From Membranipora membranacea (taxonomy: Eukaryota > Bryozoa > Gymnolaemata > Cheilostomatida > Membraniporidae), in NCBI GenBank assembly GCA_914767715.1, contig OU612073.1:11844001-11904000 (forward strand): DNA of 60,000 nucleotides, read 5' to 3'. A program made the position numbers and the translations under genes. The notes below the pieces were generated by a model that saw nothing but the letters and a program-made list of their open reading frames with translations, ran no database searches and had not been told where the DNA came from. Below are positions 1 through 60,000 of this stretch, in pieces; position 1 is the first letter of the stretch; each line of letters begins with the position of its first letter.

Positions 1-82
1 AAGGTTTGGTAATTGGTTCGGGCAGACTGCTCTTGCAACAATAACTCTTCTCACAAAGTTGGCTTACTTTACTTCACTCTTA

Positions 83-117
83 TTTCAATCAAGGAGTAAA
101 AACCTCTTTGTTTCATT
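83..117. mobile_element. Family A mini-palindrome, copy A1 (diverged)
   Basis: A 21-bp unit at 90-110 starts CAAGGAGT and ends CTCTTTG, so its right arm has decayed. It is flanked by TTTCAAT (83-89) and TTTCATT (111-117), a 6/7 direct repeat. Length and flank size match the better copies elsewhere in the window. It lies just upstream of the first visible FKRP-like exon. Confidence 0.5.
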
Positions 118-207
118 CACTCAATATGTTAATGTTCCGCTGTTAACTAACCCAAAGGCTTCAACCTCTGTGCTAATTATCATTCTGTTGGTCAGGTTAG
201 TAAAATA

Positions 208-3200
208 ATGGATAAATTGGAGTTATCTCAGCGTACCTCAGAAGGGGACAACTCCAAGGAAAAGAATGTATTTCCCAAAGATATTCAAACAGATGTTTGT
301 CCAGAGAAATACAACAGTAGTGATCTGTCAGCTGGCTACCCATTTTTCTACAAAGGTGATTCTCCTCGACCCAAAACCTGTAGTTTCCATTTATAGTCGT
401 ATGCAGTGTAATTAATAAAATTCAAACCTGGTTGGGTTCGGTTTTTGCTAAAGATGCATATTTCATATGCATATTTCACGTATAATTATTCAAGGTCAAG
501 TATTGGCCTGGGGTAACCTCACTAACAATGAACCTAATCAAAACTGAGTATTCAAGTCATTTCTCAGTGGATGTTATATTTTCATACAACCAACTGGCTT
601 GGGACCTGTATTCCAGTAAGCCAGTCAGATAGTCATGACAAATATCCACCATTTATCTTGGAAGAGCTTTCATTTACTGCAAAGATTGTATTAATTGTAT
701 TTCTCAGCTTTGATGATCTCAATGTTATTGTGTCCTGTTGTAGGCTTTAATATGATGGACTGCAAAGGGAAACCACCATTCCACACAATCCTCTCGATAG
801 TCTTCAACTTTGTTCACCTTAATATCAACAAGGATCTGAATCTGCAAAGGATGTTGAAAAATATTCACACTCTACATCCGAACACCAATGTGATTATTGG
901 TGTCACTCGTAATCAAGCGCAGAAACTTATGAAGTCAAAAACAACCCCAACAGTCAGTTTTGTAGAATTCAAAGAAAGGTAATACACCAGGTTTTTTTCA
1001 ATTAGTAAGCGTGCGTGAACCATAGACTTTATGATGATTATTAAGTGTATATGGCCTGAACTAAATTTCTGATTATAGAACACTTTGGCTGGCTGAATCA
1101 CAGCTATACCTGTTGTAAAATATAATACCACTAGCCATGTTTATCTAGATATCAAATTGGACCATATTATCTAAGCAAAATGATTTAAGCAACCACCACC
1201 TCCAGAGCAGCACTGCCAGCTACACCAACATTAGTCTCACTTTTAACTATACCATTCTATTTTAGTTTGTTTTTTCTTCTCCATCAGTCAGAACAGCACA
1301 GGTATCTGGAACTATTTAGTACAAAGTGTCAACACACGATATGTACTTATAGCCCGTGATGTCACACACTTCACATGGCATAGCAGACTGGAGAGGTTAG
1401 TCAGAGAAGTCAGTGAACTCAAGGCATCGGTAGTCGCTGCCGCTCACAGAGATCTTACATCTGGTGTGGTAAGTACATTACCAGTATAATATTTTTTTTA
1501 ATAAAATACAAAATATAATACGATTATAGAATAATACTTATAATATTGTATTACCAGCATTTATATTTTAACTGTTTGGCCCTGATTATTGTAATATAGC
1601 AAAAGACAAACTCTATGACGAGCTCAAAGGATAGCTGTAATATAAACAAGACAAATCTGTGTAAAGGAATACAACCTTCAAAGCCGGAGGTTAAGGGAAT
1701 TTGACAGCAAATTCTTACATAAAAATACGCAAAATCCACCAACTGGGCACCTGGCCAGTTAGGCAGCTAACCTCTCAAATCAGAGGACATACATTGACAA
1801 TCAGTGAAATTATATTCTCTATTTCTCTCAATCCTTCTGATTTCAGTGGAGTGCAGGTTGCGAGCAGTCACAGCTACAGAACTACACACTTGCCTATCAG
1901 GGAGGTTATGACTGGTCTGCACATGAATGTATGGTCTGTGATACAGTTAAAGGTCCTTTTGTAGCGCCTAGTGATCTCTTCAAAAAGGTTAGTTTTAATC
2001 TGAACGGCGAGAAAAATTGCCGATATGTGGTTCAATATTACAGAGGTGTTTTAGGGCACTGGATTCAAACCTTAATTAAAGCATAATTCTAAAAGAATAT
2101 ATCAATGCAAAGCTTTGGAGTAAAAGGAAAATTACTATCAATGTAATTTTTTTTTAAATTAAGATCATCGATAGAATTGTTCACCCATTTTTCTTTGTAT
2201 GGCTTTGGTGTGACTTGGGACTTGTTTAAATAACAAACTGCCACAATCACTATCTGATCGCATTTGCTTAGTGAGCAAACCCTGCCAGAGGTGTTCTTCC
2301 TAAAAAATCTTGATAGAGCTAAACATCATCCGATTGAGTTATTTTGGAAGAATCTGCTTAATTGAGTCTGGATTTGAGCAAAGTGAAATACCAGCCAGAA
2401 CAACATTCAACTAATCCCCCTTTCCTCTCCACAGATGCCGCTGCCGGATGGTATGAATGATGTAAGCGGGTTTGAGACCTGGTTCCTCAAGCTGAATACC
2501 TCGGAGCACACTGTGGTATCCTGTCCTGACTCTATGCTATTTACTAGTAAACAGGCAGAGGGTGAAAAACATGACTGGATGCAGTTAGCAAATAACCTTC
2601 AGGTCTGTGGTAGCTGAGTTGTGTCCGGTTTTTGGGCTGAAAATTGCATACCTTGAACTATTACTTTCATAATACAAGTAAATACAGAAAATTTGAGAAA
2701 GTTTTGAAATTTACACAATTTTTTGGTTGTTATCCAGGTTGAGCGTATCAGACTATCCAGCCAAAAGGATCTCTATTTTACCTGCAAGGAAGCTAATGTT
2801 GACTGTTCTCAGTCTAGGGGCTTTGCTCTCAGTCACTGCTGTATGAATGAGCTTAGCAGTATGATAAAGACCTTCCTGAATTTATGCAAGGTAGGTAACG
2901 ATCGAGACATGAGATAGCATTTATTCAACATTGATATTAACATTTTATTATCAGTCAGTTTTTCTGCTGCTGTTTCATGACCCGCACTGATGTTGAATAA
3001 AAAAAAAATTTGTTCATTTAGAATTCAACGTTCACTCGATTGATTGGTCGACCAAAACAGAAGATTACCAATAAAAATTGGCAGACCATATATTGGATAA
3101 CAATGTTAATTAAATTACATAGCACCTTCCACAACAATTTGATTTGATTTGATATTATAGAGATAAACGAAAAATTTATGAACTTTTAACTGCTTTTCTT

Positions 3201-4814
3201 ATCTATCTTGACTATCTGGCTACTCTTCAGAAATCTGGGAGCATGTGTGAATTACAGGAGGGTACACTGTTAGGAGCTGTAAAGTTCGGTGGTGTTCTAC
3301 CATGGGAGAGAGACGCAGACATAACATTCCATTCCTCTAACTTCTCAGCGATATCAGATCTCAAAGCAGAACTCTCCGAAGCTGGCTATAGGCTAACTGT
3401 CAACAAGGTAAGCTTACGGTGGTGATCCGGCTGTGGTTTTCACAAGAAAAAAATCTGGATGAGGGGAGTCTTTCAATTAGAATGAGCGATGCTTTACTAA
3501 AGCAAATTATCATAATTATGGCTCACTTGGTCCTTCAATCAGACAAATTCGTACCCAAATCGCTCACTCAGAATGAAAATAGTTTCATCAATGAGTGAGC
3601 AATCAGATTGCGAAACTGTCTGATTTTAATACAAAGAATACCTACAGAGGGAACATGAACATGTGTAGCTTAATTATCAAATCGATAAAATTACCAATGT
3701 CTTCTTCTTCTACATGTGAATTCTGCCATCTTTTACAAATGAAAGCACATCTTCGTTTGTTTTTATATCCTTGTTCGTTTGGTCCAGGTACCTTTAAGTA
3801 AGGTACAATTCTTCCCGGTCAGATCATGTTATCTCTTCCCTACGAGCTGCAGCATTGAGTACTACTATATTCCTAAGAAATAATATATATATAATGTTTG
3901 GTGTTGAGGAGTTTTTTTGGCTTCTTGTTATTTCAGACGTTCCATGCAATCCTGTATATGTCAATTTGGTTTACCTATTTTAAAATTTTTATTCCTTAGG
4001 AAACTTGGTGTTGCGTGGATGGCGTGGTTGCTGGTGGAATATTTATGCTGACCAGTGACAGTTGGCATATTGAAATTTACGGACAGCACCTTATGGATAG
4101 TGAGAAGTTACGTAAAGAAAATATATCACCAACATTAGTCCATTTTGATGGACAGTTGGTTGCTACACCTGCCAGTCCGGGTTTATTTGCCCGTAACAGG
4201 TGAGCCATGGACCATGAACCATGGACCAAGTGTTTGTATCGAAATGTACTGTTAACGTGTTGGACAATCCTTTGTGATCTGATTGTGTTTTTCACTAAAA
4301 CCAAATAGAAACATAATATGCACCAAGAGCTGGCTATTGATCAAAGACGATTGAAGTGGGCATGTTCTAAATGTAATGTGCATTTTAGGCAGCGTGCTGA
4401 GGGCCAAGGTATAACTTGGTATAACTTTGTCTCAACACTTTGAATGTGATCTGCCTTATAGGAGTAAATTTATTAGCTAGAGTACAGTTTAGCTAGTTTG
4501 GATGTGATTTAATTTTCACTAGGTTATATGGGTAAATAAATTTTTTCAGTAAATGTTAGCTAGCTATAAATTTCACCAGTTTATGTCAACATGAAACATT
4601 AGAATAGTTAGCTGAAAATCGGTGTTTGTTTCTGTTTGAAAGGTACGGACATGAAATATACCAGCATGCTCAGCACTGGATGACGATATCAGCTAGCTCT
4701 GGCTGGCAATTCTATGAGCCCGGCCAGTTCACTGAGTGTGGAACACCAGGCCATCATTCCTGTCTCGATCAATTTCTTGCTGATGGCAATATACAATTCA
4801 AGTTCCCTCCTTAG
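208..4814 (+). CDS. FKRP-like LicD-family phosphotransferase (9 exons seen)
   Basis: Exons 208-355, 744-978, 1288-1468, 1847-1987, 2435-2602, 2738-2890, 3231-3407, 4000-4199 and 4643-4814 join in phase to 524 codons plus TAG, each with GT-AG borders. The N-terminal half is a stem-like region. Exon 6 has Cys307, Cys314, Cys325 and Cys326, matching the order of the FKRP zinc cysteines (C-x6-C then CC). Exon 7 holds the LicD nucleotidyltransferase motif EGTLLGAVKFGGVLPWERDADI-like stretch at residues 352-373, with acidic residues E368, D370 and D372. The family transfers polyol phosphates such as ribitol-5-phosphate to glycans in the Golgi. There is no membrane anchor in the visible N-terminus, and a splice-acceptor-like CAG ends at 195, so a type II anchor exon probably lies upstream of the window. 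It could also be another invertebrate LicD paralogue rather than the true FKRP orthologue. Confidence 0.82.
1013..1061. mobile_element. Family B mini-palindrome, copy B1
   Basis: The unit 1021-1053 begins CATAGACTT and ends with a decayed inverse, AAGTGTATATG. Flanks GCGTGAAC (1013-1020) and GCCTGAAC (1054-1061) match at 7 of 8 bases, like a target-site duplication. It lies in intron 2 of the FKRP-like gene. Confidence 0.6.
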
Positions 4815-5039
4815 CATTAACATAATTAACCACTGTGCCATTCCTGCTTTCTGATAAGTAAAATGTTTTATCTTCTTAGAGTGTCTCCAATAATGTTCCA
4901 AGTCTCCATTATTGCAATGCTCAAAAATTTCCTTGTATATTCATGTTGATTATCTAATGAACTTGAAGAACGCACAATGTAAACTTTCTCATCAACCATG
5001 TAGTCCCTCGCTTATGTGGTGCTACAGTTTTTGCCATGA

Positions 5040-5045
5040 AATAAA
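5040..5045 (+). terminator. Candidate poly(A) signal of the FKRP-like gene
   Basis: AATAAA lies about 225 bases after the TAG at 4812-4814 and just before mini-palindrome A2. It is the first exact hexamer downstream that I noticed. Functional use is inferred. Confidence 0.4.
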
Positions 5046-5050
5046 TATTA

Positions 5051-5091
5051 GTATAACCAAGGAGTAACAACCTGTTACTCCTTGGTATAAC
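5051..5091. mobile_element. Family A mini-palindrome, copy A2
   Basis: The unit 5058-5084 (27 bp) has perfect 13-bp arms (CAAGGAGTAACA plus its complement) around a short centre. It is flanked by perfect 7-bp direct repeats GTATAAC at 5051-5057 and 5085-5091. Confidence 0.75.
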
Positions 5092-5141
5092 ATCATACAC
5101 CTCTCCGAACTGATCAATCTGATTGATGTTGTCCAAGATAT

Positions 5142-5199
5142 TATTATGTATATTATATATTATATATTATATATTATATATAATATTATATATTATATG
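5142..5199. repeat. AT-rich simple repeat (TATAT/TATTA)
   Basis: A tract of repeated TATTATA units, low complexity, in the spacer downstream of the FKRP-like gene. No coding meaning. Confidence 0.85.
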
Positions 5200-6651
5200 A
5201 TGTTGTCTTACTCATACTTATTGAAGAGTATTGAGGCACTTTTTAATTCACTTGTAATGAGTAACATACAAAAGATGCCTAATTCCACTTGGCCCCTCCT
5301 TGAGCAGGGCATCTGGAAGGGTGGCCTCCTCTCTCCCCCAGACTAGCCTCCTTTACTGTATTTGTATTTCCTGACTGAGGAAATGTGTCTGAAGTAGAAA
5401 TTATCTACTCAGCTCTAAGGAGAAGATAACTCATAATATGCATAATGCACAGTTTGACCACCTCAGAGACTCAATATTTTCCCAAGTTCCCAATTAAGAT
5501 TACCTCTAGTGAGAGGTTAGTAAAACTGTATATTTTCACAGACAAGTAGCAATAGCATAGAAAAAACTCATACTGCACTTTGTCTCACACAAAATTGACC
5601 ATTCAGCTGCCATCTCAAAAATGTTCCAGGCTCATTACAACCTCTAAATCGGCAAAATGGAATTTGAAAAGCCAAGTGAGAATCAACAAGGACAAGGTAG
5701 ATTTACTGTTCTCTGATTTTGATATAATACCTCTTACAATTCCCTCTCTCACTAGCCCAATCAGAGTACACAACCAAACAATAGGGGTCTATCAATTGAT
5801 ATCTGCAAAATCTGGGTACATGAGTTAGGTCTCTGGAGTCAGAAGTGCCGTAAAATCAATTGCTTGTTGATGTAATTATAGCAGCTTGCCATATGACACA
5901 AAAGGCAATGAGAATTCACCAGTCAGTTGGCAGGACAGTGTAATTATCAAACCCTAATGGTTCTCTGGTTCGTTCACATTGAGATAACCTCGAGGTAGCT
6001 AAGGGAATAATAGAGTGTTATAGGCGGTTTCAAAAACTCTAGAAACTGTGGGGACATAAAAGAGAATGCCATGACACTTAGCAAATTTTAATTATATGTG
6101 ACCATAGGCAAAAAACCTAAATCAATAACTCAATATAAATATTCATTGATTAGTATTTTACAACAAGATTACCTACCTCATGAGTGAATGGTCGAGTAAA
6201 CTGTTTTTTTTTAAATCTTTTTTTAGGTAGGAAATACTTCTAATTTGTATCAAAAATGAGGTGCGGCTCCAGTTCAAATGCTACAGAATCTAGCACCACC
6301 GGATATCAGCCTTCTAAAGCTCATGTACAGACAACAAAACCAACAAGTATTTATACAAATTATATATGTGTATTTGTTTAAAACTTTCATAGTCCTGCAC
6401 AGTATTGAAACGAAATCTCAGGACTCGGGATCGTTCTCCAATTGTTTTGAGATATTCCACATGTTGAAATTTCTTTCCAAAGTAAGACTTCAAAAAAGGA
6501 AGGGGCGATACCATTGGTAATGGTCCAAGGCACTCATTGTGGTTTGAGGGCTAGGGGTGTTGGTGCAGCCTTCACCTTTTTTGACTGGCTTTGAATAAGC
6601 TTTCAGCTGTGGGCAGATCCAAGAGTTGCATACATCTCGCTACTCATACTC

Positions 6652-8050
6652 ATGTATTTGCGAATTTCAGATCAGAAACTTGGTATAGATCTCCAAGTTC
6701 ATGGTGAAAATCATCCAGTCATTGCTACCAGCCATGAAACCAAGGGTAATGAATACACCAATGAACTAGATAAAGCTCTGGATTGTTATCAGAAGTCTTT
6801 TGAAATCAGATTAGACTCCTTGGGTGAGAATCATCCCGATGTAGCTAATAGAAATACGTACGGTAATAAAGCAGAATTTGATAAAGCCACTGAATATTAT
6901 CAGAAGTCCCTCAAAATAAGGAGAGAGACTTTAGGAGATAATCATCCTGATGTTGCAACCACCTACAGCAGTATGGGACTAGGCTATGAACATAAGGGTG
7001 CACTCGAAAAAGCACTGGAATATTACCAGAAAATGCTAAAGATTAGACAGGACACTCTAGGTGAAAATCATCCAGATGTCGCTTTATGTTACACTAACTT
7101 GGGACTAGTGCATGGCAAGAAAAGTGAAAATGACAAAGCTCTAGAATACCACCGTAAAGCGCTCAAAAGCTATCTAGAGACAGAAGGTGAAAAGGATATC
7201 ATCGTCGCTGCCTCTTACAACAATCTTGCTCTAGTATACTACGCTAAAGGTGAATATGATCTAGCCCTGGAATACTACAATTAACCCCTTCCGATCATAG
7301 TTGAGCTGTTGGGTGTGGATCATCCCCATGTTGCACTCACTTACAACAGTTTAGGATGCTTGTATACTGACAAGAGTGATTATACGAAAGCCCTGGATTA
7401 TCACAATAAGTCGCTCACGGTCAGATTGACTACGGAAGGCGAGGATCATCCTGATTTAGCTGAATCTTACTGCAACATGGGTGAGTCCTACCGCGTCCAC
7501 GGGGATCAAGACAAAGCTCAGGAAAATCTTAACAAATCGCTCACCATCTGTCAGAGCAAGGAGTTAAAGACTCCTTGGTCAGAATGTACACTTCGTGGGT
7601 GACAATAAGTCTATTTTGGCCAAGGATTATAACAATAGAGGGGTTCTGTGCAAAGACAAAGACGGCTTGATGAGGCACCGAGACATCACAATAACGCTCT
7701 TACTTTGAGACTGGATACTTATGGTGAGAACCATTTCGGTGTAGCAGAGTCTTACAATAACATCAGTGAAGTGTGCATCCTCAAAGGTGAGCGAGATAAA
7801 GCGAGGGATTATTTCAATAAAGCAATCGCTATGAGACTGAGAGCACATGGCGACGCTCATCCCAAGACCCAAGGTAGCAGATACCTTCACCCACATTGTA
7901 TTACTTAGTGAAGTAGAAGGAGATCCCAATGCAGCATCAGAAAATTGCCAGAAAGCTCTTGATATCCGACAGCAGAAACTTGGGTTTGATCACCCAAAGG
8001 TTAAAGACACGCTGGCGGTTGTACTAAGATTGAAGACTGATATGGAGTAA
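6652..8050 (+). pseudogene. Broken TPR-repeat protein (kinesin-light-chain/nephrocystin-like)
   Basis: A continuous stretch encodes about nine 42-residue TPR units with the signature LGENHPDVA...YNN.G..Y..KG..DKALEYY.KSL.IR, typical of kinesin-light-chain/nephrocystin-type TPR_12 repeats. Such repeats bind protein partners. There are no introns. The frame is broken by TAA at 7282-7284, by insertion of mini-palindrome A3 at 7557-7577, by a frame change near 7660, and by a 7-nt tandem duplication (CCCAAGA repeated) near 7860-7872. One repeat, around residues 65-72, has lost about 6 residues in frame. The final TAA is at 8048-8050 and an AATAAA follows at 8287. Intronless structure plus decay suggests a retrocopy or a dead member of an expanded family. 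Sequencing error is possible for single shifts but not for all of them. Confidence 0.85.
7550..7584. mobile_element. Family A mini-palindrome A3 inside the TPR pseudogene
   Basis: The 21-bp unit 7557-7577 (CAAGGAGT, five bases, ACTCCTTG) is flanked by GTCAGAG (7550-7556) and GTCAGAA (7578-7584). Unit plus one flank is 28 nt, which shifts the frame. Reading across without them gives TICQ-NVHFVGDNKSILAKDYNN, an in-register TPR unit. This shows the unit was inserted into a formerly open frame. Confidence 0.85.
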
Positions 8051-9285
8051 CATAAGTTTGTATGAGGAGTCAGCGCATTGTTGATCATTCGGCTTCAAGT
8101 ACACTGAAGTCAATGTTGCCTGCTCCCATTGTGAAAGCAGCCATTTGGATTCGGATAAACTCACTGCTGCCCCGATTTTCAAGAAGCACAGTTTTGTAAA
8201 TTCAAACCAGCAGAGAGATTAAATTCAAAATTTGTGATATTTTCCCCAATTCCTTCGTTTGATATAATTATTTCATGTATTACCGAAATAAAATTCGCAA
8301 ATTATTCTGTTGATAATTCTTTATAACCTTGTAAAATAACCAATTCATGTAGTAAATGCGAATTGAAAACACAAATAAAATTGTAAAATAACCGTGGAAT
8401 ACAAATCTACCACATCGCTGTCTCCAGATAGAATTTGGAATTGTGTCTTATTTGGGTCACTGAGTCACAAGCAAAAATTAGACTCATTAAAAAGAGGATT
8501 CAGATTAGGCGATTCATGAGAAGTCCTGATAACGATAAGATATGTGTAGGATTAAAAATTAACCTCTATAAATTGAGGGTAAAAACACAACCATCAATAG
8601 TAAAACCGAAATAATAATAAACTTGGAAATAGAACTGAAAAATTTGTAAAGTAGTAGGCAAAGTGTATTAATAACTACTCACTTATTCCATATTTACGGA
8701 GGTATAAAGGGCTATAAGGGTATAGGGCCAAATAATTTATTATAAACTAACTCAAATGCTAAAAATATTAGAAAATTTAATCTGTCTATGTCAGTTGGAC
8801 AGCTAGGTAGGCAGTAAAGCCGTGTCAGGGAAGACAATATGTAAACATCCTCCACTACTTGACTGTGGTGAGTGACCGTTAGTACTCGTGTACTCAACCT
8901 ACAAATATTTAATACACAATATTACAAGTTCTAGCATATTTTATATTTTATTCAGTATCATATACGTTGCACTGCATTGAAAATTTTATCGAGGGACAGA
9001 AAGTTCAAGATGTGTTATGATCGAATTCAGGAGTTCTTAATTAACTGAATTAAGTTTTTTGTTATTCTATTATACAACGCTGAGAGTGTAATCTGGAAAT
9101 TGATAGATATCTAACTTGGTACTTAAAAAGTGGTAAGCACTGGGTTAATCAAACAGAGGATAGATGTGATTGTTAATAGACAACCACTTTCTCTCCCGTC
9201 CTCGATTTCAGTGTATCAGCAGCTAGACCACAAGTATATTCAGCTGTCTTGACAAGGTCTCCAGTACAGCCTAGGACTATGTGAC
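8051..9285. other. Convergent spacer between the TPR relic and DAGLA
   Basis: AT-rich, with no gene supported. A plus-strand AATAAA at 8287-8292 could serve the TPR locus, and a minus-strand AATAAA (TTTATT at 8947-8952) could serve DAGLA about 335 bases past its stop. Confidence 0.55.
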
Positions 9286-12200
9286 CTAACCTACCTGATT
9301 TCCCGATCCTAGATGTGCGATGTATGGCGTGATATGGTCTGGCGCGACATGGTCTGGAGCGCTGACAGATAACTCATTAGGTGAGCACGTGTCTGTTACT
9401 AGAGTGGACACGATAGGAGAATTAATACTGTGAGATTGTCTGCCAAAATAGAAACATGTATAATTGATAGAATATATAAGGTGGGCCATTATATCAAATC
9501 TTATTCAGTTTTTCATATTGGGTCGCTCCCATTCTACTTTGTAAGCCTATGGTCATACGGGTATTTATTGTGCATTAATCAAAGATGAGTAATGCGTTCC
9601 AGCGACCATACATAAATAGCTAGATCAAGTTTGATCCATTTGCCTGCGTTTTGCAGTAGAGGGGGGAAACTCCAAAACGCAGGCAAATGGATCAAACTTG
9701 ATCTAGCTATTTATGTATGGTCGCTGGAACGAATTACTCATCTTTGATTAGTGCACAAGTTCAGTAATGTGCTATAGCAGACCACTTCTACACATTTGTC
9801 AAGCAGTTTACCTGAGTTTTTGAAGGTTAATACTGGGACGTCCAAAGGTAAAAAAAGGGAGTTTTTTAATCCATGGGGATGTCAGTCAATGCATAAAGTA
9901 AAAACTGCCAGATTTCTAGCTAGATCCAGTTCCTGACACAAACTTATATACTGATGGAATATCTCCACAAATAGCCATACTATGTATTTTACAACTGATC
10001 CATAAATTCATATCGATGGCCACCACCGATCACTAAATGGGCGGTGAAGCTTACCTGATGTTGCTTTCAGTAGTTCTAGGTTGAGCGCTGCTGTCGTTAG
10101 TCAGTAGTAATTCAGCAGCAGTTTTCTTGTTACGACTGTGTTTACGTCGGACTCTCATCAGTGAGTTCTGACCAGACCCGAGAGATTTACTTCTCTTAGG
10201 TAATGTGTTACTATCGGGAGACTCAGACAAGCTGAAACAATAGGTAATAAAATTAATAAATATATAATAATATCTAATATATAACAATATTGATGAATAT
10301 ATAAAAATATTCAGTCATTTGCATGAATCTTGAATGACCTAGCATTTCAATATAACTATACTAAAATAAAGAGTAAAACATGTTTATTGTGACTGGCTTC
10401 CAAAAAAGAGCAGCACTTGAAGTCAAAGACGCATCAGAATGACTTGCAAATTTTCATGCAAGCCAAAATATTGATTCGCTGCTAGCCGAATAGCTGAGAA
10501 GGTTTGTTTCTGGACACAGGTGCCCTAACACCTCAAATTCAATAACTAGCTTGGTAAAATTTGTTCATTTTACCACCTTTCTCATAGGATACAAACGATG
10601 GTCTATTCAAAATTTATAGCAATAGGTGAAAATTTGTGTAAGCTGTTCATACAAATAGCAAAGAATGTGAGCCATGCATATTTATATGCATTTTCATCAT
10701 CATTTTAGTTGGTGGACAGAAACCCAGAAAGGCATGCATAAAACTGAGACATTATGAAGTGTGAACAGATAACAAATTGAATTGTCCAAATATGATGAAT
10801 TTTGAGTGTTAGCAGGAAAAGTGTGCGCACAGAACAGTCAGAATGGTGAGAGTAACATGTAGCTACTCCGGCCAACAGTTAAACCTGAGGTCAAGTGATC
10901 AGGCAACATGCTGTCGTCAGGGATTTTGTTCAGCTTTCAGAGAGCGTTAAAATCCCGGCAGACAGCAGTCTGAACTGAAAACTCAAACAAGTAATGGAAC
11001 ATAGTAGAGACTTGGATACAATGTTAGCCACATGTTAGCCATATTAACATTCCAGGCAGAAGTCAGACCTTACCTGTGCAGGCAGCATTCCACACCATAA
11101 AAACTTAACAGACAAACATAAAATAAACTGTTACACGCACCAAAGCATATTAATGCTTTGTGTGTTCATACTTGGAGTCGTCATACCAGAAAACAAAAAA
11201 AACTGAGGAATCAACCACGATACCATGCAGGAAGTAAATAACTAACGTTTAAATAACCATTATTATAGCCTGGTTTCCATTTGGGGAAGGTGGTTTGGGT
11301 GCCATTCCCAACCCTCCTGCCAAACAAAAAACTTGCCCAGGCTAATACTTATGACAAAACTGACATTTGGCAAATGCTAAAGAGTATCCCATCATGCAAT
11401 GTTCCACATTCCTCGACAATTCAGACCAATCAGATCTGTCTTATGACATTATTTTTGTATTGATCCTCCAGAATACAAGTCATAATATTGAATTTTGAAG
11501 GTTCTGTAATCATGTCCTAGTTTTCATTAACACAAAAACAAAACCCAACACCTACCCACGCTGTGAAGAGAGGCTTGGCGTACTCTGTCTCATCGACAGT
11601 AGATCTTCCTGTGATGCAAGTGGTGCAGGCAGCCATTGAGTGGGTGTGTCTATGCCTCCATTACAGGAAACAGGAAGTAGATGGGCGGGCTTTGTCTTTG
11701 ATGTGTCTGTGACTGTCTGTTCAGCTGCTGCAGTAGGAGTCTTGACAGCCACATCTGCTTCTAATTGACAGGTGTACTCCCAACTTAGTCCTGTCAATGA
11801 ATGTAATACAAACACTGATATTTTGTTAATATTGATCCGTGCGGTAGTTTAAGTGATTTCACTCGACAAGGTTGCTGGTAGTGGCATTCCTTTATCAACA
11901 GCATTTTGCATTGGCTAATCTTAGTATGCCACTACCAGCAATCCAAGAAGATATTAAACTTTAACTACCCAGGCGGTAGGGCTCAATCATATAGAAGTGA
12001 TATATTTTTTGATGGAGTTACAGGTATGGAATATGTATGGAAATGCTGATATGATATCTACAAAAAACCTGATGCATCTCTTAGCTCCCATTATTGACAT
12101 CAGATCACTAGCAGTGAGATGAAACCAATTTTGACTTTTCCACCATATAGTAGCAAAAGGTGACATTCCCTAACCTTCTGAATAAGATTTACATGAGCCC

Positions 12201-15200
12201 AGTCAGCCAAGATTATTAGTAGATGATTAGAAAATCAAAATCAAAACAAAATGTTATTGGAAGTAAGTGAAGAAACCATAAAGTGAGTTATTGTCCAGCC
12301 AGCACCTGCAATGTATCAGAGTTTTGTTAGAAGCTGAATAATCACCAAAACCATGAAGCAACGAATATGGCTGTCTCGGTGTAGAAGAAGCGCATGACGT
12401 TCTATACTTACTGAGAAATAAGATAAGTCATCTTCTTATTTCACGATATAGTACAAAACATACATAGAACTTTGATTTGAGGGGCGTATTTAAATTTTTA
12501 TTAGCAATTAAAAATGGAACCTCTGCATAACAATTTCACTATGCAACTAAGTACAAAAAGATTAGTACATTAAAAATATAAATTAAAAAATGTATAGATA
12601 ACAAAATACAACATACTTTGCTTTGCAAAGTAATTTGCCAAGGAAGGTATGTATGGCGACATTTATGATTCTGATGTGCTTACAGCTGTTTGAAACCTTT
12701 TGATAATGAAAAGAAACAGATATTTGCGGAAAATGGAATATAAAACATGCAAGAGAAATTTGTAGCCGGATAAATATAACTATTTCTGGTTCACCAGAAT
12801 CAATGTCAGTCAAGACAGGGAGGATATATTATGCTTTATTCAGCAGGTACACTGAATATAATCTGACTTAATAATAACTTAAATATTCTCAATAGTTTGG
12901 GGCACAACTCTAAATTGAATTGTTTTCTAAGATCTTTTGCGTTTTGCAAACGGTACTTCTTCAATAAAATGAGCTTGCAGCTTTCCTTTAGCTGGAATCT
13001 AAGGGGTCGTCAGAATCTAGTGTAAAAATTATTGCACAAAAATATTGCTGTAGGAATGTACATATTTTGATTGCGGGGAAAGCTAGTGTCAGGCGATTTA
13101 TGATACTGGGTTAGGTGTCTACACCACCACAGTGCTTGAGAACAGGGAGGGTGGGAGGTATATCCCACCCTCCCTGTTGAGATAGAGCAATAACATTACC
13201 CACAACTATCAAACATTGGAATCCTCTACTAAAATATAAAATCATAAAACGACATGCAAACACGGTTATGACAACATCGATACAACAAAGGATCACACGC
13301 GATATTATTCATAACGAAATCTTATCAGTTTAAAAAGTTGTCTTCTCTCCTTGTATGTATGAGCGGACAACTGACATCAAAAAGAAAATTCTAACATTGG
13401 ACCGGATCAGTTCCACTCAAACTCCACTCACCGGCCATGGCAAAAACAACAGATTGTTATGGAGAGGCCGATAAACTTGGTGCTTTTGTAACCTGCCTTG
13501 CAGCAATGATCATGGAGGGAATTTGATCTAGGGCTATTAGCAATGCGATGGCAGGGAAAATACAGGCTACATGCAACGACACAACGGGAAGGGAGAGCTA
13601 GGACAGATAAGAACCAGCTTAAAATTCTAACAGTCTCCATTTCTTACATTTTCAGTATTCTTATCAACAATACATTGACTAAACTCCAAGTTTAAGCAAA
13701 GTTATAAAAACTTAGCAAGTAGAGCTAGATAAAATTTGATTCATTTTCCTGTGTATTGAGTTGCTTCCGGGAACGCTGCATGCCTGTGGACCAGCAGTAC
13801 CTTAAGATACCATATGGGCTACATGTGGGTTTGGTAGAATTACAGGCTGTAATTTGCTGTTGATCTCAACGACGCAATTACTACACACAGAAATAAACAA
13901 AATGAAACACAGCGCTATTGAAATATATAATAAAACTAATTGTGTATATAAAATTGTAGAAACTTACCAGAGCCGTTGGAATGTCTATCTGGAGGATTTT
14001 CCTCGTCTGTGAGAAGTATAGCTTGCCTCTCTTCTTCAGTCAACATCTTACATGGCTTCTTTGGACCATGATTTGCCATCACCTGAAGAAAGGATGTAAT
14101 CAATATGAATTTAATGAAGAGAGAAAGTAGAGTACCACAATTCAAAAGACTTAAGTTTGCATCCGGTGTCTTTTATAAAGCAAAACTGTGAACTGGCATT
14201 GTAAATTCTTTTGAGGCGCAGTTTGCTACAGTTTTCGTATAATCTGGTTCCCAGCATGGGCCGAGTAAATAGTAAGGCTATGTGACTAATCTGACACTTC
14301 TGAATTCATGTCAATTGTAAATGTATACAATATAAGACTGATAATACTACGGAGGAGCAGCCTGTTATCTTTAATAAATACCCGTTTTTTGCATAGATAT
14401 CAAAGCAGGAATCAATCTAACTGATGTTCATGGACCAATCTATGTGATGCATTTGCTACTAAGCAAAGTCAGTGTGTTTCCACTTGGGTCTAGCTATCCT
14501 ATGTAGTCTGATCTTTTGAGCACCTCATGGGATTTTCATAAAATTTGAAAATATTTATTTAGAAATATGACAGCTGAAACAAAACACTACAAATAAAGCA
14601 CCAAATCAAACAATTGATCAATCATTTATCATCTTACACTACTAACCTCTTGCATGGCCTTGAGTACATTATTAGGCATATGATCATCAAACATACTGGG
14701 TGATACTATAATCTCATCAAACATGCCGTTATCTGCCCAGATGGCCTGATATAACAGCTCCTTGGACTTCTTACCTGTGAACAAATTAAGTATCCACACA
14801 TTTATTAAAGATCCACACATTTCAATAGGCTTTCGATGACACAAAACTAAAATGATGTTATGTAAAACATTGTTGTCTGGCTTGCAACAATATTTATATA
14901 ACTGTTAAAGCTGGTAAAACTTCTGATAACAGGCAGATTTTTGTAGAAGCCATATAGGATGGGCAAATGTAGAATGCAACCCAACGCCAGGTTGCACAAA
15001 GTGAATATCATCTGCTATTTCCCTGGCTCTATATGAGACCAAGAAAGAAGTAGTTCTTGACCAATGAGCAACGGGTTCATGCGTTAGAAAAGAATCACTT
15101 GTCAAAAGTACAGAGAAGATCGGTATGTGTAACTGTATGTGTATGTGTGCGTGTTGTATAAGTTGTGAGGGTTTAATTAGATCAGAAACATATGGGGCAA

Positions 15201-18200
15201 TGGTTACCTCATATTCTAACATCGCTTGAAAACGAATCACAAGATATCAGCTCCAAATTTTAAAAAATTTGAAATGAATTTAACAAGCAACCAATCTATC
15301 ATCCAATTTTCTGGGTTTTGGAGTTGTTCCCTCTCACGCAAACAGACTGGGATTGTCATGAATTGCAGGCAAACTTATTGATCGAGGTCAAGTAAATAAT
15401 TATAATGAATACAATAATACACTGGTACATACTGCACTTACCTTGAGGATAATTTTTGACGATATGTACAACTTTACCAGGCATGAACATGGCTTTATGT
15501 GATGAACTGAGAGCTCGAGATTGGAAAGGATTGTAATTCTGAGATCTGCTTCTAGGTAGGGCGCCTTCTGCTCCCAGCCTCAAACATCGACGCAATAACG
15601 GCAGAGTAGAGGCTAAAATTCTCCACTGTAAACAGGAGTTAAAGAATGTTAATTTGAGGAGTGACTTGTAACAGTAAATAGGTGTCATATGTTGATTGAA
15701 CGAGCACTTGGATTGGTCGAATGGTTGAATGACCTGATTTATTGGTAGTTGGTTGTCAGCGCCTCTGGTTTGTTGGATAACACTGACGTTCAATATGAGC
15801 AGACCAAAACTGATATTGAGATCACACTATTACCATAATTGTGAATCTCTGAATGTAAGGGTCAATTTAGTCTGAGTCCCTAACATGTGCCCACCCCTAA
15901 TGCTAGAAGTTGATCTTGGGTCATCACAGCTAATTTTCCTAGGGAACTTAGGCGTCAATGAACTCTTGTTCCATCGATCAGAGACATACCTACAATAGTA
16001 TATCACGTCAATGTGAGGAAATGGGTCAAACTTGGTCTAGTGAGGAGCAAACATACCTTAGGAGTAGATGATGTCTCCAGCAGTGATAATAGATCTGATC
16101 TGAGGTATTCTAGTTGAGCTAACCCTAGACGAGGTATCACATCTTTACCTAACACTACTGATGTGATAAACTTTTTACTCTCCTCCATTGCTTCAGGGCT
16201 ACAATATGGAAAAAATCAGGTCAACTCCATAATATGATAGATTATTTTGCTCTCATTTGAGCCTGAAATGCCACAATGGCTAAATAACTGGTTTGCTGCC
16301 GTTAAGAAAGTTAGGAGTTAGTTAGTCAAATCATTATTCGAGATTAAACAAAGAAAAATAAAATTGCCTATATTTGAAGGCATAATGTTGGAGCAAGTTA
16401 GTTTGTCTGTTTGCAGGCATATTATGAATGACTATATAACTTGCAGTATTAAAATAAAAATAAAAATTATAAAAATTTAGCTAAATGACTGGTGTGGAAT
16501 AGACAGTTTTCTGAGCTCTTATTTATGCCTCCATTCGGAGTTGTCCTCTCTCCAGTTTGGTACCTTTAACCCACGCCGCATAGGAAAAACCTGCTGAAAG
16601 AGGGTTATCTTGAAAATCGCTAATGTTAGGATAAAAATGATTTTTGATTCAGAGTCTGCACCATTGAAAACCCTGTGAGACAGGGTTTCCAAATCATTGG
16701 AGGCTTGAACGTTGATCAATCTTACTTTTAGTGACGAAACTCATGGAAAATTCTGCCAAATTGTCCGCAAATCAGGCAGAAAATGCTATAATTGACTATC
16801 CAAATACTAAAATTATTTCCCAAACTATGTCCACATGAGTTTTCAATGTTGCAGATTCTGAATCAAAAATAATTCTTATCCTATTATAAGCGGTTATCAA
16901 GATAACCCTCTTTTCAGCACGTTTTTTCTATGCGGCCTGGGTTAACAGTACCAAACTGGAGAGAGGACAACTCCGAATTGAGGTCTAAATCAGAGCTCAG
17001 AAAACTGTCTATATTACAGATGATCAATTGGACAGTTATGAGTAGTGATGAGCATGTTGGTAAGTACTTGCGAGTGCACGGCTTTGTATTTTAATGTAAT
17101 ATATTTATGTTGACAGGACTAACTTAAGATGGATGGCAGGCTGCGTCATAGTTAGGAAAAACATCCAATATGCTACAAACACAATATTCTGTGCATGAAA
17201 GCAAGCTAGCATCATCAAGTTACTAAAGCAGTTGACATGCTCTAGGACTAGATCAATTGTGATCCAATTTGCTGCATTTAAGGTCACACATAATCTACTA
17301 ATAGGTCACCATCAGCTCGAGGGGGAGCAAATCCAAATGTAGAGAAGTTGAATCAAACCTGATAACCTAAGCTCCGATTATCAACTTAAAAAAATTGAAA
17401 CTTCAATTAGAGTTAACTGACCTGAGTAAGCCTCCAGGAGGTGAGTATGAATAGCAATATAATTGAGGATACTGTTCTCTTAACAAGAAGGCAATAAGAG
17501 CGGCAACTCCTGCTCCAAGGGAATGGCCTATTATTAATAAATTGTAGCCCATTGTCTGTAAAAGAGAAACATAAACAATTGAGCCATCTAGTTGTATTGG
17601 GTTGGACCTTTCCGGAAGCCATGCAATGTAATGATAGTCGAGAGCCACAACATTTCCAAACGAGGTTTCCATAGCTCCAAGCAGCAGCAGCCCATACTTA
17701 TTATGAAAAAGGCTCATTTGTAATACATCAATTAATTTTGGAGTTGTTGGTACATATTCTAGACAATTCTATTTATGCTGATAAATCAAATTGATCACGA
17801 CTCAAAATTTATTGCAGAATGCACATCACAGGGTGTAGAACAGGTAAAATAGCATTACAGTGTAGTAACTTACAGGGCAGCGAGAAAATGCTGTCTCTAA
17901 GGCTTTAGTCTGCTCTAATTCATCTAATATATTCTGAGCTGCAGTTATCATTCCCTGAAATATAGAATGACATTGTTGTGTATTCTAGTATCAATTTTAA
18001 GGAATCAATTCACAAGGATAAGACAGCAAAGGCCCAATGATGTATTTCAAATTTATTTACCTTTTTTTGTGGGGAAGCAGATTATTTCCTGCTTGGGATT
18101 GCCTCCCTTGTAAAACACAAACTAGTCAACAAGTCACTCGTTTACAAGGGGGCTCAGTGTTCCATATTGGAACCCCGTCGGACTGCTGAGCTTCACAATG

Positions 18201-21200
18201 GCTTCCAGATGATGCAAAGTTTGTAACATAATTTAGTGGACACATTATGGCAACATCATGATTTTGTTTGCAGTTAATCCATGTCTCACCATATGCCCAT
18301 GCCATGTGGGTTGAGCTGGATTGACTTTGATCTCTTCAGAATCTCCCTGAAGGTCGATTAGTGTATCAGAGAAGCTCATTGTACCTCTTACACATAGTAA
18401 TACTTTTTTATGTTTATGATCTAGGCATACATAATAACTCGGCATCCCACACTGCAAAAATACATTTAGTTAGTACATCAAGGACTATTATAATAATATG
18501 ATATATGATACATGATATATGATATGATATTATTTACATATCATATTCATATCATGTAACATTATAATTTCTCATCAACTTGAAGAGCGATAATATCATG
18601 TCATTGCAGTCATGTGAATTGTTATCATTACTATGCAGTCTGGAAAATCCAAAATGAAATTGATCAACAGGAAGGAAACGAAAAATTATAACAAAAAGGT
18701 AGAACTAAACTAAACAGTTTGAGCACACTTCCAAAGCCATCTTCTAGCATTGAGCGTTTTGGTCGAAGGGTTAGTAATGGTATTTACTAATTCATTTAAA
18801 TGAAGAAAGAAAGAACTAAACAGCTTACTTACCTCGTTCTCATAGTTTCCATATATAAAGTCATCCTCGTCTACCATAGGGGAGCCGGCTTTTATAGACA
18901 TGTATTCACATTGACAGCAGTTGTCTCCTTGTAACGTTATGTCAGGATTGTGAGAGGGACAGCATCGACATCTGTAATATAGCAAATCATTTCAATCCAC
19001 CGATTCAATCTTTATTTAGACTGTAAATGTTTTCACATTTATATGCGAGATTTGAACGAGTGTTTATGAAGTGAAAGGCCTGCCCTGGAGTAATGCTAGG
19101 AGTAACTAACAGCAAGAGCTTGGAACAACTCGTGTCACCTCATCAAGAATGAAGGAGAAGGTGAAATCGATTAGAATGCTTGACATTCACTGGTAGACAA
19201 TTTCCAGGCAAAGCCCTAGTGAGGCAAACTCAGGATAACTGCAAAAATTGTTGCTGTATTTCATAAGCTGTAGGCTCTGTTATGATCAGCAGCTATCATC
19301 CCCAGAGGGTAGGAGGAGCAACGCATGCATTTTGCCACTTTACATAGTGGATAATAAGCAGATAAGGAGAAGATATAGTTGGTTGAATGGCAGGAGTTGA
19401 TATGGATGGAGGGGAGAAGCTGGCCACAACTACAGTTCGCCAAAAAGCAGGCTTATTATTATGTCAGACTAATTATTATGTCAGGCTGTTTAAGACGCCC
19501 CTAAATCTTTTCTAGTCACATGTTGTTGTTCTCAGAGTTGACAGTGCAACTTTCGAAAAAAAGTGAAGCTAGGGAGAAGCAGAAAAAGGTTTTTAAAATT
19601 TTCTCCAACTGTGTTCAGACCTTGAATTTGAACCATCTGTGAATTATAAAAGCAAAGTCATCCATCAACAACAGATCTTTAATGTCGTTGTTAAAATTCA
19701 TACTATTAAATGAAATTTAAAAAAGCATCGGGAGTTACGTTGAACTCTAAGACAATGCAAAGATATGTGTAGCAACTATGGCTAAAGGGAATTTAATTTT
19801 TTGTAGTCTTTAGGTTTACAGGTATACAAAGCAGATTTGTGGTTGAGTGTCAAGACGATTAAAAAAAGAATCACTCGCTAAATTTGGACTTATACCTAAA
19901 TTGCAAATTTTTGATTGACTCACTACTTGCTGGAGATTGAATAATGACCCCCTTCCATCAACTCTGAATTGATTTGTGACTCATCCGCCATGAGTCAATG
20001 GAAGAAAGTCATCAGCTGTGATTAGATTTCAAAAAAATTACAAGTCAGACAAGATTTAGCGAGCATACGTCAATGAAAAACCTGCGCACATACCTTCCAC
20101 ATAGGTTGACTTTACAGCAGGCTTGACCAGGGTAGAAGTAACACTGACCGGCCCAGCCGTAGGCGGCTGTGGCATACTCCATAAAGTGAACCATACACTG
20201 AAACTCACACTGCAGGTTATCATCCTTCAGGGTGAGAAACTTTGTACGAGGGGATATAGCCGCCCCTGATAGGTACTGATACACATCGTTAGTCGGCTAA
20301 AATTCATCAAATTCATGTACTGTGAAGCGGCTGCTCAATTAAAACATTGAATTTTTTTAGCAGAAAGGGCTTGAGTACAATCCTAACCATTGTAGTATGA
20401 TCACAAATTTTTTGAGACTCTACTATCCTGTTTGTGCAAATTTTTTGCGGGCAATTTAAAATTCAATTGAATTGGATAAAGTTCGAGTTTGAGGGAGGGA
20501 GATCCGCCACAACCTTTAATACAGCCAGGTATACTCTGATTGTACCTAAATAACACCAGGTGAAGTTGAAGCAACGTGAAAAAGCCTTCATTATTCAGCA
20601 TGACATACCCTATTTAATAAAATAGCAAGCAAATTATTTTTATTAAGTTGATGGGTAACGGTTGTTGTAGCTATTTGGTTTTCTTACCCTCATAACGTCA
20701 CATCATTACGTCACATCATAACGTCACATCATAACGTCACATCATAACGTCACATCATAACGTCACATCATAACGTCACATCATAACGTCACATCATAAC
20801 GTCACATCATAACGTCACATCATAACGTCACATCATAACGTCACATCATAACGTCACATCATAACGCCACATCATAACGCCACGTCATAACGTCACGTCA
20901 TAACGTCACGTCATAACGTTCATCTTAACGTCACAGCATAAAGTCACATCATAACGTCACATCATAACGTCACATCATAACGTCACATCATAACGTCACA
21001 TCATAACGTCACATCATAACGTCACATCATAACGCCACATGATAATAGGGTAAACAAATTTCCCCAGCAAATTTCCCAAGCCTGCAAACCATCAAATCAT
21101 CCCAGCAAGTGCCCCTTCCGTGCGTGTTCGATTGCATGAACAGGAAAGTTAAACAAAGGGCAACTTAATAATTCAACTGTTAAACAGAGCAGCGACATAA

Positions 21201-24200
21201 AAACCCTGGCAGTTTGAGACCGAAGTTTTTTTCGAATACCCTAGCACAAATTTTTTACCATGGGAGACATTATCAACACTGTGAGAGGTTACTGGAAGGA
21301 ATCATGATTGAAGCACACCAAGATGTTAGTTTTGGAATTTTGGGACAATTTAAAAGATCCCGACAATCACTGCAAAATTGAACGATCATTTGTTAATCAA
21401 AATTACCTCGAATGTGTTTTGGAAAGATCAACTAACCGTTTTCTAAATAAATGCAATGAAGTATCATGAAGTGGACTCGTGGCTGTACATTTGCGGTATC
21501 TGTGAATATTTGATACACACATATACTGTACTAAGAATATGAATCATTATCTAACAGAAACATACATATTATATATGTATATGAATATGTATATACATAA
21601 ACACATCATACATACTATCATCATAACATCGTATAAATGTTGTATAAGTATAAAATATTATTTTACATATATGGTTATAAGGCAATTGGAGATTTGGAAA
21701 TCGGGATCTGTTAGTGGTATTCTGCTAACATTCAAACCAAAAGGGCATGTATTTTTACAAAATGATTGTCACATTTGACCAGATCCCACTAGGAATTCCA
21801 GGAAAATTGCATTGGGGGATAATGTTTAAAACTAACCTGCTTTATAGTGTCGGTGAATACTGCCCTCTGGTGTTTTCTGAGTAACATCATACCAGCAATG
21901 AAATCTGAGAGTACCAAGTCTAAGTGATCTAAATATCCAGCCAGTAATAATCCTATCTGTTGAAAGGCTTGTTTCTACAAAGTGAAAAGATTGAGATGGT
22001 TTGTTTCTTGTTGGTATGTTAAAGGAAAGGTACAAAAGCATCTGCACCCCAAAGCCATGGCAGGGATATGAATGGGTAATAAGGTATTTGTGAAATCATT
22101 TGATGATATTGGTGTGGGTATGATCAGCTGTACCTACCACCTCTTGAATGGCAGGAATGATTAATTCTTATTGCTTCACAAAAGCCTATAGTTAGGTAAG
22201 CAAGAGCTCTAGCAAGCAAACCAGGGAGTTTGGGACTACCTGAGCAAACTAAGGTGAAGTTTAATTTTGAGAGTTGCCTGCACTTATCATATTAATCAAT
22301 ACTAATGTAGGAGTTACCCCTCCAGAACATGGAGTAAGTTCGGACTAGATTAAGTGGCAGTAATGCGAAGCACTTACATCATTTGATTTTCTCTCACAGC
22401 AGAATGTTGACTTCACCCTCTGTCGCCATTTCTCCTGATATTTGATTTGAAGTTTACTATAAAATATTACAGTAGGGATTGACAAAATTAATGTTAAAAA
22501 TGGAAACTCCCTAGCCGATTGCCATAGTTTTGAAAGGGTGATATAAGAATGTGTTGACCATAACTTTAACTAAATATAGTGGAATAGGACAACATACCAT
22601 CTCCGACAATACAACAATGGTTTTTCAGAGGTACGCTGAGCAGATACCATGATATCACAGGTCTTTAAACCAGCTATACCATACACCATTGACATATATA
22701 ATACATAGAAGTCCTGTCCAAACTTTTGGTGACACGAAACAAAATGTTACATTTATTATCCCATCATCAAACAGATTATAACATTTGTTGGTTAGCCTGT
22801 AACCTTGGCCTGGGACGGGCCATTATCTGAGAGCCGTCTCCGTTAGAACACTACAGCAGGATTTACCATCACCATTGGTTAACAAGCGTTACATAAGGTC
22901 ATTTCTTCCTGTGTGATCCTCATTGTTGATAAGGGATGGGGAATTTTGAGAGGAGTTGTGGAAGAGAGTAGTGGAAAGCCGTGTCAAAAGGATATTTGTG
23001 ACAGTTTTTTTTGCAGAAACTTCACACAGGATAGTGAATAATTGTAAGTAAGTATAGAGTTATGGGTCATCATGAAGTCTTAAAGCAAACTAGAACAGCA
23101 TTTTCACGCACTCCGTTATAATCGGGGGTGTGTTTGTCTTGATATGATTCAATTATTTGGTTCACTGGCCTAAACTATGAAGCGATCACAAATTTTGCGA
23201 AATTTTGTGTGATCTACCATTAAATGTGGGTCATGTTTGTAGGAATCAGTCAAGCAGTGCCCCAGAAGTTGCTCATAACTTAGAAACAAAATTTGAGTTA
23301 GCGTTATACTACACGAAATGAGAACATGATAAAGAGATTCCAGCAACGTGGTCATCTGAATTTTGCAGATATAACCGAGCCATAGACTTAATATTATTTA
23401 TTATATATTACTATATTGATTCATATTAATTATAAGGTCTATGAACCGAGCTTATGAAAAAGAGGATTTCTCCCAACTAACATAAGCGTGTAAAAGGGAA
23501 GCTCTTTAGCATGTTCGACTCAAAGCACCACGTTACCTAGCTAGCATGTGTATCCGTTGGTGGTGCGACTCCAAACTAAAATCGATATGCGGTATGTATA
23601 CATATGGTGTCAAAGTATAAAATATGAAGCTTATACCAAGGATATTCAACATTAGGAGTAGCCTGAGAACAGACTGTTAATGGTTAGGAGTAGCCTGAGA
23701 ACAGACTGTTAATGGAGTCTGTGTACTGGGACTATAATCAGGGATAAATTAGAGTACTTGGGCTGGGTAGGTCACATTGGATGGTAATCTATTGAACTTG
23801 ATATGTGCAACAAGGAGGGATAACTACTATATGTGAATACTGGAATAAGCAGTCAACTTATTATGCAGACTGCAGAGGACAATATACCGGTTCCAATGAC
23901 TGGCTATTTGTTTGAGGGCAATAGAGACTTCAAAATGAAGACGTGCAACAGAATGTCGCGGGCTGTACACGGGAGCATCCATCAGGTTTGGAACTTATTT
24001 TCAACATAGGCCAACATACAGTATTGTTATACCACAATCAATTCCGTTAACAACTTCAATGTTGAGAAAGGAGTCACTGACATGGAATGCAATTAGCTTT
24101 GAAATGATAAAGCAAAAATCTATCGTGATTAAATGCCACAAAACATCAGTTATCTACCCATTTCACTGACTACACCTACCTTGCTATCATTTCTGCATTC

Positions 24201-27200
24201 TCAGTATCCCCCTCCCCCGGCTGTCCTCCGCCACTGTCCGACGGAGAACCTACGGCAGCAGTCTTCTGTTTGACTTTGTGTAGATACTGAAGTTTGGCAA
24301 ACGTTCGGCCAGCAGAATCGAAGCAGAAATACATCGTCAGGAGTGTAAGAAATAACGCCACCATATTTGTACCAACAACGACTGTAAAGGAAAATTTAGT
24401 GGAGTGTAACAAAATTATATTTTTCTATATACGGAGTAATACTATGGGATTGTCTTATTCAACCATGAGGAGACAACTCGTAGTGGGAGAGGGTTTCAAT
24501 TAGAATGGGAATGCATCAACCAATTTCGAAATGTTTAATCACGAAAATATGAAATAGTCGTGTAGCTTACAATCAGAGAACTAGAACTTTGTTAAGTGTC
24601 CCTATGGACCCCATCCCCAATTGAACAGAGGAAGAACCATATTTACCCTAATAGGAGTAAAGTAATCACAGTTGAAAAAGTCCCTAAGCTTCTATTTACT
24701 CAACTAGGGTAGTTGGATATGGTAGATTATGGCAGGTGTAAAATAAGTTTCATTAAGATTAATTCAGTGATAACCACATACCACACATGAGGATATATAG
24801 CTGATCTGAAGCAGTGCATTCTCCTCGTGACCTCTTCCAGTGTATGAGTACACATCCAACACTAGACCACACTACCTCGAACACAAATAGTGCTGCAAAA
24901 AAAACCAGAGAAGAAATAGTGATAGTGGCACAATATATTATTATAGGGTAATAATTTACAACGTATAATAGTTAATAAACTTACAACCAGCAACCGGCAA
25001 CCAGCAACTGGCAACCAGCAACTTGCAACCAACAACTTGCAACCAGCAACTTGCAACCAGCAAATTGCAACCGGCAATTTGTCATTTCTGGCTTGTATAT
25101 TGCTACATTTGAGAGTTCACAGCCAGCGCCTACTTGCATACCTTACTATATGATTAAGTGTGCCTGGATAGTGACAACAAGAAAACAAATAGCACCATGC
25201 GGAGGAGGATGGCCTTTAGAAATTCAGGCGTCAATAAACACAAATTGATATTTCCAACCTGGGCTAGGCGACAAACAGTGTGATCATTTACCCTGGCATT
25301 TCCAGGGTTTTATATAACTAGATCACTGATATTTAAATAAATCTCAGTGAACAAGTCAGTAGTACTTCATTTACTATTTACTCAGGTAGGCCTATTTCTA
25401 ACTTAGGCTATTTATACATGTCAATTTGAGAATGTGATAGATGTTAATGGCAACTGAGGGACTTCCACAAGTCTGTCAGATGGAAATTTAATTCCAGGGA
25501 TATTTATGTTGACCATATTACCCCAAGAAATGAAGATATATTGTAGATCGATACTCAAACTGTGTTTGGTTAGCCAGTTGTGGCATTCCATTTTTAACCA
25601 CATCTCCAACTGCATTCGGTTGATAATGAAATGCCCCTACTAGCAACATGAGCAGAGTTTGACCAAAAATTATAAATACTTATAATATACCAAAGACTCA
25701 TAGATAGTCATTGGTTTGACTATCTATGAGTGTCAATATCAAATTGCTGTGTCATATCATAACCATGATACCTCATGCCTATGAAAATAACTACTAGGTG
25801 CCTGGATTCACACCTGAGCACTAACTAAAAATGTTATTTCAATCCACTAAATGATTAGATATAGTGCGAACTTCAGTTTGAAAGTATTTTGATGTCACGT
25901 TCAAAAGGTATTTAATTTTTGTCGGTGTACAAGGTTTGTTGCCTTGGTGGAATTTATTGTGAAAAATATTAACAATCATTACATAACTGTTCTAATATTT
26001 TTTCACCATAAATTCCACATAAGCAGCAAACCTTGTATACAGAAAAGATTCGAAGACCTTTTGAACATGACATCAAAATATTTTCAAACTGAAGTTCGCA
26101 CTATGTCTTATCATATAGTGAATTAAAACAACATTTGACTTTGGTGCCTTTGATATGCTCTGCGATTATACTTACTAGTTCTAATGTAGCAGAGTGTAGG
26201 TAGGTTTTGTCGTGCTTTTTTCTCAAACACACCTCCGCTGCCTGACACAACAGCTAGAGCTATATGTAAAGCTAACATGACAACAAAAACAGCTATAGTA
26301 GTGGTAGGGTACCATATGAAGTTTTGGGCGCACAGCTCATGTTTATCTCTGTGTATAAATGTATGTACTACAATACTCGTCAGCGAAACAATCCTACAAA
26401 ATACCAAAAAGTGACATCATCATACATAATAAAAACGTCTCAAATTCCTGATAGGCTTTTTTTCTTCTTTCAAAGCAGATGATTGAAGTATGTTTATTGC
26501 CTAATACTAATATCCATCCTACAATAGGTTAATAGCATTGAAAGAACAGCGCAAAATAAAATTAAAAAGAGTCTGAGCTGCATTAGTTAAATCCCATATA
26601 AAATTCAAAAAAGGTGTTTTGTCTCTTGGTGGTTCTACACTTGGTATTCATCAGATTTTCTGTTTGTATTTACTTCATAGACTTATTATTAAGTCTATGA
26701 TTTACTTTAATTTGAGAATTCAGGGGATGGTGCTCTTCGTTGGCTGTTCACTGCAAGAGGTGTACATTTCAAGCCAAGATACTAAATGTTGTTTCAAGAG
26801 TCTTGCTGTGAGTTTTATCACACTAATCTTAATTTCGAATAATCTTTAGCCAGCTTATTCTAACTTTCCCATGATGCAAAGAGATCGGCAGGGAATATCA
26901 ACATCTCTGGAGTGGCACTTTTAATTAAGGCTACATTTTCAAAGTTGTTTCAAACAGTTGAATCTGACATCCATTTTAGATTTATTAGAGTGTGAAGTGT
27001 GTAGATCAAAAGTAAAGTTGGTAAAACTCGATGAAAACCCAATTAGTGTCAGCACTAAAAGCCAATGGCCTGCTGTCATAATGCAATATCTAATAGCAAA
27101 ATCAAAACGCATCAGGATGTAACACTGAGATTTGCAAGGAGAAGTCCAGCTTGTCTATAACATTATTATTACGTTATTGATCCCCACATAACTGTGCCTG

Positions 27201-29729
27201 CAGTGCAGAAATTTAACAACCCAAGTAGGCTGCTCATCAGGCAACAAAAGCAAAGCGAAATACCCACACTTTTTCATTGGTTCTAGGGGCTGTATATGGA
27301 GACCCTACCTACAGCCACTTATATGATATTGTGATAAGAATATATATCAGTGCCTACAGCTTAAAGAAACTGTATATGATATTGGCTTTTGAAAGTAATA
27401 TTCTGTATTGTGTTGAATCAGTTTTCAAAATACCAATGGGTTGTGTTGTATCAGAACGCAAAATACAGATGGGTTTATTATCTGAATTGTAAAAACATGT
27501 AGAAATCTTCCATTTCATTTAATTTCACTACTAAAATCATAGAGTTACTATATAGCTCTATGATTAAAATTCACTCGACAAACTCAACTTTTACCTAACA
27601 TTAGCAACATATCCAATGAGCGGTTTTTTTTATAAAATTAAGAATTTATTTGTAGGCCTATGTGTAAATTCAACAATTCCGAGCTAAATTTGCTGAATAA
27701 TATTCTGTGAATTTTTCATTTCACCTGGGAGAATACACACAAGGGTATACAATTGAGTGCAGTATTTTTTCTTAAAATCTCATAACATTACTCGTCAGAC
27801 CAAGGAGTCTTTAACTCCTTGGTCAGACAGACAGAGTTGATGGACCTTCTAGCCATACTTAGGGAGAAAGTCAGCAATCTTCTAATAAGCTTAATCCAAT
27901 CAAAGGAAACCTTACATTTAATTGCATTCTATCACATGATGACTCAATATTTGATTTTTAACCATAAATTATAAACTCAGTATAACAAGCTGGATTTAGG
28001 GACTGCTTAGCATAGCACCCTAAACTACCATTCAATCATAGAATGATTGCTTAGTATTGATTTCGTAATTTTAACAAGCATCAGCAGCGGATAGCGTTGC
28101 TGCTATAAAACACAATAATTATTCATATGTGGGTAATATCCCAAGGGAGCCCTCTGTTAATCATACCGCATGAATTCTTTCCCTTAAATTTATGGAGGAT
28201 TGAGTGACGCATGCATTTGGACCCAAGCTTCCAGTTTACTCAAGTTTCAAGAATGACACGACCCATGATTGTTGTCTTATCATTGCCCCCTACAGATGCT
28301 ACAATTCCTATCAGTTAATCAAAGACAGCATGTTTTGGTTTCTACAAAGGGCTTTGATTTTCGCATGACAGTGCTTGTCAAGACATATCACATCAATTCT
28401 AAGATAACATTTGTTTGCTGTGTATTTTTCTACAGTGTTTTACTGATAAGCATAATTTTGGTAGCACACTTTGATATGTCCTGACAATATTACCAAATAT
28501 AATGAATCTGGTCCATCTAAACCACATAGGCCTACATTTTTGTAACACATAATCATCATCAATATTTCTCAACAGCACCACTGATACCAGATCATGATTT
28601 TCTCAGGGTGACGGAGGCTACTCGTGATAAAGAGTGACTAAGATGATAGGACTTTCGTATCTATAGATTGATGAAACAGGGTAACCTGTTTACTTCCTTC
28701 TGATTTTTCTTGTGAAAGAATGACTGCACCGTAGGCTGATGTTGACACATGCCAGCCTCATATTACCAAATACACAACAACCGAAGGTTTACAATTACTG
28801 TGTTGTGATCATCATCCCAATCAGCCAATTTCACTCATTGACAATCAAAACTTCCGTAAAAACACATGGGTATTACACTAGTGCTATGCTACAAGATGAT
28901 TACCTTCATTTTGGTTTTTTTTTCTATTTCTGTTGCAAAGGTTTTTCTGAAAAGAAAACAATTCAGTGCCTTTCTAGCTTGGTGCTGAGCCAGAGAAAGT
29001 TCTTGCCGAGGAATAATATTCGTAGGAGCAGGAGGTGGCTCAGTTGGCTATAGCTGCTAAATTCAGCGCGCAAATGTTGAAGGTCATTGGTTCTATCCCA
29101 ATCCTCTCCACCGACCATTGTCTACCGAGGTTTGTTGGACCCCCAGGTGTGTTCCAACCTGCCCGCAAACTTCCTTGCCTTGCCCTTTACGTACACCCTA
29201 ATCCCACACCAATTCTTCGGAACGCACGTTGTAATTTTTTACCAACATACCCGTAGGGCCAAAGGGTATTTATTACCTGAACCCTCAATAGAACTTCTAT
29301 TAGGCTAAGTCAGATAATGTAATGTCATGTCAATGACTGTAACCAATCCAATCAGCGTGGATAGCTTCATCTTCAGTCTACACTATTTGCTGAAGTGTAT
29401 AATTTACTATTTAACGTCTGCACCAATGGAATGTTAATAAAGTCAAATACTGTGTTGGTAGGATATTTATCATGCCCATATTCATGTGGGTACCTGTATT
29501 TCCTGCATTTCTTAGTATTTTATACATTGTGCTTGTTATATCCTATAGTCCTTGCTTAAGTGGATAAAAAAGTTGACACGGTCTCGGTCTTACCCTGTGA
29601 GCTGTAGAGTGAAAGAAAAAATTGTGGTACTCACCATACACTGTTGAGAAATGCCAGACCACTTGCGGGTAGAATTAGATCATCCGAACCGATCGACCAG
29701 CGTCTGCCAAACACCACTAATCCTGGCAT
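9286..29729 (-). CDS. DAGLA: sn1-specific diacylglycerol lipase alpha-like (18 coding exons)
   Basis: Exons in transcript order: 29729-29635, 26393-26176, 24892-24782, 24381-24180, 22456-22378, 21974-21837, 20296-20094, 18971-18833, 18451-18290, 17954-17874, 17555-17422, 16198-16057, 15625-15442, 14774-14647, 14082-13968, 11790-11556, 10231-10055, 9439-9286. They join to 898 codons plus stop. The start [20 protein letters not shown] is the conserved DAGL N-terminus. Four membrane helices lie at about 24-44, 62-82, 106-122 and 137-162. The lipase domain has nucleophile Ser488 in GHSLG, Asp540 in VLGKDVIPR and His661 in MFDDHMP; the Ser-Asp spacing of 52 equals that of human DAGL-alpha. SPPGGLL and [11 protein letters not shown] also favour alpha over beta. 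It makes 2-arachidonoylglycerol from diacylglycerol at the plasma membrane. The tail is shorter than in vertebrates. The stop lies two codons after CAG|GTAGGT, so an alternative last exon is possible. A 5' noncoding segment reaches an acceptor near 29755. Confidence 0.93.
9568..9758. repeat. Near-perfect 85-bp-arm hairpin
   Basis: Arms 9568-9652 and 9674-9758 are inverted copies with only two mismatches, around a 21-nt G-rich loop. It sits in the last DAGLA intron. No flanking duplication is clear. It could be a recent fold-back element or, if transcribed, a long dsRNA hairpin. A diverged half-copy may occur at about 13725-13765. Confidence 0.85.
11872..11941. repeat. Inverted repeat next to DAGLA exon 16
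   Basis: Perfect 16-bp arms TTGCTGGTAGTGGCAT (11872-11887) and complement (11926-11941). Weaker complementarity continues outward to about 11841 and 11980. It lies in intron 15, just upstream (in transcript sense) of the acceptor for the exon at 11790. Confidence 0.6.
13136..13183. mobile_element. Family A-related mini-palindrome A9 (34 bp)
   Basis: 13143-13176 is a perfect inverted repeat, 14-bp arms CAGGGAGGGTGGGA around GGTATA. Flanks TTGAGAA (13136-13142) and TTGAGAT (13177-13183) match at 6/7. It shares the CARGGAG start and the 7-bp flank size but has a longer G/C-rich arm. It lies in DAGLA intron 15. Confidence 0.6.
16500..17011. mobile_element. TA-flanked fold-back element 1
   Basis: Long imperfect inverted repeat: left arm about 16502-16673, right arm about 16837-17009, starting GACAGTTTTCTGAGCTC and ending with the complement. 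TA dinucleotides abut both ends (16500-16501, 17010-17011), as for Tc1/mariner-type MITEs. No coding capacity. It lies in DAGLA intron 11. Confidence 0.75.
20691..21042. repeat. 13-bp minisatellite, about 27 copies
   Basis: Head-to-tail copies of ATAACGTCACATC, nearly perfect, with a variant block at about 20870-20945 carrying CACGTC, GCCAC and one TTCATC unit. Each unit contains a CRE half-site (TGACGT on the minus strand). It lies in DAGLA intron 6. Confidence 0.95.
22215..22249. mobile_element. Family A mini-palindrome, copy A8
   Basis: The 21-bp unit 22222-22242 is CAGGGAGT, five bases, ACTACCTG (one arm mismatch). It is flanked by perfect 7-bp repeats AGCAAAC at 22215-22221 and 22243-22249. 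It lies in DAGLA intron 5. Confidence 0.75.
23373..23451. mobile_element. Family B element, copy B2 (longest)
   Basis: The 63-bp unit 23381-23443 begins CATAGACTTAATA and ends ATAAGGTCTATG, with an AT-rich centre. Perfect 8-bp flanks AACCGAGC at 23373-23380 and 23444-23451. It lies in DAGLA intron 4. Confidence 0.82.
23652..23715. repeat. 32-bp perfect tandem duplication
   Basis: Two identical copies of a 32-bp unit beginning TTAGGAGTAGCCTGAG at 23652 and 23684. They lie in DAGLA intron 4. Perfect identity implies a recent slippage event. Confidence 0.9.
24983..25080. repeat. 14-bp minisatellite (CAACCAGCAACTTG)
   Basis: About seven copies of a 14-bp unit made of two 7-bp halves (CAACCAG/CAACTTG) with substitutions. 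It lies about 90 bases upstream (transcript sense) of the acceptor of DAGLA exon 3 (24892), where it gives the transcript a TTGCTGG/TTGCAAG-rich tract. Confidence 0.9.
25699..25728. mobile_element. Family B-like palindrome B6
   Basis: Arms CATAGATAGTCA and TGACTATCTATG around six bases; complementarity continues three bases outward (ACT/AGT). No flanking duplication is seen, so family membership rests on the CATAG ends only. It lies in DAGLA intron 2. Confidence 0.4.
25862..26103. mobile_element. TA-flanked fold-back element 2
   Basis: 25864-26101 is an imperfect inverted repeat with arms of about 110 bp beginning GTGCGAACTTCAGTTTGAAA. TA abuts both ends. It lies in DAGLA intron 2, about 75 bases past the exon 2 donor. 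Confidence 0.75.
26668..26707. mobile_element. Family B mini-palindrome, copy B3 (24 bp)
   Basis: The unit 26676-26699 is CATAGACTTA, four bases, TAAGTCTATG: nothing but two facing terminal repeats. Perfect 8-bp flanks ATTTACTT at 26668-26675 and 26700-26707. It lies in DAGLA intron 1. Confidence 0.82.
27530..27570. mobile_element. Family B mini-palindrome, copy B4 (25 bp)
   Basis: The unit 27538-27562 begins CATAGAG and ends CTCTATG. Flanks ACTAAAAT (27530-27537) and ATTAAAAT (27563-27570) match at 7/8. It lies in DAGLA intron 1. Confidence 0.65.
27794..27828. mobile_element. Family A mini-palindrome, copy A4
   Basis: The 21-bp unit 27801-27821 is the exact reverse complement of copy A3. 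Perfect 7-bp flanks GTCAGAC at 27794-27800 and 27822-27828. It lies in DAGLA intron 1. Confidence 0.82.
29029..29333 (+). mobile_element. tRNA-derived SINE
   Basis: A pol III A box TGGCTCAGTTGG (29036-29047) and B box GGTTCTATCCC (29089-29099) are 41 bases apart, as in tRNA promoters. An unrelated body of about 200 bp follows, with a short AATGT/CATGTCAATG-type tail. It is antisense within DAGLA intron 1. The ends are approximate, and flanking duplications were not identified. Confidence 0.7.
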
Positions 29730-31605
29730 CCTTGAATTTGAACCGCACCCCAGTCTGAAACAAAAAACACAATCGGCAAAATAAAAAACAAGAGTTTCCA
29801 AAATATTTTATCTACAATTGATTTCCAGCTGTCAATGAATTGATTTTGCGGTTAGTGTTGAAGTACTTAGTAACAGCGATGAGATAGGGATATTGTCAGA
29901 AGACCAAAAGCAAATCCATGCTTACCAAACTTTGACCTGCAGTGTCATACATTTCAAAGAATACAATAATATAAGTAAGTTGTGAAGTACATGTAGGTAT
30001 TCTAAGCTCAGCCCACCATTACAAGACTTATCAACAGAACAGGGCATCACACTGTTGAGCAATATTAACATGATAACCTGAAGTGGTTTTGGCCAACAAA
30101 GCTGTCAAGGCAGGCTTCTCTATATGTATATACATTTATGCTCATAAAACATATATTCTTTTAACTGAACTCAACTACTTACTACTAGACTAGACCTGAG
30201 TACTGTGACAGTTGCTTGCTATCCTATAGCCTAGTATGGCCTATCTATATATATATATGATATATATAGCTATGTCACTGGATTGGATAATGTCTGTGGC
30301 AGCAAACATCCCCCTGAAAGTAACTTACCACATGTATCCGAAAGGTTTATAGGACTCTGGCTAGTGAAGGGGCTTAGGTTGTGATATACACAGTGTAATT
30401 CCAAGGAGCTCAATCTTCCCCACAACTCACACCATATTTTGTAGTTTTGTGGAGAAATTACCAAAGTGAAACTACATAATAAACTTCCGGTTGGAATTTT
30501 ATCCAGGCTAAAAGTTGTTATAGAATCGGTGGTTGGGCAGATTATTGACGTGGTGTCTTAAACTGTCGAGGATTGGTCAATGAAATGGGAGCAGTACTTG
30601 GTATCAAAGTTGAGATCTGTTTTACACTGATTGACTGATTACTTAGTAACTACTAATGAGTGAGACTGGGCTGGCTTTGTCACTGGCAGTGTGTTGGCTT
30701 GTTTCCTCCACATAGGACCCTTATTGATAATGATAACATCATTCATGAATAGGTAAGACTAAAGCAGAAATCTGAAGCTAATTTATCTTTTCAGTGCTGA
30801 GTATTAGGTAAGGAACAATCAATTCATAAAAAGATTAAGATTAAAGAAATTAGAGGAAACAATATAAATATGTTGAACTATCATCATCATCATGTGAGAC
30901 AACAAAGATAGAATAAGGAACTTACTTACACTCTGACTCTAGTCTCTTACAAGTCTTTACTTGTAGTCCCCAGTATTTGGTATGTTTCAAAATATGGGTA
31001 GAAGGAGTAACCTATCTATTGGTCTTATTTTGATAGCAACTCACAATTCGTTTCAACTTGGACATTCACAGAGGCCGTATGTATGTCAATGAATTAGAAA
31101 AACATGTATTTGAGCAAACACTTGGGACAAAGCGTCTTCTTCACTGCTTAATATTTTTTTACAGATGACTGGTTGATGAGGTGAATTGCATTCTCACGGC
31201 AGTATCTTTCTTCACCGTGGAACAAACCAAGACTTGGATCTCTTCTCACATGTGAATTGTATTATCTATTACGAATCAACTGGTACGCCAAGATTATTGA
31301 GGTCACTAGACAAGCTACAGGTGAGCTATTCCCATAAAAGTTAACTTTAGGGCCTTGTTGTTGAAGCATCTCAGTATTCATTGGTTAGGATAAAAATCAA
31401 GATTAAATTCAATCATGGTATTGAAACAAGATAGAGATCCTATCCAAAACTACTGAGAATGGTTATCAGGTTCTAACATCGATTGCTCATGCCTTATTTA
31501 TGCTGATGTCCCTTCTTGTTCCCATTGTAGTAGCCGAGAGCCCAGCTTGATCTCCGCTCTCTTCATCACACAACAATACAAAGCTGTTGGCAGTAACTGC
31601 TCATC
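29730..31605. promoter_or_regulatory. Divergent 5' region of DAGLA and RNF41
   Basis: The two start codons face apart over 1.9 kb. A DAGLA leader segment reaches an acceptor near 29755. On the RNF41 side a donor-like ACAG|GTGAGC at 31320 and an acceptor-like TGTAG near 31530 suggest a 5' noncoding exon. No core promoter motif is convincing. Confidence 0.45.
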
Positions 31606-34600
31606 ATGGGGTACGATGTGAACAGATTCCAAGGGGAAGTGGATGAAGAGCTGATATGTACGATTTGTAGCTGTGTGCTCGAGGATCCTCTACAGGCCCC
31701 ACAGTGTGAGCACGCCTTCTGCTCTGCCTGTATCAATGAATGGCTCACTAGACAACCTACATGTCCAGTAGATAGAGCCGCCATCAGTCCTACTGACCTA
31801 AAGGTATGACATCATGGTGATATAAAATAACCTGTTTCACATCACCACAATGACTTCATTCCTTAGGGCTTCCATGAAGGTTAAAGTGGTTGAAATATTT
31901 CGTAGCTAGCTTGGCCAATGCCGCCATGTACCATTTTGACTCTGAACGAGACGCCAGTCTCACTTTATCACTTGACTCAAGGCGTCAAAGACATGGCTTC
32001 ATTCCTGACAAGTGTGTCTGAATGTTTGTGACATATTGTATTAATGGTGAACAGTTACTTTACATCCTGTGTTATCGACTTCACACTGCAGTGGTGTGCT
32101 ATCTCCTTCTACTCTCGGTATTTGAATGAACATTGACTTTTATCAATCAATGATTTCTCTACGTTCATTTGTTTTTCAGCCTGTGCCAAGAATCTTAAGA
32201 AACCTTCTATCACGACTGTCTATAAAATGTGACAATGCCACACAGGGCTGTACAGCAGTGACCAAGTTGGATAGCCTATCAGCACATCTCAATGAGTGCG
32301 AATATAACCCCAAGAAACCTGTCGCATGTGAACAGGGATGTGGTCTCACCATTCCAAAGGTATCATCTTTCAATCGTCTAATGTAGCTTTTGACACTCTG
32401 GTGCTTCAAGACCTGATATATTATCCTGTTATCATAGTTTCTATGTGTTGGTTCGCATTGATTTCTCATAGGATACATATTACTCAGTGGAGCTCCCAAA
32501 CTAAATATGTGTACACGGTAATGCAAGCCATCAATCTAGTTGTTTTAGTAAAAGTTTGTTAGTATTTCCAAATCCCAGTTTTTTACTGATCAGGGTTGTC
32601 CAATCCCGAAACACTGAAACTTTAATACAGGCTCCGATTGATGATACCTACCCGACTTTGTTCCTTTGTTTAGGATGAAATGACAACACACAACTGTGTT
32701 AAGGAGTTGAGAGGAGCTTTACAGACCACTAATAATAAGCTCACTAACACACAGATACAAGTCACTGAGCTTAAAAACCAGCTCAAGGAGCAGGAACGAG
32801 AGGTAGGTCACCATTAACTGATGTGATGCCCTAGAGGAATAAATATTAGCCGGAGTTTGATGACTTAATTTTAGCTAGCTGTGAGCAAATGTTAGCTAGC
32901 TATGAAGCTATTTCAAGTCTGCGAAAAAATGGAGAACATTTCCTCTTGCCAAAACCATTCTCCTCTAGGGTATCGAGTAAGTCGTTTAACTTATAATATG
33001 ACTCTTTGACATCCCCCCCCCCAATATGGTTTGGTGCTTTGTTGACTGGCGGTTTGGGACTTTTGGTGGTAGTGATGCTCTCCAATTCCCAAAAGTCCAG
33101 TTTGGCACTTCTTTAGATATTCTAGATAGGATAGTTTCATATTTTAGTAATTAGTATTTTAGTAATAGCAATTAATAATGACATGATAGTGATTCATAAA
33201 TCAAGACTGATCGTAGGATTAAACTCATTATTCATGATGGAAATCATATAGTTGGTTTCCTGTCGTTCTTCTCACATCCCATCCATATTTATGTTTCCTA
33301 AGCTTGGTGTTATTTGGCTTCTGAACATAAATATGCTAAGTTAGTAGGTTGGTAGTGGTACTTGATGATGGATCACTTGTTTACCATTGTCAAAAAACAT
33401 TCTCCATTTTCTATATGGTGCCTTTTTGGTATAACCACCTGTCAATTGATCCATTGTTACTTACTCTCCATCTTGAACTGTCTTTATCTAACGCTATCAA
33501 CTACAGTGCAATGTGACCGCTCTTATTGATTGTCTTGAAGATCTTAATTAAGAGAAACTCCTTGATAAGAGCATGCTATTACTGCAGTTTCAGCTTTTCA
33601 TCTGATTAGGAATATGGCCTGGAGCTTTTATGGCACACTTTTTCAATTGATCAATGTATGCTCACAGTAAGTGGACCCCAATGTGATATTGAACAACCCT
33701 CGCACACCTCCGATATCCTACTTCCTTTGTGATCTTTTTTCCATGATTGGCTAACCCACTAAAAAATTCTTTCGTTAGCAATCATCTGAAAGGAACCTGC
33801 ACCATCTCTGCACACCTACTCTCAATATATGCGATAACCATAAATTGACTATGGTGGTAGTTGAAATAAGAGGAGCATACCAGAGTTAGAGACTACACAA
33901 ATATTAATGCGTGTTATAGTCAGGCTGTTACTTATGATAAACTTTTGCCAGATTTGCATGTTAAAAAAATTCAATGCTCTACTTGGCACGAATTACTGAT
34001 GGTGAAAAAAATGCCTCCCATTCTAATTTTTCACCATAAAAATCTGACAACACTTCATCATTAGTAACTGCCCGACTATAACATGCATTAGTCTTTGTGT
34101 AAGAATGATATAAGAATGATATATCATATATATATTTTGTGTTTTAGATTCGAATGCTGAAGGAGTTTATGAGAGCCATGAGGAACAGTAATCCTCGGAT
34201 AAGAGAGATTCACGCTGATGTGGAGAACGATGAGATTCTCAGATGGGTCGGCACGCTGCAGACTGCCAGAGTCACCAGGTATTAACTGATATACACTAGG
34301 TCTTTGGGTGTATTGTGAGATGTAAGGATTTATCTGGATCATAGGGCCGCTAAATATAACCAGTGAAAAATACAATTACTCGGCTGGTTACTCTATACTC
34401 TAAGTCAATGTGTAATTCTAAAGAACATGAAGTATTGTCTCCCCGATCAGATCCATTTACATAATAAGATTATATGACTAAGAGGAAAACTAGAGTTGTT
34501 CCCCCTCCCACATCATGAGGTAGCAACATGATTGTTATAGGTTGGCAGTAAAAGTATATTATAATTATAATACATTAATTGTCAATGACTGCTCCCTTTA

Positions 34601-36558
34601 ATCTTGTGGACACCCACTCAATGTCGAAACATATAAGCAGCTCAAATCCATGCACTTGATCACTTTCCTTATTATGAATAATAAGTTAATAAGAGAACAG
34701 GTATTTCCTGTAATCCAATCAACTTCTTAAATTTAAATACAGCTTATCCTTTGAAACTGATACAATTCAGAGTCATTAGCTACTAAAGCACCATATAGGC
34801 ATACTTAGTCAAGTCATTTTGAATTCCGAAGGAAGGGCAATAATTTTATAGCCATTCATAATTGCAAACATGGCTGGCTGGTGTTGTGTATTTCTTTGGC
34901 CAAGCTTCAATTAAGTCAAAATACAGAATATGCTGATATTTTTTGTATGGAAACTGTCTAATTCATGGACAGACTTACAATTTGCCACCCAGACCAGACG
35001 ATTCCAAGTCGATTACACATTTAGTAATAACTACTCTCTTTAGCTTTGTCTGTGTTCACATACAGGACTTCTATGCCTCGACTGCGTCTGAATCCGATTT
35101 AAGTTCTGAATTCCGTTAATAGCCAAACTCTACCGCCACCTACTTTCTCAGTATTGTGACTGGGAACTGTAGTCTCCATGATTCCAATAAGGGTTCATAC
35201 AGACTAAGGAGTTAGAGAGGAGTTTTTAGAGGGGAGTTGGAGGATTTGTCTCAAACTCCTTGCTCAGACTAAAGGCAAACATGTTGTTGAAGTTCCTATG
35301 AGTGATATAATATACCATAATATTCTCACTTTCGTTTCTTTCAGATGGGGCGGTATGATCTCTACTCCTGACGCCGTACTTCAGGCAGTAATTAAGAGAG
35401 CCCTTATCGACTCCGGATGTCCCGATCATATCATACAGGAGCTAATGGAGAACGCTCATGAGAGGCGATGGCCTCCCGGTCTATCTACTCTAGAAACAAG
35501 ACAACTACACCGCAGACAGTATGAGAATTACATCACCAAACGTATACCAGGAAAACAGGTATGATCTTAGGCATACGAGGGCCTGCAAAAGGCTGCAATC
35601 TAGAATGTTCGATGTGAAGAACATAAATTCTTTGATAGAGAAGGTACCATCGCCAGGCCATTTGAATAGTTTGGGGGGAGAGGGTTCTTCTTGCTATCAT
35701 GCTGAACCTGAAGATAAAATTCGTCAAATTAGATAAAACAATTCTCTGACTTGACTGAAGATGGTGCCCTTAATCCCCTTAGTGAAAAGAGCTGGATGTG
35801 ACAGAATTACTGAGAGTAAATACAATGTGCTCTAATAGTGAGAATAAAACAGCTATTATAATACAGATAATCACTGTGACAAGGGTGAAACTTTTGACAC
35901 ATATGAGTGTAAATGTTGTCGATAAAGAAACAATGATGTACTTTTGCTTTCATGCGGGAACGAGCGGGCATTTGCTGCAAGAGTTTTGGCCATGACCAAA
36001 GTGTCTGTACTACTGAACCTTTTAGGTTGAGATCAAATTACCAAACTACACACATCGTGGGGAAACAAGTAATTCTTATTCACTTGGTTGAAACTTAGCT
36101 TCACTTAGCCATTTCCACATCAATTTTTCTGATAACATTTCACACTTCTCCAAGTACCGTGGAGAAATAAGGATGGTCCCCAGTGTGTCAGAACGCTATC
36201 TACCTTCCAAAACATGGTTAACCCAGCCTACATACTTATTTTGTTACTGTCTAGTGTCTAAGCTGTTTTTCAGGGTTGGGATGATAAGTAGTGTAGCCCC
36301 CACCACCTCAAAAACTTGAGCTAAGCTAAAAATGTGGTAATGTATAAAGCTGTGATATTCAACAGCATCAAGACATAGACCAATCGATTCCTATATATCA
36401 CGTTTGCAATTTTTTTCCGGTGTCAATGAGTGGGTTGAAAATAAAAATTTTTCTTTTTACAGGCTGTTGTAGTGATGGCTTGTGAGAATCAGCACGTAGC
36501 CGATGATATGATCATGGAGCCGGGACTGGTGATGATATTTGCTCACGGAGTAGAGTGA
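31606..36558 (+). CDS. RNF41: E3 ubiquitin ligase RNF41/NRDP1 (6 coding exons)
   Basis: Exons 31606-31803, 32180-32359, 32674-32802, 34148-34278, 35345-35558 and 36463-36558 join to 315 codons plus TGA; human RNF41 has 317. The N-terminal RING (MGYDVNRFQGEVDEELICTI...) has C18, C21, C34, H36, C39, C42, C53 and Asp56, the same C3HC3D variation as the vertebrate protein. A SIAH-type zinc finger region follows (residues 67-126), then a coiled coil (about 127-185) and the C-terminal substrate/USP8-binding domain with RWGGMISTPDAVLQAVIKR and LVMIFAHGVE at the end. The family ubiquitinates receptors such as ErbB3 and regulators such as BRUCE and parkin. Length, ends and domains all agree, so this is a full orthologue. 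Confidence 0.96.
33894..34101. mobile_element. TA-flanked fold-back element 3
   Basis: 33896-34099 has inverted arms (33896-33960, 34035-34099), about 75-80% matched, with ends CACAAA/TTTGTG. TA abuts both ends (33894-33895, 34100-34101). It lies in RNF41 intron 3 and ends about 45 bases before the exon 4 acceptor. Confidence 0.7.
35198..35269. mobile_element. Family A longer copy A5 (58 bp)
   Basis: The unit 35205-35262 starts TAAGGAGTT and ends AACTCCTTG with about 40 bp of GA-rich interior. Flanks TACAGAC and CTCAGAC match at 5/7 (CAGACT is repeated exactly at 35200-35205 and 35265-35270). It lies in RNF41 intron 4, about 80 bases before exon 5. Confidence 0.55.
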
Positions 36559-38380
36559 TACTCCTCCCCCTCTCCTCCAGGCGTACATCCTGCACATCTC
36601 ATTATATGACCAAACGTTTTCACTCTCTGTAAAATAGCATGAACAAGAACACTACGCATTTCTTCCAACTGAGAGAACAGAATGTGAACGAATATCTGTG
36701 CTCTGCTGATGCCATCATTGGCAGTGCAGCAGATTTTTAAACTGAGATTTCTTAAATGGATGATATTTTTCAAACGAGAAATTCCAATATAAAGTCCAGC
36801 GTGCTAGTCAGGCATGGCTAGAGTATAGAAGGCAGTAGAATGACATGTACTAACAGTGAAAATTTGTGAGGCAGTGCAATCTATCAAGTATGAATAGTAG
36901 TCATTCTATATAAGAAAATCATTCTTCCTTTTTTTTCTATATCCTGCCTTTCACGTTTGCTCCACAGATCTGAAAAGAATAGATGTGGCATCTTCTTACA
37001 ATGAGGCAGTCAAACTAACCTCGTTCGTTCCTAGGCCAACCCTGGATGTGTTATGTGCAAGTTTTAGTTACAAACATTGCATCATCTGCAGGATTCATCT
37101 ATTCAGCTGCAGCTATTTTTTGTCAATTTTACTAGCCTTCACATGTTGCCAAGACTACAGTTTTACATTGCATGTGTTTTTGGCAGTTAAAATGTGAGAG
37201 GTTTGCTAGTCTTTTGTGTGAGTGGGTGAGTGTGATTTGATTTGATTGTGTACTACTATTGATTGAATGAATGACACTAATTTTTTAGTATGAGTAATGA
37301 GTATAATGTATGCTGCACAAGCGTTTCACACTTACTTTTGTGATCCCAATAAAACACATGCAAACAACCAAGTTTGATATCTCGTCCACTTTGTGAGCTT
37401 GAGGCATTATTATGAATCCATTTTTTCTGCATTGAACTGTGAAGGTTACACCTGCTCTATAAATAAAGGCAGAAATCATTTAACTGCTGTATAATTTGTA
37501 AACCATTAGTGACAACTTAGTCATCAACCTCTCTGGATGTGACAGCTTCTACCAGTGTCAGCTTCTATCAAACTATCATTTTGGTGAATATTGTTAAATC
37601 TTCTTATGTGCAATTCTTCAGGTTTGTTAATATACTAAATGCTACGAATACCCGTGATTGTAATGCAATATGCTTTTGAAATTACATGTAAAAAACCTTC
37701 TATATTTCTTTCTAACTGGAATTTATTGGCTGGTACATCAACCCTGGCTATACTTGGCATGTATTGTAGTGATGGCGAATGCCTTGTCTGGCCAGCACAT
37801 CTACCTTGTTTTAAAATGCCTTGGCGTGATGTGTTCTTGCTATCAAATATTCAATCTCATGGCAGCATCCTAAAATAAAAACTTGACTCCGCTACCTATG
37901 CAATACTGTGCACGCTATTCTTTTGTCACTAAACTATAGTAAATTATAGTAAGTGTATTTAGCCTATAGAAATCCCTCCCACTTAATCTGCTGTAATATC
38001 GAAGTCTAATTTTGCTCTCATAGTTTTGAGTACCTGTTTATTTTCACTCGGCCACTTTCAGTGCAAACTTGTAGTGACATCATTGTACGGCTCTTGGAAA
38101 CAGCCGATTCTTTGACAAAGCTTTTGCGCTTCTTGAAGATTTGACAGCATTCACTTATATCTTTAATTTGCTAGACAAATAAGAGATGAAAGAATGATAG
38201 AGGCTTTTAACCAAGTGACCTAAAGGAGTATATTAATAAATGACATTCTGACTTCAGCTAAGTTTGCACCGGAGATAGCTCTTTTTGAGTACATACTTGG
38301 TACTCCATCGAAGAGTGGACTTTCTAAGTTACTGCTTTCCACTGAGCCACTGAGAAGACCTAAATGCACAATTCTAAGGA
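36559..38380. other. RNF41 3' UTR and spacer
   Basis: No further gene is supported. AATAAA hexamers at 37348-37353 and 37462-37467 are candidate RNF41 poly(A) signals. Open stretches here have no recognisable family features. Confidence 0.5.
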
Positions 38381-41300
38381 ATGGATCGACGTAAATCTTC
38401 TACTCCTTCTTCTACAGAGAGCACATCAGATCTAGAGTCCATCTACTCTAGCATATCCAGCCTGGTAAGTGAAATTTTCAAAATCCTAATTGTGAAATAA
38501 TTTAATACATTTAGTAGTATTCTTTAAAGGTGTTGTAGAAGCGAAATATTTCTGCGGAAATTTTAACACATATTTTAGTTATTTAAAAACAAACATCATT
38601 GGAAAGCTTTTTTGGTCAGGAATTTTTCGCTGTTTTTGAAACATGCTCGCCATAGACAGACTGCTATAGACATAATATTGAGGTACACTTGTGAAGGAAA
38701 GCTCATTTCTTTTTTTGGCCATACCAATTTCCGCCTCGATCTTTTCCATGTCGCATGGAATGTTTTTCGTGAAAGATCATTCTGAGTTCTATCGAGGAAC
38801 ATGATCCTTCAAAATGTACTTGGCAAAATGTTCAATTAAACAACATTTTCAATTCCCTCCAAAATATTGTATTTTGTTGATTAAATCCCTCATTAGATTT
38901 AACATGTATTACACATAACTAATATGACGTACATTATACATGAACGGTAGGGTAACTGTTTGCTATTTCTGCGATCGACCACAACTCCAATATACGCGTT
39001 TCCGTAAAAAAGAATCGATTTATTGGGTACCGAAGTCATAGTAGTCCTCAGGATCAACAATGATCGGTGCCGATTATTCATATACATGTTAAATGTGTAC
39101 TAGATGTTATAACAATTTATAACCTCAATTGTGTTCACCTAAAACAAAACCACAAACGAGCTTTTGGGGAAATATTCTCCTGTAGGTTTTCAGGTGAACA
39201 ATCATGACAGAATACTATCCTATATGAATGTTATACAACGTGAATGAAATATAGTTGGTATATGAAGGCATGTCTAGGTATGACAGAAAAAAATGGTAGC
39301 CTTTTATCATAAATTTAACTCATCATGTTCCCAATGATGCAAAACATTGTCAGGCAGGCTCCTGTTGTGTTATACATTTTGGTCTGTATCAGGGCGTGGT
39401 GACACAGTGCATAACAATACATTATTGAAACATTAATATTATGAATCATTCCGTTCATTCTAATCAACAACAAGACAACTCACTAAATTTATGTATGAAA
39501 GAGTGTATTTGGATGTGTATGTGATTTTTGTTGGTTTAACTTTTTGTTGATGGCTCTTACTGCTAATTGCAATAGCCTTTATCATATTGCGTATCTATTC
39601 AAGGGAAAAAAAAATTGAATTATTAACAGTTCAGTTTGCCAAGTAACTCTTTAAATAGACGCTAAGCAAACTCACTGTGAATTTACATCCTATAGATTAT
39701 GTGAGTTTTAAAAGTTAGAGAAACACAAAGTCTCCACCACTGTATGGCAAATCTATTAAATTTGAGTCTAAAAAAAGTGTGTTTGAATTTGCGTAACATG
39801 AAAACAAATCTTAGAATCGTAAAGCAATAAAAGTTGCCAGACAAAATTTAGCTAATTATGGCTCACAAATACAAAGAAATTATTGTCCTCCCCTATTTAA
39901 AAAGTAGATAACTCCTTATTTTCAAAAACTGATGCTTCGCCTAAATACTGCCTAAATATTGTTTGTCGATGACATATTATATACATACATAAAATATGTG
40001 CCTTCTGGTCAGTGCTCAGTGATAAGGAGTGTTTGACAGTGGATACAAACCCTTATCGGTCAGTATTTGTGGTTTCTTCAATATCTGAACCGATAATTCA
40101 AACAGCAACATGGAATGAAAGATTAACAGCGCAAGTTCAATGACTGATATCAGCTGTGTAAATGACCATCCAAAAATAGACACCTATCCTGCACCTTGAC
40201 ATGTGTCCCTTGCCTCTTGTATCTCATCAAACGATACTGGAACATGCCACAAGAAGCCCAACAAAGCGAGATTTCATTATTCTGATGCCATCTCCATGGC
40301 AGAGCGGAAGGCTTAGCTGTGACTTGATATTATGTTATAGTAGGTGGCAAGTGGTAAAGTCAGAATTGGGCTAGGCGTTATTTATACCTGAAATTAACCC
40401 ACATACGCCAGTCGGGCTAGGGCAATATAGGTCAAGATACACAGCTGTGATAAAAGATAGAGACCCATATTAGACCTGCTGAGTAGCCTAGTGTATATTG
40501 TTTAATGCAAACCTAGCAAAGACATGTGTATATACGTTCAATGCAAACTAGCATAGATCTTAGCCATACCCAGCACAGACCAAGGCCGGACTACACAACC
40601 TAGGAGCAGCTGCTTCCACAAGCAGCCAGATAACTCGAGACTCACATTATCAATATTTGTAAATATTTTCATGTCGCAAGACATTTGTAAGTGTGACACA
40701 TTCCTCAATTATCTCTAATCAGCTACGTTATGTAACCCAGTGTGTCCTCTGCTCCCGGTTGGTACACAGATTTCACACCACTGACGTTCTACCACAGTGC
40801 AATCCATTCACCATGTGCGGGTGACGTGAGAAAACCAAAGATAATTTACCAAAGTCGTGTTCTATATATAGTTGAACAAGGTAGTTTTTATCGCCGATTA
40901 TGACCTACTGAGAGCCTTTACACAGTTTTGACACTTCTGAAATAGAACCTTTCATACGACCCCGTCTATTTATATGTACAACAACGAGCACTTTCCCTTC
41001 TAGGTGTGTTGTATGCCAGTTCCGTTTTGCAGCCTGTGGGGTTCTTGGTTGAGCTAAGGTGAGACATGGTGTGACAAAAATAGCAAGTTTTAGTAACGTC
41101 ATTTCAGAATCACCCCTATACAATGTGCTTTATATGTTCATGGTTCTGGAATTCAAAACAGTATCTTGCACGATTACGCTGGGCTTAAACAAATTTATAT
41201 GTTTATTCTTTACTGATAACAAAAACTATTTTTGGTGGGGACTTTTTCTTCCCCAGTCAGAGTCAATACTGGCATCTTCCATTTTAGCAACCTTCTCACA

Positions 41301-44300
41301 TGATTTTTATCATTGCTTGGTGTCAATATAGGTTGTAATCTTTTGTTATCATCAACTCTCCATTAGCCATTAGCACTTTTTATCATCAGAACTTGTTGGT
41401 TTTGAAATAGTTCACACTCCAGGGGTGATTGAGAGGTTTATTTAACCGACCCATCTTAACCAAGGAGAAGTCTTCACCATAAATTTCTCTCAAATTCACT
41501 AAACAAAGTTTAATGATCACCAACAATTGATCACTTTACAATTTAATGTATAATGAAAATTGCTTTTTCCCTGTCGATTCCTCAGTAAAAACTAGGAATA
41601 TTTAAAAAGATCAATTTAAAAAAAAATTTAATATTACTCAGGGACTGTAGGACCGACATCGCATACATTTTGATTGGATGCGGATTTAGCCTTTAGCTGC
41701 GCATTACCTCAGCATTCTGATATGCCGGGTTAACCCATCTGGCCTTGATAACCGCTCAGAAAGCATGCAGACATGACATAACTGTGGTTAGCCTTATCAA
41801 ATTGCTCAAACATACGTTTAGATATTTGTATGATTGACAGTTCAAACAATTTAAATCGCATTAAGATAAAATTATTGTACATCTTCAAACTTTTCCTGTC
41901 CCTTCTTGTCACGAAAATATACAAATTTGAGACGATGAAAACATATTTGATACTTTAGACAAACAGTGAAAACTGATACACGGATGATATCTGTATCAAG
42001 TATTGCAAATAGAACTGAATCCGCTTATTTCGAGCAAAGACGTCACAATTTTCGGCACTGTCATCATCATGCCTATTGGAAAGCTGCATTCTTTGGCTCA
42101 TTGCATAAATGTTCGTGGATGCAAGGGAAAGGAAATCTTAAGGTTATCAAACAGAACTTTCCTCATACTTACATCACCAGTTTCTGCATTGGCTGCCCAG
42201 ACCGCCTGTCAGGTTCCTGCTGAGTGTGTATAAATCTATATTGCTCAATAGAAGCCACAGAATACTCTACACAGCACCTGAATTGCATCAATTAGATGAT
42301 TTGTCAGTATGAATGTCATTGTGTCATTCATAAACATGATTCAAACACACCAGTGGGTGAGGGTCGGCCACCGATTAGGTCTGATATGTGTCACAATATC
42401 CAATATTCCCCAGATGTTAGACAATAATCACTAACCCTCATGTATATGTGAATAGCTGACACAGCCCAGCATTGTTCTCATAAATGTATAAGCACTGCCA
42501 TCCCAGCCCCTCTCTGCAGAGCAATGAAGTTGAAGTTTTAAGTTTGTTCAATACCATTTCCATTACCATTAACTTTATTATCATTTCTTAAAAATCCTTC
42601 CTAATTACTAGGTTAATCGTAACAAAATCAATCAAATTGTCAATCGTTTTGTCTACTAGTTCATAAAGCAGCAGACCACTGTTTTGTTTTGCTGTGACAT
42701 ATTATTTGGGCACAACTGCAAATAGAATCTCATGAGCTATTTTTAACTGACTGATTTCTTTGAAAATAAGCACCAGGGGCGCAAAAAATGTTGTGAATTG
42801 TTGATTTTATATTACTAGTTGGCTATTTTCTATCCAGGCAAAAACTGTGTATACTTTTGCTAATGAAAGGTCAGCCCATGGTTTTAAAGTGTTTAGGAAA
42901 GCAAAAAACAACCGCTGCTCATATCAAAGTATTCTCATAGCAATGAACAAAAAAATAAGTTTACTCACACAAGGACACTGTTGAATGATATAACTGATTT
43001 CCATGTGCATAAACCCAGGGTCAAAAAAGATCTAGAGTATGTTATCTCCCCTGTTACAGATTTGCACTAAAAATCTTTGACTAGGCTACCTTTGACCGAT
43101 AATGTTTTGTGATCATTTCTGGTGTAATAGCAGCATTGTAACTGTTCTAGGCAAGCTAGGGCCAGGCTTACTGTTATACCCTTATACCCTTATACTCTTA
43201 TACGCTTGACCATTAACACCCTGGGTTTTTGGACTTAAATCAATTATCATCATTCAACAACATCCTTGTGAGAGTGAATTTAGTTTTTTTGTTCATCGCT
43301 CTGAGATTACTTTTTTATGAACAGTGGTTGTTTTTGCTTCCTAAACATCAAGTTTTTATTTGTATATGAAAACTGAGTTTTGTATCTGATATCTGAACTG
43401 CAATGTGGCTATGACTATAACCATCACTAGCTCTGAGACTCAACACAAAAGTTAAACCCATCTAGTTAGGTGCAATATTTTCGCTGTAAATAACGGGTAG
43501 CTATAGCACAGAGGTTTGGAGGTAGTCATTGAATAATGGTCCCTCGCCTTAAAAGAGCCGCAAATTATAAAGTAACTTTGATTTCTCCTGTAAAAGCAAG
43601 GGCCGTTGGTTAAATTAACAAGAAAATAAACCTTCTTAAAATAGCGGCTAAATTAGGTTAACTTGGAATTCTCCTGCATAACCAAGGGCCAGAAACCAAA
43701 TGGAATGTTACATTTGCCTCCCCTGTGATACATGTGATAATAAGAAAAAATCCCTACAGCCCTCAAGGAGCTTTCCCAAACTCTCGGCACCACCAGGTAT
43801 TTTAGTGACATTCGTCACCAACATCAACGTTACTGCGTGGAGCCTTGTTAGTTATCTTACATGATGACATTGACGTGAAATTGTTTCTTTCCATAACTTT
43901 GTGTAGGAACTATTCATAACTCTACAGTTATTTTTCCACTTTGATGGAACAGCACAGTAGCATATGGAACATTGCCTGGTTGAGCAGTTGTCCCAGCAAT
44001 CACACATTTTAGTCTAATCTCTAGCTGAAATTGTTTAAATGTGCTAGTTAGGATGCCTAGCATCATAATAATATTGATAAGCCTGGTGTTTATATAATGA
44101 CACATGATGGGCATATAAACACCATCAAATTGCTTTAACTCCCCATTTGATAAGAAGGCAACGGAGTGAAGGAACTGAAAAAACACGTGTTAGTTTCACA
44201 TAATTAATACATCACAGAGGAAGCGCCTTACTTTGGTTTCTCACCTGGATATATCAAACAGCAAGGCGACAGACTGACCAAATATATATTAACAAGGCTG

Positions 44301-47300
44301 CCTCATTACAATCCGTGCTGTTACTATGATTTTCAGTACTCGATACCAGATAGTATATCCATCATAATTGAAGTCGTCTCTCTTCTCTATTTTGGTGAAT
44401 TTAGACACAAGCCATGACAAGTACGATAATGAGAAAGATCACAATACGTGAGGCGAAGCGGACATTTAAAGTGGCTATCATCGGCTCAAAGGGCGTCGGC
44501 AAAAGTGGTGAGTAGCAAAATCTAAATTAGATGTTCCATATTTTATCTACTTGAATAACTCAATTGTATAAAATTGATTTCGCAGCCTGATAAAAAGGCA
44601 AAACTTGAAAACTCTTTAATCGTTTTTCCGCTTTCTCAATTTCTCAAGACGTATTTTATGTATTTTGATAAGGCCAACACCCCAAACAATGTCTTCTCAT
44701 TTAGCCCTTGCTTGAATTAAATGTGATAGAAAAATCAAGATTTTTCCAGGCCAACAGTGTTACATTTAAACAAATCCTCTAGGATCCATTTTGATTTGTA
44801 CCAGTAAGAATCAAGTCTATCACATTGCTCTTCACTATTTTGGTGAATCAAAAATGCGGTTCCTGCATTAAGTATAATACAGGTAATTACAAGAGACAAT
44901 GTTGAACATCAATAGCTAATTTGGATGATTCAGAAATATTTTTCATGTTTAAAAACATGAAACTCTTGACGAACTGTAACACTTTCAAAATGTTTGATTT
45001 GAAGTCGCTAAAGTGCGGCTCAGACTTACCGTTGCCCATTTCTGTCATGCCATGTTGTGGAAGATTAAGAAGTATGTGCCCAAGGAGTTTGAATCTCCCT
45101 GATGTGCCTAGCACCAACAATGATATATTTATGATATAGCTTCCAAGTATTTGAGGCGCAATATAGCAACAAAATCTCGTTTTTTGATCATACTTCGAAT
45201 TTTGAAATCAAATATGTCTGATTGAGTTTCTGGTATTTTGGGCTGAGATGGTACACACTTCAGATTTCCTGTGCTAAGTGCTCAAGTTTGTCCCCTTATT
45301 TCATGATAGTCGGAGTTACTCTTCTCTCATGGTGTTGTGTAAAGTCTTGTTGATCCACATAGGCTGTCATGTGTGCATATCAATTTCTTGAAGTAGCTTC
45401 TTGTCTGATATCCAGATAAAAGTATATTAGTTTCAAGAGCTTTTGAAGTAATCGGTGATATTTCAAAATATCTGTGACCTAGTCGCAAAATAATGCTGAA
45501 AATGTCAATTTAGGGGCACATGGCTCAAGTGTTCCTCTCGGCTGGATTGATACAGGAGTATCTTGCTATAGACAGCCATCCCAGTTGCAGATTTTTATCT
45601 TTATAACCATCTTGACATTGCATAAGATTGCCCTATACAGGGGCTTTATTGGGCTCTTATAAAGATTTCAAGTGTTTAGCTATTGGCGATTCTTTCCAAG
45701 TGTGCCCCTCGCTATATCCTTACAGTCTCATCATCCGACAGTGGAACTGGGCCATTCTGATCTAAACTGACTCCCAGAAAACTTGTGAATTGCACCACTT
45801 TTGAAGGGCTTCAAGCGGTTTTGATGACTCTCAAGCCAAGTGTGTTTATTCTCATGTCCAAGTTTTTTTTTCATGTGAACACGTAGCAAGGTCCAGAGGG
45901 TAGCGAGTACTGTTGAGACTGTATGGACAATACTTGAGCAATTGAAGTCAATTACTTTAAAATGATCTGAAAATTCAAAAGATTGCGTAGTTATTTGAAA
46001 CTCCTACTAAATCAAATTCTACCATGTCCCACAATAGCTGTGCTGTTCCTTGATGTAGATACCAAATCAAAAATAGTCTCTAAAGACAGCTTATATTCAA
46101 CCTTTCATGTTCTAGGGTTTAACTTTTGACGATATAGTATCACCATTTATTATGTTGACACTGTCTATTTATATGATTTTATTGTGGATTAGAAATGGAA
46201 GTTTGAGAGGTACGAAGAGTAGTAGGCCTAACCATAAACATATTTAATATATTACATACAATACATCTATAATAACTATAATACATATATCCATAATGTT
46301 TGAGGAGGTAGAAGCGTAACAAAATTTAGTTGTATGGATCATGTAGATAACGGAAAAAATTGTCCTTATCTCAATGAGTTGTAACAAATAGATTCTTATA
46401 GGTCATACTAAAACAAAAGAATGCACTTTGCATACCAAACCCTCTTGGACTGAGTAATTTCCGCATTTTTCACAGATGCTGCTTGCGCAGTTAGGTATTA
46501 CTAGTATTGATAAACATACATGCTTTGTCAATTTTATAGGGCAATAAATTTCCTACATTGCCTGTCCAAATTACCCTTATGTTTTGATTTTATGATGCAG
46601 ATGGCCTCTCCTCAATTTGTAATTTTGTGGGCGGAGGCGAGTCAGTCATGAATCTGATATGTATCAAAACAATACTTCAAAGACCTTTGTTACCCATTCC
46701 ACGAATGGCTTTTGAACCTCAAAATGCAATTTAAATTCTAGATCAGACTTTCTTATGAGTTTCTTTGGTACATAATTAATTGTTTATCTGTCTAATATTT
46801 TCTCTTTTCCCACAGCGATGACAGTCAGGATAAAAACGAGAAAGTTCATACACAACTATGCACCAAATATGGAGAGTAAGGTTCAATTCAGTACAGCCGT
46901 GGATGAAGACAGTGTCAATATAGAAGTACTAGACATGGCAACATTGCAAACTGCAGAAAATGCAAAAATCGAAGAGAAAATTAAATGGGCTGATGCATTC
47001 ATACTTATGTACTCAGTCACTGATAGTGCGAGCCTGGCAGATTTAGTTGGTGAGTTACTAGTTGAGATTCATACAGGTTTATACGGCCAATAAAACAAGA
47101 AATCACTTGGTTTATTATATATATCACATCAAGTGTAATATAATAATCACTAGGATTCATTTACGGCCAATATCACATAATATAATTTTGCTAGCTTCGT
47201 CTGTACTTTAGTCCCAAAGTTTTGGACTAGAATTCAACCTCAATATCCCTAAGTCTGGGCAGGCTGTCGGGGTAGGTGTCCCTCTCCCACACCCACTTCC

Positions 47301-48575
47301 AACAGCCCACCCAGGATAAGTATCCCTCATGATTAAGGAGATCTGAACTTGTGGTGTACCCATTGATAACGAGAAAATAACTTCCTCATTATTGCGTTGT
47401 GCTGACATTAATCCTAAAACTCTATATTGCAGCATCCAAGCTACTGATAAACTTATACGCCAAGAGGAAGAGGAAATCAGGGCTTCTGACAGGAGGAAAT
47501 GAGGCTGTGATAGCCCTGGTCGGAAATAAGAATGATCTCGAACATGAACGTATGGTTGATGTCGAGGATGCGAGAAACTTTGCTAGAGTGAGTATAGACA
47601 AATGGCAGATAGTTTACTAGTATGACCAGTTATGAAACATAAGGTTCAAAACTAAACATCACATGTATAAAAACTGAATGTCTTTCTGAATCTATTAGTC
47701 CTGTGGGTCTGTCTAAAATTGAGAATTAGAGAGTATATGACTGATAAACTTCATAGACTTGTTTAACCACATACATATACATACACAAGAAAAACAAACA
47801 TAGACAAAATACCCATGCTAACCTGATGACAAATAGGCTAGGATTTTGAGCTCGTTTATATGTATTCATGATTTGGTGTGTCACCCACTATTCATCATTT
47901 TGGCAAAAAAATTGATGACAAAACCATGGATCACTATGCTGACAGCTCACGTAATGTTATCATTATCTATTGTAGACACACCAGTGCACATTCAACTTTG
48001 AACTGTCTACACGAGAGTCCTACGACAGCGTAAAGACATTATTTGATAATCTCTATCGAGCGTATACAACCAAATCTCCATCTAAGCCCTCAGGCAGCAG
48101 TATACTCTATCACAGAATGTCTCCACCAATCATCATCGAGAAAAAAGAAGACCAGCAGAATGAAAGTGATCGTATATTAGCAGCTCAGCAACGGGGCCGA
48201 AGTCGTACAGTTCTAGAAGCTGCCACAACACCGATCGACGAGTATGGTACAAAATATTCTCCAGCTACTTTCAGACGACTGGCGGAGAACAGTACCAGTT
48301 CAACTTACTCCAGTTCCCCTGATGACAATCACACGTTTATCGGAGAACAGATAATATTTGATGACCCTGACATTGCATCGCCACAACCGCAGAGAAGGGT
48401 TACAGTTTGTGATTCGCCGACCATCGCACGCAAAGTTACGCCACATCCTGCCAAATTCAAACAGCGGAAATCAACAGACAATAATCCTGTCTTCTATGAC
48501 TCCAATAACAATCATCGCATGATTGGAAGTCTAAAACTTAGAGGAGAGCGCTCGAAACCATTATCGGAATCTTAG
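38381..48575 (+). CDS. Atypical Ras-superfamily small GTPase with long C-tail (5 exons)
   Basis: Exons 38381-38464, 44405-44507, 46816-47049, 47433-47587 and 47976-48575 join to 391 codons plus TAG. The first intron is 5.9 kb. A Ser/Thr-rich N-tail (1-48) precedes the G domain. The P-loop GSKGVGKS is at 55-62 and NKND at 172-175. Switch I has P79-N80 where Ras has P-T(35), and the G3 motif reads DMATLQ (102-107) instead of DTAGQE. The G5 region is ELSTRES instead of ETSAK. WADAFILMYSVTDSASL resembles RERG/RASL and RGK proteins. The tail of about 165 residues is Ser/Pro/Arg-rich (e.g. RQRGRSRTV-like, RRVTVCDSPT) and has no CAAX box, as in RGK proteins. Weak GTP hydrolysis or unusual nucleotide handling is inferred. 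Exon 1 could instead belong to an alternative promoter, since exon 2 has its own Met at codon 4. Confidence 0.8.
42886..43356. repeat. Long fold-back element 4
   Basis: Imperfect inverted arms of about 140 bp: 42886-43025 and about 43215-43356. They share GTTTAGGAA.GCAAAAA.CAACC and AACCCAGGGT. The interior includes a CTTATACC-type short tandem at 43174-43204. Ends and flanking duplication are unclear. It lies in intron 1 of the Ras-like gene. Confidence 0.65.
45074..45108. mobile_element. Family A mini-palindrome, copy A6
   Basis: The 21-bp unit 45081-45101 starts CAAGGAGT and ends TCTCCCTG. Perfect 7-bp flanks ATGTGCC at 45074-45080 and 45102-45108. It lies in intron 2 of the Ras-like gene. 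Confidence 0.78.
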
Positions 48576-49299
48576 TAGGCCTACACCAGAATAAATTATA
48601 TTTGTAACGTAAGTGTGTGCATATTTTTATTTATTCTATGTATATACAGATCAGCACGCCCTATAATGACATGCTAAATACAACCATGTGATATATTTTC
48701 CCAAGATGCCACAAATTTATTTTTATCTGAGTTTTTATTTTTATAGCATCGCTCCTTGGTATTTAAATATTTCCATGTGCTGCTCAAATGTATATACTAT
48801 TTGCACATCACACAAGTTATATTCCCTTGTAATTTGATTTACCTTTTACATAAAATAAGACTCCCATTCTTTGATAAAATATACCATTGTAACTGATGTG
48901 TTTGTTTCAGTGTTGGATTTATGTACAGAAAAATCTCACATATCAGATGAAAAATGATATGGGCTATATGGCTATATTACCGCCTAATGATACCAGTAAG
49001 ATGACAAAACGCCACAAAACATGAGTTAGTTGGCCCTTGAAACGAAATCGGTACAAATTTGGGCCATTAGATCATTTTGATCATCAATGACACAATGTTA
49101 TTCGCTCTTACATACATTTCAGTAATCTGACTCATCAGTGTTTTACATTAGTAATACACGTCAGTGAAACCGCTTACATCCTCTTTCACAAACTGAACTA
49201 AATATACTGACTTTTGACTACCAAGCATCATAACTATGTGTACCAGTGTAAAAGAGGTAGTATATATGAACACAAGCTTTCCTTACTAAAACACCACGA
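48576..49299. other. Convergent spacer, Ras-like gene / SYF2
   Basis: 724 bp of AT-rich sequence between two converging genes. TTTATT motifs near 48730 could be minus-strand poly(A) signals for SYF2. No other feature is seen. Confidence 0.5.
48590..48595 (+). terminator. Poly(A) signal of the Ras-like gene
   Basis: AATAAA lies 15 bases after the TAG at 48573-48575. This implies a very short 3' UTR if it is used. Confidence 0.5.
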
Positions 49300-52200
49300 C
49301 TAGAGAGCAGTACCACGCTCCAGGTTCTGTTTGATCTCTGTAGTATATTTTCCGTAGAACCTCTCGAGTTTCTGGTTGAATTTAGCGTTTCTTGTGTTAA
49401 TATAGTCAATGTCTGCTTCTTCATCATGAGTTCTCCTTCTGGTGTATTTGGCTCGCTTCTCAATCCTATTATAAATAAAGGATGGGCGAAATGGGAGAAC
49501 CTTGTCTGTCATTTAAAAATAGAGTAACCATATTGGTCAACAAAATAGATAAAATGGTTGTAATTGGGAGTTGCCTACACCACATACAATGAAAAAACTA
49601 CTCCGAAATACAGCGCAATTTATTCTCATTATTTTTATGGAGATACTGATATATTTGTTTTCTATCGTTATGTCACAAAACAAATATTGATTTGTAAGAC
49701 GATGCTGGCCGTCATCCTGCTGGGGATCAACTGGTCACCTAGTGCTGGAAACCTGATTTAAATTAACTTTCTACTGGGTATCATATCTTGGGTATCATAT
49801 CTGCATAATTTTATACACATATAATCTTGAAGATTTCAGATTAACATAATTTTGTGTGATCAATTTTGGACTTTACTATTATTACCACCTTAGCTATGTA
49901 TTTGGACTTGGGCTCTAGCTATAGGCCACGAATTTCATTGATCAGGGAAAATACGAATATAACACATCTAACTTACTGTTTTTCGAGATCAGTACACATT
50001 TTGTCGATTCCTTCTTCAGTGTCTTTATGCATTTCCTCCAGACCTAGTGTGTTCACATCAGCGTAAAATGCATCACCCCTACAAGCAGGTTAAATTAAAC
50101 ATTCTCAAACACTATTGTCATTACCCATCATCCCGTTCGGGTGTATATCATACACATTCAATTAAAGGAATATTCACACCAAACCATAACGTATGAAGAA
50201 AATCATTAGACAACGTACTAATTGATGTGTGAAATGGCTGTGTTATCATTACATTGGTCAACGCCAGAAAACATAAGGGTATTTTCACATCACAGGGTCA
50301 GTAACCAGGTTAATTCTTTGGACTAAATACAACTCAGCTGACATTATCATATAATATTCATTCTACGGGCAATATCTGTACTATCTATCTAACCAATGAC
50401 GTAGAATATTTATGGCCGAAGTTTTCCTCCAACAGATCGATGTCGTTTTATTTAATGTTGGATGAAAAGTCAGTAGTGATTATAACACTGCAAGTTTATT
50501 GTGTGTACTTACATTTTCTCCTTTTTTTCATTATATTCCTTCATGTTCGGTTTCATTGATTTTGTCAGTCTTGTGTTTTGTCTGGCACTCATTTCCTCAT
50601 ATGCTACAAGTATACATAATGAATGTATAAAGTTTTATGTGTAAAATAAATGGCAACGTGACAATAACATTGACTTAGTATCATGACACCTCTTCATTAC
50701 AGAGTATTACATTGATTGGCTCTACTTAATATGAAGAACGAGTTGGGATCAGTAGAAATGTGCAAAGGAGTAAAATTGCGCTCTTGATGGGATCAATCTC
50801 AGAAGACATGAGAAGACAACTTATGATATAGTTTAAGTGCACAAACGAAACCAAGCTTGATGGTAGCAGGGAGGATGGTAGTAGCTTTTCATTATCAACC
50901 ACTTTCCCAGCAACATGTGGTGGAAAGATGGAAGTGTGGTTGACAAAAAAATTGACAACCCTGATATTCTTTGAGCACGTGAACAACATAGGCAATGATA
51001 CCAAATAATGCTTATGGAGACCCTCATATCATCTTCTATAGTTCATATAAGACTATGATTGGCTGTTAAAACACACTCAGTTAGTTTTTTTGTTTCACAT
51101 TCTGGTTCAATAACAACAATGCTGAGAAAACTGTAATAAAAAATGTTGATTTTCTATATAATTATCAAACTGTTTCCGATAGTTAATCACTTTGATAAAA
51201 TGGCCTCCTTTCTTCAAAGACTTTATAATAGAGTGATGTAAATATCAAGTACATACTGGAGAATCCTGTATCTGTGTTTGGTTTCTTCTTCTTATGTGAC
51301 ATTCTCTCAGCCTCATCTGCCTGTATATCCAGTAACTTCATTCTGTCATAGTCCTGACCTGAGAGAGAGAGAGACAATTTACTGGCTACAATTATCTCAT
51401 ACAAAGAGTTGATATAATTGTCATTGTTTGTATGGTCGTTCATTTATTATATGCTCTATCAAGACATGCCAAATTATATCAAGTTTAGAGTTGGTCTCTG
51501 TAACCCAGTGTATGCATCTCATATACTGTTGTCTAGTAGAATTTTGCACAATGGTAAAATAGAATAATTTACTAAAAACATAATGTCCTTATGATACAGA
51601 CAGGTAATCATCCGCTAAAATGAGTGAGAGATTACAAATTTAAGCTCATTATCACCATCTTAGGCGTTAAACTGTTGTTAATGCAGTCGCCTCAACCCGA
51701 GGCAACCATTGGTTACTTATATTTTTGACGACCATATCTGTTAGACTGATTATCACTGTACCTTGTTCTTTACATTCTTTTTTTCGTTTAGCCTCTAACT
51801 CTTCCCACTCCAGTCTTTTCCTTTTAGCCTCAATGTTGGCCGGCTCCTTATTTCTCTTATCTTCCTCTACAACCTCGCTGTGATTCAACTTACGGGCCTC
51901 ATTCTGAAACGAAATGACACAATTAAAGTCACGCTTGATGCAGAATAATAAGCTAATTTATAGCGATCAGAAAATGCCAGCAATACAAACCGAGGGTAAA
52001 AACAGAGCTACCACTAACAAACTATCACCATATTCTCTTTTTTTGGATATAAACTTCAAGTGACGACTGGTTAGTATTTATAGGTATGATATCATAAATA
52101 CTCATTGTGATTGTGGGAACATTCTTGATTTTACAATTTTACAGTTTGATCAACTCAACAGTAGAATATAAAATTTGGTCAGCGATTTGTTTATTTTGTT

Positions 52201-53298
52201 TCGAGCTCACCCTTTTCATTTGTAGTTCTCTCAATCTCTTGAGCCTGTCTTCTTTTTTTAGATCTGCAGCAAACTTTTCAGCTGGAGTAGCAGTTGAGGA
52301 AGTCTGAAATGTGAAATTCATTTACAATAGAATCAGCTGATTGAGAAAATATTCAAAAGAACATTTTTAAGCCTATGAATTTTAACTGACGGGCCTTTGA
52401 CATACTTCTGTTTGGTAATTATTAATTAATTAATTGTCATTTGTAGGTGATAATGGTGTTGCGCTAAGAACCCAACCGGATGCCTATTTGGCAACCACCG
52501 GATGTCCACATACCATCCAGTGGTTGCCATAAGGCATTCGGTTGGCACTCGGACAACCGCCGAATGCAAGATAGGCATCCGGTTGTATAAAAGGAATCCA
52601 GACACTAATTTGACAGAGGCAGCTGGGTATGTAACAGAGAAGTATGGGTTGGAGACACTCATCATCAGATCTACAAACCCATCTGGATGCCCGAGTGCCA
52701 ACCGGATGCCTATTAGGCAACCACCGGATGCCACGCGGACATCCAGTGGTTGCCTAATAGGCATGCGGATGGGTTTGAGACAGTCACATTTTGAGATTAC
52801 AAGGTGAAATGGATGACCAGTTGGCACTGCTGGATGGGTATTTCTCATAAGCGGACGGCCCTTTTACAGAAATGAGTGGCGGATGGCCGTTTTTTCCGAC
52901 ACTATTTGAGCATAACATATGGTGGTGTATCCATAACTCTACCAACCCATATTGGTACCCGAGATCTGATGATGGAGACAAGACTAGGGTATATTAGGAT
53001 ACAACGAACAAGCTACTTGGATCTAACTTAGGCACAGTAGAGATAGAATAAGAATGAGTTTTGACCTGGCATGTCTTGACAAACTTATTACTCAAGCTCA
53101 AGGGAACATATACCCCCCATATATTATACATACTTTTTCAGTAATATTATTTTATTATACATATATATATAATATATATATATATACAACTACAAGCTCT
53201 GTGTTTATTTATTGGACTTGATCTTCTACCTCAATTCGGCCATAGGAAAGAGGATAAATTACATTTAAATGAATCATGAAATTACTCACGGATGCCAT
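49300..53298 (-). CDS. SYF2: Pre-mRNA-splicing factor SYF2 (7 exons)
   Basis: Exons in transcript order: 53298-53290, 52303-52211, 51903-51762, 51358-51257, 50603-50513, 50078-49977, 49465-49300. They join to 234 codons plus TAG (human 243). The first coding exon holds only MAS. Conserved stretches: [12 protein letters not shown], the acidic-basic helix [19 protein letters not shown], and the end [20 protein letters not shown]...[12 protein letters not shown], which closely follows human SYF2. SYF2 is a mostly helical NTC-associated component of activated spliceosomes in the nucleus. The transcript is divergent from the mannosidase gene and convergent with the Ras-like gene. Confidence 0.96.
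52472..52985. repeat. Nested hairpin cluster in SYF2 intron 1
   Basis: Two homologous hairpins: arms 52472-52504/52513-52545 and 52698-52730/52740-52772. Each is built from a 33-bp motif (AACCGGATGCCTATT.GGC then AACCACCGGATG) in both orientations. A fifth partial motif lies at 52554-52585. Further inverted matches (ATGGGTTGG, CATCATCAGATCT) lie at about 52642-52675 and 52935-52985. Open frames on both strands here follow from the symmetry and are not taken as coding. Confidence 0.8.
53152..53187. repeat. (TA)n microsatellite
   Basis: A run of alternating TA with one AA interruption, in SYF2 intron 1 close to the first coding exon. Confidence 0.9.
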
Positions 53299-54399
53299 AG
53301 TGCTTTTTTGTCCTATTCTTTGTAGAATGTTGGTAGGCAGGGAGTGGTTTACACTGCTTTATTTCAGTAGAGTTCTCTCTAAAAAGTTTTCACAATCCCT
53401 TGTTCAGTTGATATGACCTTGAACCATTGACAAATTTATAAACATCATCTAAGTTATCTTTCTGAATTCACACATCAATTAAGATTTTCCACGTTCTCAG
53501 TCTATACTTAATCATTGGGCTTCATAGAATACCCCGACATAGATAAAACTTAGATTTAAAGAAGTTTGGTCTAAATTTGACTGATGTGGACACAAAAATC
53601 TGAAATGAGTCATTCACACATTCATTGATAGTCTGACTCATATTGAGAGTGTCTGGACTACACTCCCCCTGTCTCACTTTGATGTAGTGTCACTTATCAT
53701 CTTTGGAACAGTGAGTATTATCTAGAAGCTTGAGGCAAGGAGTACATCTTGCTTGAAGGGAGCTTTTAGATAGAGTGCAATTCCATTATTATTATGAATG
53801 ACAATGACATGTAACCAATGTAAACTCACTCTCAGCTCAGCTCATTGATTCAACTCACTCTACAACTCATATGACTTTGGCATTTCCTGTGATACTACCC
53901 ACAATTAACTTACCTTAACTTTTATTCACTATCATCATGCATCTTCTATCTAATCTATGTTCTTCATGCTCATGCTGATCAAAGATAATTATAATAGGCT
54001 ATTATTTGATAGAATGCTCAACTTCAATCAATGTAGTGAAGGAATCATCGGAGTCTAAAAGTAGTGCAAAGTAATTCCTAAATTATAAATCATTGCATGT
54101 TCATTCCAGACATAGCCATTCTGGTTAAGTTCAATACAATAAGACCTACGAACAACCAGAATGGCCTGGTGACCAATGAACTAGTTCATTGTGATTGAGG
54201 TAACAGTAGTCTGCTCTGCTCGCACATAATGTCTAATAATCAACTGAGTAAGTTACAAATGATATTGTTACCTCTTGATTAACTCAAAGCAATGCACTCA
54301 TTGCTCGAAGCCTGTTCAAAGCCTTGGGAATGATTTTCAGTTTCATCGATCAGCTGATCAGCAATGTCATGTTTTTGCTTCTTAGGTCAAAGAAAAAGG
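53299..54399. promoter_or_regulatory. Divergent 5' region of SYF2 and mannosidase
   Basis: 1.1 kb between opposed start codons. An acceptor-like TTCTTAG at 54379-54385 precedes the mannosidase ATG by 14 bases, so that gene has a 5' leader exon further upstream. No core promoter motif is convincing. Confidence 0.4.
54115..54165. repeat. Short hairpin in the SYF2/mannosidase spacer
   Basis: Perfect 12-bp arms GCCATTCTGGTT (54115-54126) and its complement AACCAGAATGGC ending near 54165. There is no flanking duplication, unlike families A and B. Confidence 0.45.
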
Positions 54400-57300
54400 A
54401 TGTATATTTTCCGTGGTGCAGCGTTACGGAAAGCTGGCGCGCTTCTCTTTGCAGCTGTGCTCATCTTAATGTTATTCAAGTTCTATCACTATACCCAACA
54501 GCTCAATCAGTACAAACCATCTAAAGAATTTCTAGAACAGTAAGTGATCTAGAACAAGTTTGTTCCCTCTGCGGCGGCGGAGTTACATTGCAAAAGTCTG
54601 GTATCGAGGCGCCTCATTTGATCAATTTTTCACATGGTCACTTTGTCAAAGAAGGCAGTGTGCTTTGGCTTAGGCTATTAGGCCACACCACAAAAATGCA
54701 AACTAATACTTCGTTCGAAACTTCAAAGCTAGGAGGGTGCTTAAACTGATGTTTCTTTACTTTGGCTAACAAAACGCCTTGTAGGTTCCAGCTCATCATA
54801 ACCATGTGCTGTCATGAGCAATACAGAATTTAACTACACTATTGTGTTCTGCGCTGAAAGTTGTTCAATTAAAGCAATTCAGAGTAATTAGTTGGCCCAA
54901 GCTTTGACTAGCCAATTGAAAAGATTTTACATATATGAGTTTTGTTTGTTTTGTCAACATAGAAACTTTAGTTTCTTTCAATTATCAAATATGAGTTAAA
55001 TAGTAAGGAAATTGTGAGCAAAGTTGCAGATCAGGTTACTCCAAGGAGTTCCCTCTAACTCCTTGGTTACTCCATGCACCTTTATTGTCACTTTCGAATT
55101 TGTAAAATAAGGTTTCAAATACTGCTTTGTATTGAACGCTATATTTATATCAGTAGGCCTAACCTTGTGAAGTAAATTATGATTTCATTTTCTAGATTGA
55201 ATATTAAGAGATCCAAAGACAGTCAGCTTTCTGCAAGAAAACCAGACAGTCATAAACATGGAGCACACAAGGAGCATCACAAACCAATTTTAATCACCCC
55301 TGTTCCCCTATCGATAGAGGAAGATCCGCAACCCGCCCCTGGTCTAGCCGGTAAGATTGGCCCAATCAACGGCGGCGATGAAGCTCCAGGTTTGCTATCC
55401 AATCAGAATCAGCCTCATCTAGACTATGACAATAAACAGGTACCTCCAGGTTACAGGCGGGAACAAGGTGAACCCCAGGACGCTAGAGAGATAGACAGGC
55501 AGGGTGCTGAGGCTAAAGGAAAGGATGTTGTGAACCCTAAAGGGGCAGTGCCTGATGCGAGGGAGATGGAGACTATACCTCGTGATGCTGAACAGGAAGC
55601 CAGAGATAGTATAAAACCATCACAACACAAACCACCGGATATGAGTAATATAATGCTACCCAGAGTTGATACACAACCTAAAAAGGTATGTATGGTTGGC
55701 TCCGAAAAAAATGCAGGAAAAGCCCTGCGGAATATCAAAGACTAATTCTTCTTGATGGTTGTATATTGTAAGCATCTGACTCTTTTTTTCAAGGTGGTGT
55801 TTTGGGTATATTGCCTTTTCCAATCACCATTGAAATCAGGTAGGCCCTTCTGGTTTTAAAATCCTCTCATATACCTAACCGTCGCTGATGTTAGGCTAGT
55901 GTTGGCCTTCCCAACTGTAGCATCATCGGTCTCTTTTTACTGTTCGCTGGGCCGTTATCAATGAACTATCTTAGTCTGAATCAGTTTCACCTAGTCAGGT
56001 GTTGCACTGTTTTATACCATCAACCCATTCAGCTGCTCAATTGTTTTAGATAAGACTATACTACACGCCTACATGATTTCTAGGAAACTTAATCTTGATG
56101 CATACAAAGTTCATTGCTTCGGTTTTTCTTCTTCATCTTAATTATCTGACTAATCTAGTTGTGGTGATGATTTCCAGTAGGTCAATCCAGCAACATAGTA
56201 TTAATTATTAGTTTTGACAGGATATGAAGTCTTAATATTAATTCCCATTCCGGTACCAAATGCTTTATGTAAGAGCATTCATGAACCTAACAGAAGAGAA
56301 AAAGTAGTCCATGAATGCCTTTGCTGGAGAATGATCAGTCTGTAATGGTTGGTTGTTAATCACTCACTGTCATATGCCATTCCCCTCCCTCTTCCAATTC
56401 TGACGAACAATGCAGTAGGTTGATTTTCTGATTTATTTTCAATTACAAGATTATCAATTCAATTTTGCTCAGGTGATATTGCAACCTGAATTAACATAAA
56501 ACTATCATTACATATGCTATTCTCAAAAAACTGATGTGAGATGGATTGATGGGAAAGCCTGACGTATCTTAGCTACTGATTTACTATTTCTGTTTGATAC
56601 TTTCTGCTACATCATACCAATTTTTTATTACCCTAGATGAGTGAAGTATTCGCAATAGGCAAAGTTTGCCACATTACACATGCTTGAAATAGCTAACTTT
56701 AAGGCTAGCTAATATCTACTCAACCTCACTACTTGGTATAGGCTCCCATAGGCAAAGTTTGGTCAATTCGCCTGCATCCGGAGTTGATGCCGGAGGCAAA
56801 GGCCTTCTGCGTGACTAGTGGAAGATATCAACTATTGGCAATTTGATCAAGGCTTCCATGTCAAGTAGCCAACAATTAGTACAAACAAGCTAAACTAAAC
56901 TCAACTAACATTTACTCCTCTGTGTCCTTCCAGGAAATGCCACCACCCGTCCCTGGTACAGAGGCTCAGTGTTATATGGGTAGGAATCGAGCTAAGGAAG
57001 AAGAATGGATCAAGAAGTCCAAAGATACGAGCAGCCAGTCTTCACCGGAAGACACTCAAAGAGCTGATAAAGTTAAAGAGGTAAGTTCTTTAGGATGGCT
57101 GATGCCACATAATAGAGATTGGTCTAGGAAAGGTGTTCGGGGATCTGGTTTCAGTTATTGGTATGCTAGTTGATCTGTACAGGTTGGCTTATCCCTGCTT
57201 TGGCAGTCCGCCAACATTACAGGTGATTCACCAAATCAGTGAGGAAGGATAGAATTGTGACAGAATTTGCTTATGATCAGGGGAGTTTATAACATAGGCT

Positions 57301-60000
57301 CATAGGATGGGATTAAGCAATTGAATCATCGCAAACAAATTATTCCATACTAACTCCCAATAGTGTTTTGTTTAATCCTGAGCGACTAGTTGAACTACAG
57401 ACAACAGATGTTTCTGTTAAAAATCTTGCTTACATGCAGATAATCTGCACATAATGTTACTCAACTTGTAGTACATCTCTCAGAAGTAGAATTAGTTGTT
57501 AACTACTGCATAAAAACTTTCTTCATTTTGAGTTGCATTCCAATATTTAGTGACCTCTTTTTGAGGGTTACAGTATTAGCAAGATTATTAATTAGTTGTT
57601 AGCTGCTTCGTCGTAACTTTCTGCATTGCGAATTGCCTTCAAATTGTCCTACATATTTCTGCGGTGGCCTCTTTTGAGGGTTTCAATAGTATTAGCAAAT
57701 TATTACTTAGGCCTCTCCCACATAAGTGTATAAGTACATACCACAGCGCAATACCTTGGCGTAACCACTGCCAAGATAGTGGTATTGTTAGATAAGTTAC
57801 ACTGTCAGATAGACCATTTTGATCACTAGTTAGGTGAAAAAGACCTGCTGTTTTAATCAAAATATCTGATATGTAATATGGTCATCATACTGGACACATA
57901 GGCTAAAGACTAGACTAAAGTATCAAAATTTGAGAGGGGGTTGGTTATTTCAAATGATGCCCATGTTTGCTGGCTTACGTGCCAGATTTAATGACATCTG
58001 CCATTTATCCGTAGCTGCTCTAGTGATGTGTATGAGATAAAACTTCCCGTGAATACATTGCATGAATGTTGCTATCACTCTATTTCGTGGCAACATGATG
58101 AGAATTCAATAAACACATCCCAATTTCAGATTTATCTGCTCATTACACCTGAAAATGCCATGGGCAGAGTACTACCATGTTTAACTGCCTCTTTATAAAG
58201 TAAATATAATCCTAAGGAATCTGTGTCTATTGGGAAAATGATAGTTTTATCAAAGTTGACTGCGCTTCGCTTCACCTTCATTGATAAGACCGCTACAAAA
58301 GAATCTTGGCCTGTCGTGTTCTCTTGGATGGGAAGCTACTCCCTCTTCATGCACATGTCCTGATTAAATCGATTATAAACAAGTACACTTTCAACTAATT
58401 TGTTATTATGCCTTTTCATATGTAATTATTAAATTATATTTTTTGATAAAATATTGTATTGCAGATGATGATCCACGCATGGAGCAATTACCGTAAGTAC
58501 GCATGGGGAGGTAATGAGTTAGATACCGAGGTGAAGAGAGCTACAGATGGTATATTCTCTGGTAGTCATATGGGTCTTACCATAGTCGATAGTCTGGACA
58601 CGCTGTGGATGATGGGTCTGTTTGAGGAAGTAGAAGCAGGAAAACAGTGGATGAAGGCTAACCTAACCAAGGAAATGGAAAAGGTAGGTGTATGGGTCCG
58701 GCAAGAGAAGATATCACTTACCGACTAGTCTTACCTTGCTGCCATTTTTACGGTCTGTCGTTTCGAAAATTGCAACTATGTCCACCTCAGAAATAAAGTC
58801 GCTATGAGCCATGAATTACCTCACTTATTACCCATAATATTTGTACAGGAAGATCAATTTCCAAACAGTTACTCTGTGAGTACATTATTGAATATCCTTT
58901 TTTGTTGGTAAATCTTAAAATGGCACAAGCAAACATCATATTGTATCTAAAGATGGTACCTTATAAACTCAGGATCATTAATTTATTCATCATAGACTTA
59001 ATAATTGAGTTTATTATTAAGTCTATGATGACTCTTCCTGTAGGGGGGGCTTCCTGCGCGGCCTTAACATTTCTGTTATGATACAGAGTTCAAGTTAGCA
59101 TGAACAAAGATTATTTTCACTGCGTTTAATAAATACACTATTGAGCAAGTTATGATTAACATTTATTCCAGCCAAACTATTATTATGTTAATGGTGATGA
59201 CCAGGTAACTGTTAAGGTTTTTGGAAAGCAGGGATATATTATGAGCCTTTGCTTGTTTGAAATTGATTGTCTTTATTGACATGAATTATGCTGACCAAAT
59301 TATTTGGAGTTGTGCCTTTGTTCACATTGGGTAAACAACTCCCAATCTCTTATCATTTTATGACACAGAGTAGCTTGCTTGTTATCTAAAACTGAGACAT
59401 TATTAGATCTCACAGACTACACAAGAATTGATATGTTGTGCTAAGTATTCATTATATTTTTATTATGAAAATTGATTAGTTACGCAAACACAACAGTGTT
59501 TCTATAAATTCGATGACAATCTCTATTTGTCTTCTCAATTTTGTAGAATTTCCCAGTATCAGTATTCGAGTTTAATATCCGATATGTTGGAGGTCTGCTC
59601 TCCATGTATGCGCTCACTAATGAGTGTGAGTACAAGCAGCTAGCCCTGGATTGTGTGAATCGATTGGTGCCAGCTTTCAATACCTCCAGTGGCATCCCTA
59701 CAAGAATGGTCAACCTTAAACAGTGAGTGATCAGAGAGGGTTGGACAATGATGAGTTATGATGTATTTTTAGTGCTCAATTGCTTTTAGTGTCATGTCAT
59801 TATTAACCACTCATCCTACCTCCCTGATAATTGAATGCTACCACTAGCAACCTGGGCGAAGTTTGAGCACTGAAAGTAGTAATGATGTTGCATGTTGCAA
59901 ATTTTTATGCGAAACCCACCAGCAATGCCTAGATCAATGCTACTCATTGCGTTTCATAAATTTCCCCCAGACATACTGTGCATTTATCACTGTAGGGGCC
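54400..60000 (+). CDS. MAN1A: Class I alpha-1,2-mannosidase (GH47), MAN1A-like, 3' end missing
   Basis: Exons 54400-54539, 55196-55685, 56934-57080, 58465-58683 and 59547-59722 join in phase. An acceptor (TGTAG, exon from 59996) opens the next exon at the window edge. It is a type II membrane protein: a short basic cytosolic N-tail (MYIFRGAALRKAG), one membrane helix at about 12-27, then a charged, Gln/Pro-rich luminal stem of about 220 residues that repeats DARE-type motifs (DAREIDR, DAREMET, EARDS). The GH47 domain starts near residue 260: HAWSNYRKYAWGGNEL, GLTIVDSLDTLW, then VFEFNIRYVGGLLSMY and LVPAFNTSSGIP. The family trims Man9-8GlcNAc2 to Man5 in ER/Golgi N-glycan processing. NIRYVGGLLS and PAFNTSSGIP favour MAN1A over MAN1B1; the remaining catalytic residues and cysteines are outside the window. 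Confidence 0.88.
55035..55072. mobile_element. Family A mini-palindrome, copy A7 (24 bp)
   Basis: The unit 55042-55065 has perfect arms CAAGGAGTT/AACTCCTTG around six bases. Perfect 7-bp flanks GTTACTC at 55035-55041 and 55066-55072. It lies in mannosidase intron 1, about 125 bases before exon 2. Confidence 0.8.
57491..57705. repeat. Diverged tandem duplication of about 100-115 bp
   Basis: The two halves (57491-57590, 57591-57705) both begin ATTAGTTGTTA and end with GAGGGTT..A.TATTAGCAA.ATTATTA, with substitutions and small indels between. It lies in mannosidase intron 3. Confidence 0.7.
58991..59027. mobile_element. Family B palindrome, copy B5
   Basis: Arms CATAGACTTAATAA and TTATTAAGTCTATG around about nine bases, with complementarity extending TCAT/ATGA outward. 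The arm sequence matches copies B2 and B3 closely, but no 8-bp flanking repeat is seen. It lies in mannosidase intron 4. Confidence 0.6.

Follow-up and report, generated by a model that had tools for sequence, protein, structure and literature searches.

Tiny palindromes in the genome of the bryozoan Membranipora membranacea as probable excision scars of P-superfamily transposons

Excision scars of P-type transposons are known as laboratory products at single loci, and in flies sister-templated gap repair restores P elements. Transposition of these elements needs internal binding sites and spaced ends. One described case is that of the excision junctions of Drosophila P{wa}, in which a target-site duplication (TSD) is followed by at most 17 nt of one end, by microhomology or an insert (some of them templated), by the inverted end and by the second TSD (PMC2895639, Table 1). 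These are laboratory events at one locus, with an 8-bp TSD and the end CATGATGAAATAACATA, in a system with long 3' tails and dependence on polymerase theta (PMC2895639). The stagger of the Drosophila P element is 17 nt (PMC7776569). Galileo, a member of the P superfamily in Drosophila, has 7-bp TSDs with the consensus GTAGTAC (PMC2775673); the word “footprint” is absent from that paper. Zebrafish contains at least 50 P-homologous sequences, and the excision of the P-like Pdre2 (THAP9) was assayed on plasmids, while larger flanking deletions are described for the zebrafish enzyme in S2 cells (PMC10983969).

The window analysed here is a 60-kb stretch of M. membranacea DNA, to which further fetched loci of the same genome were added. 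The nine copies of a palindrome family (family A) that a first-pass annotation had placed in the window were all recovered, and are listed below as scars in anticipation of the reading argued for in this text.

90..110, strand., family A scar of 21 bp with imperfect arms; TSD TTTCAAT/TTTCATT (6/7)
5058..5084, strand., family A scar of 27 bp; TSD GTATAAC, perfect
7557..7577, strand., family A scar of 21 bp within a TPR reading frame; TSD GTCAGAG/GTCAGAA (6/7)
13143..13176, strand., family A-like scar of 34 bp, end type CAGGGAGGGTGGG; TSD TTGAGAA/TTGAGAT (6/7)
22222..22242, strand., family A scar of 21 bp, end type of the left side CAGGGAGTTTGGGAC; TSD AGCAAAC, perfect
27801..27821, strand., family A scar of 21 bp, same 21-mer as at 7557 but reverse-complemented; TSD GTCAGAC, perfect
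35205..35262, strand., family A scar of 58 bp with long filler, end CAAGGAGTTTGAGACAA readable on the right; TSD TACAGAC/CTCAGAC (5/7)
45081..45101, strand., family A scar of 21 bp with imperfect arms; TSD ATGTGCC, perfect
55042..55065, strand., family A scar of 24 bp, end type CAAGGAGTTAGAGGGA; TSD GTTACTC, perfect

As annotated, five copies are 21 bp long (90, 7557, 22222, 27801 and 45081), the other four measuring 24, 27, 34 and 58 bp, and the flanking 7-bp repeats are perfect in five of the nine, 6/7 in three and 5/7 in one. Of the nine copies, noted earlier to share the arms CARGGAGT/ACTCCYTG, only four have both arms exact, and the 8-nt arms at 90 and 45081 pair at only six of eight positions. 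The TPR frame is restored when the scar at 7557 and one of its TSD copies, 28 bp in all, are removed. Genome-wide, palindromes with exact arms occur at 3,946 places, compared with 6 for a reversed-pattern control.

Every family A palindrome is the mark of an insertion site. Among 49 distinct exact-pattern palindromes from the window and the fetched loci, picked by their core irrespective of flanks, the 7-bp flanking repeats are identical in 32 and match at six or more positions in 44. When the left flank of one copy is paired with the right flank of another, only 0.13% of pairs match at 7/7 and 1.6% in all at 6/7 or better. Perfect repeats at other spacings are found once for k=4 and never for k=3, 5, 6 and 8–12. 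The first-pass annotation had named the lack of an excess of 7-bp direct flanks over controls as a refutation of its reading; in this sample of 49 the excess is present. A family-blind scan of 263 kb yielded perfect 7-bp repeats around 25 palindromes, of which 24 begin with CA, compared with none in one block shuffle; 200 kb of the scan had been fetched around known copies, so that palindrome density is biased there, whereas the flank test is unbiased. An apparent excess of 5-bp TSDs in the same scan (36 versus 5 in the shuffle) was rejected: a scan restricted to exact arms, in a slightly larger set of loci, gave 14 rows, and 13 of these are the 7-bp scars read one base off.

The 32 perfect TSDs follow the consensus nTnnnAn: position 2 is T in 26 of them and position 6 is A in 29, while the middle three positions have no strong preference. 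This is close to the GTAGTAC of Galileo (PMC2775673), which one family A TSD matches exactly; the likeness concerns the TSD. A TSD of 7–8 bp and ends beginning with CA, both traits of the P superfamily, are found in family A. The 7-bp duplication had been called uncommon, as it is, yet it is known from Galileo (PMC2775673). Together, the flank test and the genome-wide count extend to the genome scale the earlier proposal of repeated independent insertion with 7-bp target duplications. Segmental duplication covers a few scars that ride in larger repeats (at 5324 in locus L017, in L035 and at 2063 in L050, which share flanks) and leaves the rest unexplained. It is hardly credible that the palindromes are hairpins kept for a host function, such as the binding of RNA or proteins, and that the repeats beside them are coincidental or selected: their form is palindromic, but the flank test disfavours such a role, as the flanks vary by site and fit k=7 only, lengths are variable and one scar breaks the TPR frame.

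Family A ranges from 16 to 58 bp overall; among the 49 exact-pattern copies the range is 16–31 bp and only eight are 21 bp long. In 42 of 54 listed scars the sequence reads as two stretches, neither above 17 nt, of a single transposon end, joined with no insert and mostly at microhomology; others carry filler, and 12 of the 54 are unexplained unless an insert or mismatch is allowed. The first-pass notion of a 21-bp mobile element is therefore not supported, since the length is variable and the centres read as end-joining junctions (42/54) or contain filler. An overlap of 2 nt or more is seen at the junction in 27 of the 42 scars and in 13 of 25 distinct junctions, while random joins predict it in 4.9 of 42 and none of 2000 simulations reaches the observed value. 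Centres of at least 5 nt are explained by end pieces in 23 of 34 cases, compared with 0.5 after shuffling, although there is some circularity in this fit, as the model uses eight ends that were themselves taken from these scars. Of 11 longer or imperfect scars added by hand, three are explained with neither insert nor mismatch. The model was applied to seven window copies (those at 90 and 13143 were left out); it fits 7557, 27801 and 55042 exactly, misses 5058 by 1 nt, 22222 by 2 nt and 45081 by 5 nt, and assigns a long filler to 35205.

The 16-nt end CAAGGAGTTARAGACA occurs at 334 places in the genome (control 0). In 100 listed places of these 334, the opposite end lies within 35 nt in 62, and 16 further ones contain a copied-in piece of the end. 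The base following nt 16 shows no consensus in 36 insert-bearing rows (A11, G10, T8, C7), and the family A tail seems to be 16 nt, compared with 17 in the Drosophila P element.

These features also bear on whether the palindromes are themselves mobile, as tiny MITEs of 16–30 bp that consist of two facing ends and depend for their movement on a P-type transposase acting in trans. Perfect 7-bp TSDs, copies in the thousands and one identical 21-mer at the unrelated sites 7557 and 27801, in opposite orientations, would agree with such elements. They are nevertheless very unlikely, as the length is not fixed, microhomology joining accounts for the centres, the filler repeats pieces of the ends, and recurring 21-mers are expected if one microhomology is preferred. 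Moreover, 16–21 bp leaves no room for the internal binding sites and the spacing of ends that P transposition requires. Near-identical short elements with a common internal sequence, the hallmark of MITEs, are not seen in family A, whose centres are heterogeneous and mostly junction-like. The P-MITEs of Anopheles gambiae are likewise short non-autonomous P relatives of high copy number, but have an 8-bp TSD and real internal sequence, unlike the 16–58 bp junctions of M. membranacea (PMC1562414).

Most likely the tiny palindromes are healed wounds left by larger elements that were excised, not miniature jumping genes. We put at about 0.86 the probability that the family A palindromes were left by the excision of P-superfamily (Galileo-like) transposons, the breaks having been sealed through microhomology end joining. 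A transposon with CARGGAGT-type ends would insert and duplicate 7 bp of the target, as the TSDs show. The transposase would then excise it with a long stagger, leaving about 16 nt of each end as 3' single-stranded tails, a length suggested by the end pieces in the scars and by the 17-nt stagger of the Drosophila P element. The tails being identical in sequence, they could pair only at short complementary stretches (AC with GT, TA, TTAA). A polymerase-theta type of end joining, to which the form of the junctions points, would trim, anneal and fill the tails, sometimes copying filler from them. The product would be a near-palindrome of 16–60 bp, made of up to about 16 nt of the end, an optional filler and up to about 16 nt of the inverted end, between two TSD copies.

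The scars have the anatomy expected of P excision, with up to about 17 nt of each end kept and joined via microhomology or filler, and the order of parts from TSD to TSD is that of the P{wa} junctions (PMC2895639). Dependence on polymerase theta is described for P{wa}, while in family A it is the junctions that suggest this type of joining (PMC2895639). Family A differs from P{wa} in comprising thousands of inherited scars, in its 7-bp TSD, in the approximately 16 nt kept and in its end sequence (PMC2895639).

A second family in the window (family B), of the form CATAGA..TCTATG with 8-bp repeats, has scars similar to those of family A. Its CATA-starting ends and 8-bp TSD are also those of Pdre2 (PMC10983969). 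The family B scars of the window, followed by parents from fetched loci, are:

23381..23443, strand., family B scar of 63 bp with long AT-rich filler; 8-bp TSD AACCGAGC, perfect
26676..26699, strand., family B scar of 24 bp, CATAGACTTATTATTAAGTCTATG; 8-bp TSD ATTTACTT, perfect
27538..27562, strand., family B scar of 25 bp; 8-bp TSD ACTAAAAT/ATTAAAAT (7/8)
58991..59027, strand., probable family B scar of 37 bp, lacking an 8-bp TSD (2/8)
L045, 284-6255, family B parent with ends CATAGAGTTATCCCCC; 8-bp TSD AGGAAAAC, perfect
L054, 250-6230, family B parent with ends CATAGAGTTATCCCCC; 8-bp TSD ACTGCACC, perfect
L046, 289-5221, family B2 parent with ends CATAGACCTACTAATAATAAACC; 8-bp TSD TGCTGATC, perfect

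The parents show the traits of the P superfamily, namely terminal inverted repeats starting with CA and a TSD around a P transposase. The L046 protein contains THAP, P-type HTH (Tnp_P_element), TNP-like RNaseH_N and GTP-binding (GBD) domains and matches the solved P transposase structure 6p5a (E 1.9e-13), and PF21787 is the only domain match seen in the transposases of L045 and L054. The inverted repeats of L046 are long (~510 bp), as in Galileo, but its TSD is 8 bp (PMC2775673). A family B scar in L001 (1964-1988) is composed of 10 nt and 15 nt of the L045 end, exactly. In the L006 scars the match to the parent end runs through nt 19 with one mismatch, and the cut-off is therefore not sharp there; for the family B scars of the window, exact identity with the parents extends over just 6–10 nt per side. 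Family B would have arisen by the same route as family A, from P transposons with full-length copies in this genome.

The genome contains 134 P transposase matches (PF21787), which are found in none of 14 control genomes. Ten of the 134 were inspected for parents; family B parents are present at three, and a convincing family A parent at none. With the exception of one pair, matching ends with a TSD around the transposase were not found at L047/L050/L051, L048, L049, L052 or L053, and L055, 99.4% like L049, was left out of this end scan. That pair, spanning 9.7 kb over L050 and L047, has ends 8/10 alike and a TSD of 6/7; its left end is part of a complete scar that has a 6/7 TSD of its own, and the pair was discounted. 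L052 also gave two weak pairs, with the different ends GCTAAC and GTATTG, which were attributed to chance. L056 and L057 share 83 bp (86%; 21-103) that start exactly at CAAGGAG, between unrelated flanks, and L057 is a 106-bp family A relative with inverted ends of 13/17 and a 7-bp TSD of 6/7. The inspected loci thus yielded no autonomous family A parent, only this relative and one more matching end.

The lack of a family A transposase at these loci, and a tail of seemingly 16 instead of 17 nt, could point to scars of a non-P transposon with long tails, from an undescribed superfamily with 7-bp duplications. Such an origin is very unlikely: family A shares its CA start and scar anatomy with family B, which has P transposase in its parents, its TSD agrees in length and consensus with that of Galileo, and the genome has 134 P transposase matches. 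The link of family A to a P transposase is accordingly suggested by its TSD, its CA.. end, its scar anatomy and family B.

This kind of scar is already known, and it is the natural genome-wide abundance that is unusual. In the literature, mostly of freely accessible journals, no title or abstract among the matches listed describes natural genome-wide scars, and searches on bryozoan P elements, 7-bp TSDs and natural scars gave only precedents among the matches listed. Tentatively, and with some doubt, the palindromes may form a genome-scale archive of natural P/Galileo-type excision. In it the 3,946 exact-arm scars would far outnumber the surviving elements, end joining rather than sister-templated gap repair would have been the rule in germ-line cells, and the stagger of the family A enzyme would be 16 and not 17 nt.

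For annotation, the scars are a warning that palindromes resembling absurdly small MITEs are remnants. They also locate former sites of elements that are now rare or lost, one of them within a gene, where the 28 bp left behind shift the frame. Above all, the scars would record the repair of chromosome breaks by the animal. There are thousands in one assembled genome, and most of those in the tested sample have an insertion site certified by the TSD, so that germ-line end joining, with its choice of microhomology, filler and tail loss, would become statistically readable without experiment, far from flies.

Family A palindromes are insertions flanked by 7-bp duplications. The assembly was searched by pattern (339,339,785 bases), which gave 3,946 occurrences of CARGGAGT-N(0-20)-ACTCCYTG and 6 of the backwards-read control. 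Flanks were then compared for 49 palindromes, namely every distinct exact-pattern palindrome in the fetched stretches, in four loci of the genome pattern search and in the window; the stretches were fetched around places from the pattern listing, and flanks were disregarded in the choice. Left and right flanks were 91% identical at a spacing of 7 and 20–29% identical at each other spacing from 3 to 12. The excess of 7-bp repeats that the first-pass annotation had expected is present, since perfect repeats were observed in 32/49 at spacing 7, in 1/49 at spacing 4 and in none at the remaining spacings. Five palindromes matched at fewer than 6/7 positions, and one of these is the inner portion of a longer scar (the probable repaired site of an excised transposon) with a perfect repeat, at locus L002. 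In 263 kb scanned blind to the family, perfect 7-bp repeats flanked 25 palindromes, 24 of which begin with CA; one shuffled copy gave no such case.

All nine copies reported in the window, which lies on contig C9, are present. Read directly, their 7-bp repeats are perfect in five, 6/7 in three and 5/7 in one, and five copies are 21 bp long, as described; the arms CARGGAGT/ACTCCYTG, attributed to all nine, are both exact in only four. With these four the window is dense in family A, the genome average being below one exact copy per 60 kb. The 32 perfect repeats have T at position 2 in 26 cases and A at position 6 in 29; G, C or A fills position 1 in 30 of them, and C, G or T fills position 7 in 30. 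Galileo duplications are given as 7 bp with the consensus GTAGTAC (PMC2775673).

The scar at 7557 lies within a TPR reading frame, which unmodified stops about 15 codons past the scar start; without the 21 bp and one copy of the duplication it is rejoined over some 40 codons, which resemble TPR in their first part. The gene contains further stops, and the rejoined frame is therefore evidence for the insertion boundary but tells little about function. Other features of the window are:

744–4814, plus strand: LicD/fukutin-like protein gene, eight exons joined; best match Watersipora subatra (56%), Bugula neritina 41% (among the matches listed)
17403–17768, minus strand: class 3 lipase exon, probably diacylglycerol lipase-like
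20690–21045: tandem array, 13-bp unit TCATAACGTCACA, 27.5 copies

The proposed 21-bp unit did not reappear as a common length: the 49 palindromes vary from 16 to 31 bp, with 21 bp in eight, which does not support 21 bp as the unit. Most family A scars can instead be resolved into two segments of a single end. A junction model allowing one end and no insert, partly circular in that its eight ends were taken from the scars themselves, accounts for 42 of the 54 family A places listed. Overlap at the joint reaches 2 nt or more in 27 of the 42 (13 of 25 distinct junctions) versus 4.9 expected under random joins, the simulated maximum being 13 across 2,000 trials; for centres of at least 5 nt, the model accounts for 23/34 versus 0.5 after shuffling. 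The commonest joints read as AC (21-mer), TTAA (18-mer) and TA (16-mer). A looser model, in which the two sides may derive from different ends, accounts for 49/65, comprising 46 of the 54 listed and 3 of 11 manually added scars that are longer or imperfect. In the window, with copies 90 and 13143 excluded from the run, 7557, 27801 and 55042 fit exactly, 5058, 22222 and 45081 are off by 1, 2 and 5 nt, and 35205 contains a long filler. Longer scars with filler also occur, among them:

L009 9288–9342: 55 bp
L002 1501–1538: 38 bp
window 35205: 58 bp

A genome search located the 16-nt end CAAGGAGTTARAGACA at 334 places and its control at none. Among 100 listed rows of the 334, the opposite end lies inside the printed 35 nt in 62, a copied-in end piece is present in 16 others, a looser match only in 6, and neither in 16. 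In 36 rows nt 17 is not just the first base of the opposite end, and in these it is A in 11, G in 10, T in 8 and C in 7; as the pattern requires the first 16 nt, this shows that little is kept beyond 16, not that 16 is commonest. Family A tails of around 16 nt are suggested. Two of the 16 rows with neither feature, L056 and L057 (350 bp each), have 83 bp in common at 86%, starting exactly at CAAGGAG between unrelated flanks and reading AGGAGATG from nt 17 onward. Two of the other 98 rows continue with AGGAG before they diverge, a stretch that may represent filler copied from the end. The L057 element is 106 bp long, closed by an inverted end (13/17) and flanked by the duplication TGCCGAC/TGCTGAC; a pair of at least 12/17 with 6/7 arose in 1 of 3,000 shuffles. 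It represents a short, non-autonomous member that shares the family A ends. L056 yielded no right end within its 350 bp.

P transposase is described as cutting one strand at the element end and the other 17 nt inside, with long 3' tails (PMC7776569). End-joined excisions of the fly P{wa} element, as tabulated in PMC2895639 (Table 1), consist of the target duplication, at most 17 nt of end, a microhomology or an insert, the inverted end and the duplication again. The M. membranacea scars have the anatomy of these Drosophila junctions, and repair of family A scars would be of the polymerase-theta type.

The P-transposase RNase H domain has at least 134 matches in the genome, some of them pieces of one gene. 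Ten stretches at such matches, plus one upstream extension, were searched for parents, and three contained complete elements of family B, the second scar family.

Complete family B elements, each with a perfect 8-bp duplication
L045: 5,972 bp, ends CATAGAGTTATCCCCC
L054: 5,981 bp, ends CATAGAGTTATCCCCC
L046: 4,933 bp, ends CATAGACCTACTAATAATAAACC, within inverted repeats of about 510 bp

L045 and L054 are 98.5% alike, and the three duplications differ from each other. The L046 product contains THAP, P-type HTH, RNase H and GTP-binding domains; its match to 6p5a, the solved P transposase of Drosophila, has E 1.9e-13. The family B parents belong to the P superfamily. In the remaining P loci (L047/L050/L051, L048, L049/L055, L052, L053), no convincing ends with a target duplication were found within reach. 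An end pair joining L050 and L047 (9.7 kb, ends 8/10, duplication 6/7) was dropped as a parent because its left end is part of a complete scar. L052 gave two weak pairs whose ends are unrelated, and these were regarded as chance. Family A or related CAATGAAC scars also lie inside L050, L051 and L052.

A P-type transposase reading frame of 754 aa is present in the locus group L047/L050/L051, at L047 2611–4875; 26 protein relatives of the L047 frame contain P-type transposase domains. The frame is carried by a repeat of at least 6.1 kb, 99.4% identical between contigs C3 and C11, the ends of which were not found within these three stretches. L050, on the upstream side, contains the scar-bearing sequence also present in L017 and L035.

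Scars of family B were located as follows:

window 26676, 27538 and 23381: family B scars
window 58991: probable family B scar
L001 1964; L006 46 and 81: family B scars

The scar at L001 1964–1988 consists of exactly 10 + 15 nt of the L045 end, with the duplication GGTGGCAC, and is thus two pieces of a P-superfamily element end. The window scars match the two parents exactly for just 6–10 nt per side, and those of L006 match L046 up to nt 19 with one mismatch. The latter stand in tandem (46–107) with flanks ATCGCAGT, ATCACAGT and ATCACAGT, a pattern that might arise if another element had entered the first one's duplication before the two left. Two short imperfect palindromes with perfect 8-bp duplications make up a further palindrome family, probably scars left by a third family of elements:

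window 27316–27352: CACTTATATG../..ATATCAGTG, duplication CCTACAGC
L009 7272–7301: CATTGATATA../..ATATCAGTG, duplication TGTGCAGG

Further scars with 7-bp duplications have ends of the CAATGAACTCCCTC and CAATGAACTAAACC types, and their duplications are perfect throughout except in L051 (6/7):

L003 43–74 and 2075–2095
L009 9414–9439
L051 6286–6306
L052 86–127 and 248–279

Family A seems to be one branch within a larger group. The parent-linked family B scars indicate that P-type elements in this genome leave scars of the family A kind, and the family A transposase would be of the P/Galileo type.
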